Part shown: positions 1-64,000 of the stretch, one piece after another | Position numbering within the stretch: position 1 is the first letter of the stretch | Layout: the number at the start of each line of letters is the position of its first letter | From: Hyaloraphidium curvatum | Lineage: Eukaryota; Monoblepharomycota; Hyaloraphidiomycetes; Hyaloraphidiales; Hyaloraphidiaceae | Assembly: GCA_025558095.1 (NCBI GenBank) | Contig: JAIVFI010000024.1 | Location: 618,030 to 682,029 of the forward strand | Reading direction: 5' to 3' | DNA length: 64,000 bases | Notes under the pieces: generated by a model | Told to the model about the DNA's origin: nothing | Seen by the model: the letters and a program-made list of their open reading frames with translations, nothing else | Database searches by the model: none | Position numbers and translations under genes: made by a program

Positions 1-3000
1 GAAGGCGGCGTCGCAACAGCACGCGCCGGCTTGTACGAGTCCACAATCTGAACCAGTGTCTGCGAGGTCGGTCCTTTGGCTTCCGCCGCCTTGTCGTGCA
101 CAACGTCGTATCCCAGGATGTCGACCAACTGCGGGATCACAGACTGCGCCGCCTTCCGAACGTCCAAGTTCTTGTCCTGAGTGCACATGAGGGCAGGAAG
201 GACGAGGCTGGGGAGCGACGGGACAGCTTCGGCCTTGGCCTTTAGCTCGGGCAGCTTGCCCGCGATCCAAGTAAGCAGGTCCTTCCTCAGCGAAGGGTTG
301 TCGATAGCCAGCCCGCCCTCGCAGGCGGACGTGAGGACCTCGAACGAGGTGGCATTGCAGATCTTGTCCAACGCCGCCGTCGCGCTGGCGCGCACCTGCG
401 GCTTGTTGTCCGTCAAGCACGAACACATCGGCGGAGCCAGGATCTTCGCAGTGCGATCGAATGGTTTCCCCGTTGCAAGAGCAAGATTTCCAACGAGGTC
501 CAGCGTCTGGATGACGAGGTTCTTGTTGCTGTCCGAGAAGCGCTCCTTCAAGGCCGGGACGAGGTCACCTGCAGGAGAGGGTCAGATTGGCAGGAAAAGT
601 CGTCGGCAAGGACAAAACCCACCAAGATTTGGCTTGATCCGGTTGTTGGCGGTCTGGAGCATGCCCGCGACCTTGTCCAAAGCCTCCTTCCGGACCTTCC
701 AGTTGACATCGCCGAGCTCGGCCAACAATTCCTCGGTCACCAAGGTCGAAAGATCCACTCTGGGGAAGAGATCGTCCAGCGCACTGGATCCGGCATCGTC
801 GACCGCTGCAGGGCCCTCCGCGGCACCCTTCTTCGCAAGAAGCTGCGACGAATACACACGTAAGGCGACTGCGAAGGAGGCACAACCGCGTGACGAACCT
901 TTTGGGTTTTGGACGGTTTCGGCGCCGACCTCCCCGAGACCCTGGTCAGCTCCACGTCGATCGAAGATAACAGCGCCGCGCTCATGTCCTGGAACGAGCC
1001 GCGAACATCTGGAGGACTCGTTAGACCGCAGTCTCGAGCATCTCGGCCAGGCGGGTCCTCACCTTGCCCCATGAACGTCGCCAGGGTCCCGATGATGGCC
1101 ACCGCAGCCGTCCGCACCAGCTGGTTGCTGTTGCCGAGTCCGAGCTTGACGCACTCGATCAGGTCGCGGACAACCAGGCCCTCGATTCCAAAGTCGAGCA
1201 GAGCCGAGTTGATCCACATGAGCGCCTCCTGGTACGCCTTTGGCAACTTGATCGCCTTGATTGGCTCGTAGACTGCGCAGAAGGGACACATCAGACTGCC
1301 AATGGCATTCGAGACGAAGTACGGGAACCCACTTTGCGAAAGCACAAACTGCAGCGACGTTCCCTCTGCCACGGCGGTCATGCAGTCGCTCGCCACCTTC
1401 TTCTGCTTCGCGTCGTTGAGCTTTTCTACCAGGCCTGGGAGCACCAGCGACGCTGTCCCCTTGCCGAATCCGGGCGCCCGCGCGAGATGCTGCAGGGCAT
1501 TGATCATGACCGTCAAGACCTGGAAGTTGTTCTCCTTCCAGCTCGGTTTGCGGAGCAAAAGGCGGGCGAGCATCTCCGTGTCGAGCTCGGCGGGGTCCTT
1601 GGCCTTGATCTTCTCGAACCCCGCATTGAGGGCTGCAAAGCCGTCAGGCACCGATTGCCGTCCAACCCGAGGCAGGACGAACCTTCCAGCCGAACCTTCC
1701 AGTTGGTATCCGCGAGGTTCGTGATCGTAGCTGCTTCGAGCAGCTCCGCCGCAGCTTCTTCCGCCGCCTCGTCCGACCACTTGAAGCTGATGGGTGCCTC
1801 CTCCACGACCGCCGCCTTCGGCGCAGTCTTCGGTTTCGCGGGCGCCGCAGCTGCCGATGACGTCGATGCGGTCGCTGGTTTCGCAGGCGCTGGCTTCTTG
1901 ACCTGACGTGCGAGATAAGCCTCGAACCTTTTCCAGGCAGCGACCACGGTCCTCACCGCGGAAGGCTTGAGAACGACGTTCCGGCTCGCCGATCCGTAAG
2001 ATGTCGCTTCCCTAGACGGCGCTCCTCGCGACGGTGCCGCCTTCGAACAACGGCTTTAGCGTGGGTCTCGAAGCAGTAGAGACCACTCACCCCTCCGGAA
2101 CTCGAAGCCTGGGGCGCCGGCGCCGCCCCCGCAGCCTTCACCTCCGCCCGCTCCGCAAACTCCCTGACCTTGGCGTCCCGGATCTTGTCCTCCTTCAGGC
2201 GGTCCATGAAGGCCATCATCGCCCGCTCCCCGACCAGCCTCAGCATGGTGCCCAGCGCCTCTGCCGACACCTCGCGGACCTCGTTGGCGGGGTCCTCGAT
2301 CGTGCGCATGAGCATCTCGCCGAGCGCCTTGATCTCGGCCTTGCCGGGCGGCTTGCGCGCCGTCCGGAGGCACCGCACGAGCCACTTGATCGACTCGCAG
2401 CGGACCTGCGGGGTCTTGTGCGCCGAGGCCGACGCGAGGTCCTCGACGATCTCGGCAAAGGTGACCGAGGCGAAGACGGCGTCCAGGGCCGCGGCGAGGG
2501 CCTCGACGACCGTGGGCTTCTTCTCCTTGAGCTTCTCTAGCATCGGGCCGACCACCGCCGATTTGTAATGCCCAAAAGCGGTGCGCAGGCCCCGCGCCAG
2601 GCGCTCGATGGCGTTGGCCGCCAGCGTGACGACAAACAGGTTCACGTCACCGATGTGCTGGGGTCCGCAAATCAGCAGGCCATGCGAAGAACAACAACGC
2701 CTAAACAGACCTTGCCCAGCCCACCGACGAGCTCGTGGTACCTCCCGTCCGCCATCTTGGGCGCCTTGAGCACCTCCAGCAGGCTCTCCATGGCCTCCTT
2801 CCGCTCCTGCCACTTGGGCGATCCGAGCTTGGAGTAGAAGTCGCCAGGGATCTTGTCAAGCACGGCGACCTCCTCGAGCAGGTCGAGCGGGTCGATGGCG
2901 GGCTCTTCGACGACGGCGGCAGGTGCGTCGGCGGGGCCTGAAAGAAACTCGAGTTCAGCACGGGACATATTCAGCGGAAGAAGCAACCAACCGCCTTCCG

Positions 3001-4040
3001 CGCCGGCGCCCTGGGGAGCCAGAGCCTCCCCCTTTGCCTGCTGGCTCCTCAGCAAACGTGTCGCTGCCGCACGGCCGGGCGGCAGGGCGGCGAACGCGTC
3101 CTGGAGCTCCTTGACCTGCACGGGCTTGAGCGACTCCAGGGAGGGGTTGAGTGCGGTTCCCTGCTCGGCGAGTTAGCGGCTGATTAAGACCCTAGGAGGC
3201 GAAATGCTCACGAGCCATCGGTAAAGCTCGACCGTGAGCTTGAATGCCTGTGGGGTACGATCCGATCTCGCAGTGAGTCCCAGCAAACAGGCAGGCTCCC
3301 AGCGATTCCCCACCTCCTCACGCACGAGTTTGTCGTTGTGCCCGAACAACGCCGGCAGCTGCTTCAGCACCGGCTTGACCTCCACGATCTTGGGCCCGAA
3401 CGCCTTCAGCCCCTCGCAGAGGCAGAGTACCGCGCACGCCGCGGTCTTGGGGTTCTTGTTTTCCGAGCCCTTGAGGAGGTCCTCCTGCGTTTCTGCAGGT
3501 TAAAGGAGACCACAAAAGAGCACGAAACGAAGATACCCACGACCATGCCGTCGACGGCCTCGACTTCCAGGTAGAGCAGCACGAGGTCGATGGCCTTTGT
3601 CCGCGTGCCCGTGCGCGGGGACGCGAAGCACTTGTCAATCAGCACGCCGACCACCTCCTTCCGAGTTCTGCAGGAGGAATTGCCGGCCCGGTGAGCCCGC
3701 CGTCTTGGAAGAAACACGCGGGGGAGGTCCCACTTCCCCGTCACCGCTGGGGGCCCAAACTCGAGGAACGACACCGCGGCTGCCAGCCCGGCCTCCTGCG
3801 CCACTGCATTCGCGTCCGCCACTGCCTTGCGCACCGCGTCCGCATGTTTCCTGTACCCGTTTGCGTCGTCCGCGTCCAGCCGCCTGAACGCGTCCGCCAG
3901 CTGCCCGTAGCCCGTGGACCGCGCTCGCCACACCTGCCGCGGGGTCAGCGCCGCGCGCACCGGGCAGCAAGCCGCGGTACCTTGTGGCCCAGCAGCTCGT
4001 CCAGCGGCAGCTTCGAGAAGTCCTCCTGCTCGTCCGCCAT
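1..4040 (-). CDS. XMAP215/Dis1/CKAP5-family microtubule polymerase (3' end beyond the left edge)
   Basis: TOG-domain protein of the XMAP215/Dis1 family, which binds tubulin at microtubule plus ends and kinetochores and speeds polymerisation. The start at 4040 gives MADEQEDFSKLPLDELLGHK, the family's usual N-terminus. A 50-bp GT-AG intron follows, then the VWRARSTGYGQL helix of TOG1. TOG1 ends with LTVELYRWL and MQVKELQDAF...LLRSQQ (about 3330-3060). TOG2 runs about 2940-2150 (LGSPKWQERKEAMESLLEVL, then NAIERLARGLRTAFGHY). TOG3 runs about 1800-1070 (LADTNWKVRLEG, then KPSWKENNFQVLTVMI). TOG4 starts near 780 (LGDVNWKVRKEALDKV) and continues to the edge. Several short introns shift the frame between domains. 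Four TOGs in series match the long animal and early-fungal form; yeast Stu2 and Alp14 have two. Exact exon ends inside the TOGs are uncertain. Confidence 0.9.
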
Positions 4041-4338
4041 GTTGTCCCTCTGTTCGCTCCACACACCCGCGGATCCGGCTGCCCGGCGGGCGCACGCGGC
4101 GGAGGCGGTTCTGAACTACCGCCGCGCCATGGCCCGGCCCGCGAGCTGCCGGGAGGCTACGAACGGCGAATTCAAAGAGTGGAAATCCTCTTCCGCACGG
4201 CTCGCGGGCGGTCGAGAAGTCGATCAGCTGTCAGCACGAGCACTCTCTCTAACGCCCCGGCGACGGCTCTGCGCCTATTGGCGAGCGGCAAATGATCTAG
4301 AATCTCTTCTGCATTGCCTGCCCGGGCCCTCCGTCGCC

Positions 4339-5266
4339 ATGTCGCGTCTTTCGAACATCGTCGCCCGCATCCGCGACCCCTCCCTCTCCGCGCTCCTCCT
4401 CTCGATCCTCGGCCTGGCGCTCGCGCTGGCCACCTGGGACGTGTTCTGGAAGTCGTTCGAGAAGGACAACCGCTCCCTGTTCACCTTTGGCGCCGCCCTG
4501 GTTCTGCTCGTGGTCTCCGTGTTCCTCATCGTGCTCTCGAGGCTCGTCTCGGCGCGGAGCGCGCTCGCGGACATTCCAAAGGTGTACATTCCCATCAACC
4601 GCACGGATCTGTCCAAGGTTGGACGCGTCGTGGGCACGGACGGCTCGCGGAGGGCTGACCCGCGGAGCAGAAGCAGTACGAGATGATCTCGGAGGGCCTT
4701 GCGTTCACCGAGAGCGTGCGGGCGCGGATCAAGCCTCTTCCGCAGGACATTCCCGATCGCGGCTGGGGGAGGAAAGGTTCACAGTACTCTTTCCGCGCCG
4801 TGCGGTCTTTCTGACCCTTTCCTGCTTTGGACAGGCACTTCCTTCGAGGGCGTCTTTTTCGAAACCGCCTGCGCTGCGACCCTCGAAACCATCTCGCAGC
4901 ACGCGGCGTCGATTGATCCGGACCTCGCGCTCGGAGACCGGCCGATCTCGGCGAGGGACTACATCGAGGAGCTCGTCGCCGGGTACGTTCTCACTCGACT
5001 CTTTCGAGGAACCTTGAGCTCATGTTGTCGCGACCAAAGGGGCATCCTGGACGAGGAGCCGGCCATGTATTACATCGATCTCTACGAGAAGGCGAGGTGG
5101 AGCGGGGAGGAGGTGCTCGAGAAGGACTACGTCGAGGTGCGCGCGGAGCCGGATTGTGCCACCCCGTGGGACGCGCGTTGACGACTAGCTTTCCGCCGCA
5201 CAGATGCTCAAGGTCGTGGTTTTGCTTTGCTCGGGGAAGAAGGAGGACGGCGAGGACCCGGATTGA
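4339..5266 (+). CDS. DLT1-like (defect at low temperature) membrane protein
   Basis: The N-terminus has two hydrophobic segments (residues about 17-33 and 48-66) followed by SRLVSARSALADIPKVYIPI, the conserved start of the fungal DLT1 family. Splicing three short introns joins this to YEMISEGLAFTESVRARIKP, WGRKGTSFEGVFFE, SISARDYIEELVAGG-type text and DEEPAMYYIDLYEKARWSGE, ending MLKVVVLLCSGKKEDGEDPD. The introns are GT-AG (donor near 4619, acceptor near 4670 with CTGAC; donor near 4775, acceptor near 4832; donor near 4983, acceptor near 5040). Family members are two-TM proteins needed for growth in the cold in yeast; the molecular function is not known. The gene lies head-to-head with the TOG gene, with about 300 bp between start codons. 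Confidence 0.75.
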
Positions 5267-5419
5267 GCCTGGTCATGGGCGGGGAAACAGTGGACTCGGT
5301 TTGGCTTTGCTTCACGGCTGTGAACGGCTCGAACTGCCGCAAGCTTGGCTGGACAGGATACGGGACTGCCAAAGCAGGTACCAACGGATCTTTGCCACTC
5401 GAAAGAACGCTGACACTTC

Positions 5420-6619
5420 CTATTCGACGTCCTCCTCGTCGGGCACAGTGTTCGTGTTCACCCGCTCGCTGGGCAGCCGCTCGAAGAACTCCTTCCACTC
5501 CGCGCGCTTGGCGATCTCGTTGACGACTGCCAGCTGATCTCGGGGCTGCACAACCGAGGTCCTGGGATTCCCGCCGTTCGCCTTGTTCCAATCCTGTGCC
5601 GCTTTGTAGAGCCGGGGCGCCGACGCCTTGGCCCATTTTAGCGACCGTTTCCTTGAGATCGGTGCGTCGGCGAACAGCGCGTTGAAGTACTTGCGAAGGA
5701 GGAGACGGGGTCCCATTGCTTTCGTGTAGGGCGGCAGCCCCGCACCTTCCCCTCCTTCTTCCTCCGATTCCTCCTCCTCCTCGGATTCCTCCTCCTCGCT
5801 CTCGGACGGCTGTGCTTCGTCGGCAAAGAGCTCGGGCTTCTTCTCGCGCACGAACTTGACGAAGCCGTCGGAGCAACCCGGGCGGATGTAGTCGTCGGTG
5901 TAGTTCCTGAATTGATCGTTAGTCAAATCCCCCGACAAGATCGTCATCGATGCCTACTTCTTGCGGTTGAACTCGCTCGCAAGCTTGCTCATCTCGTCGT
6001 CGATCTCGGGGTCGTTCGCCGGGTCCAGCATCCGCAGCTTCTCGGCCTTGACGGCGGACGAGCTCCACCTGGCGCGGCTGATCGACCGAGCTAGGGCCGA
6101 GACCGCGGAGCTTCGGGGGCTCGGAACGGCGGAAGTGCCACCGTAACGGCGGCGAACCTTAAAGGAACGACACGTCAGTGATCACCCGCCGCGTGATCGA
6201 CGGAGGAACCGACCCGAGGCTCTTCCTCCGACGAGGAGCTATCCGAATCCGAGTTTTCTACCGGCGTGGAAGAATGCTTCTTGCTCGCTGCTTTTTTCGA
6301 CGGAGCTTGGGCCGGCGCATGTCTCTTCGCCGGACCAGTCGGCCCGGTCTTCGCCGGCGCCACCTTCTGAGCGCATTCACCGCCGTCAGCGGCAAGCTCA
6401 GAGCCGCAACGTTGCCATGCGAACCTTGTCCGGTCTTTCCTGTCCACCGTCCGCAGGGGCCTCCCTCTTCCTCCCCTTGTCCCCCTCCCATTCGCTCAGC
6501 CTCAGCACCCCTTCGATGAGCCGGCCCTGGGTCTCGGCGGGCAATTGCAAGAGGTTGCCAGCGCTGAGGTAGTTGACAAAGGAGGCGAGGTCGACGACAG
6601 GAGCCTGCTTTGGAGGCAT
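5420..6619 (-). CDS. Acidic low-complexity protein, multi-exon, not recognised
   Basis: No family is recognised. The start at 6619 gives MPPKQAPVVDLASFVNYLSA, followed by a Lys/Ala/Pro-rich stretch, a Ser/Asp/Glu run near 6240-6200 and a helix reading DPANDPEIDDEMSKLASEFN. A clear intron (donor AAGAA|GTAGGC near 5956, branch TGACTAAC, acceptor TTCAG near 5909) then joins to NYTDDYIRPGCSDGFVKFV, a second acidic run of mainly Ser/Glu (5830-5740) and a helical C-terminus ending at TGA 5420. The ATG at 5947 lies inside that intron and is not the start. The composition suggests a nuclear or chaperone-like acidic protein, but that is only inference. Confidence 0.6.
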
Positions 6620-6877
6620 CGTTGCGGATTGTGCGGCTTGTGTTTGATGCGATTTTCGGATTCGAGGATTCGCGACGGACGGGGAAACTGGCCGGAAAAG
6701 AGAGAAACGTGGAAGCACAAAGTCACAAAGGAAAATGCTCAAGCAGATGCCATACTGGGCACATCTCCTTCATGAACAGCACTGTCTACAGATTCTGGTG
6801 TCGCTAGCTTTCTCTCCGTTGGTTCGACCGTCTCACTTCGAAAGCCACCATTCGCCGTGTCCGCACCGCCCGACCAA

Positions 6878-7906
6878 TCACCGCACGCGACACCCGCCGT
6901 GGTCGATCCGAGCCTTCCGAAGCAGCTGAACGAGCAGCTTCCGACCGATCCGTCTGACTGCCTCGCGCGCGTCCTCGTCGCCTTGGGCGGCCGACTTGTG
7001 ATACCATGCGAGCGCCTCGGTCAGATCCTTCTCGACACCCCTGCCCTTCGCGTAGCAGCGCGCGAGATTGTACTGGCCAGCCGGGCATCCTTTCTCTGCC
7101 GCACAGCGGAACCATCGGGCAGCTTCCGAGTGGTCCACGGAGACGCCCGTGCCGTTTTTGTAGCACCTCCCGAGATTGTTCTCGGCGTCCATCAAACCCT
7201 GATCCGCCGCCTTGCGGTACCAGGCCACCGCCTCCGCACCGCTCTGTTCAACGCCAGCACCATCTTCATAGCACATTCCCAGGATGTTCTGAGCGTAGCT
7301 GAGTCCCTGATCCGCGGCCAAGCGGTACCGCTGAGCAGCTTCTTCAGCATCCGCCGCGACGCCTCGTCCGTTTGCAAAGCAGAGCCCGAGATTGACCTGA
7401 GAGTAGGCATATCCTTGATCAGCACTCAGGCGGTAGAGCCGCACGGCTTCGGATAAATCCTGAGGCACGCCGTGACCGCTTTCGTAGAGTTCGCCTAGAG
7501 CTCGTTGGGCCCTCGGGAAGCCGTCACCTGCCGACTTGCGGTACCACTTGGCGGCTTCCGCGTAGTCCTGAGCGAAACCCCTCTCGCCGTAGCGGAAGCG
7601 CTCTCCCTAGTAGTACTGAGCCTTCAAATAGCCGTCCGCCGCGGCCTCGAGGAAGCATCGATGGGCTTGATCGTAGTTGACGAGGTACTCATATACCCGA
7701 GCTAGCTCGAACTTGGCTTGCGCGACTCCTTGCTTCGCAGCACTCTGAAGCCAGCGCACAGCTTCTTCGCTGCTATCCTCCGCACCGCCGATGGCCCAGT
7801 GGTATCGCCATCCGAGCTCCAGTTGTGCATGCGCCTCCCCGTTCTCCGCACGCGTCAGGACCTCGGAAAAAGGCAATTCAGACCATTCCGGCAGGCCGGG
7901 AGCCAT
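6878..7906 (-). pseudogene. Sel1-like repeat protein interrupted by an in-frame TAG
   Basis: Tandem Sel1/TPR-like repeats of about 36 residues (A..LG..Y..G.GV..D..EA..WY.KAA) fill the whole frame. Such alpha-solenoids are protein-binding scaffolds. Repeats run on both sides of a TAG at 7607-7609 and stay in the same frame: AQYY-stop-GERFRYGERGF, where the repeat pattern expects Leu. Read through, the product is about 342 residues. The frame between the stop and the next Met (7468) is intact and codes a normal repeat (DYAEAAKWYRKSAGDGFPRAQ), so this is one gene with one stop, not two genes. No splice signals remove the TAG. It is a recent pseudogene, a polymorphism, an assembly error or, less likely, a readthrough site. 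Confidence 0.8.
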
Positions 7907-8079
7907 CGCAGTCCTTTCAAATTCAGCCGCAAGTGGTCGAATGCAGCGGCAGAGAAGGATTTGGGGCGCTGGAACGCGCTGACCGAGGAGGCGTTGGATG
8001 AGTTTCGGCGCGGGGCGCCCACCCGCCGCGACAACACTTCACGCAGCTCCTGCACGGCACATATCCCCACAGTCGCGCT
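7907..8079. promoter_or_regulatory. Divergent intergenic region
   Basis: These 173 bp separate the start codons of the Sel1-repeat gene (minus) and the GH-D-like gene (plus), so promoters for both must lie here or within the genes. No specific motif could be assigned. Confidence 0.35.
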
Positions 8080-9903
8080 ATGCGCTTCGACATAGGACAG
8101 CTCAATGCGCCCTCGGGCTTTTCGCTGGAGCGCGACGGACGATTCCTCACGCTGCGGGCCGGAAACGCGCTCTCCGGCATCGCGACCGGCCGTTTCGCGT
8201 CCCCCGCCGCGTCCGTCGCGATCCGCTTCGACGCGCCCGACGTCGAATATCTCGGATTCGCCTTCACGCAGTTCGCGCTGCCGGTCGTCGCGGGCCCCGC
8301 GCTGGACTTCAACTTCAGGCCCGCGCACAACCTCAGCTCGCCGTCCTGCGTCGGCATTCTTCTCGCACGCGGAGGAGGCAAAACCGTGCTCGTTGCGCCG
8401 GTTACGAGCCCCCACGAGCAGATTGTCGCAGTCGGGAAGGACGGCCTGAGCTGGGGCCTCCACGGCGACCTCGACACCGTTCCGGCCGGCTTCGCCGCGA
8501 CCGTGGGCATCTATGAGGCAAAGGACGCGACGACCGCGCTTGCGGCTTGGGCACAGGATCTGCACCCACTTCCGATCCGGCCCGCGGCGGGGAACCCGAT
8601 CACCTCGCACCTCTCGTACTGGACCGACAACGGCGCCGCGTATTGGTACCGCACCGAGCCGGGCAAGACCATCGGCGGCTCTCTCGCTGATGCCGTCGAA
8701 GCGCTGCGCGCCGCCGGGGTACCCCTGCGCGCCGTGGAGCTCGATTCGTGGGCATACCCGCACGAGGTGCTGCGGCCGATCGCGGAGATTGGCTATCCCG
8801 CCGAAGTGCCGCCGACGGGCATGGCGACGTGGACCCCGCGTGCCGACTCGTACGATGCCGGGGGATTGGAGGCCCTGGTGGACCGCCTGGGGAGGCCGCC
8901 GATCGTCATCCATTCGCGCCACATCTCGCCCAATTCTCCGTACCTCAAGGAAGGCGAGTGGTGGGTCGACGCCCAGGCCGCCCACCCCACGGACCCTGCC
9001 TTTTTCCGCCGCTGGTTTGACGACGCGGTGCGCTGGGGCCTGTGCGCCATCGAGCAGGACTGGATGCTCATGTACTGGTTCGGGGTCCGCGGGCTTCGCG
9101 AGGCACCAGGTCGGGCGGCAGAATGGCAGCGCGGTCTCGACCGCCACGCCGCCGACACCGGCCTCGGCCTCATCTGGTGCATGGCCACGCCGGCGGACTT
9201 CATCTATGCCTGCTCGCTTCAGCAGGTCGTTGCCATCCGCACCTGCGACGACTACCGCTTCGCCGAGGACCCCGCCTTCCTCTGGATGTGGTACCTGACG
9301 GTGAACCGCCTCGCTTCGACTTTGAACCTCCGCGCCTTCAAGGACGTCTTCTTCTCCGGCCCGCCCGGCGACGACCCCATCGACGGCGACCCGCATGCCG
9401 AGCTCGAAGCCCTGCTCTCGGCGCTCTCCTCGGGCCCCGTCGGCATCGGCGACCGCATCGGCCGCACCGACCCTGCCGTCGTCATGCGGACCTGCGACGC
9501 CGACGGGACCATCCGCCACGTCGATAGGCCTGCGGGCCTGATCGACGCGTGCCTGTTTGGCGCGCCGGCGAGGGGCGAAAAGCTCGCGTGGGCCACCGCC
9601 GTGGCGACGGCCGAGGGCGGCGAGTGGACCTACGTCGTCGCGATCAACGTCGGGAACGAGCGCAGGGAGATCGCCGACGCGCTGCCGCTCGCCGATATCG
9701 GCATCCAGGGGCCGAGATCGGTGCTGGATTGGCGAGCGGGGAAGGAGTCGGCGGCCGACAGGCTCCAGGCCAAGCTGGCGGCGAGGGATTGGAGCTATTG
9801 GGTGGTCGCACCGGCGGGCCGGTCTGCGACCGAGGGGGACACGAGCAAGTACGTCACCGTGCCGACGAGCAAATCGGAGTCGTCGCCTCGGAGTCAGTTG
9901 TAG
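8080..9903 (+). CDS. Clan GH-D (GH36/Sip1-like) glycosidase-like protein
   Basis: A 607-residue intronless ORF. An N-terminal beta-rich region (1-170) is followed by a probable TIM barrel: SHLSYWTDNGAAYWY near 188, AVELDSWAYPHE near 220, PPIVIHSRHISP near 270, CAIEQDWMLMYWFG near 322 and GPVGIGDRIG near 450. This order (WTDNG, then a strand ending Asp-Ser-Trp, then a strand ending Asp-Trp-Met, then GxGD) resembles GH36/raffinose-synthase-like alpha-galactosidase relatives. The Asp of EQDWM is the likely nucleophile position by analogy. There is no signal peptide, so the protein is probably cytosolic. The lack of introns among intron-bearing neighbours and the bacterial-looking sequence suggest transfer from bacteria, which is unproven. 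The substrate is unknown. Confidence 0.65.
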   Translation: MRFDIGQLNAPSGFSLERDGRFLTLRAGNALSGIATGRFASPAASVAIRFDAPDVEYLGFAFTQFALPVVAGPALDFNFRPAHNLSSPSCVGILLARGGGKTVLVAPVTSPHEQIVAVGKDGLSWGLHGDLDTVPAGFAATVGIYEAKDATTALAAWAQDLHPLPIRPAAGNPITSHLSYWTDNGAAYWYRTEPGKTIGGSLADAVEALRAAGVPLRAVELDSWAYPHEVLRPIAEIGYPAEVPPTGMATWTPRADSYDAGGLEALVDRLGRPPIVIHSRHISPNSPYLKEGEWWVDAQAAHPTDPAFFRRWFDDAVRWGLCAIEQDWMLMYWFGVRGLREAPGRAAEWQRGLDRHAADTGLGLIWCMATPADFIYACSLQQVVAIRTCDDYRFAEDPAFLWMWYLTVNRLASTLNLRAFKDVFFSGPPGDDPIDGDPHAELEALLSALSSGPVGIGDRIGRTDPAVVMRTCDADGTIRHVDRPAGLIDACLFGAPARGEKLAWATAVATAEGGEWTYVVAINVGNERREIADALPLADIGIQGPRSVLDWRAGKESAADRLQAKLAARDWSYWVVAPAGRSATEGDTSKYVTVPTSKSESSPRSQL

Positions 9904-10018
9904 AGTACAGTGTTGTATTTCGACAATTATAGGCCGTCAGCTAGTTTGGCTCCAAGATCCGCGCGGCCGCGAAAAAGAGCCGCTCGGCCTCCGACTCCTC
10001 TATCCCCGCACGCAATTG

Positions 10019-10312
10019 CTAAATCCGTCGGCGGCAACCTGGCTCGTCCCGGCCGCTGTAGGACGCCGTTTTGTCGACTGGCACGCCTTTCCCATCCCCG
10101 TAAGCGACGCCAAGCTTGAAACAAGCATCCAGATGGTCCTGCTTAGCGGCGTTGATGAACCATGTCGTCACGGCCTGGCTCTCGTCCTTCGGGATGCCAT
10201 CGCCGTCCATCATTCGCTTCCCGAGCTCGTACTGCGCCGCCGCTTCCCCGGCCTCCGCGCGCGTGCGGAGGTCCTTCAGTCGCAACCCGAACAGCGGGCG
10301 CTCGTAGCTCAT
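10019..10312 (-). pseudogene. Truncated Sel1-repeat gene fragment
   Basis: The N-terminus MSYERPLFGLRLKDLRTRAE is followed by two Sel1 repeats (AAAQYELGKRMMDGDGIPKD and DACFKLGVAYGDGKGVPVD). Repeat similarity then stops abruptly and the frame ends 14 codons later in Arg/Gly-rich text. It resembles the start of the intact-looking Sel1 genes elsewhere in the window (RARAEGGEAAAQFELG at 24.9 kb). It lies just past the 3' end of the retrotransposon ORF on the same strand, so rearrangement around that insertion may have cut it. Confidence 0.6.
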
Positions 10313-10545
10313 GTCCGCAGGCTCGCAGTTTCCGTTTCCACGAATCCGTGTGCTCCGCCGCCGGTCGGCAGCCCGAGCCTTATCACTGCCCCGGCGTTCT
10401 CAAGTCCGACAGTAGAGACGGCCCCGACCGCGCCCCTTTCCCGGCCGCCCGGCACCGCGCTGCGGATTCCGTGCGTCCCCGTGTGGCGCCAGAAGAGTGT
10501 GTGTAATGAGGAGCTAGCAATCCCACCGTACACTTAGAAATCCCC

Positions 10546-13071
10546 CTACGCCCCAAGAATCAGCTCCTCATCTACATTCAAACCAAAAGCGACCGGCGCG
10601 GGGGCCGGAGCGTTGACAGCGGCGGCTTCGGTGCACAGCTGAAGCCAGTGTTGGAGTTGGGCCGCGACGCCAAGAGCCCAGGCCACCGCGATCCGTTCGC
10701 GGAAGCGCCGCACAAAACGAGAGTAAAGGCCATCGAGGTCCACGGGCTGCCCATCGCGGCCGACGATCCCGGGATACTGGATGCGCCCCATCTCCGAGGA
10801 GAAGCGCGAGAAAGTGGCAGAGACAGCGCTGTACGAATCAAAAGCAAGCACGATCAGAGGGTAGAAGTTGGCGTTGAAGACGAAACGGGAGTAGTCCTTC
10901 CTGGCGGCCTCGACCCGCCGTTCGACTGCGTGGCCCGGGACCGAGAAGACCAGGCCCGTGTGCAAATGGGCCATAGAGGTGAGGGTCTTGATCTCGAGCA
11001 ACCACCGTTTCCGGGTTTCGCGGTGCGTGATGAGAATGTCGCCAAGGCGGCCAGCATCCGCAGGCGTGGGCGGGGTGACAGTCTCGTAGCCATGCGCAAG
11101 GAGGTTTGGCGGCATGGGGTGCACGCGGAGGAGCGGGATGGAGCGAAGCGCCGCGCGGATGGCCGCGCAAATGTCGTCGTGACCAGGACTGAAGAGATCC
11201 CGGCCATAGCAGCCCGAGAACGCGTGCTCCCCCGTCAGCGACATGGCCGATCGCTTGCAGCCCCGCCGGCAGGGCAAGGAAAGACCAGGGTAGTCGGCCT
11301 CGTGCAGGAGCGGGAGGCAAAGCCGGAAGCGTACAAGTAAGCGGAAAAAGTTGTTGCGAATGTGGTTGGCAAGCAGCGCGGGAGAGGCAGTCAGGAAAGC
11401 CGACAGGCCGTCCTGCGCCTGGACGAGCCGCTTGCGGCGCTCCAGACCAGCGGAAGTGTCGGGTTGCAAGGCAATCAGAGCCGCGAGGCGGCGCTGGTCC
11501 TCGAGACGCGTAAGGTCGCTCTGCAGGCCGTGCCAGACCGGCTGAGCGAAGAAACTGGCGTCCGCAGGGAGCGTACGGCGGGCGGGCGCGGCGCCCACCG
11601 GTTGCCCAGCACGCGCAGCCTCGGCGTACGCTGCGGCCGTGTCATCCTCGACACGCTCAAAGGCGGGGCGGAGGGCCTCGATGACGGGAACCAGTTCCCG
11701 CACGTGCTCCACGCCCACACCCCGGGCCGAGGTTCGAAGACCAAGCATGGCGTCCAAGGGGCCCGCCGTGAGGTTGAGTGAAGACAGGTAAGCCGCCGAG
11801 GCCACCTTCTCCGATGACAGAAGCCCCATCCCCGAGTAGTGCAGACCCAAGAATACCTGCTCCCGCACAGTCCGACCCTCCACCGACAGCGGATCCAGAT
11901 CCTCGGCCCGATCTCCCAGCAAGCGCAAGAAGGTGGTGAAAAGCGCGTTGTCAAGACGTCGAGCAAAGGGTTGGGTAACCGAGGGGGGGAGAATGCGGAG
12001 CCAAAACGAGAAGAGCTGGGTCACACAGAGACGGAGGAGGGAGTACAGGCCCTGGAGGGAGGGGATGTCGGCCGGCATGGCGTAGCCGAGCGCGGCGCGC
12101 TCGATTTCATCGAGAAGAGCGGCAATGGAGTCGATCTTGGCCGCGAGGAACGACTCCACATAGGCAGGGGTGCCGACCGGGGCACCTACCACCTTGAGGC
12201 CGCACGAGCGAGCGAAGTCAGGCGAGCCCGGGGCCGACGCCGTGGCATGCACCTCGGGGTCGGCCTCGTGAGGCGGGAAGCCAGCGACGCGGATGTTGTG
12301 GGCCGCACCGGCCGCGCGCACCCGCTCCAGCACGGCCGGGTTCGTCGAGAGCGAAAGCAGGTAGCTCTTGTCCGGGCGGTGGGTCATGCCGAGGGAAGAA
12401 AGGCCGTCACGCACCTCTCCCAGGACGGCCATGACCGAGTCCAGCGGCCCGACCACGGTGAGGTCGTCGAGGTACCCAAGGATGAGGCAGTCGGGGTGCC
12501 CAGAGCGGATGGGCCGCAGCATGCGGCTCATGGCGCAGGAGAAGATGGCAGACGACAGCGGGTCGCCCTGGATGTTGCCCTCGTACATGGTGATCCGGAA
12601 AAGGAGCTCCGCCGAGCGCCGGTCGCGGAAGTAGGCGTGGGAAGGGCGCGAGTAAACGAGGTTGTAGTACGGGATAAGCTGAGGCACCTGGCGGACCACC
12701 TCGCGCGCGAAGAGGCGGCGCAGCGTATTGAAGGCGTTCCTAGAGTCGACCTTCATGACGACGTGGTCGGGGAAGGCCGCCAGCCACGCGTTCACCGCGT
12801 GGGCGGTCGCCAGAAGAGTCATACAGCTCTCAACAATCCCCGCGAGCCAAACCACCCGCACCGGATCCGCCCGTGGACCGCAAAGGATGTACCCCAATCG
12901 CCGGATGATACTCGGTCCTATGATGAAGGGCGATCCCGGAGGTGGGCGGTCGGAAGCGGCAGGGTGCGGTCCCGCCCGGACTCGCGCGCCATCGCGGGAT
13001 GCCGAGCCCATCGCGGGCCCAGGATAATGCGGACGTTTCGGAATGAATAATTGGTCCTGGTTTTGCGGCAC
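10546..13071 (-). mobile_element. Non-LTR retrotransposon ORF: reverse transcriptase plus restriction-like endonuclease
   Basis: One open frame of 841 codons. RT motif A is KVDSRNAF (about 107-114), motif B is EGNIQGDPLSSA (164-175) and motif C is LGYLDDL (198-204). After a thumb-like region comes a zinc-knuckle-like C-x3-C-x10-H-x4-C (about 601-621), then a PD-(D/E)XK endonuclease signature, GDILI followed by LEIK (about 677-695). RT, knuckle and restriction-like endonuclease in this order is the plan of R2-type early-branching non-LTR elements, which nick DNA and prime reverse transcription at the target. The frame is fully open, but the region before motif A (1-100) does not show the usual RT fingers and upstream DNA-binding zinc fingers are missing, so the element is probably 5' truncated. 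No poly(A) tail or target-site duplication was seen. Confidence 0.85.
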
Positions 13072-13634
13072 GTGGGCGCGGGATGGGCCGGGGGACGGAC
13101 GGTGGCCAGCTCAGCCTGGCGGGGTGCGGGCGGAGTCGGGGAACCCCACCAATTCCGACCCACCGCCGCCCCGGGTAGCTTCATTTGAATTAAATCAGTC
13201 GATCGGAAGTGTCCGTGCGGGGCAGGGCAGCCTTGCGGGGACGGGGCAACGCCGGCGTCGGAGCTGTCGGGGTCCTCCCGGTCGGGGTTTGCCGACCTCC
13301 GATCCGGACGCCGGGCGGCCGGCGGGCGACCGATCGGCGGCTCTTGAAGTCGGGTGCGAGCTGGTTGTCCGATCCGGGTCGCTGAGGAGGTGCCCGCGCC
13401 CAACCGGGGCTGGCCTAGGGGCCTTTGGGGCGCGGCACGCGAGAAAGTCTTCCACCCCAGCCCGACACGGGATTCCACCCCGTCTTCCGCAAGCCTCCAC
13501 CACGACGGCGCCGCGCTGACTTGCCCCCTCCCTGCCGCGCATCGCGGCAGCTCCTTGGCATAGCGCGGGAGCCCCGCGGGCGCCGGCGTCCCCCGCCCTC
13601 CGGGGCCGCCGCTCCGACCGCGGACTTTGCCGCC
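13072..13634. other. Intergenic, no gene seen
   Basis: About 560 bp of GC-rich sequence between the probable 5' end of the retroelement and the LETM1 start codon. It should contain the LETM1 promoter and 5' leader; no recognisable motif or homology was seen. Confidence 0.3.
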
Positions 13635-16264
13635 ATGGCGCTCGCGCTGCGGACCGCCGCGCGGCTGCGCGCCTCGCTTCTCGCCGGCGGCCGCCCGCCG
13701 GGGCTGCGGAAGGCGGCCTCCGCGCCCGCCTGTGCCCGCGGACTCGCCGCCGCCGCGCGGACCCCGTGCTGCCCGCGCCCGCCGCCGCCGCCGATCGCCC
13801 CGCGCCGGCTCTCCCCCGCCGCGTCGCTCGCCGCATTCCACTCGACGCCCGCCGCGCGCCTCGCCCCGCAGGTGCCCGAGGACCCCGACGCCCGCAACCC
13901 CTCCAAGGCCGCGCTGGTCGCGCAGCTGCTCAAGGAGAGCAAGGCCGCGCTGGCCTCGCCCGCCGCCTCCCCGCCGCTGTCGCCCACAAACTCGGCCGCG
14001 GACCTGCAGGCCGCTGAGGACGCGCGCGACGCGCTGGCCGGCAGCCAGATCGGCGCGCCTGCACCCGCCGCCGCCGAGCCCGCCGCCGCGGGCGGCAAGC
14101 CCGCCAAGCCCCCGCTGTGGCAGCGCATCAAGCACGAGATACAGCACTACTACCACGGCGGCCGGCTGTTCGTCGCCGAGACCCGCATCTCGTTCCGCCT
14201 GCTGCTCAAGATGGCCCGGGGCAGCCACCTCACCCGGCGCGAGCACAGGCAGCTCGTGCGCACCTCGGCCGACATGTTCCGGCTGATCCCCATGATGATC
14301 TTCATCGTGGTGCCGTTCATGGAGTTTGCGCTGCCGTTCGCGCTCAGGATCTGGCCGGACATGCTGCCGAGCACGTTCGAGTCCAAGTACGCCGAGGTGG
14401 GTCGCCAACAGCCCCCTTTACCCGCCGTCCCGCTGATCCGCCTTGCGCGCCCCGTTAGGAGGAGAAGCGCAAGAAGCTCCTCAAGGTCCGCCTCGACATG
14501 GCCAAGTTCCTGCAGGACACCATCTCGGAAATGTCCGTGGGCGGCAAGGCCGCCTCGTCCGAGCAGGAGCGCCAGATCGCCGAATTCGGCGCCTTCTTCA
14601 GGAAGTACCGCGCGACGGGGCAGCTCGCGCCCACGGAGGAGATCGTCCGCGTCGCCCGCAGGTTCGACGACGAGGCCGTGCTGGCCCACCTGTCGAGGCC
14701 GCAGCTGGCGAGCATGTGCAAGTTCGTCGGGGTGTCGACGTTCGGGACGGACGAGCTGCTGCGGTACATGCTGCGGAAGAAGATGCGGGACATCCGGCAG
14801 GACGACAAGGTGGCGTGCCCCCGCCGGGTCCGGGCGCCCCCGCCGCGCCGACCGCTGATCTCCCCCGCCCCACCCAGATGATCGCCGCCGAGGGCATCGA
14901 CTCCCTCGACCTCGTCGAGCTCGCCAGCGCCTGCTCCGCGCGGGGCATCCGCACCCTCGGCGTCTCCCCCGCGCGCATGCGCCAGGAGCTGCAGCAGTGG
15001 GTCGACCTGCACCTCAACCACGGCGTGCCCTCCACGATCCTGCTCCTCTCGCGGGCGTTTGCGATATCGGACCAGGTGCCCGTGGTGAAGCACGTGCCGC
15101 CCGCCGAGGCGCTGCAGGAGGCCCTGCGGAGCCTGCCCGACGGGGCGAGGGAGGAGACCAGGGTGGCGTACAGCGAGGCGGTGGGGGCCAAGGTGGACCC
15201 GAGGGAGAAGCTGGAGATGCTGCGGGAGCAGGAGAAGATGATCGAGGAGGAGCTGCGGCAGGCGCAGGGGACGGCCAAGGGGGCGGTGCTCGGGGCCGCC
15301 AAGGAGGCGGTGAAGGAGGCCAAGAAGGGGGGCGAGGGGCTGGGCGTGGATGCGGCGCTCAAGGTCGCGGAGGCGGCGCGGGAAAAGGCGCCGCACGAGG
15401 CCGAGGCCACCGTCGCGAGGGCAAAGGAGGCCGAGGCGGGGGCGGCCGCGCTGAAGCAGCTCGGGGAGGCGCTGGAGGTGCTTGCCAGCCCGTCGGCGCT
15501 GGCGCCGGAGCGGGACGACCTGAAGGAGATCGTCAAGGACCGGGACGAGTACCGCGAGGACCTCAAGGCCGTCGAGACGCTGGTCGCCGGGGGCGGGGGG
15601 CTGGAGAGCAAGGCGGGGACGATGCTCGGGAAGCGGCTGGACAGCCTGCTGAAGCGGATCGAGGGGGAGATGCAGGAGTACGACCGGCGTACGTCTTTTG
15701 CCGGGGCTCGTTTCGCACTGTCGGCTGATCTTTTGGCGGCAGTCGTCGGGGACAAGCTCAACCTCCTCAAGCCAGACGAGGTCGGGCTGATCCCGATGGA
15801 ACAGGTGGTCCTCGCCCTGCGCAGCATCAAGGCCGCGCCCGGGTCCGAGGTCGAGCACAGGATCGCGCAGATCATCGACAACCTGGACCCGGACGGCGAC
15901 GGGATGGGTGGGTCCTCCCTCGGGGTGCCGCGGTCCGACCGGGCTGACGCTTCCCAAAGTGTTTTTGAGCGACGTCAAGGAGATGTCCCTGAAGCTCCAG
16001 GAGCTCGAGGAGGAACCCCTGCACCGCGCGCAGCGCGCCGCGCTGGCGCTCAAATCCCGCCTGGACTCGGCCACCGCCTCCTCCCCGCCCGCGCCGGCGC
16101 CCCCCGCGCCGCAGCTCGAGACGGCGCCGCCGCGGCCCGCTGCCCTGCCGGCGGAGGAGCCGGAGGACAAGGGCAAGGTGGACGTGGTGTTTCCGCCGCC
16201 ATCGGGGGCGAGACCGGAGATGAGGGCCGACGGGGGGACGGGGGGGGAGGGCAGGCACCTCTGA
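13635..16264 (+). CDS. LETM1-family mitochondrial inner-membrane cation/proton exchanger
   Basis: The start gives an Arg/Ala-rich presequence (MALALRTAARLRASLLAGG) typical of mitochondrial import. The conserved LETM1 block follows: PPLWQRIKHEIQHYYHGGRL, then RREHRQLVRTSADMFRLIP and one membrane span (MMIFIVVPFMEFALPFAL). Introns at about 14396-14458 and 14811-14877 interrupt the ribosome-binding-like domain (LLRYMLRKKMRDIRQDD; GVSPARMRQELQQWVDLHL). The matrix side continues with a long Ala/Glu/Lys coiled coil (about 15180-15690) and an EF-hand-like loop DNLDPDGDG near 15880, followed by another intron and a coil VKEMSLKLQELEEEPLH. Family role: mitochondrial K+/H+ or Ca2+/H+ exchange and cristae shape. 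Length and domain order match the family. Confidence 0.92.
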
Positions 16265-16327
16265 GCCCGCCGCGTGCGACATAGCTGCGTCAGCGTCTGC
16301 GCCAATGAGCATTACACTTCTTGCACA

Positions 16328-18003
16328 TCAGCCGGGAGGCGGGGCGGCGTCCGTCTGTGGAGCGTCCGCGGCGGCGTTCGGGGCGCCGTCGGCCGCGGAG
16401 GGGCCGTCCGATTTGGGGGCGTCGGGATCGAAGATCTTGGTCTCGCCGTCGGCGACGCCGTCGGCGGAGCGGTAACCGCCGCCTTGCCAGTTCTGCTGGG
16501 GGTAGCCCGGCTGGTACCCCTGTTGCGGGTAGCCCTGCTGGAAGTTCTGCTGCGGGTAGCCCTGTTGTTGGTAGCCCTGTTGTTGATAGCCTTGTTGCGG
16601 GTAGCCCTGTTGTTGGTAGCCCTGTTGTTGGTAGCCTTGTTGCGGGTAGCCCTGTTGCTGGAAGTTCTGTTGCTGGAAGCCGTTCGGCTGCTGCCCCTGC
16701 CAGTTCTGCTGCCCCTGCCCCTGCCAGCCCTGCTGCTGCTGGAACGGTGGCACGCAGACCACGCAGAAATCGACGTTGCTTCCCGCAAGCATCAGCTCTC
16801 TTCCCTCCCCCTGCCGGCAGACCGACCCACCACGTCCCGCACCGCGCGTGCGCCTCCCCCCGCGAATTATCCCTGCGCTGCCTGCATCTGTCGCAGTCGT
16901 AATACGGTGCTTGCGCGGGGTTGAGCGTCATGATGAACATCGGGTGGCCCTGCATGTCGAAGACCCCCGGGACCGGCTGGCCGGGGTGCCCCTGCGAGGG
17001 ACCCGCAGAAGGGGCGCCGCCGAAAACGCGGTCGAGCTGGCCCTGGAACTCGTTCATGACTTTCCCACCGTCAACCCCCCGCGAGCCGATCCGCGGGGAA
17101 GGGAACCCACTCGTGCTTTCGGTCCTCTGCACCACCTGCGTCACCACCGCCCACGCCTTTGGCTGCACGATGCCCATTACCGCGTCGCGGATCTTCTCGT
17201 AGGCGAGGCCGCCGAAGACCATGGTGGCGGCGGTGAGGAGGGCGTTGCCCTGGTTGAGAACACCTTGGATTATGGCTGCGGGGGATGGCGTGTGAGAAGG
17301 TGGAGGGGTGGGGTGCGGCGGAGGCTTACAGCGTGCGGCCTGGTCGAAGGTCTGGGGGACAACGTTCATGATCGGGCCGATGAGGGCTCCGAGGATCTCG
17401 GGAAGAGTCAGTGAAGCGGCGATGGAACGGGAAGGGCACCGCGCACCTCGACAACCTTGTTCCGCACGCCCTGGATGATCTGCGGCACGATGGCCACGTA
17501 CGGATTCGACAGGATCTTGCCCGCCGCGTTGAGCGCCGCCCCGATCCCCTGCGTCAGCCCCGTCGCGCCAACGGTCTTGGCGAGCACCTTGACGATGTCC
17601 ATGGCCACGTCCACCAGCGTCTCCGGGATCCCGCGGACGATCCCCACGAGCATCGCGCGCAGGTTCCCGGCGAAGCTGCCCACGATCCCCTGCACGTTTC
17701 CCGAGAGTACGGGGCGGAAGGCGGGGTCGACCTCCTCCAGCATCGCGCGCTCGGCGAGCTGCGGGACCTCGGTGGCCGTCTGCTCCTGCATGATGCCGAC
17801 GTTCTTGGACATCAGCTCGTGCGTGGCGGGGCGGAGCTTGGTGTCGACCGTCTGGTCGATGGTGTTGAACATGACGTTGCCGACGACCTGCTGGCCGACC
17901 TGGGTCGCGGCCTGCGAGTCAGGGAGCGCGTCGTGAGGGGGTGCAGGAGATGTGGTGGGTACGATGAGCTCACATTGGCGAGCTGGTCGAAGAAGGACGA
18001 CAT
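16328..18003 (-). CDS. Prion-like protein with a QGYPQQ-repeat C-terminus
   Basis: The start at 18003 gives [10 protein letters not shown], then an intron (donor near 17972, acceptor near 17917) into [20 protein letters not shown]. The middle is helical and small-residue rich, with repeats such as [18 protein letters not shown] and [16 protein letters not shown] that could associate with membranes. Further introns near 17440-17410, 17330-17280 and 16905-16800 lead to [26 protein letters not shown] and then a tail of about 20 [14 protein letters not shown] units (16700-16490), ending with an acidic Ala/Asp/Pro stretch. Gln/Gly/Tyr repeats of this kind occur in annexin and synexin tails and in phase-separating proteins. 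Molecular function is not recognised. Confidence 0.7.
16490..16730 (-). repeat. Degenerate minisatellite coding [12 protein letters not shown]
   Basis: Near-identical 12-15 bp units, visible on the plus strand as repeated gttgttggtagccctg, encode the Gln/Gly/Tyr tail of the gene on the minus strand. Confidence 0.85.
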
Positions 18004-18268
18004 GGCGGCAGATTAGGTGAGGGAAAAAGAGGAGGAGTTGGAAGGGAGGCCGGGAAGCTGGCTTGCGACCCGAGGAGAGCCTAGGCCCTCGCCAGGGCCG
18101 GCGGGACGCGCAAAAGAGAATGCGATGCGCAGGGATCCTGGCCGGGGGAGCGGCTCGGAGCCCGGGAGGGCCGTCAAGATGGTCTGCCCGTCCGCGGTTG
18201 CGGTCCCAGGGTCCGAAGGGATTGGACGACTAAACACGCACCGCCGCTGAGGCCGGAGGCAGCTCAGG

Positions 18269-19444
18269 ATGGACATGGCGCGCAGGATTTTAGCGGCTGG
18301 CCGCGCAGGGACACCTACGCTGGACGAGCTCGCCTCGGCGCACGTGCGGTCGGCGATTGCGGGCTCGCCGCTGTCCGACGAGCAGCTCGCGGCGCTGCTG
18401 CTGCGCGACGCCGAGCGGCTCGAGGGGCGCTACGCGGAGCACGGCGTGTCGGGCTATGCCGACCCACTTAAAAGGAAAGCGCGGCCGTCGGCGCGGTTTT
18501 TGGAGAAGGTCGTGCGGCGCACCGAGGAGCACAACAGGAGCCTCCGCGAGCGGCAGGCCGAGGAGGCCGGCGAGCGGCTGAGGGAGCTGGACGGGCGGGC
18601 CCGCGGGCGGGGCGAGAGGAAGTACAGGGGGAGGAGCGAGTCGTCCTCGGGGGAACGGAGCGGGAGCCGGACGCGGGGACGCCAGGGCCGGGACCGGTCG
18701 AGCGAACGCCCCACCAACGGCACGAGGGACAGACCGCGCGATGACTCACGGGAGCACCGTCGTCGTGACCGGGACAGGACGCGGGACCGCAAACGGACGC
18801 GGAGCCGGACCCCCAGCCCCTCCTCTGGGCGGCCACCCCGGCGTCCCTCCTCCCCCCGCCATTCCCGCTCCCCCTCCCCTCCCCCCGCGCCCTCGGAGCC
18901 GTACCGCCCGCTCACCGTCCCCCGCGGCCGCGGCACCGCCGGCCCCGCGCGGCTGGACCGCGCCTTCGACCCGGCCTACGACCCGCGGCTGGATCCGGAC
19001 AACTACGACGACGGCAACGCCGAGTACTTCGTGCGCGCGATCGAGGACAAGGCCGTGGAGATCGAGGCGGAGCGGGCGAAAAGGAAAGAGGAGAAGGAGA
19101 GGAGGAGGAGGAGGAAGGAGGAGCGGCGAAGAAGGAAGGCGGAGAAAGCGGAGAGGAAGGACCGGAAGAAGCGGTCGCGCCGGTCGGACACTGACGATTC
19201 CTCGGACTCGTTTTCGGAGTCAGAACGGCGCCGCCGGAAGCGCCGCTCCGCGACGCCCTCGCGCTCGCTCTCCCCGCGGAGGCGCTCCCCCGCGCGCAGG
19301 CGACGGCGCTCCCGCACCCGCTCGCGGTCGGCGGAGCGTCGCAACGATCGAGGGAAGGAGGCCAAGCGCGCGCGATCCGAGACCCCGGGGCCCAAGCCCG
19401 ACGTGCCGGAGAGGGCGGACCTGCCGGAGGCGTGCCCGTGGTAG
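18269..19444 (+). CDS. RS-rich basic nuclear protein, not assigned
   Basis: An intronless ORF of 391 codons. The N-terminus is folded-looking (PTLDELASAHVRSAIAGSPL and ARFLEKVVRRTEEHNRSLRE). Long Arg/Ser, Arg/Asp and Arg/Glu runs follow (about 110-210 and 285-375) around a short conserved-looking core, LDRAFDPAYDPRLDPDNYDD. The RS/RD/RE composition is typical of proteins linked to pre-mRNA splicing, and the LEKVVRRTEEHN helix has a vague likeness to small NKAP-domain proteins. Neither is strong enough for a name. It should be nuclear. Confidence 0.65.
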   Translation: MDMARRILAAGRAGTPTLDELASAHVRSAIAGSPLSDEQLAALLLRDAERLEGRYAEHGVSGYADPLKRKARPSARFLEKVVRRTEEHNRSLRERQAEEAGERLRELDGRARGRGERKYRGRSESSSGERSGSRTRGRQGRDRSSERPTNGTRDRPRDDSREHRRRDRDRTRDRKRTRSRTPSPSSGRPPRRPSSPRHSRSPSPPPAPSEPYRPLTVPRGRGTAGPARLDRAFDPAYDPRLDPDNYDDGNAEYFVRAIEDKAVEIEAERAKRKEEKERRRRRKEERRRRKAEKAERKDRKKRSRRSDTDDSSDSFSESERRRRKRRSATPSRSLSPRRRSPARRRRRSRTRSRSAERRNDRGKEAKRARSETPGPKPDVPERADLPEACPW

Positions 19445-19636
19445 CGGATGCGCGGATGCGGCGCGGCCGGGAGACCTGGGCGATCGATAATAGCTTCCAG
19501 CGAATGTATTCGTGGATGGCAGCGCGGCCGCGGCTCGGGAATCTCGATCTCGGGGCCGTCGGTGTGAGTCACAAAGGGCACGTGAGGAAGGGGTGTCCCC
19601 GAACTCCGTCATCGCTCTCACACTCCGCGCTCGCCG

Positions 19637-21130
19637 ATGGCAGAAACCGCAGCGGCCGCCGGCGCTGACGCCAAGCCTTCCCCGGATACCGCCGCGAACG
19701 GGGACGGCGACGCCAAGGGCGCCAAGGACTCGTTCAGCACCGACGCTTCCACGGTCGCGGACCTGCCGCGCCTGCGCCGCCGCGCGGACCTCCGCATCCT
19801 CCCCATCGCCTTTGCGCTCTACACCGCGTCGTGGTGGGCCCGCGGCGCCATCGCCTCGGCCGCCGTGGCCAACGCCGAGAAGGGCCACTCGATGCTGCAG
19901 ACGCTGGGCATGAACCTGGACCAGTTCAACTGGGCGTCGTCGGCGTTCTTCTTCGGCGTCGTGGCCTTCGAGATACCCAGCAACCTCCTCCTGAAGCTCA
20001 CCTCGCCGAGCCGCTGGCTTGCCGGCATCGCGGTCGCCTGGGGGATCATCACCGCGTGCACCGCCGCCGTCGCAAACTACGGCGGCCTCGTGGCCTGCAG
20101 CACCCTGCTCGGCTTCGCGCAGGCGGGCCTGGTGCCGGGGGTTGTGTACCACTTCACGTTCTGGTACCCGCGCACCGAGCGCGGCCTGCGGATCGCTGCG
20201 TTCTGGATCGCAGGGCCGTTCGCGAGCGCGCTCGGGGGGCTGCTCAACGCCGGGATCGTGCAGCTCGACGGCGCGGGCGGGCTGTACGGATGGAGGTGGC
20301 TCTTTCTCATCTACGGGCTGCTGTCGATCGTCCTGGGGGTCGCGTGCTGGTTGTTGCTGCCGGACTACCCGCGCACCGCCAAGTGGCTGGGACCAGGAGA
20401 CGCCGCGGCAATCGAGGCGTCGCTCAAGGGCGAGGCGGGCTCCGAGGTGTCGGGCCAGACGTGGGTCAAGGAGGAGGCGGCCGAGTTCTTCCGGAACCCG
20501 CTGTCGTACCTCTTTGCCGTCATGATGGCTGTCGGCGCCGCGGCGCGGTTCGGGCTAGTCATCTACGCCCCCACGATCATCAGCTCGCTTGGCTTTAGCT
20601 CGACGGCGGCCATCGCCATGACCAGCCCGCTCTACTTCTGGGGCCTGCTCTGGATCGTCGCCCTCGGCTACCTCGCCGACCGCACCCGGGACCGCTTCTT
20701 CCTCGTCACCTTCGCCGCCGCGGTCCCCCTGCTCGGCTACGCCCTCCTCTCCGCCCTGCAGACCGCAAGCCCGGGGGCGAAGCTCGCCCTCCTCTTCGTC
20801 GTCGCGACGACGGTCAACGGCGTCGGCAACCTCGTCATCCTCTGGCGCACCGACAGCGCGAGGGGGACGACCTACACCGCGCTGTGCTCGGGATTCACGC
20901 TGGCGGTGGGCAGCATCGGCGGCGCCGTGGCGCCGCAGGTGTTCAGGCCGGGCGATGCACCGGGGTTCAGGGTGGCGTTCGCGGTGCTGGCCGCGTGCGA
21001 GGGGGCGTGCATACTGGGGGCCGCGGGGGTGAGGTGGATCGAGAGGAGGTGGCCCTCGTACTGCGGGCCGGACGGGCCGGTGGCCAGGGCGAGGGTGATC
21101 CCGGAGGCGGAGGTGAAGGGGCAGCCTTAG
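19637..21130 (+). CDS. MFS transporter, allantoate permease (DAL5/ACS) family
   Basis: 497 residues without introns and with about 12 hydrophobic segments. A hydrophilic N-terminus (1-55) is followed by LRILPIAFALYTASWWARG, NLDQFNWASSAFFFGVVAFE, EIPSNLLLKLTSPSRWL and GFAQAGLVPGVVYHFTFWYP-RTERGLRIAAFW, the standard spacing of the anion:cation symporter group that includes yeast Dal5. A loop at about 255-285 separates the halves, and GYLADRTRDR is the second-half loop motif. Family members import organic anions such as allantoate, nicotinate or pantothenate at the plasma membrane; the substrate here is unknown. Confidence 0.88.
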   Translation: MAETAAAAGADAKPSPDTAANGDGDAKGAKDSFSTDASTVADLPRLRRRADLRILPIAFALYTASWWARGAIASAAVANAEKGHSMLQTLGMNLDQFNWASSAFFFGVVAFEIPSNLLLKLTSPSRWLAGIAVAWGIITACTAAVANYGGLVACSTLLGFAQAGLVPGVVYHFTFWYPRTERGLRIAAFWIAGPFASALGGLLNAGIVQLDGAGGLYGWRWLFLIYGLLSIVLGVACWLLLPDYPRTAKWLGPGDAAAIEASLKGEAGSEVSGQTWVKEEAAEFFRNPLSYLFAVMMAVGAAARFGLVIYAPTIISSLGFSSTAAIAMTSPLYFWGLLWIVALGYLADRTRDRFFLVTFAAAVPLLGYALLSALQTASPGAKLALLFVVATTVNGVGNLVILWRTDSARGTTYTALCSGFTLAVGSIGGAVAPQVFRPGDAPGFRVAFAVLAACEGACILGAAGVRWIERRWPSYCGPDGPVARARVIPEAEVKGQP

Positions 21131-22041
21131 GCCCGTCCGCTGTATTTCCTTGCCAAGGGAAAGCTCGTCGCATGGATCGCAGCGGGCCGTGGGGAAAGTG
21201 GGCGAGCCAGCACATCGACTGAGTTCCGCGAGAATCTCATTTACCGCGCCGGCGATCGAGCTGGACGACCCATTCCCATCGAGTAGGCAGTCGCACCAGC
21301 AAGTTGCTCTTTTGCATTGTTGGATCGAAAAGTGCCTTGGCAGTCCGAAACTAAGCCGGAAAGGGTCGGTACCTCTGGATGTCAAATCGCGCCGGGCAAG
21401 ACGCAACAGGAAGCAATATCGCGCGTGCAATGCCGTTTTCCGGCTCGCGAATCTCGCTTCGAGGGCACAATGCCGCCGCACCGGAGCTGCGGCGCTGCGC
21501 GGGCGAAGCCGCCCGTCGACTCGCCCCGGTCGGGAAGCCCGAAGGCCGCCTCCGAGGTCGACGGAGGGCCCTCCGCTTGCGCGTGCCGCTTGCTGAGGAT
21601 GCGAAAGGCGGACCGGAAGGCCCTGCACGATCTTCCATGCGCTCCTTGGCGGGATGGAGGGGGTTCCCGGTCCGCGAGCGGCAACCGCACCGGACCGAGA
21701 TCGGAGGTCAAGACCGCGGTTCCCCCCACACTGGGCGGATTTGCTGGGGCAGGAAATGCTGCATCGACACCGCCCTGCGGCGCGGGGGCGGGCGGCGCCG
21801 GCGGGGCGCAAGGACACAGCGCTGTGCCTTCGGGGTTGGGATTATGGGGATTTGCTGGGATGCCGGGGCGGCCGTGCGGCGGGGCAACTCCATCGGGGAA
21901 CGCGAGCTGAATCCCGGGGAATTGCTGCCGATCGGCGTTGTCCGACGACCGCGGGTTTATTGGAAGGGGGACCGCCTAGGTCGTGTGATTTCGGAGCCCG
22001 CCCGGCCGCCACTCCTAGTTGCAACCGCCTCCCGCCGCAAG
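21131..22041. other. Intergenic, no gene supported
   Basis: About 910 bp between the permease stop and the zinc-finger gene start. A frame stays open upstream of that gene through much of this stretch, but its translation is Arg/Gly/Ala low-complexity text without fungal-protein character. Taken as intergenic and 5' leader. Confidence 0.4.
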
Positions 22042-24224
22042 ATGGCGGCCACGCCCAAGTCCGCCGGCGACGAGCTGTCGCCCACCGAGCGGTTTATGAG
22101 GGAACTGTCAGCGCTGTCCGGGTGGGACGCGGCGCAGTACCGGTCGCCGCCGGCGGACGCGTCGCCGCTCGCCGGCGCGGTGGGCGACCCGCCGCACCCG
22201 CCGCCGTCGTTCGCGCTGCCGGGCGGGCCGCCGAGAGCGGACGGCGGGCGCGGCGGCGACCGCAGCCCGGCGGGCGGCGCGCACGCCGACTTCGGGCTGC
22301 CCGGCGACGTGCCGCTCTCGGCGCTGTCGATCTCGAACGCCGCCTTCGACGACCTCTTCGAGCTGCGCACGCCGACCGCATCCCCCTTCCACGTCGACGC
22401 GGCGGAGCTGGCGGCGCTCGCCGGCGGCCGCGGCTCGCTGCCACAAAACGCCCCCCGCATGCCGTCGCCCGCCGCCACCGGCCCCGACGCCCTCGCCGAC
22501 CTGTACCGCTCGGCCGCCAACCTGCCGTCGCCGTCGTCGGCCGCCAGCGGCAACCACTCCTCCGCCGACCCGCTGTCGCCCGCCTCGGCACGCTCGCCCG
22601 GGCTCGCCCTGTCGCCCACGGGCAACCCGCTGTCGCCGGGGCAGGGCCTGGCCCCGTTCCCGTACCAGCTGCCGCAGGGCTACACCGCGGTGCCCGTGCG
22701 CATGTCGGACGGTTGGACCGGGCCGGTGCCGGCGGCGCAGGCGCCCCCGGGGAGCATGGTGATCCCGCCCGACGTGGCGGGCACCTTTGCCGGGATGGGC
22801 ATGGGGGCGGTCCAGTACGCGGCCATGAGCTACGCGGACTATGCCGCGGGACTGAATGGCGGGTTCGCGGGCAACGGGTTCGCCGAGCAGGCCGGGATGG
22901 GGGGCGCCTACAACAACGTCGGCGGCGGGTTCGCCGACGTGTCCAATCTGTTCGGCAGCGGCGAGCTGACTGAGCTTTCGGGCCGCATGGCGGCCGAGCA
23001 CCTGTCGGGCCACATGTCGGGCCACCTTGCCGGTCAGCTCCCAGGCACCGTGCCCCGCCAGCACTCGCGCCGCCCCTCGGGCCAGCACCAGCGGTCGCGT
23101 TCCGGCACCCTCCCTGCCACCGACATCCCGCCCGAAATGGCACAACTGTCGGCCATGCTCGCCCAGGACGGCGGCGCGGGCCTCTCACCCACAGCCCTCG
23201 GCGCCGAAGTTACCCGCCTCATGGCCGCCGCCGCCCGCGCCGAGCCCCAGGCCCCGCTCGAGCAGCTCCTCGAGTCGCTGGTAAACCCCGCCCCCGCGCA
23301 GCACCTCGGCGGGGGCCCGCTCCGCCCGCCTTCGCCCTACAGGTCGAGCACCCTCCCCAGCTTCCCCTACCCCGGCGCCGCCTCCCCGTCCTCCGCGGGC
23401 TCCCCCGAGCCATCAACCTACCCGCGCTCCCGCTCCCGCTCGCGCTCCCCCTCCTCCCTCTCCCTCCCGCGGAACCACTCGGACCCCACCTTCCCCCTCC
23501 CCGGCCCGCACGCCATCACCAGACAAGCGAGCGACTCGCTCGCGGTGCTGATGCCCAACTCCGTCTCCCGCCCTGCAAGCGACTCGTTCCCCCGCCCTTC
23601 CCGTGCCCGCCCCCCGGACGCCTTCAACCCCGCCGGCGCGCCCGCCCCCGAGGCCCCCTTCGTCCTGCACCGCACCATCACGGGCGAGCAGGGCACCCTG
23701 CAGCTGGAGATCTCGCACGTCCCGTCGCCCGGGGAGGACGACGACGACGGCGTGTGGTCGCCCGACGACAGCGGCAGCGACTCGTACCACGGCGGCGACG
23801 GGGGCCGCGCGCGCAGCGTGAGCATGTCCGAGGCGGCGCTCGCGGGGGGGTGGGGGGGGTACGAGGAGCTGCTGGCCATCGACCCCGCGCTGTTCGCGTC
23901 GCCGTTCGGGTCGCAGCAGGCGGCGCAGCCCGGCAAGCCCGGGCGGAGGAATTCCGCGCCGCCGGTGCCGGGCACCGCGCAGGGGCAGGGCGGGCAGCCG
24001 CGCCACGTGTGCGCGGAGTGCGGCAAGGAGTTCACGCGGAGGTACAACCTCAAGGGGCACGAGAGGGCGCACAGGGGGGAGAGGCCGTACGCGTGCGGGG
24101 TGTGCGGTGCGAGCGTGAGTTCTTCGCTGGCGTTTGAGGAATGGAAAAGGCTGACCAAATGGCGGTGCGGCAGTTCACGAGGCAGAACGATCTCAAGAGG
24201 CACGGCAAGACGCACGCGCGGTAG
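22042..24224 (+). CDS. C2H2 zinc-finger transcription factor, Crz1-like fingers
   Basis: The start MAATPKSAGDELSPTERFMR is the first Met with ordinary composition. Residues about 1-640 are Ser/Pro/Gly/Ala-rich with SP-type phosphosites, typical of activation regions. At the C-terminus, finger 1 is CAECGKEFTRRYNLKGHERAH. Finger 2 begins CGVCGAS at the end of exon 1; an intron (24115-24173, donor GTGAGT, branch CTGAC, acceptor CAG) joins it to FTRQNDLKRHGKTHAR and TAG 24222, giving a perfect C-x2-C-x12-H-x3-H. The product is 707 residues. The pair YNLKxH plus ERPxxCxVCGxxFxRQxDxKRH resembles calcineurin-responsive Crz1/Prz1 factors, but calcineurin control is not shown by the sequence. Confidence 0.8.
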
Positions 24225-24879
24225 CGACCGCCCGTACCGGCTTTCTGCCGGCGGGATGGTGCTATTCGGACTGGATTTCACGAGGCAGAACGGTCTCGAG
24301 TCTCGAGCGGGCGCCGAGGCGGTGCAAGACGGCCCGTGCGCGCCCGGCGGCCGGGGATCGTTCGGTGCGCCGTCGGAGCGGGCTGGCTCGGCTCCTGTTT
24401 CGACCGTGGCGGGCGCGCGGGTGCCGGTTGGATGGGGATGGGACGGAGGAAGGAGGGACGAGCGGTCGGCGATGATCGGCAGGAAGGAGGAGGCGAAAGA
24501 CGGATCCGCGGGCGGATGGCGGCGGGCGGCGATGGATTTGGTTCGGTACTTGTAGTCTTGTTCGGATCTTGATCGTTAATTCCGTTGCGCGGATCCGGAT
24601 CGGCCGTCCCCGGATGACGGCGCTCCCAAGCGATCCGCCACCAGCAGGGCCGCCACGCACACCCGCTCCCGCCGTCCTCAATCACGCCATCACCAACGTC
24701 GCATGCGATCACAAGGATGCCGTCCGTTTCACGTGCATGCGTCTGCGGTGCGGCCACTTCGTCCCGGTTGGGCCCGACAACGTTTTGGCTCGCTGGGACG
24801 GCCAGCCACCCGTGCGTCAACTTCGCTCCGCACCTCCGGGAACGAATCGCGGACGAAAAGGCGCGGAAACGGCTACCGG
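24225..24879. other. Intergenic, no gene supported
   Basis: About 650 bp between the zinc-finger gene and the Sel1 gene. Only short low-complexity frames are seen, and no RNA-gene signature was recognised. Confidence 0.35.
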
Positions 24880-26810
24880 ATGAGCGCCGGTGGAGAGAAG
24901 ATCGAGGAGGTAGGGCTGGAGGAGCTCCGCGCGAGGGCGGAGGGGGGGGAGGCGGCGGCGCAGTTCGAGCTCGGACAGCGTTTCGCCGACGGGGAGGGCG
25001 TGACGAAAGACGATGAGACAGCGGTGGAGTGGTTCCGGAGGGCGGCGAGTCAGGGTCTCGCGAACGCACAGAACCGTCTCGGTTGGTGCTACGAGAACGG
25101 AAAGGGTCTGGCTCAGGACTGCGGCGAAGCTGTGCGGTGGTACAGAGAAGCCGCGAATCAGGGGCTTGCGAAGGCTCAGAACAACCTCGGAATGAGCATC
25201 CAGCTTGGGGATGGTGTCGAAAAGGATCCTGCCGAGGCCGCTCGATGGCATCGCAAGGCGGCAGATCAGGGGCATGCCGAAGCACAGTTCCGTCTCGGAC
25301 TCTGCCACTTCAATGGGGAGGGTGTGGCCCAGGACTACAGTGCGGCTTTCCTTTTGTTTAAGAAGGCTGCGGAACAGGGAAGGCCGAAAGCGATGCACAA
25401 TCTCGCTTCTTGCTTCTGGAACGGCCTTGGTGTTACCAAGGATCTCAATGAGGCCGTGGGGTGGTATATCAAAGCGGCAGATCAAGGAATGGCGGAGGCA
25501 CAGACCTTTGTTGGGCATTGCTACATTCGTGGCGATGGCGTGGCCAAGAACTATACCGAAGCATTGCGTTGGATTAGGATGGCAACTGATCAGGGATTTG
25601 CGGGAGCACAAGTTCAACTTGGCTGGTGCTACTTCGACGGAAATGGTGTTCCAAAAGACAAGAAAGAAGCTGTCAAGTGGTTCAAAAGGGCTGCCGATCA
25701 GGGCGATTCGGTCGCCCAATATCTTCTTGGTATTTCCTACGTGGAGGGTGAAGGGGAGGATCTCTTGGAAGCACTACGCTGGTATCAAAAGGCTGCGGAC
25801 AGTGGATACGATCGTGCTCAGGAAGCAGTGCGCGACATTGAAGCAGACGCTGGCACACCTCGGCATGTTCTTGAACGCCACTGGCAGCGGGTGCGGGCTG
25901 CAGAGGAAGAGCGTGCTCTCGAGCGGCGCCTGGAGCTCGAGAAAGAGGCACACGAGCTCCGGATTGCGAAAGAGGAGGCTTCGCACCGCAGGCGCCTGGA
26001 ACTTGAGAGCGAGGCGCAGGCCCGGGCAGGAGGCCTCGCCAGCGAGAAGTCCCGGCTGGAGCAAGAACTTGCGGAGCTTCGGAAATCCGCAGCCGAAGAT
26101 TCGGCCACCCTCAACGAGAAGATCGGCCGCCTCGAAAGAGAAGTCGCGCAAAAGGAGGGAGCTCTCGAGGAGCTCAAGGCGTCTTCTACGGAGAAGGCCG
26201 GGGCGCTCCGCAGCACGATTCGAGAGCTTTAAGCGGACGCCCAGCGCCGGAAAGATGAGCTCCTCGATCTTGATCGCGATTTTCAGGAGCGGCTCACCCT
26301 CCTCATGTCGGCGGTGACCCCGGTGGCCCAGCTGACCAACAAGGTGGAGCCGGCTATCCCTCCGTGCCTCCCTGGAGCATGGCACTCGGATCCGGCTCCG
26401 CTCCCTTCCCCTTCCCCCGTGGCGGACGCGGCTGCCACCATCAAGCCTATAGAGCTCCTGCGGCAGCGGTTCTCGGAGCTCGTCGAAGCTGTCAAGATGA
26501 GGATGGAGACCGAGGATGCCGCCCATCGCGAGGAGGACAGCAAGCTTTCCACCATCCTGATGGAAAAGGACGAGAAGATCTCCAAGTTGGAGGCGGAGCT
26601 GGAACTGATGCGCGAGCGGCTGGCTAGGTGAGATCTGACGGTGGCGAGCGGCAGAAGACTTGAGCTGATCTTTGAGGCCGCAGATCAGACGCTCTGGTGG
26701 AGACTCTCCGCGAGTCGAAGATGCTGAGGCAGAAGGTGGTCCGCATGGAGAACAACGCGCTCTTCGTTGTCGGATCTGCGGGCGACGTTGTTGCGCAGGT
26801 CCCCCCTTAA
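24880..26810 (+). pseudogene. Sel1-repeat plus coiled-coil protein interrupted by an in-frame TAA
   Basis: From MSAGGEKIEEVGLEELRARA, about nine to ten Sel1 repeats (residues 10-325) lead into a long Glu/Arg/Leu coiled coil. The frame meets TAA at 26230-26232 (IREL-stop-ADAQRRKDELLDLDRDF) and then continues in the same frame as good coiled coil to 26627. A 56-bp intron there (26628-26683, donor GTGAGA, acceptor GCAG) joins to SDALVETLRESKMLRQKVVR and a stop at 26808-26810. So the ancestral product was about 620 residues, and one stop codon cuts it to 450. If translated as it stands, all Sel1 repeats survive but the tail of the coil is lost. The substitution is consistent with CAA (Gln) to TAA. 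Confidence 0.75.
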
Positions 26811-27011
26811 GAAACAGCGGACTCAAGGGATGTAGCTACTGGCTGTTAGTCAAATTGAAAGCATTTCACCTGTAGATTCCTCTGCTTGCATGCTGCAGTC
26901 TCGTTTCATGAGCCCGTGGAGGTCAAAGCTCGACGGGCAAGCATGAGAGACAAAGAGTATCGTGTTGTTGGCGCCCGCCCAGCGGGAGGAAGAGTAGTAC
27001 ATAGAGCTGCG

Positions 27012-30000
27012 TCAAGGAGCCCCTCCGACCGTCCGAAACACCGTCCGCGTCCGGTAAACTGTCTGAGCCTCGACAACGGTCACGGTCTTTGTCCGAACCG
27101 GGGCAATAAGTCGGTTCGGGGCGGCGGATGGGCAGACGGTGACGGTCGAAGTGATGGGGTTGCACGTCGGAGATGCCGCCTGGGAGGGAGAACGGCGTCA
27201 GCTCGTGGTGCCGAGCTCGGCTGTCCGATCGCACCTTCGTCGTGCTCCTGCCCGTGCCCGTGCTGGATGACTTGGTCGCCGACTTGCTCGTCGGTCCGGG
27301 CGTTTGGGTTCTGGACGAGGTCGCGGACGCCGTTCTGCTCAAAGATGCTGTTCGGGTGACGGAGCGGGTAGCGCTAGTCGACGGCGTGGAGCTCCTGGTC
27401 GCAGTCCTGCTCGCAGACGACGTGGCCAGGCCCCTCGTCCAGGACGAGGTCGACGGGGCGGCCAGGCCAAAGTAGATGCACCATCGAGACAGGGTGCCGA
27501 CGTCCTGGCTCTCCCAGTCCGTAAGGGCAACCCGCCAGGCCCCGCCAGCCTCGAGCCCGCGGAACGTCGAAAGGGAGCCGGCCGGCCGTGCGGTCGCCGC
27601 CGGGACGCACGTGAACGGGCCCGCGGCGGAGTCGTCAAACAGAGTCGAATATGTCCTCGTGGTGTTGCACCCGTCAAGCCTGCCGAACAGGCTGACATTC
27701 CGGCCGTTCGCCATCCTCGTGAGGGATCCGGACACGTCGCTGGGCCAGGTGTGCGTCCAGAAGAGCTGCACGTCGACGTCGGAGATGGCGCCGATCCCGG
27801 AGGGGACAAAGATGTCGCTCGTCGCGGTGCCGAGATCGGGGAGGGGGACGTTCGGGGTTGCGCAGAAGGTTCCAAGGCGGGTGGTCGTCGCCGAGGTCTG
27901 GCGGAGACATCAGTCATCTGGCTGAGTACAACCATCAGGCAAGCTCACCGAAGACGTCGTGCGCGACGTCGTCTTGGTCAGGCTATTCGTTCGCGTGGCC
28001 GTCGCCGTCAGGCTCGTCGATCGGGTCAAACTCTTCGTCTGGGTAAGGCTCCTGGTCTGCGTCGCAGAGGTGCGGGTCGCCGTACGAGAAGCCGTGGCCG
28101 TGGTCGACGATCTCTGCTGCGAAAAGGAGAAGGACAGGCACCATCGCGACAGCGTGCCGCCATCGTTGGCCTCCGTGTCCCGCAAGGTGAGCCTCCAGGT
28201 GCCCGCCGCCTGCTGTCCCGCAAATGCTGACAACGCCGATGCCGGCCGTGCCGTTGCGGGAGGCGAGCAGGTGAACTGCCCCGAAGCCGAGTCGTCAAAC
28301 ACGGTGCCATAGGTCTGCGGCGTGGTGCAGTCCGGGCTGAAACGGTGGAAGAGGTCGATGGACCGGCCGTCGGATGCCCTCTGAAGCACCGCCGACACGT
28401 CGCCCGGCCAGGTGTGCGTCCAGAAGATCTGAACGTCTACGTCCGCGACGACGCCCGTTCCCTGCTGCGGTACAACGACGTCGCTGCTGACCTCGCCCAG
28501 CTCCGGAATCGCCGAGTTCGGGGAGGCACAGAACGTGCCCGGGGAGGAGACAGCGGGGGGCACCGCAGTGCCGTTCTGGGGAGGACACCTGCCTCCCGAC
28601 GGGCACGAGGTGGCGCGGATGCTGATCCAGTAGTTGGTCGACGCGTCCTCGGGCAGCTGCTTGATGTCCGCGTAGTCCCCCAGGGGCAGCTCGAGCCCGT
28701 TTCTGACAAAGAGCTCCGTCGGCGGCGGCTCGGTCCACGGCGACGTCGATCCCAGCGATCCGAGGCTCCCACGCCGGAAAACGACCCGCACGTACAGCAC
28801 CCGGCCGTCAAAGTGGTACGTGTCCCCCAAGCTGCGCCTGACCTCGTCCACGGAGCCCACGGGGCGGAAGGGCTGCGTGCACCGCGTTCCGTTGGGGTCG
28901 CACCAGCCCACGGAGGCCGAGACGGAAAACTGCGTTCCCGGCGGGTACGGGAAGGCCATGGCGAGGGTGGTGTTGGCTGTCATCACGACACCCGCGATGG
29001 CGAGCGTGCTCGGCGTCCCGCCGTCGAACCTTACGAACCAGCCCCCGGAGTCGGGCATCACCGGCCCCGTTATCTTGGAGTTGACCCCGACCAGCAGCCC
29101 GTCCGACTCGGCGCGCCCGAAATGCGTTGCCGTCGCCGCGACCGGGCACGGCTTGTCGCCGTCCCAGTTGCCGTTCATGCACAGGGAGCTCCCGATCCGG
29201 CTCTGCAGCGGCTGGTCGTAGAAAAGGATCACCGAGGCCGTGGTGTCCCCCGGGCCCATGGGGCACGCGAAAAGCCGCTCCCTCGACAGGCCAACGCCGG
29301 CCGACGCGACGTCCACGCAGCGGGGGTTCATGCGCCACCAGCCCCGCGCCCACGTCGAGCCGATCATCACCGGCCTGCCGCGTAGCGAGGGCAGGTACGG
29401 CCCGTAGACGGAGCCGTCGGCGTCGAACCAGCTGGCCAGGCGGCCCGAGACGGTGTTGCCCATGGGATCCGACAGCGAGGTCGAGAACTGCACGAGCTCC
29501 GGGACGAGAACGTTCTGGTACGTGATGTTGCGGGTCGCCTGCATCTGACGGAGAGCGTAAACAGTCAGAGAAGGGTTCCAAAGACGCCGCGTGAGGGTGC
29601 AGCTTACCACTTCGGGCACGAACTCGTCGCTGTGCGTAAGCATGATCCACATCGAGTTGAACCCGCACGAGTTGTACTCGCTCGTGTAGACGCAGGGCCC
29701 GTCCCAATCGGATCGGCAGTTCCGGAAGACCACGTCGGTGATGATGTGCCGCTGGCCGACGTCGTACCTGTCGCGAGGAATCAGTTTTCCGACAAACTGG
29801 CTGGAGACAGGAGAGGAACCCACCACTGCCAACCGTGGAACCTATGCCAGAATACGTAGTCCCTCGCATGGCACAAACCCCACTGCACTCCCGGATTCGG
29901 CGACCCCACCCGCGGGCATCCGGCGAACCAGGTCGGCTTGTTCCCCGTCCTGCAGGTGTGCAGCACGTCCCGCACGCCGACCTCGCCAAACACGTTGGCG

Positions 30001-31988
30001 GCGAGGTTGATGTCCGCCAGCTCGAACCGCACGATGTCGGACCGGTCGCCCCAGTGCTGCATGCCGCGGTTGGACAGGAACACCTTGGTGTCCTCGAACC
30101 GCAGCCAGAGCTGCTGCTCGGGCCCGCAATATGCGTATCCGGGGATGGTCCCGACGGTCTTGTCGGAGCACGTGGAGCGCGCGTCAGAGCGGCCGGGGGT
30201 GTACGTCAGGAGCGAGGAGCCCCAGGCGCCCTTGTACGACAGCTGCCCGCCGACGTAGATGCCGCCGGCCGAGTTGAACCAGAAGCCCGAGGAGTGCGCC
30301 GAGTTGCCCCTGAAAAGGATGAAGGGCCTCGACCGCGGGCTCATGTCCGACACCAGCGCGAACGCGCGCACGGGGCGGGCCAGGCTCGGGAAGCCGAAGC
30401 CGGCCCAGCCACCCGAGGCGGCGTTGCCGAGCCACGAGTTGTGCAGGTTCGCGGCGTAGAAGACCGACGCCGAGACGTCGCTGGGCAGGATCAGGTTCGA
30501 CGGGTCCTCGTCGACCCAGGCGGAGAACTGCTGGTAGAAGGTGTCGAGGAAGGGGATGACGGCGGGTCCGATGGTGTGCACGTGCGCGCCAAAGTTGTAG
30601 TGCAGCTCATTGTTTTCCTCGACGCCGTCCTCGAGGAAGAAACAGTGGCCCGTGGCGTCGTAGGCCGTGTTTTCGTGCAGCCGGGCAAAGTCGGTGCCGT
30701 GCACGGCGAAGCAGCGGAAGAAGGAGCGGTGCACGGAGCAGTCCGTGGCCACGGCGCCGACGGCACGGCCTTCCTGCGAGCCCATGAGGTGGAAGTGCAG
30801 CGGATAGCGCCCCAGGACGTTGGTCTGTCCCATGCGGAAGAACTCGACGCCCGACACGTTGGCGCTGGATCGCGACCCCGAGACCATGACGTGCCCGCCA
30901 AAGCCGTTGCGGAACTTGTCCTCGCACGGGTAGCTGGAGCCGGAGCTGTCGGTGCATGCGAGCGGGGTCGTGTCGGTGGGCTCGGACGACACCTCGTCGC
31001 CCTGGATGAGGATGTCGCGCGAGAGGAGGGCGACCTCGGCCTGGTACTCCGGCCCGCCATAGTGCGTGAATGCCAGGGGAGCCGTGACGCGCACGGCGCC
31101 GACATTGTCTCCCAAGGAAGTCCGGAAGACGGCGGCGATGGTGAGCACTTCGTTCCGATGGAAGTCGCGGGCGTCCTTCAGGTCCGTGGTGGTGACGACG
31201 ATGCGTTGGCCGGGCCGCCAGTTGGGCACGTCCTGGATGAGGAGGACCGTGTCGCCGGCGCGCGCGGTGGCGGCCAGACGCGTCCACGTGGGCGTATAGA
31301 GCGTGCCGTGCACGGAGATGGAGCCGTTGTCCACATGTATGCCCTTGACGGAGGGGTCGGGAACGGGGAAGAGGGGCTGCGCGTTGCGCGATCCGTGGAG
31401 CGTAATGGAGACCCTGCTCCGCAGCCGGCACCGCGGGCCGCCTGCGCGGAGGGCACCCAGGACGCGGAAGCCGCGGGCGCGGATCGAGATGGCCGCGTCC
31501 CCGAAAATGAGCTCGCTCGACGCCGGCACGGTGATTGTGCCGAACACGGTGTTTGACCCGTTGGCGGCGGTGGCCGCGATGCTGCAGCTGGAGACGAGCA
31601 CGCGGGCATTCTGCGGCAGCACGACGTCGCCCGAGCGCGGCACGGCCCCGCCCCACGTCGTCGGGCTGTGCCAGTCCAGCAGGTTCTGCGCCAGGTGCGG
31701 GCAGCCCGCGGCGTCCCACGGCGGGATCGCGGCGCGGCGCGGCGGGCGCGCCAGGACGGCGACCTCGCTCCAATGATTCTGCGTGATCGGTCGGCCCGTA
31801 GTCCCCGCGCCCGCGGGGACGTCGCCCGCGGGGAGCGCCGCCGCCGGGAACGCCGCGCCGCCCGGCCCCGTGGGGAACGAATCCCGCGTGCACTGCCCGG
31901 ACGCGCCGGTCGCGGCCGCAACGAGCAGGATCGCGGCCGCCGCCGCGGCACGGAGGTGCGCCCGCATCGCGCGCCGTCCCCGGAGCAA
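27012..31988 (-). CDS. Secreted G8-domain / parallel beta-helix / two P-domain protein
   Basis: The N-terminus carries a signal peptide (Met at 31988 or 31967; hydrophobic core AAAAAAILLVAAATGASG). A G8 domain follows (about 108-235; TTWGGAVPRSGDVVLP and GTITVPASSELIFGD), then right-handed beta-helix text with GRYPLHFHLMG and FVHGT-type repeats, as in CEMIP, TMEM2 and PKHD1L1 proteins. An intron near 29830-29780 and another near 29600-29550 precede a Cys-rich middle region. Two P (Homo B) domains follow, with DVQIFWTHTWPGDVS...GTWRLTLRD and DVQLFWTHTWPSDVS...GAWRVALTD, each followed by a Ser/Thr/Arg linker. A last intron (branch CTGAC, acceptor near 27183) leads to a Thr/Val-rich tail (TKTVTVVEAQTVYRTRTVFR) and TGA at 27012. 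Probably a cell-wall or extracellular protein acting on or binding glycans. Confidence 0.8.
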
Positions 31989-32221
31989 GCACGGTGCAAG
32001 GGCACAGCACAGGCTGACGACCGGTGCCTGACTGTTTTTTTCTGCGGCATCCCTCCGCCGATGCCCAGACCTATCGGACCGAAACCAACGCGGAAGACGC
32101 GTCCTGTCTAATGAAGCTGTCTATTTTTGGGGTAGGTCTTCGACAGAGAGCTTTGCGAGCTGCTATTGTATGTGCTCGTTCACCGGAATGTGAAGGGCAG
32201 GCAGGATGCCCCAAAGGCACC

Positions 32222-33764
32222 TCACCGCGCCACGATCGCCGCGAGAGCCGCCGCCGATGCCGACTGGCACGACGTGGAGCAGATCCCGGAGCCGCCCGTC
32301 TGCGTCGCCGACGGCGCCAGCGTTCCGAACGCCCAGATCTCCACCTGCACGCCCCACACGCCGGTCCAGTCCCACCTCCCCGCCGTGCGCGGGTCCTCCT
32401 CGACCGTAAACCGCGCATAGGGGGTTGGCACGTAGAACTTGGCCGCGTCGGCGTCGGTGAGCGACCCGGGGGTCAGCACGCGCCAGTTGTCCGTGGGCTG
32501 GAGCGAAACGGCGAACGCGTATGGCGTCGCGAGGAACTTCTTCAGGAACCGCTTGCCCGAAGCCTGGTCCGTCATGGTGTTCCAGTACTCGCCCGAGTAC
32601 TGCGAAACCGCGGGGTCGTCGAGGTCCGTGAGGTCGAGCGCTGCTTTGCCGGTCGCGGAGAGGTTTCCGACGAATCCCGGGTCCATGGAGATCCAGCTCG
32701 CGTTGCAGATGCACTGCGAGGTCTGGTAGACCGTGTCCAGGCCCTGCAGCGCGCCGTTGACTGCGTTGGCAAAGTCGCTCGCGGGCGACGAAGGGTCCGG
32801 CATCCCCGACGCAGCGGGGCACGGCAGCGAGTGCGCGTACTCGAACGCGGAGCAGCTCTGGAAGAGCAGGTCGCTCTGGAAGAGCAGGTCGCTCTGGAAG
32901 AGCAGGTCGCTCTGGAAGAGCAGGTCGCTCTGGAAGAGCAGGTCCAGCGCGCGCATCTTGCGGTCCATGAGGTTCATCGACAGGTCGAACACGGCCCGCC
33001 CCGTGGTCGCGAGCGAGCCGTCCATCTTGTGCACAATCTCCCCGACCAGCGCCTGGATGCTGGCCAGCTGCGCCTGCGCGGACTGCAGCTTGACGCCCGA
33101 CTGCACGAGCTTGGTCTGCGCGCTCAGGAGCTGCACCTGCAGGTTCGTCATGTCCAGGCCGGCGTTGCCGACGGCAGCGAGTGCGGCGGCATAGTCGGCG
33201 GCGCCGTCGATGCCCTGGTTGATGGCCGGACCGAGGAAGATGATGGCCTGGTCGTGGAGGTCCTGGTAGTTGAGGGCCTGGATCGAAAGCGACGCGAGGC
33301 TCGAGGTGTTGGTGATGCCGGCGATGGTGGCGGCGCTGACGTCGATGCCCGGGGCGCTGGGCAGGTTCATGATCTGGTTGACCAGCGGGATGATTTGCTG
33401 CGAAGGAAAAGGCGATCAGGCAAAGTAGCGCACGGCATGCAGCTTCCACCAACCCCGACGAGGTTGGCAGCATTCTGGATCATCTGCGAGATGGTGGTGA
33501 GCAGCTGCGCGCACTCCTTGACGTCGGCGATGACGCTGTCGATCTTCTGGATGTCGCCCCCCGAGCGAGGCAAAGATGCTACCGGCCCCTGCGCCCTCGG
33601 TCGCGACCGCAGACGCGACGTCGACGAGGAAGGAGATGACGATCTCGGCGATCTGGCTCGCGATGGCTTTCTGCACGCCCGCCTGGAACTTCGTCTGCGC
33701 CGTCCCCATGGCTGCGTACTTGTCCTGGTACGTGGCGAGCGGATACTGCGAGAGGTCATCGCGC
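32222..33764 (-). CDS. Helical repeat-containing protein, not recognised; 5' exon not found, one apparent frameshift
   Basis: The first exon seen starts at 33764 after an acceptor-like TGCTAG and reads DDLSQYPLATYQDKYAAMGT. The text is strongly helical (QVQLLSAQTKLVQSGVKLQS), with five perfect SDLLFQ units, then Cys-bearing text and a compact C-terminus (WDWTGVWGVQVEIWAFGTLA) ending at 32222. An intron (donor near 33458, branch CTGATC, acceptor near 33394) is needed. Between FASL and GDIQKIDSV the frame shifts at a run of six C (33556-33561 on the plus strand); five would keep it open. This may be a sequencing slip or a real mutation. The upstream start was not located, so the 5' end is incomplete. 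No family is recognised. Confidence 0.6.
32855..32944 (-). repeat. Perfect 18-bp tandem repeat, five copies, coding SDLLFQ
   Basis: The plus-strand unit gctctggaagagcaggtc occurs five times with no mismatch inside the orphan helical gene. Perfect identity implies recent expansion, and copy number is probably variable. Confidence 0.95.
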
Positions 33765-34411
33765 CTAGCAGATTGAAGGAACAGACTCTTTTGCGCGGCC
33801 GCATGCGAGGCAGAGGGCGCACAATCAGGGGTTGTGCGGGAGGGTTACGCTCGGTGGGCCGGATTACGGACCCCGACAGCGATTTTTGGGCGGGCCGGAC
33901 GGGAACTTGGGGCGGCAGCAAGCAGGCAACGATCGGTATGGCCGGTTCTTTTGACTGTACTCGATTGACCCTGATCAGCCGATTGACGCAAGGGCAGCCA
34001 AGGCACCCATGACCAATGACGCAACCGCCGGTTGCAGGCGCCGCCGCCTCCCCCCCCTCCCCCCCGATCCCGAGATGTGTGGCTGTCCTTCAGTTGCCGC
34101 CGCGGTTGCGAAAGTTCCGACGCCTTTGTACACAGCCTCCGGGCGACGCTGTCTTTTGCCAAGGAGAGGGTAGTGACGCTGGTTTCGGGTGCCGCGACAA
34201 GGCAAACCAAAGCTAAACCGGTGCGCCCAAGCAAAAGGCTGTTGCAACTGATGCGGGCGGCATCGGTGAGTAAATGCTGCAGTGATTGTCGAGAAAGTGG
34301 AATGGGCTGTGCGGTACGGACGGAAACGGACGAACTTCGTAGGGTCTTCCTCGGCCCACCAACCGCATCCCGACACCCCGCCCGCCCCCCACCACCCAAC
34401 ATCGCGTCGCC
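33765..34411. other. Intergenic, no gene assigned
   Basis: About 650 bp between two divergent genes. It should hold the missing 5' exon of the gene on the left and the promoter of the Zn2Cys6 gene on the right. A short frame MGALAALASIG ending in TGA (from 34010, minus) is a possible first exon but could not be confirmed. Confidence 0.3.
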
Positions 34412-36878
34412 ATGCCGGCCGGCTCGTACAGTCGGGCGGCCGCCGGGCCGCCCTCGCCACTCTCCGAGCTGCCCCCCGCGCGCCGCGACGCATATGCGCC
34501 GTTGGACTTTGACTTCGGCGGCGCCGCGGAGGCGCCTGAAGCGGCCACCGCGCTCTTCCCGGCCGCCTTCCCCGACGACGGCGAGCTCGGCGTGACGTTC
34601 GAAATGACCGCGCCGTCGCCCGACGGCCTCGCGTACCCCGACTTCGACCTGTACGGCCTGGGCCCGCCCGCCCTGGTGGCGCCGGGCCTGGCCGCGTCGG
34701 CCGCCCCGGACGGCCCGTTCCTCGCCTTCGACGGCCGCACGCTCGGCGTGGCGGGGCCCTTCGTCCGCACGCCGTCGTCGTCCACGATGGGGAGCGACCG
34801 CCCGGTGCGCAAGCGGGTCGCCAACGCCTGCGACCAGTGCTTCCAGCGCAAGGCGGCCTGCGACGGGCAGGCCCCCTGCGCCAGGTGCATCAAGCTCGAG
34901 CTCGACTGCGCGAGGACCCGGATCCGCAAGAAGCCCGGGCCGGCCGTGGGCTCGGTCTCGGCGAGGAAGCGCAAGACCAAGGCCAGCCCCGAGAGCGGCT
35001 CAGGCACGGAGTTTGAGCGTAGCCCCAGTTTCGTGCTCGACTCCCAGTTTTCTCTGGGCAGGCAGCCGTCCGATGTCTCCATCGGGCTGTCGCCCTACGG
35101 CATGAGCTCGGCGCTCATGTTGCCCTCGGACGAGGCGGCGGGGGACATGATCAAGTCCTTCTTCCGGAAAACGTACTACATGTCCTTCCCCTGTGAGTTG
35201 CTATCCCATTCGGCTGCTCATGCCGGCGTCCAAGAGCGTCATCTCAATCGGTTCCCTCCCCCTTTCGCACCAGTCCTCCACAAACCGACCTTCCTCAGTA
35301 CCTTTCGGCAGCAGCCTCCCTACCTCCAGTTTGCCATCTTTGCCAACGCCGCCCGGTTCGCCTCCCAGCGCGACATCTCGGACCGGCCCCGCACCGCCGC
35401 CCTGCACTTCTACGAGCACGCCAAGGCCACCCTCGAGCCCACCATGCTCCGGCTCCCCTCCCTCCTCCCCCAGGAGACCGTGGCGGTCGTCCAGACGCTC
35501 CTCCTGCTCATGAATTACTGCGGCTGGGTCGGATCCAAGACGCTGGGGCAGCGGTTCATCAACCTGGCGGTCATGGTGGCGCGGCAGTCGGGCATGAACC
35601 GCGAGGTCCGGGACCTCCTAAAAGACGCGCGGAGGCAGGCCAGCAAGCGGCAGGCCGGCCAGGCGCCCTTTGCTCCCGGGGGATCGGAGGGGTTCGGGGA
35701 CCTCCGCTTGGCGGTGGACGGGGCGGGGACGGACGAAGCCGAAGAGCTCGAAAGGCTGCACGAGCCGCGGGATCAGGTGGCCGCGCTGTCCTCCATGACG
35801 CCTCTGGACGAAGAGATCAGGAGGAGGACGTGGTTCGTCACCTTTTACTGCGCTTGGTGGGTTCGAAGGCCGGCTTCATAGAAACAACATCCTTACGGCA
35901 TTCACCGGCAGTGCGTGGTCGCTCTCGACCAAGGACCCTCCCCTTGTCGCCGTCTCCGAATCCCAGGTCAACTTGCCCCTCACCGAACGCGATTTCAACC
36001 TTTTGAATCAGCAATCGGTCGCCATCGCCGCCCGCAGTGGCGACGGGTTGGCCTTGGACTCGCCCGGACCCGAGGAGCAGAGTTGCCTGACGCTCCCTTC
36101 CCGGATCAGCATGGGCTGGCCCGATTTCGAGCCCGGTGCCCGCGTGCTCGTTCTCCAATCCACCGTTGCGACCACCGAGGCCCTCGCCGCTCAGGGCAAC
36201 TTTGGTCTCATGGCGCACGCGTTCGGGATCGCGGCGCGGGTGCTGGCGGTCAAGCAGAAGCTGCAGCAGCACGAGACGGCGGGGCCCTTCTGCCCGTACT
36301 TCCCGCCCAGCTTGGCGGCGGAGTGGCTCGCCGCCGAGCGGGCCGCGGACGAGTTCTGGGCGGCGCTGCCGCCCGAGCTGGTCTCGGGTGCCGCGTGGGA
36401 TTCGCTGGCGTCGGACGACACCGAGTACTCGGAGGTCGTCCCGGGCGTCCTCCTCGTCTTCCTCATGTCGCGGATGTCCCTCAACTCCCCCGATCGGCTC
36501 CCGATGAACGGTGCGCCCATGGAACCGCGGGACGAGGAGACGCGGCGGCGCTGGGTCGCCTCGGCGCAGTTCCTGCGGTGCGTCGAGGACGCGCGGACCA
36601 TGGCCCAGATCCTCAAAAAGCTCTACATCCGCAACCCCGAGGCGATCGACTACATGAAGGGTCTCGTCCTGATCGGCGTCTACGGCTCCGGACTGACCCT
36701 GCTGGAGCTCGTCCGGAACCTCAGTCAGGGCGAGGTACCGGGCGTGGAGGAGCTGGTTGCGGGGGCTCGGGAGGATGTCGGGTACCACGTGCGGTCGCTG
36801 CGGGGGGTGCAGCACACGATTCCGCTTGCCGGGAAGCTGGCCGATCACCTGGACGGCGAGCTTGCAGCGTGCGGATGA
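34412..36878 (+). CDS. Zn(2)Cys(6) fungal transcription factor with Fungal_trans domain
   Basis: An acidic and Pro/Ala-rich N-terminus (1-130) precedes the binuclear cluster ACDQCFQRKAACDGQAPCARC (about 142-168), a perfect C-x2-C-x6-C-x5-C-x2-C-x6-C with basic residues before and after. A first intron (donor GTGAGT after SFP near 35191, acceptor CACCAG near 35271) joins to VLHKPTFLSTFRQQPPYLQF, the start of the regulatory Fungal_trans domain (AVVQTLLLLMNYCGWVGS, MTPLDEEIRRRTWFVTFYCA). A second intron near 35850-35920 leads to LSTKDPPLVAVSESQVNLPL and the C-terminal helical part, with stop at 36878. It acts in the nucleus at CGG-containing sites; the target pathway is unknown. Confidence 0.88.
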
Positions 36879-36947
36879 ATGGGTTTCGTTTACTTTGTCA
36901 TCATTCCAGCACGAAACACGATTGCAATTCTGCCAAACTGCGGCCAC

Positions 36948-39041
36948 TCAATCGCCTTCCGCGCGACCGATGAGCGCCTGCCATCCTTCGAGCACCTCCG
37001 CCAGCTTCGCCCTGCTGATCGGCTTGCTCAGGTACCCGTCCATCCCGGCCCTGATGCACGTCTCCTCGTACCCGCCCACCGCGTTGGCCGTGCACGCGAC
37101 GATCGGCACCCTCCCCCTCCTCCCCTCCATCGCCCGAATCCTCGCCGCGGCCTCGAACCCATCCACATTGGGCATCTGGACGTCCATCAGCACGCCATCA
37201 TAGACGAAGGCGGCCGCCATCCGCGCGGCTTCTTCGCCGTCGCAGGCGACGTCGGCGCGGTGCCCGAGCCGGCGCAGCAGGCCGACGGCGACCTGCTGGT
37301 TGATCGCGTTGTCCTCGGCCACCAGAATGCGCAGCGCGCGGAGCGGAGGGGGCGGCGCGGGGCCGGTGGGCGAGATGGGGGAGATGGGGGTGGCGTCGGG
37401 TTCGGGCGCCTGGGGGAGCTGTAAGGGGGTGGGGGTACGGTCGCGGGCCACGATCGGGAGGCGGACCGAGAACCAGAAGGTGCTCCCGCGGCCGGGTTCG
37501 GAAGCGAACCCGATCTCCCCGCGCATCTGTTCCACCAGACGCCGGCAGATGGCCAGGCCCAGCCCGGATCCGCCGTACCGCCGTGCGATGGTGGCGTCGG
37601 CCTGGGTGAAGGTCGAAAAGAGCCGGGGCTGCGCGTCGGCGGGGATCCCGATCCCGGTGTCCGTCACCGAGAACCGCAGGAGGGCGCGATCGCCGTCCTT
37701 TTCCTCGGCCCGCGCTTCCAACCTGACAGATCCGCGCTCGGTGAACTTGATGGCGTTGCCCGCGAGGTTCAGCAGCACCTGTCTGAGCCGGCCCGAGTCG
37801 CCGATGTACGTGCCTTTGGCCGAGTCGGCGATGCTATGCCCGAAATCGAGCTGCTTCTCCGCGCTCCTGGGCTCCAGGATGTCCGTCACGCCATCCAGCA
37901 GGACCGCAAGCTCGAAGGGGCTCTCTTCCATCTGCAGCCGGCCAGTTTCCAGCTTGGAAATGTCCAAAATGTCGTTGACAACGGTCAGCAGGCTTTCCGC
38001 CGAGACGCGGATGGCGTTGGCGTAGCGCAGCTGGTCCGGCAGCAGCGGCGTATCCAAAAGCAGGCCCGTCATGCCCAGAATGCCCGCCATTGGGGTCCTT
38101 ATTTCGTGCGAGGTGGTCGTGAGGAACTCTGTCTTGGCGTGGTTCGCGGCCTCGGCGCGTTCGAGCGCGACCTGGAGCTCCCGGCGCGAGGCCTCGAGCT
38201 CCTTTGTCCGGGTTTCCAGCTCCCGCGTGCGTTCCCTCACGGCCTGGTCCAGGCGCTCGTTCTCAGAGGCAAAGAACTGCGCGTGGACGGCCTGCAAGAT
38301 ACTAGCAAAGGTGATGATGCCGATGATGACGCCGTCGCCATCGTGGACGCCCAAATGCCGGATCCCGCGTTCCAGCAAAATCCTCCGCGCCTCGTGGAGC
38401 GTGGTGTCGGCGGCCGTGCAGATCAGAGGCCGCGTGGCGAGGTCCCCGACCCGTTCGTTGCCGCGCCGTTCTGTGATGAAACGTAGGATATCGCGTTCGG
38501 TGATGATGCCGTAGCGGCCGTCCGCGCCCCTGGATATCGCCGAGTCGCAGCGCTCGTTGCGCATCCGCGCGGTGGTCTCCGCCAGAGAGGCCTCGGCGGG
38601 CAGCAGCAAGGGGCGGGCGGTTATGGCGGACCGAACGTCCCGCGACTTGAGCAGCCCCTCGATTCCGGCGGCCTGGACGAGGTCCGTCTGTCCGACAATG
38701 CCCACCCGTGTGCCGTTCGCGTCAACCACGAGGAAGTGCCGCACGCCGGCGGCCAGGAAGCGGGCGGCGAGCTCGGCCGTGGTGACGTCGGGGGGGATGG
38801 CGAGCACGGGCGCCGACATGAGCCGCTCGATGGGCGCCGCGAAGCTCTCGGGAGCAGAGAAGTCCGCCTTCAGGGCGTCTCGTTCGGTCCAGATGCCGAC
38901 GACCTCGCCGCCGCGCTCGACGAGCACCGAAGACACGCCGCGCTCGCGCATTAACCGCGCGGCCTCGGACATCGGCGTGTCGTGCGGGCACGCGAGGAAG
39001 TCGGTCTTCATGACCGCAGACACGAAAACGCTCGCCGCCAT
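36948..39041 (-). CDS. Hybrid sensor histidine kinase with four N-terminal CBS domains
   Basis: Intronless; 697 residues from [15 protein letters not shown] (an in-frame Met lies 40 codons upstream at 39161). Four CBS domains in two Bateman pairs fill residues 1-255 (repeated [13 protein letters not shown] and [13 protein letters not shown] type endings). A coiled linker precedes the kinase: H box SHEIRTPM with His at about 312, N box [11 protein letters not shown]1 DTGIGIP, G2 [10 protein letters not shown]-terminal receiver (from about 572) has ILVAEDN, phosphoacceptor Asp in LMDVQMP (about 620), CTAN and the SKP lysine. All catalytic residues are present. There is no membrane segment, so it should be cytosolic, probably sensing adenylates or another ligand through CBS. 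The lack of introns and bacterial style suggest transfer. Confidence 0.9.
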
Positions 39042-39161
39042 GGCGGGCGGGGCGTCTCGGCGGCGCCGGTGCGGTCGCGGTTGAAGTTTGGGCTGGGGAT
39101 GACGCCGTCGGGCGGGGTCGGAGATGACCTCCGCCTCGCCGAAGGTTCGACACGTCAACAC

Positions 39162-39990
39162 CCGAACTCGTTACGTGGACGGTGAGACTTGATCGACATT
39201 ATCTGTACGCCAATTTGCCTCGCACTGCCCTTGGATTCGGATTGTCCGAGTGAGCCGCCCGGTGACCGGTCGGCGGCGGGGGCCGCGGCGCCTGTCCCCG
39301 CCCCCGCCCGACCGAAAGTGACCGCACTGGCAATGTACGTCTGCCAAATAAAGTGAGTAGTTTTATTCGGCCGCGGGCTCGCTTGCTGGGCAGACGTTCC
39401 CAACGGCTTCCCCATTCGGGATGCCAGCCCGAGGCTGTTATCCCTTGGATCGTAAACGGCACTGGTGGCACCCCAGCTGCATGACACACTCGGACCTACT
39501 GGTGGTGCATGGCGCAAGGGGGGTCACATTGGGACCAAATCCGAAGACCGAGTTCCTCAGCAGATCGGCCGATCGAGGAAACAGTATCACCTATGGCCCA
39601 GCGCAAACTCTCTCGAGTTCAGGAAACCTTCTGTGGCGAAGCAACAGTCTCCTGGGGCCGCGGCACAATGGATTTAGTCCCCGACGCGGCGGGATCTCCA
39701 CGGCGGGATCTCCGCCAAGTGGGGATCCGGCGGAATGGCACGTTCCGAGCGCCGCGCGCACCCTGGACCGGGCGGTTTTAGGTCATGAAGCACATCCGAG
39801 CATGCATTGACCCCCATTGCGTCGCCTCATGCGCCACGGCATGTTTCGGAGGCAATTGTTTGAGTCACGCTGTGGGACACTTGCCACCCGATCCGACTGT
39901 GGCCGGTTGCGCCCTCGAACTCACTCACCCTCAAAACACACTCATCGTACAAGAATCCGCGCGGGAATTGAAGCGCGCAAACGCCCAGCA
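39162..39990. other. Intergenic, no gene supported
   Basis: About 830 bp upstream of the histidine kinase and of the small secreted protein. Only short frames without recognisable content are seen; this is probably promoter sequence for both divergent genes. Confidence 0.35.
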
Positions 39991-40726
39991 ATGAAGTCCC
40001 ACCACATCTTCCTCGCCGTCTTGGCGGTCGTCGCCGCCCTGGGCGCTCGGTCGGTGCCGCACGGGCACGGTTCCTTCGGGGCATCGTCTGACTCGACCTG
40101 CCCCGGACAGCGCGGCGGCGAGCCCCACGCCTTCTGTGCTCTTTGCCCGCAGCTGCGACGGTTGCCCTCAGACGTCTTTTTGGTGAGGAGGGGCTGGAGC
40201 TCGAGGTGACTTCGACAGCTGACGCGTGCAACATCCCCCCTGCTTCCTCGCCCTCTTCCTCCTTCCTCTTCTCTTCATCTTGTCACTTCTCCCCCTTCTC
40301 TGTTCGACCCGACAGCGAGTACGCCCACCCCGGTGCCGCCGAGGGCTCCGTTGCGTGCGTCGCCTATCAGAACGCCGGTGCACTCTACCGCCGCTACGCC
40401 GCCCCGGAGCAAGCCGACTGCCTTCTGCGTACCGGCCTGGTCGGCAAGAAGTACCAGAGCGGAAACCAGTGCGTCACCTTCACCGGCTCCGTCGGAGCGT
40501 TCCACGGCGACTTTGGACAGTGCTCCCCGCCCACGGTGATCTCCACCAGCGACTTCCCCGCCAGCGGCGGCACCCCGGGCGACTGCTTCGCCATGGTGAT
40601 CCCCGGCCAGGGCGGTGGGACCATGTACATCAAGTTCGGGACCAACTGCAACTCCATGGCCATGTATCAGAGCGTCGGATGTGCCGGGGGCGCCCAGCAG
40701 CTCACGTGCCTCAACCCGTTCCCGTG
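39991..40726 (+). CDS. Small secreted cysteine-containing protein
   Basis: The start MKSHHIFLAVLAVVAALGA is a clear signal peptide. A 110-bp intron (40206-40315, donor GTGACT, long pyrimidine tract, acceptor GACAG, phase 2) joins ...RRGWSS to SEYAHPGAAEGSVACVAYQN. The mature part has Cys at intervals (ADCLLRTG, NQCVTFTG, GQCSPPT, GDCFAMVIPG, TNCNSMA, VGCAGG, LTCLNPFP), which suggests several disulfides. The N-terminal part of exon 1 is His/Cys-rich and may contain a further intron. Function is not recognised; secreted Cys-rich proteins of this size in fungi are often wall proteins or effectors. Confidence 0.65.
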
Positions 40727-41379
40727 AAGGAGGCGGGAGGCGCATGGACGGGTTGCAGAAGTAGAGGGCGCCGCTTTTCATGCAATAAAACCCGTTGGGA
40801 AATGCATGGGTAGTGAGATCCGGGGGGCTTTTGGGCCGGTGGTGGCGGACCCAGGGTGGAGCGCGCGCCCAACACCCTCCCCAAAACCGAAGGCTCCTGA
40901 CCTCCTCGGCGGCTCCCGGAGGCGGCGGGCACCACCGCGGTGACGGTGCGCGCGTTCCGGTGGCGGCGGCGGCGTGGCGCGGCACCGGGAGAGGGCGTGG
41001 TGGGGACCGCCCGGCGCGCTCCCCCGTCGGACCTCCCTCACGCGTTGCCCCCCCCCCCCTGGCGCCCTCCCGCGCAGGCACGGTCGACTGCGGTGGACTT
41101 GAACATGGCGGACGTGGAGGCGGACGGCGGCGGGAGGGCCGGAGGAGTGGGAGCACGGCGTGCATGCCGGGACCGCGGTACCTTCTCACGCCCGGCGCTC
41201 CCCGCGACAGGGTCGACGTGCAGGAGGCATTTGCAGACAAGGAGCGCGAGGAGGACGGGTACGAGGATCTGCCTCCCCTCGAGTACATCTCGGATGAGGA
41301 CGAGGAGGAGGGGAAGGAGGACGAGGAGGGCGGGGGCCATGGCACCACTCCCGAGCACACGGTTCGCCCCGTGCTCCAC

Positions 41380-41630
41380 AAGGTCAGCTCATCGAGCACA
41401 CCGTGCGCACGTTTGGCGTGGACCGTTGCATCTGGGCGTCCAACTTCCCGGTGGACAAGGCCAACGGTGGCTTGGGCGAGATCGTGCGCGCCAATATTAT
41501 CGTGTTCAGGAGGGTGGCGTTGTCATATGAGGCGGGTGCGGCGGCGGAGGCTCGGCGGGATCAGCTCGCGGGCGGCGGCCACGCGATCTGCGATTTCCGA
41601 GCTTCATTTCTATGCACGATAGAGACTTGA
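41380..41630 (+). pseudogene. Amidohydrolase (Amidohydro_2) C-terminal fragment fused to a duplicated sequence
   Basis: QLIEHTVRTFGVDRCIWASN continues with FPVDKANGGLGEIVRA, matching the conserved end of the Amidohydro_2 TIM barrel (FGxDRxMxGSNFPVD). Only this last piece is seen; the metal-binding His pairs and the rest of the barrel are absent upstream. After VALSYEAGA the frame runs into a 60-bp copy of the neighbouring esterase gene (41532-41591) and ends at TGA. An acidic stretch upstream (ISDEDEEEGKEDEEGG) has no link to the family. Treated as a truncated, rearranged remnant. Confidence 0.5.
41532..41591 (+). repeat. 60-bp direct repeat, copy 1
   Basis: Identical at 59 of 60 positions to 42321-42380, which lies inside the esterase coding region. 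This copy lies about 40 bp past the esterase stop codon. Confidence 0.95.
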
Positions 41631-43247
41631 TCAGCCGAAGCAGACCGCTCTGGCACTGCATGCGGCCAAGTAGCAGCACCCGCTCTCGCACTCGGGTCCG
41701 CTCGCGGAGCACCCGGCGCCCAACGGCTTCCCCGACGCGGGTGCCGGTCCGAAACAGATCTCCCTCGCCGAGCAGGTGGCCCGGTAGCAGCATCCGCTGG
41801 CGCACTCGGGCCCGCTGGCGGAACAGGTGGCACCCTGGGGCTTCCCCACCAGCGAGTCCGTGGCCCCCCCGAAGCACACCGCGTTGGCCGAGCAGGCGGC
41901 CCGGTAGCAGCACCCCGAAGCGCACTCTGGCCCGCTTGCGGAGCACGTTGCGCCGAGCGGCTTTCCGGTTCCCGTCGATGCGGGTCCGAAGCAGATGTCC
42001 CTGGCCGCACACGATGCCCGGTAGCAGCAACCCGACGCGCACTCGGGCCCGCTGGCGGAGCATGTCGCGCCCTGCGGCTTGCCGGTCAGCGAGTCCGTGG
42101 TGTCCCCGAAGCACACCTGGCTCGCGGTGCAAGAGGCCCGGTAGCAGCATCCGGATGCGCACTCCGGGCCACTTGCGGAGCAGGTCGCGCCGAGGGGCTT
42201 GCCGGATTCAACGGTTCCCGACCTCGCTGCGGCGATGACGATCTCGGCGATCCTCACGTGGTCGGATGCGGAGGGGTGCCAGCCGCATCCCGTGAGCTCG
42301 AGGTCCGAAAAGCTGGCCAAGCGGGTGCGGCCGCGGAGGCTCGGCGGGATCAGCTCGCGGGCGGCGGCCACGCGATCTGCATATTCCGGTCCGCTAAGGA
42401 AGATCGCCTGGGCCCGAGGATACCGGTCGAGTAGGGTCGCGGCGAATGATGCGTAAGTTGAGCGAAAGTCCGCCTCCAGTGAGGCCTGGTCAGGCCACCT
42501 TTCCCCCGCGTGGACCGGCGACTGAAAGTCGTTAAGCCCGAGCGAGACGATCACAAAGTCCGGGTCCCATCCGTCCCCGCCCTCGTCCAACCTGCTCCAG
42601 TCATCTGGGATTGAGCGCTGGTATATCTGAGGCATCTGCAGTCCGGGCATCTCGCCGTTCCAGTTCCTGGCGACGCCGATGCCGCTGTAAGCAATCACCC
42701 TCCAGTCCGCGTCCAGAATGTCGGCCGCAAGCTTAGGATATGCGATCGAGGTATCCGTCCTGTCGTGCACCTCCTGCGGCGAGCACTCGCGCACAGGCGA
42801 CCTACTTCCGTAGCCAACGGTGTAGCTGTCACCCACGAACTCCACTTGTCGAGGCCTCCATCCCGGCGGAGACAGCGGGCCGTCGGCAAAAAAGCCTCTG
42901 AAAACACCCCCACCGGCCTGCGTCTCGGTGAGCTTCTGCAGGCGCACGGTGTGCGGGCCAGGGCCGAGGTTTGGAAAGTCGAAACGGCCGGGCGCGGCGG
43001 GACGGCGGAGCACAGCACGTTCCGTCCCATCGATTGTGACTGTGTAGAAGTCGGTTGCAGATTCGACGGCGACGGTGAGAAAGTCGCCGAGGAAGCGGGC
43101 TTCGAAGTAGATGCCCGGCCAACCGAAGGCGAGGCCGCCAGGCACCGGCACCGTGCGGCCGCCGACCTTCACGGGGAGCTGGGCGGCTCCCGCCTTGCCG
43201 ACAAGCAGCATAGCCGCCGCAAGCAGAAGGGGAATGCCGAGCATCAT
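41631..43247 (-). CDS. Secreted CE2-type SGNH carbohydrate esterase with five Cys-rich tail repeats
   Basis: The start MMLGIPLLLAAAMLLVGKAG is a signal peptide (538 residues in all; the frame is open further upstream). Residues 25-125 are the beta-sandwich seen before the catalytic domain of CE2 enzymes. The SGNH domain follows with VEFVGDSYTVGYG (nucleophile Ser about 141), SGIGVARN, SLGLND (about 260) and GWHPSASDH, where His is the catalytic base; the usual block-V Asp is missing, as in known CE2 dyads. It should remove acetyl groups from plant or wall polysaccharides. The tail has five near-identical units of about 37-42 residues (GKPLGATCSASGPECASGCC, then Y, ending CFG), each with six Cys, possibly a carbohydrate- or wall-binding module. 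No introns. Confidence 0.85.
   Translation of the reverse strand: MMLGIPLLLAAAMLLVGKAGAAQLPVKVGGRTVPVPGGLAFGWPGIYFEARFLGDFLTVAVESATDFYTVTIDGTERAVLRRPAAPGRFDFPNLGPGPHTVRLQKLTETQAGGGVFRGFFADGPLSPPGWRPRQVEFVGDSYTVGYGSRSPVRECSPQEVHDRTDTSIAYPKLAADILDADWRVIAYSGIGVARNWNGEMPGLQMPQIYQRSIPDDWSRLDEGGDGWDPDFVIVSLGLNDFQSPVHAGERWPDQASLEADFRSTYASFAATLLDRYPRAQAIFLSGPEYADRVAAARELIPPSLRGRTRLASFSDLELTGCGWHPSASDHVRIAEIVIAAARSGTVESGKPLGATCSASGPECASGCCYRASCTASQVCFGDTTDSLTGKPQGATCSASGPECASGCCYRASCAARDICFGPASTGTGKPLGATCSASGPECASGCCYRAACSANAVCFGGATDSLVGKPQGATCSASGPECASGCCYRATCSAREICFGPAPASGKPLGAGCSASGPECESGCCYLAACSARAVCFG
41634..42210 (-). repeat. Five tandem Cys-rich coding repeats
   Basis: Units of about 111-126 bp at the 3' end of the esterase gene are highly similar at DNA level (each contains gcactcgggcccgctggcgg or a close variant on the plus strand), so they arose by recent tandem duplication. 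Confidence 0.85.
42321..42380 (+). repeat. 60-bp direct repeat, copy 2 (inside the esterase gene)
   Basis: Partner of 41532-41591, 789 bp away in the same orientation with one mismatch. Here it codes part of the SGNH domain and is therefore the likely source copy. Confidence 0.95.
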
Positions 43248-43499
43248 GGTGAGGATTCGGATTCGGGGCTTGGGGGACCGGCGCGAAGGAACAAATCCTC
43301 GGGTCCCAAGTCCCCAAGTGGCTGTGCTGATTCCGACTGACTCCACTTTCCGTTTGCTGGGGATGGGGTCGAAATGGAAGCAAACGCGCAAGAAAGGCAA
43401 CGGAAACGTCGGCTTGTCGAGCGAATGACGTCTGGAATCGGTGCACCGCAGACCTGCTTTGGCTTGCCGGTCAAGCCTTGTGCCAAGTCAACCTGGCGG

Positions 43500-43561
43500 C
43501 AGACACCAGCAGAACAAAATGGACAAAAGTACGGATGAATGCTATTAGATCGTGTGCAGAT
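43500..43561 (+). repeat. 11-bp phased CRGAY array G
   Basis: CAGAC 43500, CAGAA 43510, TGGAC 43520, CGGAT 43532, TAGAT 43546, CAGAT 43557 (starts). Spacing is 10, 10, 12, 14, 11: looser than the other arrays. It begins 27 bp past the epimerase stop codon and lies upstream of the esterase start. Confidence 0.6.
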
Positions 43562-43587
43562 GGCACCAACAAGAGCAAGATCCACTC

Positions 43588-44591
43588 CTACAGCTTCGCC
43601 TTGGCGACGACGTCAGGGTTGAACGTGCGATACTCGCGGACCCAGCGTGCGATTCCGTCCACGAAGGAAGGGCGCCGCTGCCGCCATCCGAGGAGATTGG
43701 CGGCCTTGTGGGCGGGTGCGTACATGGCACGGGTGAGCATGGTCATGTTTGGCGGAGCGGGCGAGAAGGTGACGGCCGATTCTGTTTCGAGGGGCGAGAA
43801 TGAGCTAGTGGTGCACGAAGTGGACCAGCAGAACTACCTGGCAGACCAACGGCGCGAGCAATGGCGGCATAGCACGATCTACGACGCTCCGAGTTGAGGT
43901 TCGAGAGGTTGAAGGCCTGGCCTCGCACCACGTCCCCGTGCTGGGCAGCAAGAACGTAGCACTCGGCCAAATCGTCGACATGCACCGCCGAGACGGGTGC
44001 CTCGGGGTCGCCGTAGCCGGTGATCGTGCCCTTGAGCATCGCTTCGCGGATGAATCCGCCTAGCGGTCCTCCAGAGGCGCCGTAGACATAGCCCGGCCTG
44101 ATGACAATCCCGTTCACCTCGCCGTTAGCGAGGAGCTCCTTTTCGATCTCCCTGCGGCTAAGAATGCCAGGCCAGAGCCCTTGTCCGAGCTCGGACGTCT
44201 CCTCGACCGTGCGCTGAGCCAGTATGGTGTCCGCGTTGCCGAAGACCGCAAGGCCGCACGTGTAAATCAATGTTTTTCTGCCCGTGCCGACCTCCCTGGT
44301 CGTCTCGAGGGTGACGCGAAGGATCGCGTCAAACATGGCGCGGTGTTCCTCGGGCGGCGTCCTCGCGCTCCCGCTGCACATCACGACGCAGGAAGAGAGG
44401 GCTGCCGCGTGCCTCCATTTCGACACGTCCGTAACGGAGCAGATGATCGGGTTCCCCCCGGCCCGAGTGATTTCGTCCGCTTGCGAGTCGCGCCGTGCGA
44501 CGGCAAAGACCTCGTAACCCGCCGACGCAAAGGCCCGGACGACGGCCAGGCCGATGTAGCCCCCGGCTCCCAGGACGACGGCGTGCGGCAT
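43588..44591 (-). CDS. NAD(P)-dependent epimerase/dehydratase-like protein (extended SDR)
   Basis: The start MPHAVVLGAGGYIGLAVVRA carries the Rossmann GxGGxxG motif. Other SDR features are SCVVMCSGSARTP (cofactor strand), IYTCGLAVFGN and GIVIRPGYVYG (substrate loop); the usual YxxxK is not obvious, LSRREIEKELL standing in its place. A 56-bp intron (43782-43837) joins ARAVGLP-E to SAVTFSPAPPNMTMLTRAMY and the C-terminal helix ending VREYRTFNPDVVAKAKL, with stop at 43588. It probably acts on a nucleotide-sugar or small-molecule substrate in the cytosol. Its start codon is only 61 bp from that of the divergent gag-like ORF. Confidence 0.8.
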
Positions 44592-44652
44592 CGTTAGCAC
44601 GGCAAGGAGGGAACGGGGAGACAGTCTCTGAGAGTGGTCTGTTCGCGCGCTT

Positions 44653-46809
44653 ATGAAGCCGTCATTGCAAATGGACCCCCCTGACACAGGGCAGGGGCCC
44701 AATGATGCGGCCGCTCCCGTGGTCCTGCCTGATGGCAAGGTCTCCCCTGCGCTCGCCGCGGCCTCCTCGGAGGCGCTTGCGAATCCCGTCCACTCTTCCC
44801 ACGCTCCCGGCGTCGCTGCCTCTCCTCGCCTCCCTGGCGCGGCAGAGGAGCCCGCGCCGGCCCCCGCTGGTGCTACGGCTCAGCTGAAAGGTTCTAAGGA
44901 GGACGCTGCTGAATCGACCACTGAAATCCGCCCCGCGTCCGCCAACGGCGGCGCCCGGGAGGAGCCGGCTCCGCAGAATCGTCTCCCGAAAGCAACCGCC
45001 CCCGCCACGCGCCTGGGGTCTCGCTCTTTCGCCGCAGCAACGTCGCGCACCTCGCCCGACCGCCCGATTGTTCGTGTCACGGACGGCGCGATGGCGGAGC
45101 ATCTGGCTTCTGCCATGCCTTTCTCGGCGCCCACCAACTACGCCAAGCTCATCGATCGGGTGCAACCGCACGCCAACGGTCGGGGCTACACGCCGGCCTT
45201 CATTGGGCCTGTCCCCCACTGCCTCATCGACCTCAACGGTGTGCCAAAGGACCGACGGCGCGTCGTCGCCGAAGCCGTGGCGAAGGCGACCTTCCCCACC
45301 ACCGTCTTCACGACCGAGACGCGAGGCTACAACCCGCGTTACTCGCGACTGGACCTCTTCTGTGTTGTTGGTGCTGTCGACGGGGCAGACGCTATCAACG
45401 CCTTGGTGGAGCAGGGGGTGCTGGAGGTCAAGTTCCCAAACGGCCCGACGCGTCGGCTGCGCATCCACCCTGTCTTCAAGGACACGCACGCCGAGCTCAA
45501 GATCGGGCCCATGATCGTCCCTGGTTCGGTGCACGAGTGCCCGGACTGGTGGGCCCGCCTCTACGCGACTTTCCAGAACCACTATGGGGCCCCTTGCCAA
45601 GTCATTGAAGCGGCTCCCATCTCGGGCACCGACAGCAACGCCTTCTGGCGGGTCACTTTCGACGTCTCGCAGTGCGGGGTTGATGCCTTCTTTGACCGCG
45701 CAGCACGCATTGGCCCACCCTCGTACTGCTTCCTTGACTCGTGGGGGACACTCCTCCAGCACAAGCTCCTTCGCCCAGCTGTCCGCTATGACAGTAGCAA
45801 CGGACAGTGCGGCCACTGCAAGCGCACGGGCGGCCACGTCGGTGACGATGCCACGTGCACCAACTGTGCTTACTGCCCAGACGGTCTCAACCGCATGAAT
45901 CCCGGCGCCTTTGCCAGCCCGCAAGCACGCCGTGCGCACGAGGCGGACTGCATTCACAACCCGGCCAACGTACGGCTCTCTCCCCCAACGGTGGAGCCCG
46001 CCACGACCCCGCGGCTGCCCCCCCTGAGGGAAGAGGTCGTTCCTCCGCATCTGGCTTCCCCCACCGCCCCTGCGGCCGACGAGTGGCTTACAGCTGGGCC
46101 GTCCGGCAAGCGCGCCGGCTCTGCGCCCCCAGCTCTTGCCCAGCCAGTGGCCAAGGCGTCCCACAACAGGTTTTCGGCACTCGGTGGTGGTGGTGCCGGT
46201 GCTTTGGTCGATTGGGGGGAGTCTGACGCCGCCGAAAAGATGGATTTCCATGGTCTTCCCATTTTGGAGCCGGCTGACAAGGATGGGGACGAGGACATGG
46301 GTGGTGCCGACCAGCTGGCCGCTGAGAACGCCATCAGCAGTGCTGCACAGCAGGTTGCAGCCAATACCGCGCTGGAGGATCTGGAGCTTGCTGCTCCCGC
46401 AATGGAGGGCACGGAATCTGCGATGGAGGAGGATGCCACCGGCTCTGAGGCCTCGGGTGGAAACGACGCCGCCTCCGAAGCCTCTGCTGAGGGCGATGGT
46501 TCGAACTCGGAGGCACCAAGCGAAGACATGCACACGGCCGATGAGGCCGCTGGGGCATCCGCGGTTGGTGATCCTACGATGGCCCCAGGCCCCAAGCACG
46601 CAGGCAAGGGCCGTCCCGTGGAGGATGTGGCAGGGACAAACCCGGACAAGGTTGCCAAGCCGTATCAGCAAATCGACGTCAAATCCGCCAAAGCGGAACG
46701 GAAGGCCAAGGCGGCCGTTCGCAAGCTCGGCTCCCCCCAGGCCAAGGCCGCCTCCACGTCAACCGGATCCCTGCTGCCGGCTCCTGGCTCACCGTCCTTG
46801 AATGCCTAA
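44653..46809 (+). mobile_element. Gag-like ORF1 of a retroelement, RT not present
   Basis: 718 codons, intronless. A Pro/Ala-rich N-terminus (1-130) is followed by a conserved-looking core (YAKLIDRVQPHANGRGYTPA; VPHCLIDLNGVPKDRRRVVA; SAFWRVTF-type strands) and a Cys/His cluster, CGHCKRTGGHVGDDATCTNC followed by AYC (about 386-408), like the nucleic-acid-binding knuckles of non-LTR ORF1 proteins. The C-terminus is acidic and low complexity. The stop TAA overlaps an ATG (46802) opening a 128-codon frame, an arrangement used for ORF1-ORF2 coupling, but no RT follows. It could also be a domesticated gag. The call as retroelement ORF1 is by architecture, not by a recognised family. Confidence 0.55.
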
Positions 46810-47185
46810 AACACCACCAAGCAAGTGGCAACGCCGAGTAGTGGGCTGCTCTTCTCGGCGCCGAGCTCGTCCGGATACCTCCCGGGCGCGGTCAGCCCCT
46901 CCATCTTTTGCTGTTTTGCAGTCTTCACCGGTACGCCAACTACCACTATCTACAACGTCTCACCGAGTTCCGAGGCCGTTCGCGGCAGCAGGGGAGACTT
47001 CCGACATTGACCCCGCGTCCCCCGGGGCCCCTCGGCCAAATGCCGTGCCTAGCTTGGCCGAGGGTCACACTCTGCCCACGCCGCCCCGCGGCTCCTCCCG
47101 CTTGCCGGCACCAGCGGGGGGGAAAGGGGCGGCATGCTCGGAAGTATCTCCCTCCTCGTCATCGCAGATCTTGATCGCTGCCCTA
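46810..47185. other. Sequence after the gag-like ORF, no conserved gene
   Basis: A 128-codon Ser/Arg/Pro-rich frame (46802-47188) overlaps the ORF1 stop by a few bases and has no recognisable domain. It is perhaps the degenerate beginning of a lost ORF2. Confidence 0.35.
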
Positions 47186-47197
47186 TGAGAAATTTCC

Positions 47198-47433
47198 ATG
47201 GGAAAGCCCTGGGAAACAAATGGGAAAACCCGTCCCGCATGGGACTTGCATGGGAAAAGTGCTTGGACATGGGAAATCACATGGGCTGGCATGGGAATAT
47301 TCCATGGGGAGCCTAACCCCTAAGTCCGGAGAATGGGATTGGCCATGGGAATAGTATGTACCAGGCCGTCCAGACCCAGGTGGTTAGGGCTTGGAAGCAC
47401 AGGACATGGGCTGGACATGGGACGCCTCATGGG
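47198..47433 (+). repeat. Cluster of CATGGGA-type short repeats
   Basis: ATGGG occurs 13 times in about 235 bp (starts 47198, 47220, 47239, 47250, 47269, 47281, 47291, 47304, 47333, 47345, 47406, 47417, 47429), mostly as CATGGGA(A). Many intervals are 10-13 or about 20 bp. It lies just before array A. Confidence 0.8.
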
Positions 47434-47543
47434 ATCCCTGAGCGACAGTGCACGAACTCGAAGAGTATCGCCTTGTTCATGACGTTCACTCACTGGCATT
47501 ACCATCCTAGAGGGGCCGCAGGCTTCAGATGGATGCGCATTCA

Positions 47544-47665
47544 ATCCGTTCGCCATCTCATTGACATCCGTTTTGAACTCGTTTGAAATCTGTTTCATAT
47601 CCTTTTTTAGTCCGTTTTCTATCCGCTCGGGCATCCTCGCCCGTCTGCATGGATCCGCTCGTCCG
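47544..47665 (-). repeat. 11-bp phased CRGAY array A
   Basis: On the plus strand the motif reads RTCYG. Starts are 47544, 47555, 47566, 47577, 47588, 47599, 47610 and 47621, exactly 11 bp apart, then 47633, 47643, 47653 and 47661. This makes 12 units with A/T-rich spacers. The last units overlap the first possible start codon of the F-box gene (47649). Confidence 0.9.
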
Positions 47666-48809
47666 ATCGCAAGGTGGCGATCAGCCGAGGTCCGAACCGT
47701 TTCTCGGGTCCCGGATCTTGCCCACCGTGACCATGTCGGGACGCGCTCTTCGGAGCTGCCCACCGGAGGTTCTGAAGGAAATCGCGCGTTTCCTGGACCC
47801 TAATGCGCGAGTCGCGCTCGCGAGCACGGGCAAGGAGATCCGCGCCGCGGTTTTGGACGTGGCCTTGCGGAGCGTCCGACCCCCAAGCTCGCGCACAGCT
47901 GCCGACTACTTCGATTCGGTGGTGCACGAAGGCACGGAGGAACTTATTCATGTGGTCACGAGGCACTTGACACTGGATCCCCAAGTTCCTTTTGGCAACG
48001 ACCCCGCCGCCCTTCACCCTGAGCTTCAGTTCCTCAAGATAGCCCTGCCGCACCTCCACAGCCTCGCCATCGGCCTTAATCCCTCATTTCGCGCGCGAGA
48101 GCTGCGCCTTCTCCTCACAAGGCACGACCCCGCGGAGCACCTAAGGCAGCTCACCCTCACCAACGTCGACCTCGCCTTCCTTCCGTCCCTCGGGATGTTG
48201 GAAGTGGTTGTCTCCCGCTTGTCGTACCTGGAGATTGGCGTAACCGGGGGCGCTAAAGTCCTGAAAGGGGTTCTGGGATGCGTTGAGAAGGCGCTCTTCC
48301 ACGGTCTCGGGTCGTGGGGTCTCCAAACATCGGAGAGAGAGCTTGCTTGTGAAATGCCCACTGAAGTGGCGCGTCGCTTGACGACGCTGAAGGCCGGGCC
48401 GCGCGTTTTCAAGCAGGTCTGCAACGCTTGTGGCGATTCGGGGACGGAGCTTCGGAGGCTCGCACTTTCGGGGATCTCGGGCTGCCGGAAGCTACTACGG
48501 GTGCAGAAACACGTGTGGTCGCTCGCGTTGCCGACCATGGAGTCTGACAACTACGCGAGGTTTACGCTTCCCAGGAACGTGGAGTACGTGGAGATCCAGA
48601 CAATAATCGTGTCATGCCGCAGTCCCATGCACGAGATTCCGGACAGCCACGTGCTTCCTGGCATTATGTCTTTGCGGAAGCTCAAGCGCGTGGAGGTGTT
48701 AGGGTTCGCGGTCAAGACGCTATCCGACCGAGCTTTGAAGCAGCGTGACCTCGAAACTCAGTGGTGGCAGGTGACTCTTCCGGCGCGTTTGCGGAATCGC
48801 ACTGTTTGA
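47649..48809 (+). CDS. F-box protein with leucine-rich C-terminal region
   Basis: From MDPLVRSQGGDQPRSEPFLG (or MSGRALRS at 47733) the frame has an F-box-like helix set near the start, SCPPEVLKEIARFLDPNARV followed by ALASTGKEIRAAV. The rest has leucine-rich, irregular LRR-like segments (LPHLHSLAIGLNP, LRQLTLTNVDLAFLPSLGML, LRRLALSGISGCRKLL, LRKLKRVEVLGF). F-box proteins link substrates to SCF ubiquitin ligases through Skp1. No introns. The gene lies between arrays A and B. The start is uncertain because array A overlaps the upstream Met. Confidence 0.65.
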   Translation: MDPLVRSQGGDQPRSEPFLGSRILPTVTMSGRALRSCPPEVLKEIARFLDPNARVALASTGKEIRAAVLDVALRSVRPPSSRTAADYFDSVVHEGTEELIHVVTRHLTLDPQVPFGNDPAALHPELQFLKIALPHLHSLAIGLNPSFRARELRLLLTRHDPAEHLRQLTLTNVDLAFLPSLGMLEVVVSRLSYLEIGVTGGAKVLKGVLGCVEKALFHGLGSWGLQTSERELACEMPTEVARRLTTLKAGPRVFKQVCNACGDSGTELRRLALSGISGCRKLLRVQKHVWSLALPTMESDNYARFTLPRNVEYVEIQTIIVSCRSPMHEIPDSHVLPGIMSLRKLKRVEVLGFAVKTLSDRALKQRDLETQWWQVTLPARLRNRTV

Positions 48810-48869
48810 AGTTGTCGGCATGTGATTGGGTGCAACGTAGTGTTTTCCAAGCGCAGTTGTGATAGAAAG

Positions 48870-48963
48870 CGAACATGTGCGGATCGCGAAACAGAATCTT
48901 TCCGGATCGCATACAGACAACAAGGTCGACAACGAACAGAAACCCTCAGGAAGTCATGCAGAT
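48870..48963 (+). repeat. 11-bp phased CRGAY array B
   Basis: Motif-like units end at 48874 (CGAAC), 48884 (CGGAT), 48896 (CAGAA), 48907 (CGGAT), 48918 (CAGAC), 48930 (TCGAC), 48941 (CAGAA) and 48963 (CAGAT), so spacing is 10-12 bp with one double step. The array starts about 65 bp after the F-box stop codon. Confidence 0.7.
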
Positions 48964-49017
48964 CAATAGTGTGACACAAACGATAGCTCGCCATTCGTTC
49001 CGACATCTGGCCGACAC

Positions 49018-50271
49018 ATGAAAGAGTGTAATCATGGGCTTCAGTGGACTCACAACTGTGCGGGACGGGTCGGCGCAGTTTTGGAAAAAACACAAACACC
49101 TCCCATGCCCATGCAGAGCCCCAGGGAAACAGCGACCATGGCAAAGACGCTGAACAGTTCAACTGAGCGCTCACGAGTGCTGCGGGCACGGCGGGCCGAG
49201 GAGCGCCGCCAGGTGCTGGAAAAGAAGCGCCTTCAGCAGCGCGCCCGCCGCGTGGTCGCACGGGGCATCTCGCCGCCCGTGGTCTCGGCCGACGGGACTG
49301 CCAGCGACACGGAAAATGGGGCTTCGACGGACACGCAGACGCCGGAGGCCTGGGATGGCCATCGAGCGTCTCCGGCCCACCAATTGCCCCGTTGCGCCCG
49401 CGCTCCTGGTGGCCGGGACCCGCGCGCTGTGCTGCAGGGACCTGCGGACGACCCCCGCCTGGTTGCGTTGCCTGCTGTCAACGAAGCCGGAGGCATCGGA
49501 TTCGGACTTTACGTCGCCTGTCCGTTGTGCCCAATGGCGCACTTCGACAGCTCACCGACGGCCACGTGGCGCACTAGTGCCGCCGAGGCGCAGCTGATCT
49601 TGCAGCGGTCCCTTTGTGGGCGGTCTGCCGCAGGCACCGCGTTCCGCAAGGGCGACGTGCTGGGCACCTACAAAGGAACCACGTGTGCGAAGAGCTCATG
49701 CGGGGACTATGTTCTTTTCATTCAAGCTTTGGGATTTTCGGTTGACGGGGCCAATCGAGGTTCCATCCTGCGCTTCGCCAATTATGCACAGGACCATCAG
49801 AAGCGCAATGCGGTGTTTTTGGGCAAGCCGGTCAAGGTGGAGAACCTTTGGGGGGCCCGAGTGGTCGCCTCGCGCAACATTTCCTACCATGACGAGGTTC
49901 TGCTTAACTATGCGTCGCCCGGTTTCATTGGGAACTCCATGGTCGCGCGGCTGGAACACAAACTTGACGAGAAGCCCACGCCGTGCAGGTTGCCGACACC
50001 GGTGGTGAAGGTACACCGAGTCCGGGACCCTGGTGACGGGTTCGGCCTGGAGCTCAACGTCACGCGTCAGAGCGCGTACGAAGGATGGGCACGCAGTGGA
50101 CGGCGCACCCGCAAACCGAAGCGGATCTGGATCCGCGAGAGCGAGGTTCCGGAGTCCGACGCGGAATCGCGAAGAGTGATCTCCGGCTTTCTGAAGGGGC
50201 ACCGGCCCAAGCAGCCGACTCGCGCAACATCCGCGAGGTTGTTAGGGAAGGCGAAGAAGATCGATGTATAG
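49018..50271 (+). CDS. SET-domain-like protein
   Basis: Starts are possible at 49018, 49105 (MPMQSPRETATMAKTLNSST) or 49138, all in frame. A basic helix (RARRAEERRQVLEKKRLQQR) precedes a low-complexity stretch. A SET-like fold follows: AFRKGDVLGTYKGTTC, GSILRFANYAQDHQKRNAVF and ARVVASRNISYHDEVLLNYA, the order of SET motifs I, III and IV (RFxNHxxxxNA; GEExxxxY). The usual NHS is NYAQDH here, so S-adenosylmethionine binding and methyltransferase activity are uncertain. The C-terminus is basic (RRTRKPKRIWIRESEV). No introns. It lies between arrays B and C and may be carried by a mobile element. Confidence 0.6.
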   Translation: MKECNHGLQWTHNCAGRVGAVLEKTQTPPMPMQSPRETATMAKTLNSSTERSRVLRARRAEERRQVLEKKRLQQRARRVVARGISPPVVSADGTASDTENGASTDTQTPEAWDGHRASPAHQLPRCARAPGGRDPRAVLQGPADDPRLVALPAVNEAGGIGFGLYVACPLCPMAHFDSSPTATWRTSAAEAQLILQRSLCGRSAAGTAFRKGDVLGTYKGTTCAKSSCGDYVLFIQALGFSVDGANRGSILRFANYAQDHQKRNAVFLGKPVKVENLWGARVVASRNISYHDEVLLNYASPGFIGNSMVARLEHKLDEKPTPCRLPTPVVKVHRVRDPGDGFGLELNVTRQSAYEGWARSGRRTRKPKRIWIRESEVPESDAESRRVISGFLKGHRPKQPTRATSARLLGKAKKIDV

Positions 50272-50286
50272 GTTCTTCTTCCTAAA

Positions 50287-50346
50287 GTCTGCTTGCCTTC
50301 CGCATGCAGTCCGCTTTCTGTCCGCATCAACTCTGCATCACATCTA
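50287..50346 (-). repeat. 11-bp phased CRGAY array C
   Basis: Plus-strand units GTCTG 50287, TTCCG 50298, GTCCG 50309, GTCCG 50320, CTCTG 50331 and ATCTA 50342 are all exactly 11 bp apart. The array starts 16 bp after the SET gene stop codon. Confidence 0.88.
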
Positions 50347-50477
50347 CTTGGCGTTAGGTCGCCGGCGTCCAAACTAACCACCTCTCTGTGCACGTGCCTT
50401 TGGAGGTGTCTCTTAGAGACCCGTGGAGGTTCCAAAGAACCGATTCGGAAGGCGAGGGCGACGCAAAGTACGAATTG

Positions 50478-52449
50478 TTAAGAAAACATTTCGCCGGTCT
50501 CCGTAATGCCCAGCCAGCACCTAAGGTGCCCCATCCGTGCTTGCTCGTCGTCATATGTACCGCCTGCCACCCACTGGTCGAGGGCTATGTAATGATCAAG
50601 GCCGGCCTCCAAAGGGAACGAGAACACCTCTCTCGCGATGCCGTAGAGCTCCGGGAATCGCTCGCGGTTTTCCTGTGACAAAGGGTGCGTCAATCGGCCT
50701 TCCCAGGCTGCCCTCTGGCGAAACACTACGCGTCCTACCTTCCAATAGCCGGGGATGTCGATCAGTTCCTCGCGGTTGGCACTGACCGACTCGTTGATGT
50801 AGACCACGGCCTCGCTCTTGCCGTGGTTCTGCCGACGAGCCTGTACCGCGAAATCCTCGATATCTTGGAGATGGTTATGCCTAAGTGAAGCGCGCGGCTT
50901 GGTGTACGGACGCGCGGTGGCGACGGGAGCGGCGTCGTTTGTGATCGCGCTTGCTGCTGAAATGAGCATTTCCATGGCGGTCTTCTTGTACGATTCCAGT
51001 TGCGACCGGATGACGGCATGCTTTAAGGCGTCTTGGACGGCGGCAATCTTTCGGGACAGCCACGTGAGCCTCATGTTCGGGTTAAGCACTGCCCAGGACC
51101 GCAAGATCAATAGGAGCCCTCGAATGGACCAGTCGCGACAACGCTGCTGGAAGCTCACCCATACAAAGGAGGACATAACGCTCGTTCGATTCAATTGCAG
51201 ACTTGAGTTCCTTGTCTGCCGTACTTAGGAGCTCGGCAGCTTGCTCCAGCTGCAGTTTTGGGAGGTCTGCAAGGCCGCGACTCTTGGTCCGGTCAATCAG
51301 ATCCACTTGGGCATCATGCAATAGGACTCGTAAGTCAATCAGTGCCGCTGCAATGAGCCCGCGTTGATGTAGGCGTCGACCGTCGTCCCTCGGAGTGTCC
51401 CGCAGATCGTAATCTTGCACAGCTTCCCAAGCGTTGACGAGCGCTTGCCTTGGCGAGCAAGTGGTGAAACGAAAATCGAGTCAGCAAGCATCGACATGCA
51501 CGCATACCGCGCGCCCTCACGCACCGGAGATGAAACATAGTCGCTGGTGGCGGTAGGGAGGAGGTCGGGTAGGGCATGGCCTTTTGCGCTTTACGGACGA
51601 GCTCCCGCACCCGGAAGAGCCACGGCTTGATTCCGTAGCCGAGAAGCTCGAAGCGGTCATGCTCGAGGCGTGGGGTCTGCTGACCACTGAGGAAGCCAGG
51701 GGGGATCGCCATTGTAATTGTTACGATCTGCACGCGGGTCGTTTGTCGGTGACACAATGCGGGAGTTGCCCCAGCAGGGCGCGTGTCCTACTTCGTTCTC
51801 AAGCAGCGCCACGTGCCTGGCCAGGGGCTCGTCCACAATCATGCTCTTGATCATGTCGAACGAAACGCTCCCGTTGCGAGCGATTCGCTCGCCAACGACA
51901 GCCTGAAAAAGCTTCCAATCCTCGGACAAAAACTCGACCACGAGCTTGAGAGACGTTGGGTCTTTGACGTCCATTGCCGTACCGTCATCGGCGACGAACG
52001 AGACCAGGAGATGGCCGGAGCAGGTCTTGAGCAGGCTGGCCACGCGCCGATGAACCTCGCTGACCAGATCCGCCACAGTCGGCAGAGGAACGTCCTGGCA
52101 GACAGCGCGGATGAGGCCACGCACGGCTCCATTGTCCGGCGCGACATCCGACAGCCGGCGCCCCATCGACACGGCCAGCGAGAGCAGCGCCTGTTGCACA
52201 TTGTTGTCAGACTTTCGAATGGAACGGGATGAGAATCGGCCGCACTTTAACGAGATCCTCCTTGGTTCCGGCGGCGCGGGACTGTGCAATACCGCAGGGT
52301 TTCGGGGATGCGACAGCCGTGTCGCCGCTGCTGCCTGTGTGTGCTTCCTCGCCGAATTCGTCGACCTGACTCGTTTGTCGCGTTGGGCCAAGGGGGGGCG
52401 CCGCAGCCGCGCCGCCTTCTTCGCCGGCACCGTCCACCGAAGTAATCAT
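50478..52449 (-). CDS. Multi-exon orphan gene in the mobile-element region
   Basis: Not recognised. The start is at 52449 (MITSVDGAGEEGGAAAAPPL) or 52430 in another frame. After an acceptor near 52215 the text reads DNNVQQALLSLAVSMGRRLS, TVADLVSEVHRRVASLLKTC and HLLVSFVADDGTAMDVKDPT, folded-looking. Middle exons include GFLSGQQTPRLEHDRFELLG and LADLPKLQLEQAAELLSTAD. The last exon (about 51110-50478) has a coiled coil (LTWLSRKIAAVQDALKHAVI) and a conserved-looking end (THPLSQENRERFPELYGIAR, then EVFSFPLEAGLDHYIALDQW). Frames change at least three times; some changes may be introns and others damage. It lies between arrays C and D. Confidence 0.45.
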
Positions 52450-52534
52450 TGAACCGTTTTGTTGGGTGGCGAAGAGACCTACACTGCTGGTCGATGGGCT
52501 CCAAGGGAGTGAGGCGATCAGTGAAAACAGGGTT

Positions 52535-52614
52535 AGGAGTGAAAGCGGACTACATGCAGATCGCAAACAGACACAACTAGGACAAAACGGACTACAGTCA
52601 GACGGATAGCGGAG
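52535..52614 (+). repeat. 11-bp phased CRGAY array D
   Basis: Units end at 52539 (GGAG), 52550 (CGGAC), 52561 (CAGAT), 52572 (CAGAC), 52583 (AGGAC), 52592 (CGGAC), 52603 (CAGAC) and 52614 (CGGAG). All steps are 11 bp except one of 9 bp followed by 11 again. The array ends 50 bp beyond the Tnp2 stop codon. Confidence 0.88.
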
Positions 52615-52663
52615 CAACGTAGCTGCGATATAGATTCCGCCATAGGCGTTCGGCAGCACATCG

Positions 52664-55600
52664 TCACACCGAATCCGGCTTCTTGATCCGCTTTTTGAGT
52701 TCCCTAGTCTTTTGTTTCCTCGCCGCACCCAGAACCTTCTCCCTTGCACGAGCTTCTGGACTCACATAATCCCGGGGATCAATCATCCAGTTGAGGTCGA
52801 GAATGTAATGCCATTCCCTGGCCATCGGGTCCGAACCCCAGTCGGTGGGCTCCAACGCGGTCGAAGCCACGGTCGGGTCACCTACCCAGCGCCTCAAAAG
52901 CCCGACGAGGCGGTCCAGGCAGGTGACAGGCACTAACATATGTTCCATGTGAGAGCCGTCTCTCTGAAACTGGAAGTATTTGATTCCCCACCCCGCCGCC
53001 GCGTCGAAACCGGCCGCCTTGATGACCGACATCCACGCAAAGGCATGCTCCTCGCCCTGCACTTCGTGCACGATGTAGTAATGCACGAAACCAAAACGTT
53101 CGACTCCAGGATGATCCGGATCGTCGAACGCAGCCATGTGGTTGAGGCGCCGTGTCCGGTTGATTGCCTGGACCCGGTGAGACACCAAAGGGAGCCGTCT
53201 CGCGGGCTTCCCCGAAGACATCACCGAGCCAAAAGTCGCCTTGCCCGGTAGTTCAAGCCTGGCAAACTGGCGAAAGGCGCGGGAGATGTCGTCTTTGGCA
53301 AGATACCCCCCCCAGGTGCCACCCTTTCGGTAGTATCGGAGGAGCGCTTTGATCTGAACCTTTTTGAGGCCCTACCGCCGTGTGCGGGGACGTTGTTTGG
53401 ATGCTTAGTGCCCCAGAAAACGGTTATTGCAACCAACCAACCTCTTCTTCCCGGTGTACCCGGTACGGCCATCGCAATTCGAAGCCTGTGCCGGTGTAGA
53501 TCTTTCCGAACTGTTTCCGCTGGAGCTTTCGCTGGTCGACGAAGGCTGTCTCCATTCGAGGGTCCATCTTCACCAGCTCAAGCCGAGTTTGGCCCTGAAC
53601 TTTGCCGGCCATGTCCGCTATGGGCGCCCGGCGGTTGTCGACCAATTGTTGCAAAACGTTGATCTTTCGCTCTGTTTGGAATTGGGACGTTGCCCACGGA
53701 GCCCCGTTACAATCGACCCGCTCCGCAAAATGCAGGAACGTGTGCAGATTGTACGTGCAGACGTCACCCATGACCTCCTCGGATCGATCATAGCACGTCC
53801 TGAGCAGCAGAGCGAGGTGGGGGCGGCGGGTGCGTGTTACTGGTAATACTAAATGCTGAGAATCACGCACCCACCCCTCGCGCCAGAGAACGTATCTTAA
53901 GCAAGCCTCGTGCAAAAGACCGGTATCCACGCGGTGCTTCGCCGTGAGCTGTCCAATTCGAACAAGCCACGCGATGCCCTCAAAGTCCTCGGGGAGCAGG
54001 CGATCATGGAGGAGGGGAACATAGTACAGTTTCAAGAGGGTGAACCACTCCTCCGTCTTGTACCCATTCTCGTGGACCAAGCTGCGGGGAACGCGCCCGA
54101 AACAGCTTGGGAGGAGAAGCGCCGAAGCCACGATATCATGGTCCATCTCCTCGATCTGACGAGGTGTCAGACGGCATCTGGCGGATGGAGTGTCCCTGGA
54201 GTTGACGGCCGTGTTGTACTCCTGCGTCGTCATCCCTTGGCAGTGGTGCGAGGAATCCGTGATGTGGGTGGGTTTGACGTTGATCTTGTGCTTCTTGGCC
54301 ATCTCCTTCGCGAACTTTTTCCATTCTTTCTTCCCCATCTTCGGCTTCAGTGTTCTCTGGTAAAGGCGTTGGACGTTGCCAGCAACCTGGTGCATCCGGT
54401 CGTACGCGAGGCAGTGCGGAAGCCGCATCGCGCCGAACGCAGTGCGCGTGACCGGGAGACCCTGATTCGAGAAGCAAATGTCGAACACGGAGCGACGCAT
54501 GATACCTGCGGTACCAGCAGCAGCAGGAGGCGAGCGCCAAGTCAGGTACGCGAGCTTATCTCGCCGCCGCCGGTGCACGCACCCGTTTCCTTCTGGATCT
54601 TGTCAATTGCCGCTTTGGGAGCCTCAAGTCGGGCGTACGTCGAAGCATACGTCTCGACAGTGTACATCGGAAGGTTCTCCGGGTCGTAGTCGATCCGGCC
54701 TCCACGCTTCCCGTAGGCCTCACTCAGCTTCACGTTTGCCACGTCCGGCAGGTGAAGGCACGGGCACCGCCCGTACCCAACCAATCCACAGAACATACAA
54801 GATACGGTCGCGTTGTGTCCCCGAGACCCTGCCATCTTCTTGATGTGCGGCGCATCTGCTTGCACCATGTACGCGTGGCCGCGCATAGTAAAAGTGACCC
54901 CGTCGGACGCATCCTTGACCCCGGGCACACCTTCTGCCAGCTGCTGCAGCTCCTCCCGCAGCGGGCGGATGACCGACTCGTGATCCCACTTCATCCCACC
55001 GGGGAGGAGCATGCAGAGGTGCTGACCACCATCAACAGTTCGGATGCCGGGCGGGAGGTTGGATATCTTGGCAAGCACGGGTTCGAACGTGTTCTTCGCC
55101 CTGTTATTGTGGTCGGATCAGTCCATCCACACGGATTGGATGGTAGGATGAACTCACTGCTTGAACATTTCGGCGGGATCACCGCTGATCTCGAGCCAGA
55201 CGGTGCGGGGATCGAGATTTCCAGAGTCGTCATTCGCGAATCCTTCGTCGATCAGTCGCTGGAACTCCGTTCCGTCAAATACGTCCCCAACGACACGGCC
55301 TGCTGCTGGGCGCTGCTGTGACGGCTGTGACTGCGGCTGCGGCTGCAGTTTCTGCTTTCCCTTCCCTTGTTTTCCCCCCTGACGCGCATGTTCCTGCTCT
55401 CGCTCGGCAGCAGCCTGCTGCTGTTCGATCTCGTGCTGCAACCGCCCCAACATCTCGGTGAAATAGCCGTACCACCATTTGAGTTCTTTAGCCCGGCCCA
55501 AGTGGCCGAACATGGCTCGCAGGACGGGGATTATGGGGAAGTAGAAAGCGTACTTGTGTGCTGTACCAGTGTCTCCACGGCGGTCGGAAGGATGCCTGAG

Positions 55601-56656
55601 GTATCGGGCAGCTTGGCAGATGGGGCAGGCAACGGCCTTGGCCAAGTCCATGCCACTCCTGCTGTCAATGCCATGGAAAAGTACGCATCCGTTGCGGCAA
55701 ACATGATGTCCTGTGGGTAGCGCAATAAGGAGCCGATCACGCACGGTAGAGAGAGTGGTCTCACTCTCGTAAGCATAACCCCCCGAGAGTGCGGCAAGCC
55801 GCACCCCGGCCATGTAGCGGGACACCGATGCATCACCGAGAAGGTTGGTCATGAAGTCGGTGTAATGGTCTTCTGTCCCTTTGTATTCCACGTGAAGCCG
55901 TTCCGCGGTGAGAAATCGTATTACGTGCTCGTCGGACTTGAAGCTCGGGTGAGCCGTCTGGATGGAACCGCTGCCCTGGAAAGAGAAGAAAAAGTCCTTG
56001 GCATTGTCCGCCGCTGCTTCCTCCTCCCTTTTCCGGTGTTCCATCCGCCGCCGATGCTCCTCTTCGTTTGCCTTCCTCCAGTCCTCCTGGGATTCCTCAA
56101 TTCCTTGAAGAAAGGCCTCATCATCGCTTCCGTAGTCCGATTCTGCGAAATCCGACTCGTGGAAATCGTTCAGTTCCGCGTCGGGTTCCGTGTCTGAGTC
56201 TGATTCCAGTGCAGAGTCGGATTCCGATTCATGTGCAGATCCGAAGGCAGAGTCCGAAGCAGACGTCTCGGATCCACTATCCGCAAAGTCGGAACCAGCC
56301 GTCTCGTTTGTCTGGCCCGCAGGCGTGGTCACGTCCGGAGCCTTTTGCGCCGGATCATGGATGGGAGAAGGGTCGGCGACCTCGCCGGGGGGCGACGGTG
56401 CAAAGTCATCAGCAGATGCACCCCACGTAGAGGCTGTGAGGACTCTTCGCTCGGCGGAATCGTTGGTATAGTGTTTCCGTGAAAACCACGCTTTCGCCGA
56501 GAAGTGCGTCGCCAGGAGATCACCAAGGGCCGGATCCCCGTCCGCGAGGGAGCCCCACTCGTGGCACACGCCTCTCTCGTTCACGTGTTTCTTGATGGTT
56601 CTATTCAGATGGGCATGCGTGCCACGACAGCCTGAACAAGGGCACCGGCTTCTCAT
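52664..56656 (-). mobile_element. CACTA/EnSpm-type Tnp2 transposase gene (Transposase_21 plus DUF4218 regions)
   Basis: From MRSRCPCSGCRGTHAHLNRT the first exon carries Cys-rich text, an acidic Ser/Asp/Glu tract and a region with HVCRNGCVLF and VACPICQAARYL. Next come DVFDGTEFQRLIDEGF and, across an intron near 55150-55080, LAKISNLPPGIRTVDGGQHL, LREELQQLAEGVPGV and VSCMFCGLVGYGRCPCLHLP, the text pattern of the Tnp2 family. Further exons give RLPHCLAYDRMHQVAGNVQR, YNLHTFLHFAERVDCNGAPW plus SQFQTERKINVLQQL (DUF4218-like), then KVQIKALLRYYRKGG and a C-terminal exon ending at 52664. Several short introns are needed. Terminal inverted repeats were not found, and activity cannot be judged. Arrays D and E flank it on both sides. 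Confidence 0.8.
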
Positions 56657-56770
56657 CGGTATCAGCGCACAGAAAAGGGGTCGGATTGTGTGCCTCGAGA
56701 AAACTAGCGCCGGCCGACGAGAATGTGAAACCTAGCCTCAAACTGGTAGGTTATGGGATTGGGAAGCAAA

Positions 56771-56842
56771 GCGGATGGCAAGTAGATAGTGAGCAGATCA
56801 AAAGCGGACTCCATGCGGACACAAAACGGTATCGCAGCGGAT
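56771..56842 (+). repeat. 11-bp phased CRGAY array E
   Basis: Units end at 56776 (CGGAT), 56787 (TAGAT), 56798 (CAGAT), 56809 (CGGAC), 56820 (CGGAC), 56831 (CGGTA) and 56842 (CGGAT): six consecutive steps of exactly 11 bp. It lies 115 bp upstream of the Tnp2 start codon. Confidence 0.92.
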
Positions 56843-56890
56843 CGCGTCTTCGCGGGGCTCGCCAAACAGACTCTGGTTCTCTGGAAAACT

Positions 56891-57581
56891 ATGTCATCCG
56901 AAACCTCGTCACCGGCGGCGGTCGGCCCGGCCGAGCGTCGCCGGCTCCGCCGCGAAGCCGCTGGCAAGACCGCGGGCGCGCGTTCCGGCGACGAAGAGGA
57001 CGCGGAACCGCCGTCGAAACGGCGGCTCAGGAAAAAGGAGACGGCTCCCGACGACACGCAGACGGACCTTGAGCTGGCGTAATTTTCCCGACTTGCGCCG
57101 AACGTCTGCTGCGCTTGGTGGCAACGCCCCCAAGGAGGCCGCCCGACCGGCAAGCAACGGCAGCCGCGGCTCGAAAGCGGCAGTTCCAGGACCGGCCGGG
57201 CCGCGGCGCTCTGATCAACGCGGCCGGGCGGTGGCCACGGTGAGCCGATGGCTGGATCTGGCAGCGGTCGACGACGACGCGGGACCCGGCGCGTCCCCGG
57301 GTGATTCGGCCTACGAAGACACCCACGAACTGGACACGTCCTCCCCCGGAGAGGTGGGCTCCCCGTGGCGGAACTCGCCCTCGTTCCACCGCGAGCTGGA
57401 TGCTCGCAGGGCAAAGGAGGAGGCGAAAAGAACGCGGGACGATCAACGGCAGGCGCGTTGGGGGCGCGGAAGCCGCTCCACACGAGGCGCGAGAGCCTTT
57501 GGCACCGGCGCCCCGCCGTACCTCCCCTCTTCCGATGGAATCGATCGGATCTCATCTTCTGCGGCAAGCAGCCTCGATTGA
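56891..57581 (+). CDS. Basic low-complexity orphan, exon structure uncertain
   Basis: MSSETSSPAAVGPAERRRLR continues as a Lys/Arg/Glu-rich frame to a stop at 57082. A second frame, 57069-57581, continues with similar composition (DLAAVDDDAGPGASPGDSAY; SFHRELDARRAKEEAKRTRD). They may be exons of one gene coding a charged nuclear protein. No domain is recognised, and either frame could be spurious. Confidence 0.35.
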
Positions 57582-57928
57582 AAGGGAACCCGCTGCGCCG
57601 GGCACGCCAGCCCTCGTTGGGGCGCAGCACCCGCATCGACGGACAGGTTGGCGAGCCACGCACGGTGGCCATCGGCATAGGCAAAGCAAGCTAAGCTACA
57701 TTGTTGGTTATACTCCCTGTACAAATAGGATTACCCAACAAGTTTCGTCGGACGTGTTCTGGGCGCCATCTGCTGTGATTCCACGTCGCGTTGCCCCGCA
57801 TCGGTTCGGTAAACGCTGCCACCAGAAGCCGGACGACCATGGTAGCCAACCGAAAGCATCTCCCGGATTGGGCACACCCTCCTGCGAATCAGCAAGACGA
57901 TTGCAGAGGTGCCAAGGGGGAGCCTACC
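57582..57928. other. Intergenic, no gene seen
   Basis: About 350 bp at the 3' end of the ULP1-like gene. It contains an imperfect inverted repeat around 57700-57742 (ttgttggttatac and ttacccaacaag). No CRGAY array was found here. Confidence 0.35.
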
Positions 57929-58831
57929 TCAGATGATGTCCAACACTATGTCCTTTACCAAATGGTGCCTGTACTTGGGAACTTCGCTCTGCCTGATCCC
58001 AGCGCCTTTGTACCATGCCTCCAGTCTCTTTTGAACGATTGCTGCATTCCACGGACCCCAAGTGTGGGGCCCTCCTCCTTCCAAGGTGAGCGATGCGAAC
58101 AGCTCGACGTGGGCCATAGCAAACACCATGCATGCAGACCCGTCGAGCTGCTTGGCGTCGCCGACGTCCAAATCAATGTCCAAGTACGATTCCTCCTTCG
58201 CCACCTCGTAGCCCTCGATGCGGAGGATCGAGTGCACCACCTGTTCGACGCCTCTGGCATCCCGAAGTACCCCTGCCCGTGAACCAGACCGCGAGAGGAG
58301 ATCCAAAGCGAACGTGAAGGTGCCCACTCGTCCCGTGCCGGCAGTTGGGTCGAAGAAGTGGGCCATCGACGCGACAAAGATCCAATGGGACCTTTCCTTG
58401 ACAAAGAGCGGCGCGAGGAACATCCAGCAGCGTCGTGAAATGGCGAAGCGCGTTTCGCTGCGCACATGCTTCTCTTCGCGGCCGACGCCGTGCTCGTATC
58501 CCTTCGCGCGCATGTTCTGGCGGACGTATCCCTCGACGCCCACCTTCCGCCACGCTTGGTAAGCGTTGCCGGGGTTCCCCGCGGAGATGTCGACGGCAAA
58601 ACGGGTCAACTGCCCGTCGAGAAACACCACTCCGGGAAAGTACTGGGCCCTGCGCTCGAGCCACCGTTGGTAGGCTTCGTCGCCTAGCCAGGTCTCGGGC
58701 TCGAGGGGCCGCACGAGCTCCGAAACCCCAGGCTCCCGGGTTACCTTCGTGAAAACGAATCCAGTCACTGCGCCCCTTTCGTCGGCACCTAGTCCCCGAT
58801 CCCAGGGTTCGTTCCACCGGAAGTTCGCCAT
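57929..58831 (-). CDS. ULP1-like (C48 family) cysteine protease
   Basis: 300 residues, intronless, from MANFRWNEPWDRGLGADERG. The C-terminal two thirds fit a SUMO-protease fold: ETWLGDEAYQRWLERRAQY (substrate-side helix), SHWIFVASMAHFFDP with catalytic His at about 149 and Asp at about 161, and KQLDGSACMVFAMAHVELFA with oxyanion Gln at about 228 and nucleophile Cys at about 234. Order and spacing match C48 peptidases, which remove SUMO or SUMO-like modifiers. ULP1-like genes are often carried by transposable elements in plants and fungi, and this one lies about 1.3 kb from a Tnp2 transposase gene, so a cargo role is plausible but not shown. The triad looks intact. Confidence 0.72.
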   Translation of the reverse strand: MANFRWNEPWDRGLGADERGAVTGFVFTKVTREPGVSELVRPLEPETWLGDEAYQRWLERRAQYFPGVVFLDGQLTRFAVDISAGNPGNAYQAWRKVGVEGYVRQNMRAKGYEHGVGREEKHVRSETRFAISRRCWMFLAPLFVKERSHWIFVASMAHFFDPTAGTGRVGTFTFALDLLSRSGSRAGVLRDARGVEQVVHSILRIEGYEVAKEESYLDIDLDVGDAKQLDGSACMVFAMAHVELFASLTLEGGGPHTWGPWNAAIVQKRLEAWYKGAGIRQSEVPKYRHHLVKDIVLDII

Positions 58832-58865
58832 GGCCCCAGATGGTACGTCTCGAGAACCCGACCTT

Positions 58866-60660
58866 AAGAATTTGATGTGTCGTTCGTTCGCTGCTCATCC
58901 CTTTTCGTTCCCTTTCCATTCTGCTTCTTTCCCGCAACCGGCTTCTTTCCCGCAACCGGCTTCTTCCTCCGCTCGCGCTCGACGCGATGCCCCCCAAGGG
59001 TGCCGCGCCCGCGCCGGAAGCAACGACGCCGCCGCAGCGGCGCCCGAGGCCGCGGGTCCGGGACGTGGTCACCCCGGGTGCCGGGTGCCTTCTCCTGCAG
59101 CGGGTACGCGCGCGAGACTCGCCTCCGGCTGCCACTGCAGTCTTTGAACATGCGTCTATACGGGTGCGCAGACCAACCGGCCCCCACGTCGCCCAGTCGA
59201 AAAGCCAAGTCCAAGCCGCATGCGAACGCGTCGCTCGCGGTCAAGGCGAACGCGGCCCAAGCAGAAGAAGGCCAAGTCCAATCCTCGGGAGGGTAAGCCA
59301 CGGCCAACAACGGCGTTGCGCGCCGTCTAACGCCTTGTCACGACCGGCAGAGGACCCGTCAGGCGGGCCGCGCGAGCCGACGGAGCCGGCCAACGCGGTC
59401 AAGAAGACGAAGGGCAAGGGCAAGCAGAGAGAGGGTTAGCCACGCCCACAGCAACGGCGTCGCGCGCTGTCTAACGCCTTTGTCACGACCGGCAGAGGAG
59501 CCCTCCGGCGGCCAGGACGACCCGAGGATCAGGCCGTCCCGGCGGACGAACCGGCGAACGCGCTCGACCTCTTAAAAGCGACGCTGGCGAGGCAGCTCGC
59601 TAGCAAAGAAGTTGAACCCTGCGACGTTCCCGAAGCGGCCGGCGGCGGCCCGCACCCGGACATCGTTGGCCTGTTCGACTACGTGGGTGTCTCCGAGATT
59701 CCCCAACGAAGCTAGGCCACCACTGATTTCGCTGCTAGCTCGCCGAAATCACTACAGACTTCGACACCAAGGCTTACGCGGCATGGATGAAGACCGAGTT
59801 CAAGCACAAGCGAGTCCGGTTGGGCAGGTCTGGATGAACGGAGGGCGAAAGCCATCTCGCAGGTGGGCTTCAGTAAGCGGTGCCTTCCGGCGGCGGCCAA
59901 TGACCTTCCCTTGCAGCACATCGACAACTACAAGAAGGAGCGCAGCAGCAAAGTCATCGAAGAGCTGGACCTGCTATACAAGGCCGCTGATAGTCGCGAG
60001 ATAGTCAGCAGAAAGTATGGGGGCCAGCGGTATTTCAAGGCGCCCGGTGGTCCGTGCGGGCGGGCCGGTGCGCCCCATCGTTATGGACTTTTTCAAGGAT
60101 GTGGGTGTTCCACGCACGGACCCTTGGACCGGAGCGGGGCCATGATTGACTCCGCTGCCAGCTCCTCGAGCTCACGGACGATGCCGAGATGGCCTCTTGG
60201 CTGCAAGACGTCGTGAGGCAAGTTGGCGTCGGGCGAGACGGTGGTTTCGGGGGTGGACGACGACCAGCAGAAGGCCATCTCGAGGTGGTTTTCTGGGCAG
60301 CGTCCACCGCCACGGGCGGCCACTGACTCCGTTTCCTTGCAGCACATCAAGGTCTACAAGAAGCGGCTGTTGGATGACGACCGGCAGCTCCCCGGCCCCC
60401 CGCCGGAGGAGGACTCCGAGGCGCGCGCCGCGACGCCCCCGGTCGTCGCCCCGCAGCCGCCGCCGGAGGACGACGGGCAGCTCCCCGACCCCCGCCGGAG
60501 GGGGACTCCGAGGACGAGATGAAGAGCTCCGCGGGCCTGCTGTGGCAGAGCCGCGGAAGCGGGGCCGTGGCAAAGGAGGGCGGGGGAGGGGACGGGCCTT
60601 TGAGACTAAAGCCAAGAAGCCGCGTGTCCGGGGTAGGCTTACCTCGAACGGCGCCGAGGA
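58866..60660 (+). pseudogene. Degenerate multi-exon orphan with duplicated exon-intron units
   Basis: Two duplications are visible. First, an intron at 59293-59349 and another at 59437-59495 are near copies (both end TCTAACGCC...CACGACCGGCAG), each followed by an exon starting with EDPSGG or EEPSGG. Second, the acceptors near 59916 and 60339 (CCTTGCAG) are followed by HIDNYKKERS and HIKVYKKRLL, and upstream text is also paired (FDYVGVSEI and DFFKDVGVP; KAYAAWMKTEFK and EMASWLQDVVRQ). After EEPSGGQDDP the frame must change to reach DQAVPADEPANALDLLKATL, so at least one indel is likely. No start codon or family could be assigned. Confidence 0.4.
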
Positions 60661-61121
60661 CGGACGCATCTAACAGCATTTACCGTCCGGTGGACAGATG
60701 TGTCGTCTGCCGGCAGCGCCCCGAAGCCCCCAAGGCGACGAGCACGCGCACGATCCGGAGCCGGCGTCCAAGAAGGACAAGGCCAAGGGCAAGGACAAGC
60801 GGACGCACGAGCAGTCCGAGGGATGAACACAAGACGACGAGTAACGCGCCCTTTCCGGGGCCGGCATCCAGAAGCACAGGCCAAGGGCAAGAACTTGAGA
60901 TTCCTCGAACTCAACCCGACCGTAAGTCCTCGTCCCTCCGGCACGCTTTGGCAAGACCGCTCATGCAGGAGACGTTCTCCGTTGTAGACGGACCAGCTGC
61001 AAACCCACGTGCAGTCGCTTGATATCCCGTACCGGCTCCTCCTCAAACCGCAGATCAATGCATCGCCGCTCGGGTTCTTCGCCTTGAAGAAGGCGACGCC
61101 CGACAAGCCCGACGCCAAGGA

Positions 61122-61156
<35 letters not shown>

Positions 61157-62243
61157 ACGGGGACGGGGGCAACGGGGACGGGGTCGGGGATGGAGATGGG
61201 GTCGAGGAGCACGTTTGCTTCGTGGTCGGCTGCCAGACGCGGTACAGTGGAACCAGCCAGTTCCACGCCCACCTCCTGTCGGCACACGGGATCAGCTCAC
61301 GGGACATTCTCCGGTCGTGGAGGGTGAACTTCGGCGTTGTCGAGCGCACCGGAAGGGTTGGTTGGGACACTTGCTATCGATCTGGCGTTCTTGACCAGTC
61401 GCGTGGCGCATCAGGAGAGCGAGCTGACCAAGCTGAAAGCAGAAGATGTCCCTGAGTGGTGCTATAAGGGCTGTCACGCCGTCGCAGGCATGTCTCCGTG
61501 GGCCGCGCATCACGACCCGGCCCGCTTGACTGACAACTTGGCGCCCGAAGGCGGAGCTCCTGACGGCGGCGCTCGACATCACCGATCACGTTGCTCTGGA
61601 CGCGAGCAGCAAGGTCGTGTACACCATCGACAAGTTCGACAAGCCCGTGGACCCGCCGTTGCCATCCAAGGTCGTTGTCCGGCTACCGAACATCGAGGAG
61701 ACGGACGGGCGAGTCTTCTTTCGCCTCGTGCTGACGCACCATATGACCATCGAAAAGGTTATGGGTTTCCTGCTTTGCACCGGCGGACCTCCGCATTGAC
61801 GCGAATACTTCCAGATCGTCGAGATCAACGAGACCGAGGTCGCTTTGATTGGGATGGTCACATACCCTGGCGCACTTCTACATCTCGCGAACGAATTCGT
61901 CGCCAAGTACGACACCCCGAGCGCCCGCCCGACGCGACCCCGGTGCAGGTAGAGGTTGGGCTCGACTACGTGTTCAACGATTCATTCGCGACCCACTGCT
62001 TCCGAGTACGTCATAGCGCGTTGGTGCCTCACCCGGCAAGTTTCCTAACCCCTTTCCCAGGTCACAATTACCGCCGAGACAAGCTGGCTATTCCCGGGCT
62101 TCGAAGTCGACCTCGAGGAGCCGGCGTTCCGGGTGGTAAATGCCAAAGGGCTCAGTATTGTTAGCTTTCGCGGGCGACGGAAAGCAACGAGGAATGAGGG
62201 ACGATCGCTTGCGCGTGCGATCAACTTGTACGAGGATGATTAG
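60520..62243 (+). CDS. Multi-exon orphan with a C2H2-like finger; 5' end uncertain
   Basis: Upstream exons are Lys/Arg-rich (RGRAFETKAKKPRVRG; intron with CTAAC and acceptor near 60700; PEPASKKDKAKGKDKRTHEQ). Around 61005-61340 the text is QSLDIPYRLLLKPQINASPL, a Gly/Asp run, then CFVVGCQTRYSGTSQFHAHL plus LSAH, a C-x4-C-x12-H-x4-H finger. Later exons read TLAIDLAFLTSRVAHQESEL; VVYTIDKFDKPVDPPLPSKV; VEINETEVALIGMVTYPGAL; and, after a good intron (donor GTACGTC near 62010, branch CCTAACC, acceptor near 62060), VTITAETSWLFPGFEVDLEE, ending at TAG 62241-62243. These exons are beta-rich and look folded. Function is unknown. It may be the 3' half of the degenerate gene before it. Confidence 0.5.
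61130..61170 (+). repeat. 6-bp tandem repeat (ggggac) coding Gly-Asp
   Basis: About six units of ggggac give a Gly/Asp run just before the C2H2-like finger of the orphan gene. Confidence 0.85.
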
Positions 62244-62290
62244 GTGTCTTTTCGTACCGTGCAATGGCAAGTAGACGGTCTTTCCTTTGT

Positions 62291-62360
62291 CCGACCGAAA
62301 CAGAACTAATGTGGACTGAAAGCAGATGCAAAGTGGACCAGTGGCAGCTAGCAAACGGAC
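62291..62360 (+). repeat. 11-bp phased CRGAY array F
   Basis: Units start at 62291 (CCGAC), 62301 (CAGAA), 62312 (TGGAC), 62323 (CAGAT), 62334 (TGGAC), 62345 (CAGCT) and 62356 (CGGAC): one step of 10 bp, then five of exactly 11. It begins 48 bp after the stop codon of the upstream orphan gene. Confidence 0.9.
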
Positions 62361-62538
62361 CTGGCCCCCGAATCGTTTATCCAAAGCGAGATGAACGTAG
62401 ACATACTTGATTGGCCGGAAAGGACGCCTTTCACCTCCCGCACTTCCTCTTACGGATCCCGAATTCGGCGAATTGGCGCGCGGCGCTTTGGCGTGAGTCG
62501 CGCAAACCGTCCGCGCGACCACACATCCATATCCCGGA

Positions 62539-64000
62539 ATGACCGCCGCTGGATCACCGTCCTCCGGCGCGCCGTCGGCAGTCAGCGGCGCGCCGGCCCA
62601 TGCGCCGCTGATCCAGCCCTGCTTGGCGCTTCTCAAGGCAATCCGTCTCGGGGGCACCAAACAGGCCGCACACGCCGCTAAGCTTGCAGAGCTCACCCGA
62701 GGCTCGGAGCTCGCGCTCGGTGGTCAAAGCGCATTTGCACTGCCGTTTTGCGAGGTCTTCCGGGCTCTTGATAGCGAGCTCCAGACGGTCCTCGCGGATC
62801 TCGCGGAGTGCTGCGGTGCCCTCGTCCGGGAGGACCCACGGGTGCCGGCAGACCCGCTTGTGGGCAAGATCCAGCTCCTGCAGTCAGCTTTTGATTCAGA
62901 AGACTGGCCTGCGGCCTTCTCTGCCACCGAGGATCTCGTCACAAACAAAGAGCTCTTCGCTTTGGGGCAGCATGCTGCTGCGCTTGCCGCCTTCGACGAG
63001 GTATTCGCTCTGCTGGGCCAGCACGCATCCGAACAAGCGCTCGATATTATGGTCAAGCTTGTGGACGTTTGGGAGTACCGGAATCGCGCCGAGTCCTCAG
63101 AAAGCCTGGGGAAACCCTCCTCTGAGTCGGATTCCGTGGCCGGCTCCCAAGACCCGCTCCCCTTCACCTCACCGCGCTACAGCGGCGCCGCAACCATGTA
63201 TCCGTTCGCTAGACAGGCCGTGGTCACCGCCCAAATGGTGGAGGACGCACCCTCGAGCATGGAGCCGCAGTGTGAGACCCCGCGTGTTTTCGCTGTCACA
63301 ACTGCTGACGTCGCTGTCCCCGTATCAGTCACCGCCGAGGGAATCATCTGGCCCGACTTCTTCACGCTCCGGAAAGCGAGTGCAAAGGAGGACACGGAGA
63401 AGCAGGGGGAAACGCTGGTCATGATCCAAGACATCTTTGCAGCTTTCCATCCGACACCCGACTTGGCCGAGCTGAAGGGCTACATCGCCAAGCCGCGGTA
63501 CAAGACGCGATCTGCGCCCAAAGACGGCAGAGAGAACGGCACTGATACTGGGTATGTGCCGTGCAAGGACCAATGGATTGCAATTGGAGCGTGGATGTTT
63601 TTCGCGTGCCTCGACGAGGACGAGAAGGCAGCATTCGTCTTCAACATCAAGGCTGTGATGGTGCGTTATGCGATGGAGGCTGCTCGGTCTTTGCGCAGTC
63701 TTCTGACTGATGCCACCGCAGCAGGTTTCGCGGGACGAAATCGGAAACCTCTTCAATGACTTGCGGGACGAAGACGGCAATCTTCCACAAATGAAACACA
63801 TGAAGATCAGCGGCGCGGGGCCGAAGGTTGTTCTCTACAAGAACCGCTTCCAGACCTACGTCGGAAACGTACGTGAACCCAGTGCAGGCGGACTTGGCCA
63901 TATGGATGCGGACTGATCATTCGATCGTTCTCGCTGCAGATGATCAAGAGCTTCCCGTATTTGGCATTCTACGAGGACGCCTGGATCCTGGCAGTGATCC
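62539..64000 (+). CDS. Orphan gene running off the right edge
   Basis: From MTAAGSPSSGAPSAVSGAPA the first exon is helical and Ala/Leu-rich (LIQPCLALLKAIRLGGTKQA; LQTVLADLAECCGALVREDP; TLVMIQDIFAAFHPTPDLAE). A 61-bp intron (63661-63721, donor GTGCGT, branch CTGAC, acceptor GCAG) joins NIKAVM to QVSRDEIGNLFNDLRDEDGN. A second intron (63869-63939, donor GTACGT, acceptor GCAG) joins TYVGN to MIKSFPYLAFYEDAWILAVI, and the frame is still open at the edge. The end of exon 1 (VPCKDQWIAIGAWMFFACLD) looks conserved, but no family is recognised. It lies next to the mobile-element region, directly after array F. Confidence 0.6.

What the first reader, a model, noticed from the sequence alone, without database searches (positions are those of the whole stretch)
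43500..62360. Seven arrays of a short CRGAY motif repeated every 11 bp at gene boundaries
A five-base motif (CRGAY, or RTCYG on the other strand) recurs once per 11 bp in seven places: 43500-43561, 47544-47665, 48870-48963, 50287-50346, 52535-52614, 56771-56842 and 62291-62360. The spacers between motifs are not conserved, so this is not an ordinary minisatellite: only the motif and its helical phase are kept. The best runs have five to seven consecutive steps of exactly 11 bp. None was found by eye in the first 43 kb. A row of sites on one face of the helix suggests cooperative binding of one protein, such as a transposase or an array-binding factor, or a role in transcript ends. This is the best candidate for an undescribed system here.
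Basis: partly seen in the sequence, partly recalled or inferred. Interest (0 to 1): 0.88.

Follow-up and report, generated by a model that had tools for sequence, protein, structure and literature searches.

The report
Motif arrays between a transposon's genes
A 19.4-kb jumping gene in what appears to be the fungus Hyaloraphidium carries, in the gaps between its genes and near both its ends, rows of one short DNA motif repeated every 11 bases, which look like landing strips for a single DNA-binding protein that controls or protects the whole element.

Summary
Six of the seven reported arrays are confirmed; the one at 43500 is not. Two more exist: a weak one at 58884-58927, and the longest, which by collinearity lies about 2 kb beyond the contig end and is seen in the two other copies. 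All eight lie inside one 19,402-bp DNA transposon with perfect 12-bp terminal inverted repeats, a tnp2-like transposase (just over the Pfam cut-off) and subterminal CATGGG repeats. The genome holds three copies (contigs C22, C24, C26); a database protein name points to Hyaloraphidium curvatum. The unit is roughly [ACG]A[AT][AG]C[AG]GA[CT]NN; 53 of 61 steps are exactly 11 bp. With my gene limits (seven genes, partly set by hand) each of eight noncoding intervals holds exactly one array, including a 3'-to-3' interval. A database gene model would instead put one array in an intron. No comparable array was found in 104,822 flanking host bases; the whole genome was not scanned. Best reading: one protein, probably element-encoded, coats these arrays to control or protect the element, working like VANC of Arabidopsis VANDAL transposons or TNPA of Spm, without shown homology. 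Binding, the protein and any effect are inferred.

The parts
47181..64000 (+). Transposon copy on contig C24, cut off by the contig end; the full element is 19,402 bp in C26:94687-114088
   Evidence: copies 99.6% (C22) and 99.8% (C26) identical; 12-bp terminal inverted repeat, 4 exact hits in the genome, all at ends of these copies
47181..47192 (+). Left terminal inverted repeat CCCTATGAGAAA
   Evidence: perfect 12-bp match to the reverse complement of the right end in C26
47197..47433 (+). Left subterminal zone, 11 exact CATGGG repeats; 15 inverted ones lie in the last 359 bp of the C26 copy
   Evidence: counts and positions; spacing
47531..47661 (-). Array A1, 12 units, between left end and gene 1
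   Evidence: profile chain score 69.1; held-out 59.4
48866..48965 (+). Array A2, 9 units, between genes 1 and 2
   Evidence: score 33.1; held-out 25.7
50274..50350 (-). Array A3, 7 units, between the 3' ends of genes 2 and 3
   Evidence: score 51.2; held-out 46.9
52542..52637 (+). Array A4, 9 units, between the start of gene 3 and the end of gene 4; in an intron if the database model P0006 is right
   Evidence: score 47.0; held-out 40.8; P0006
56757..56844 (+). Array A5, 8 units, 100 bp upstream of the transposase start
   Evidence: score 53.5; held-out 50.4
58884..58927 (-). Array A6, 4 units (weak), in the divergent interval of genes 5 and 6
   Evidence: score 18.2; held-out 16.2, above 300 of 300 shuffles of its surroundings
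62297..62362 (+). Array A7, 6 units, between genes 6 and 7
   Evidence: score 38.8; held-out 37.2
47733..48809 (+). Gene 1, 358 aa, F-box-like N terminus (weak); another in-frame start at 47649
   Evidence: ORF; Pfam F-box 12.7 bits, below cut-off; model start
49018..50271 (+). Gene 2, 417 aa, SET-like (weak by Pfam; pattern by eye); model start 49105
   Evidence: ORF; Pfam SET 12.6 bits, below cut-off
50478..52449 (-). Gene 3, several exons, no known domain; two model pieces joined by hand
   Evidence: model pieces 52449-51339 and 51074-50478; joined in the database model P0006
52664..56656 (-). Gene 4, transposase with tnp2 domain; 1237 aa in the spliced model
   Evidence: PF02992 28.7 bits on my hand-spliced 1043-aa model, cut-off 28.6; splice model
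57929..58831 (-). Gene 5, 300 aa; by eye H-W...D...Q...C as in Ulp1-type proteases
   Evidence: ORF; no Pfam, PDB or outside database relative; single-sequence fold uninformative, pLDDT 32.6
58987..62243 (+). Gene 6, multi-exon, 772 aa from the model start (equivalent of 59151); one C2H2-like finger by eye; candidate array-binding protein
   Evidence: splice model on the C26 copy; earlier ATG at 58987 chosen by hand
62539..64000 (+). Gene 7, continues beyond the window (model end at the equivalent of 65023 in the C26 copy, coding-like frame on to about 65911); no known domain
   Evidence: ORF and splice model

Best explanation
The arrays are tandem binding sites, each unit 11 bp, for one sequence-specific DNA-binding protein that recognises about [ACG]A[AT][AG]C[AG]GA[CT]. 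The element keeps one array in each noncoding interval so that the protein, most likely made by the element itself (gene 6, with a finger, or gene 7, are my candidates), coats every gene boundary. This coordinates expression of the element's genes and keeps host silencing off them. Transposase binding itself most likely uses the separate CATGGG zones at the ends. Shown: the arrays, their register, their absence from the host DNA I could scan, and the one-per-interval layout under my gene limits. Inferred: that a protein binds, which protein, and the outcome.
For: Eight arrays with 69 units, 53 of 61 steps exactly 11 bp. With my gene limits all 8 fall in the noncoding 18% of the element and in 8 different intervals of 8: 0 of 200,000 random placements put all eight in intergenic DNA, and given intergenic placement 11 of 200,000 hit eight different intervals. 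Arrays do not resemble each other beyond the unit (best shared three-unit stretch, p 0.12 against shuffled unit order), as expected if motif and register are what is kept. Best chain in 104,822 host bases is 9.5, against 18.2 for the weakest array. All 10 distinct places outside the copies that match three perfect CRGAY at 11 bp were rescored; best chain in those loci 11.8. Cytosine methylation of the element is plausible: of 16 polarised C-to-T changes private to the C22 copy 11 are at CpG, 32% expected, p 0.003, a test chosen after seeing the data, and the genome has DNA-methylase matches (10 stretches over cut-off, some of them parts of one gene or interrupted). VANC proteins bind short motifs in tandem arrays in noncoding regions of their own transposons (passages of PMC5735166 and PMC10398659).
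Against: No binding protein, no expression or methylation data. Between the C22 and C26 copies the arrays are not better conserved but more variable: 7 events in 756 bp against 35 in 15,863 genic and 10 in 2,671 other noncoding bases (p 0.004 against all the rest, 0.07 against other noncoding). One C22 change hits a core base and two one-base length differences shift the register. Only three near-identical copies were found, so conservation over time cannot be measured. Array orientation relative to genes is not consistent. Gene limits are my own: I joined two model pieces into gene 3, dropped a weak model at 64288-64839 on the - strand that overlaps gene 7, and set some starts and one end by hand; the database model P0006 joins genes 4 and 3, which would put A4 in an intron and leave seven intervals with one array each.
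Confidence: 0.5

Rival explanations
1. The arrays are ordinary promoter or enhancer clusters for a host transcription factor; the element carries them so that each gene has a promoter.
For: With the starts I chose, 7 of 7 genes have an array 52 to 176 bp upstream; genes 5 and 6 share A6. With the model's own starts it is 5 of 7 within 200 bp: gene 1 then overlaps A1 and gene 6 is 223 bp away.
Against: A3 lies between two 3' ends and A8 between the last gene and the terminus; 104,822 host bases have no chain above 9.5 (promoters there were not counted).
Confidence: 0.2
2. The arrays are extra sites for the transposition machinery, like TNPA sites of Spm, used to fold or synapse a 19-kb element.
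For: The two longest arrays, A1 and A8, lie just inside the CATGGG zones at both ends and point outward, in inverted orientation. TNPA recognises subterminal repeats (passages of PMC2613891). CATGGG repeats, too, show 11-12 bp spacing.
Against: Six more arrays are internal; in the CACTA passages that I read the repeats are confined to the ends.
Confidence: 0.15
3. The arrays are decayed minisatellites that arose by slippage and have no function.
For: A8 contains a 22-bp tandem duplication; arrays vary more between copies than other DNA; A3 and A4 share an inverted 37-nt stretch of 81%.
Against: Core columns are kept while spacer columns 0, 9 and 10 agree at about chance within and between arrays; eight minisatellites of one motif, one per interval, are improbable.
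Confidence: 0.1
4. The alternation of A-rich and GC-rich parts positions or excludes nucleosomes at gene boundaries without a specific protein.
For: Units alternate A-rich and CRGA parts; arrays are 44 to 154 bp.
Against: The signal is a specific sequence with an 11.0-bp step, not the roughly 10-bp AA/TT phasing of nucleosomal DNA (recalled).
Confidence: 0.05

Closest known systems
VANC anti-silencing proteins and their target arrays in Arabidopsis VANDAL transposons (passages of PMC5735166, PMC10398659)
   Same: Short motif repeated in tandem in noncoding regions of a multi-gene DNA transposon; arrays that change fast; host that probably methylates cytosines
   Different: Another transposase type and another motif; nearly strict 11-bp register and one array per interval here; no VANC relative looked for and no binding shown
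Spm/En-type CACTA transposons with TNPA sites, for example the 20.5-kb soybean Tgmt* (passages of PMC2613891)
   Same: tnp2 transposase, large size, subterminal repeats, possibly a separate DNA-binding protein
   Different: Ends are CCCTATGAG, not CACTA; no target duplication seen; a second kind of array also lies at internal gene boundaries
parC centromere of plasmid R1 bound by ParR (passage of PMC9426499; cooperativity recalled)
   Same: Row of 11-bp direct repeats flanking a promoter, read by a plasmid-encoded protein that needs at least two repeats
   Different: Bacterial, one site per plasmid, no relation of proteins; only a model of how an 11-bp array may be read

Membership tests
EnSpm/CACTA DNA transposons | tnp2 (Transposase_21) transposase | tested here: met
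   28.7 bits against a cut-off of 28.6 on my hand-spliced 1043-aa model, so only just; that model keeps 11 residues which the database model and splice out. Transpos_assoc 17.1 bits, below cut-off. Unspliced, 22.9 and 24.4 bits, below cut-off
EnSpm/CACTA DNA transposons | Terminal inverted repeats that begin CACTA | tested here: not met
   ends are CCCTATGAGAAA
EnSpm/CACTA DNA transposons | Target duplication of about 3 bp | tested here: inconclusive
   the only copy with both flanks has CTC on the left and CTG on the right
EnSpm/CACTA DNA transposons | Subterminal short repeats | tested here: met
   11 CATGGG in the left 253 bp, 15 CCCATG in the right 359 bp
VANC/VANDAL-type anti-silencing | Motif arrays in noncoding regions of the element | tested here: met
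   8 of 8 arrays in noncoding intervals under my gene limits; 7 of 8 and one intronic under the fused database model
VANC/VANDAL-type anti-silencing | VANC-related protein encoded by the element | not tested
   no VANC sequence was compared; the spliced proteins of genes 3, 6 and 7 were not scanned whole (searches took pieces)
VANC/VANDAL-type anti-silencing | Binding of the protein to the motif and loss of methylation | not testable with these tools
   needs experiments

The most novel reading that the evidence does not exclude
A fungal DNA transposon with its own element-wide chromatin or regulon system: a self-encoded protein that assembles on 11-bp arrays placed at every gene boundary and so marks the whole 19-kb element as active against host silencing. 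It would be a sequence-specific anti-silencing system outside plants, evolved independently of VANC.
Probability: 0.3. Interest if true: 0.78.

Novelty: new variant of a known kind. Interest (0 to 1): 0.6.

Why it matters
Large transposons must express several genes from one compact piece of DNA while the host tries to silence it. Here nearly every noncoding interval carries the same phased landing strip, which predicts one regulator for the whole element. That is directly testable, and it would show whether the array-plus-protein strategy known from VANDAL elements of plants has arisen again in early-diverging fungi.

Tried and rejected
Array at 43500: rejected, see observation check. A chain at 56208-56266 (score 13.5): rejected, it lies in transposase coding sequence with 12-bp steps; its five units are nevertheless among the 74 units of the profile. 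Other step sizes: with the preferred step set to 9, 10, 12 or 13 the array chains still ran mostly at 11 (the program allowed two bases either side of the preferred step). Arrays as copies of each other: not supported; a 22-bp superperiod depends on A8 (p 0.02 with it, 0.18 without). A phage: no near match of window 43300-51000 in the phage collection; no virus hallmark family turned up among the proteins and pieces scanned with Pfam, and not all spliced proteins were scanned. RNA families: no match at gathering score in the window. Relatives elsewhere: protein searches with the transposase, gene 5 and gene 2 found only this genome's own proteins (for the first and third only the 7,993 and 7,995 candidates sharing most words were scored). 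Sequence comparison of genes 2 and 5 with solved structures: nothing. Literature: nothing on arrays of this kind in searches (two unrelated papers; none); one search (Hyaloraphidium and transposon) listed one paper on another subject; one search (Hyaloraphidium and genome) found 50 papers of which I saw 15 listed, nearly all on mitochondrial genomes, none opened. PMC12730594 was searched for six terms and gave one passage, not on this matter.
Full report
What is there. The window is the right end of contig C24 (bases 618030-682029 of 682,029) of a 31.9-Mb genome in 55 contigs. A database protein on a contig of the same length, 682,029 bases, bears the name Hyaloraphidium curvatum, a fungus of the Monoblepharomycota; I take that as the organism. 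From window position 47181 to the contig end the sequence recurs at 99.6% identity in C22:687045 onward and, reversed, at 99.8% in C26. The C26 copy is complete: 19,402 bp with a perfect 12-bp terminal inverted repeat CCCTATGAGAAA. That repeat occurs four times in the genome, all at ends of these copies. The C22 copy lacks the last 66 bp and is capped by (TTAGG)n telomere repeats. Left flanks differ in all three copies, as expected of a mobile element; in C26, the only copy with both flanks, no clear target duplication is seen (CTC against CTG).

The element. It encodes a transposase whose spliced product matches Transposase_21 (tnp2) at 28.7 bits, just over the curated cut-off of 28.6 (single exons stay below). 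Eleven exact CATGGG lie in the first 253 bp and fifteen in inverted orientation in the last 359 bp, with many spacings of 11-12 bp; I read this as the subterminal repeats of the transposase (inference). I joined two of them into gene 3, as the database model P0006 does, and dropped one weak model (64288-64839, minus, score 10.4) that overlaps gene 7; this leaves seven genes. P0006, which lacks the first half of the transposase, goes further and joins genes 4 and 3. Domain calls for genes 1 (F-box-like) and 2 (SET-like) are below Pfam cut-offs; gene 5 is Ulp1-like by eye only, and gene 6 has one C2H2-like finger by eye. Pieces of genes 2, 4 and 7 were found only in the three copies. Searches of a database of about 5.8 billion proteins with genes 4, 5 and 2 found nothing outside this genome, within that tool's limited sensitivity.

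The arrays. A profile learned from 74 units (69 in the eight arrays, 5 in a coding chain later rejected) has 6.6 bits per 11-bp unit, nearly all in eight columns, A-[AT]-[AG]-C-[AG]-G-A-[CT]. Of 61 steps between units 53 are exactly 11, four 10, three 12 and one 9. The arrays have 4 to 14 units. To limit circularity each was scored with a profile trained on the other seven: 8 of 8 beat 300 of 300 shuffles of their surroundings, A6 by the smallest margin. Genome-wide, three perfect CRGAY at 11-bp steps give 28 hits against 3 for the reversed pattern; 16 are in element copies, the other 12 fall at 10 places. All 10 were rescored; the best chain in those 3-kb loci is 11.8, away from the pattern match, and the next 10.5. 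So 12 outside hits against 3 in the control is a mild excess that I did not explain further.

Layout. With the gene limits the element has eight noncoding intervals, 18% of its length, and each holds exactly one array: left end to gene 1; 3'-5'; 3'-3'; 5'-3'; upstream of the transposase; divergent 5'-5' (the weak A6); 3'-5'; last gene to right end. Random placement does not produce this. Caveats: A1 overlaps by 13 bp an alternative start of gene 1; the 1.27-kb interval before the transposase may hide another small gene, in which case one interval of nine lacks an array; under the fused model P0006 there are seven intervals with one array each, and A4 is intronic.

Function. The arrays share the unit and the register, not the spacers or the order of units, which points to a protein that reads each unit and touches its neighbour. 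Promoter function alone does not explain A3 and A8; transcript-end function alone does not explain A1, A5 and A6. A factor that must be present at all noncoding DNA of the element explains all eight. VANC proteins of VANDAL transposons do this: they bind short motifs in tandem arrays in noncoding regions and remove silencing marks (passages of PMC5735166 and PMC10398659). For cytosine methylation here there is indirect support: 11 of 16 polarised C-to-T changes private to the C22 copy are at CpG (p 0.003, tested after seeing the changes), and the genome has DNA-methylase matches. Against strong constraint: the arrays differ more between the C22 and C26 copies than the rest of the element (7 events in 756 bp). 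Fast change is also what the VANC papers report, but it fits neutral repeats as well. ParR of plasmid R1 needs at least two 11-bp repeats (passage of PMC9426499), which shows that such a register can be read by a protein; no relation is implied.

Verdict. One of seven places falls away and two are added. I file it as a new variant of the known strategy of transposon-encoded factors with arrays of short sites; the element itself is tnp2-bearing but not a CACTA element by its ends. I found no description of it in print in searches of the held library. The claim of an anti-silencing system is the bold reading, at about 0.3.

Noticed in passing
C22 right end; also C1-C5: Telomere repeat is (TTAGG)n, the insect type (recalled), in a fungus: 687 overlapping matches of six units in the genome; those listed lie in one tight stretch each at high coordinates of C1-C5 (their contig lengths were not seen), and one such run ends C22 and caps the truncated transposon copy.
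   Followed up: partly
window 10500-12811: Stretch of 2.3 kb repeated at 99.8% in C26:90257-92568, about 2 kb from the C26 copy of the transposon.
   Followed up: no
window 59081-61922: Many single-base indels private to the C24 copy in gene 6, near the contig end; they look like assembly errors rather than mutations.
   Followed up: partly
window 41631-43400: Esterase gene (CE2_N and GDSL domains) with a tail of about 120-bp repeats, cysteine-rich by eye.
   Followed up: no
window 46850-47180: The DNA just before the insertion resembles, by eye, the right flank of the C26 copy, so both copies may have landed in one retroelement family; the 718-aa open frame at 44653-46809 has no Pfam match.
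   Followed up: no
C26 copy, about the equivalent of window 65850: The last coding-like frame near the right end contains a PCNA-binding-like motif QQNSITDYF (motif recalled).
   Followed up: no
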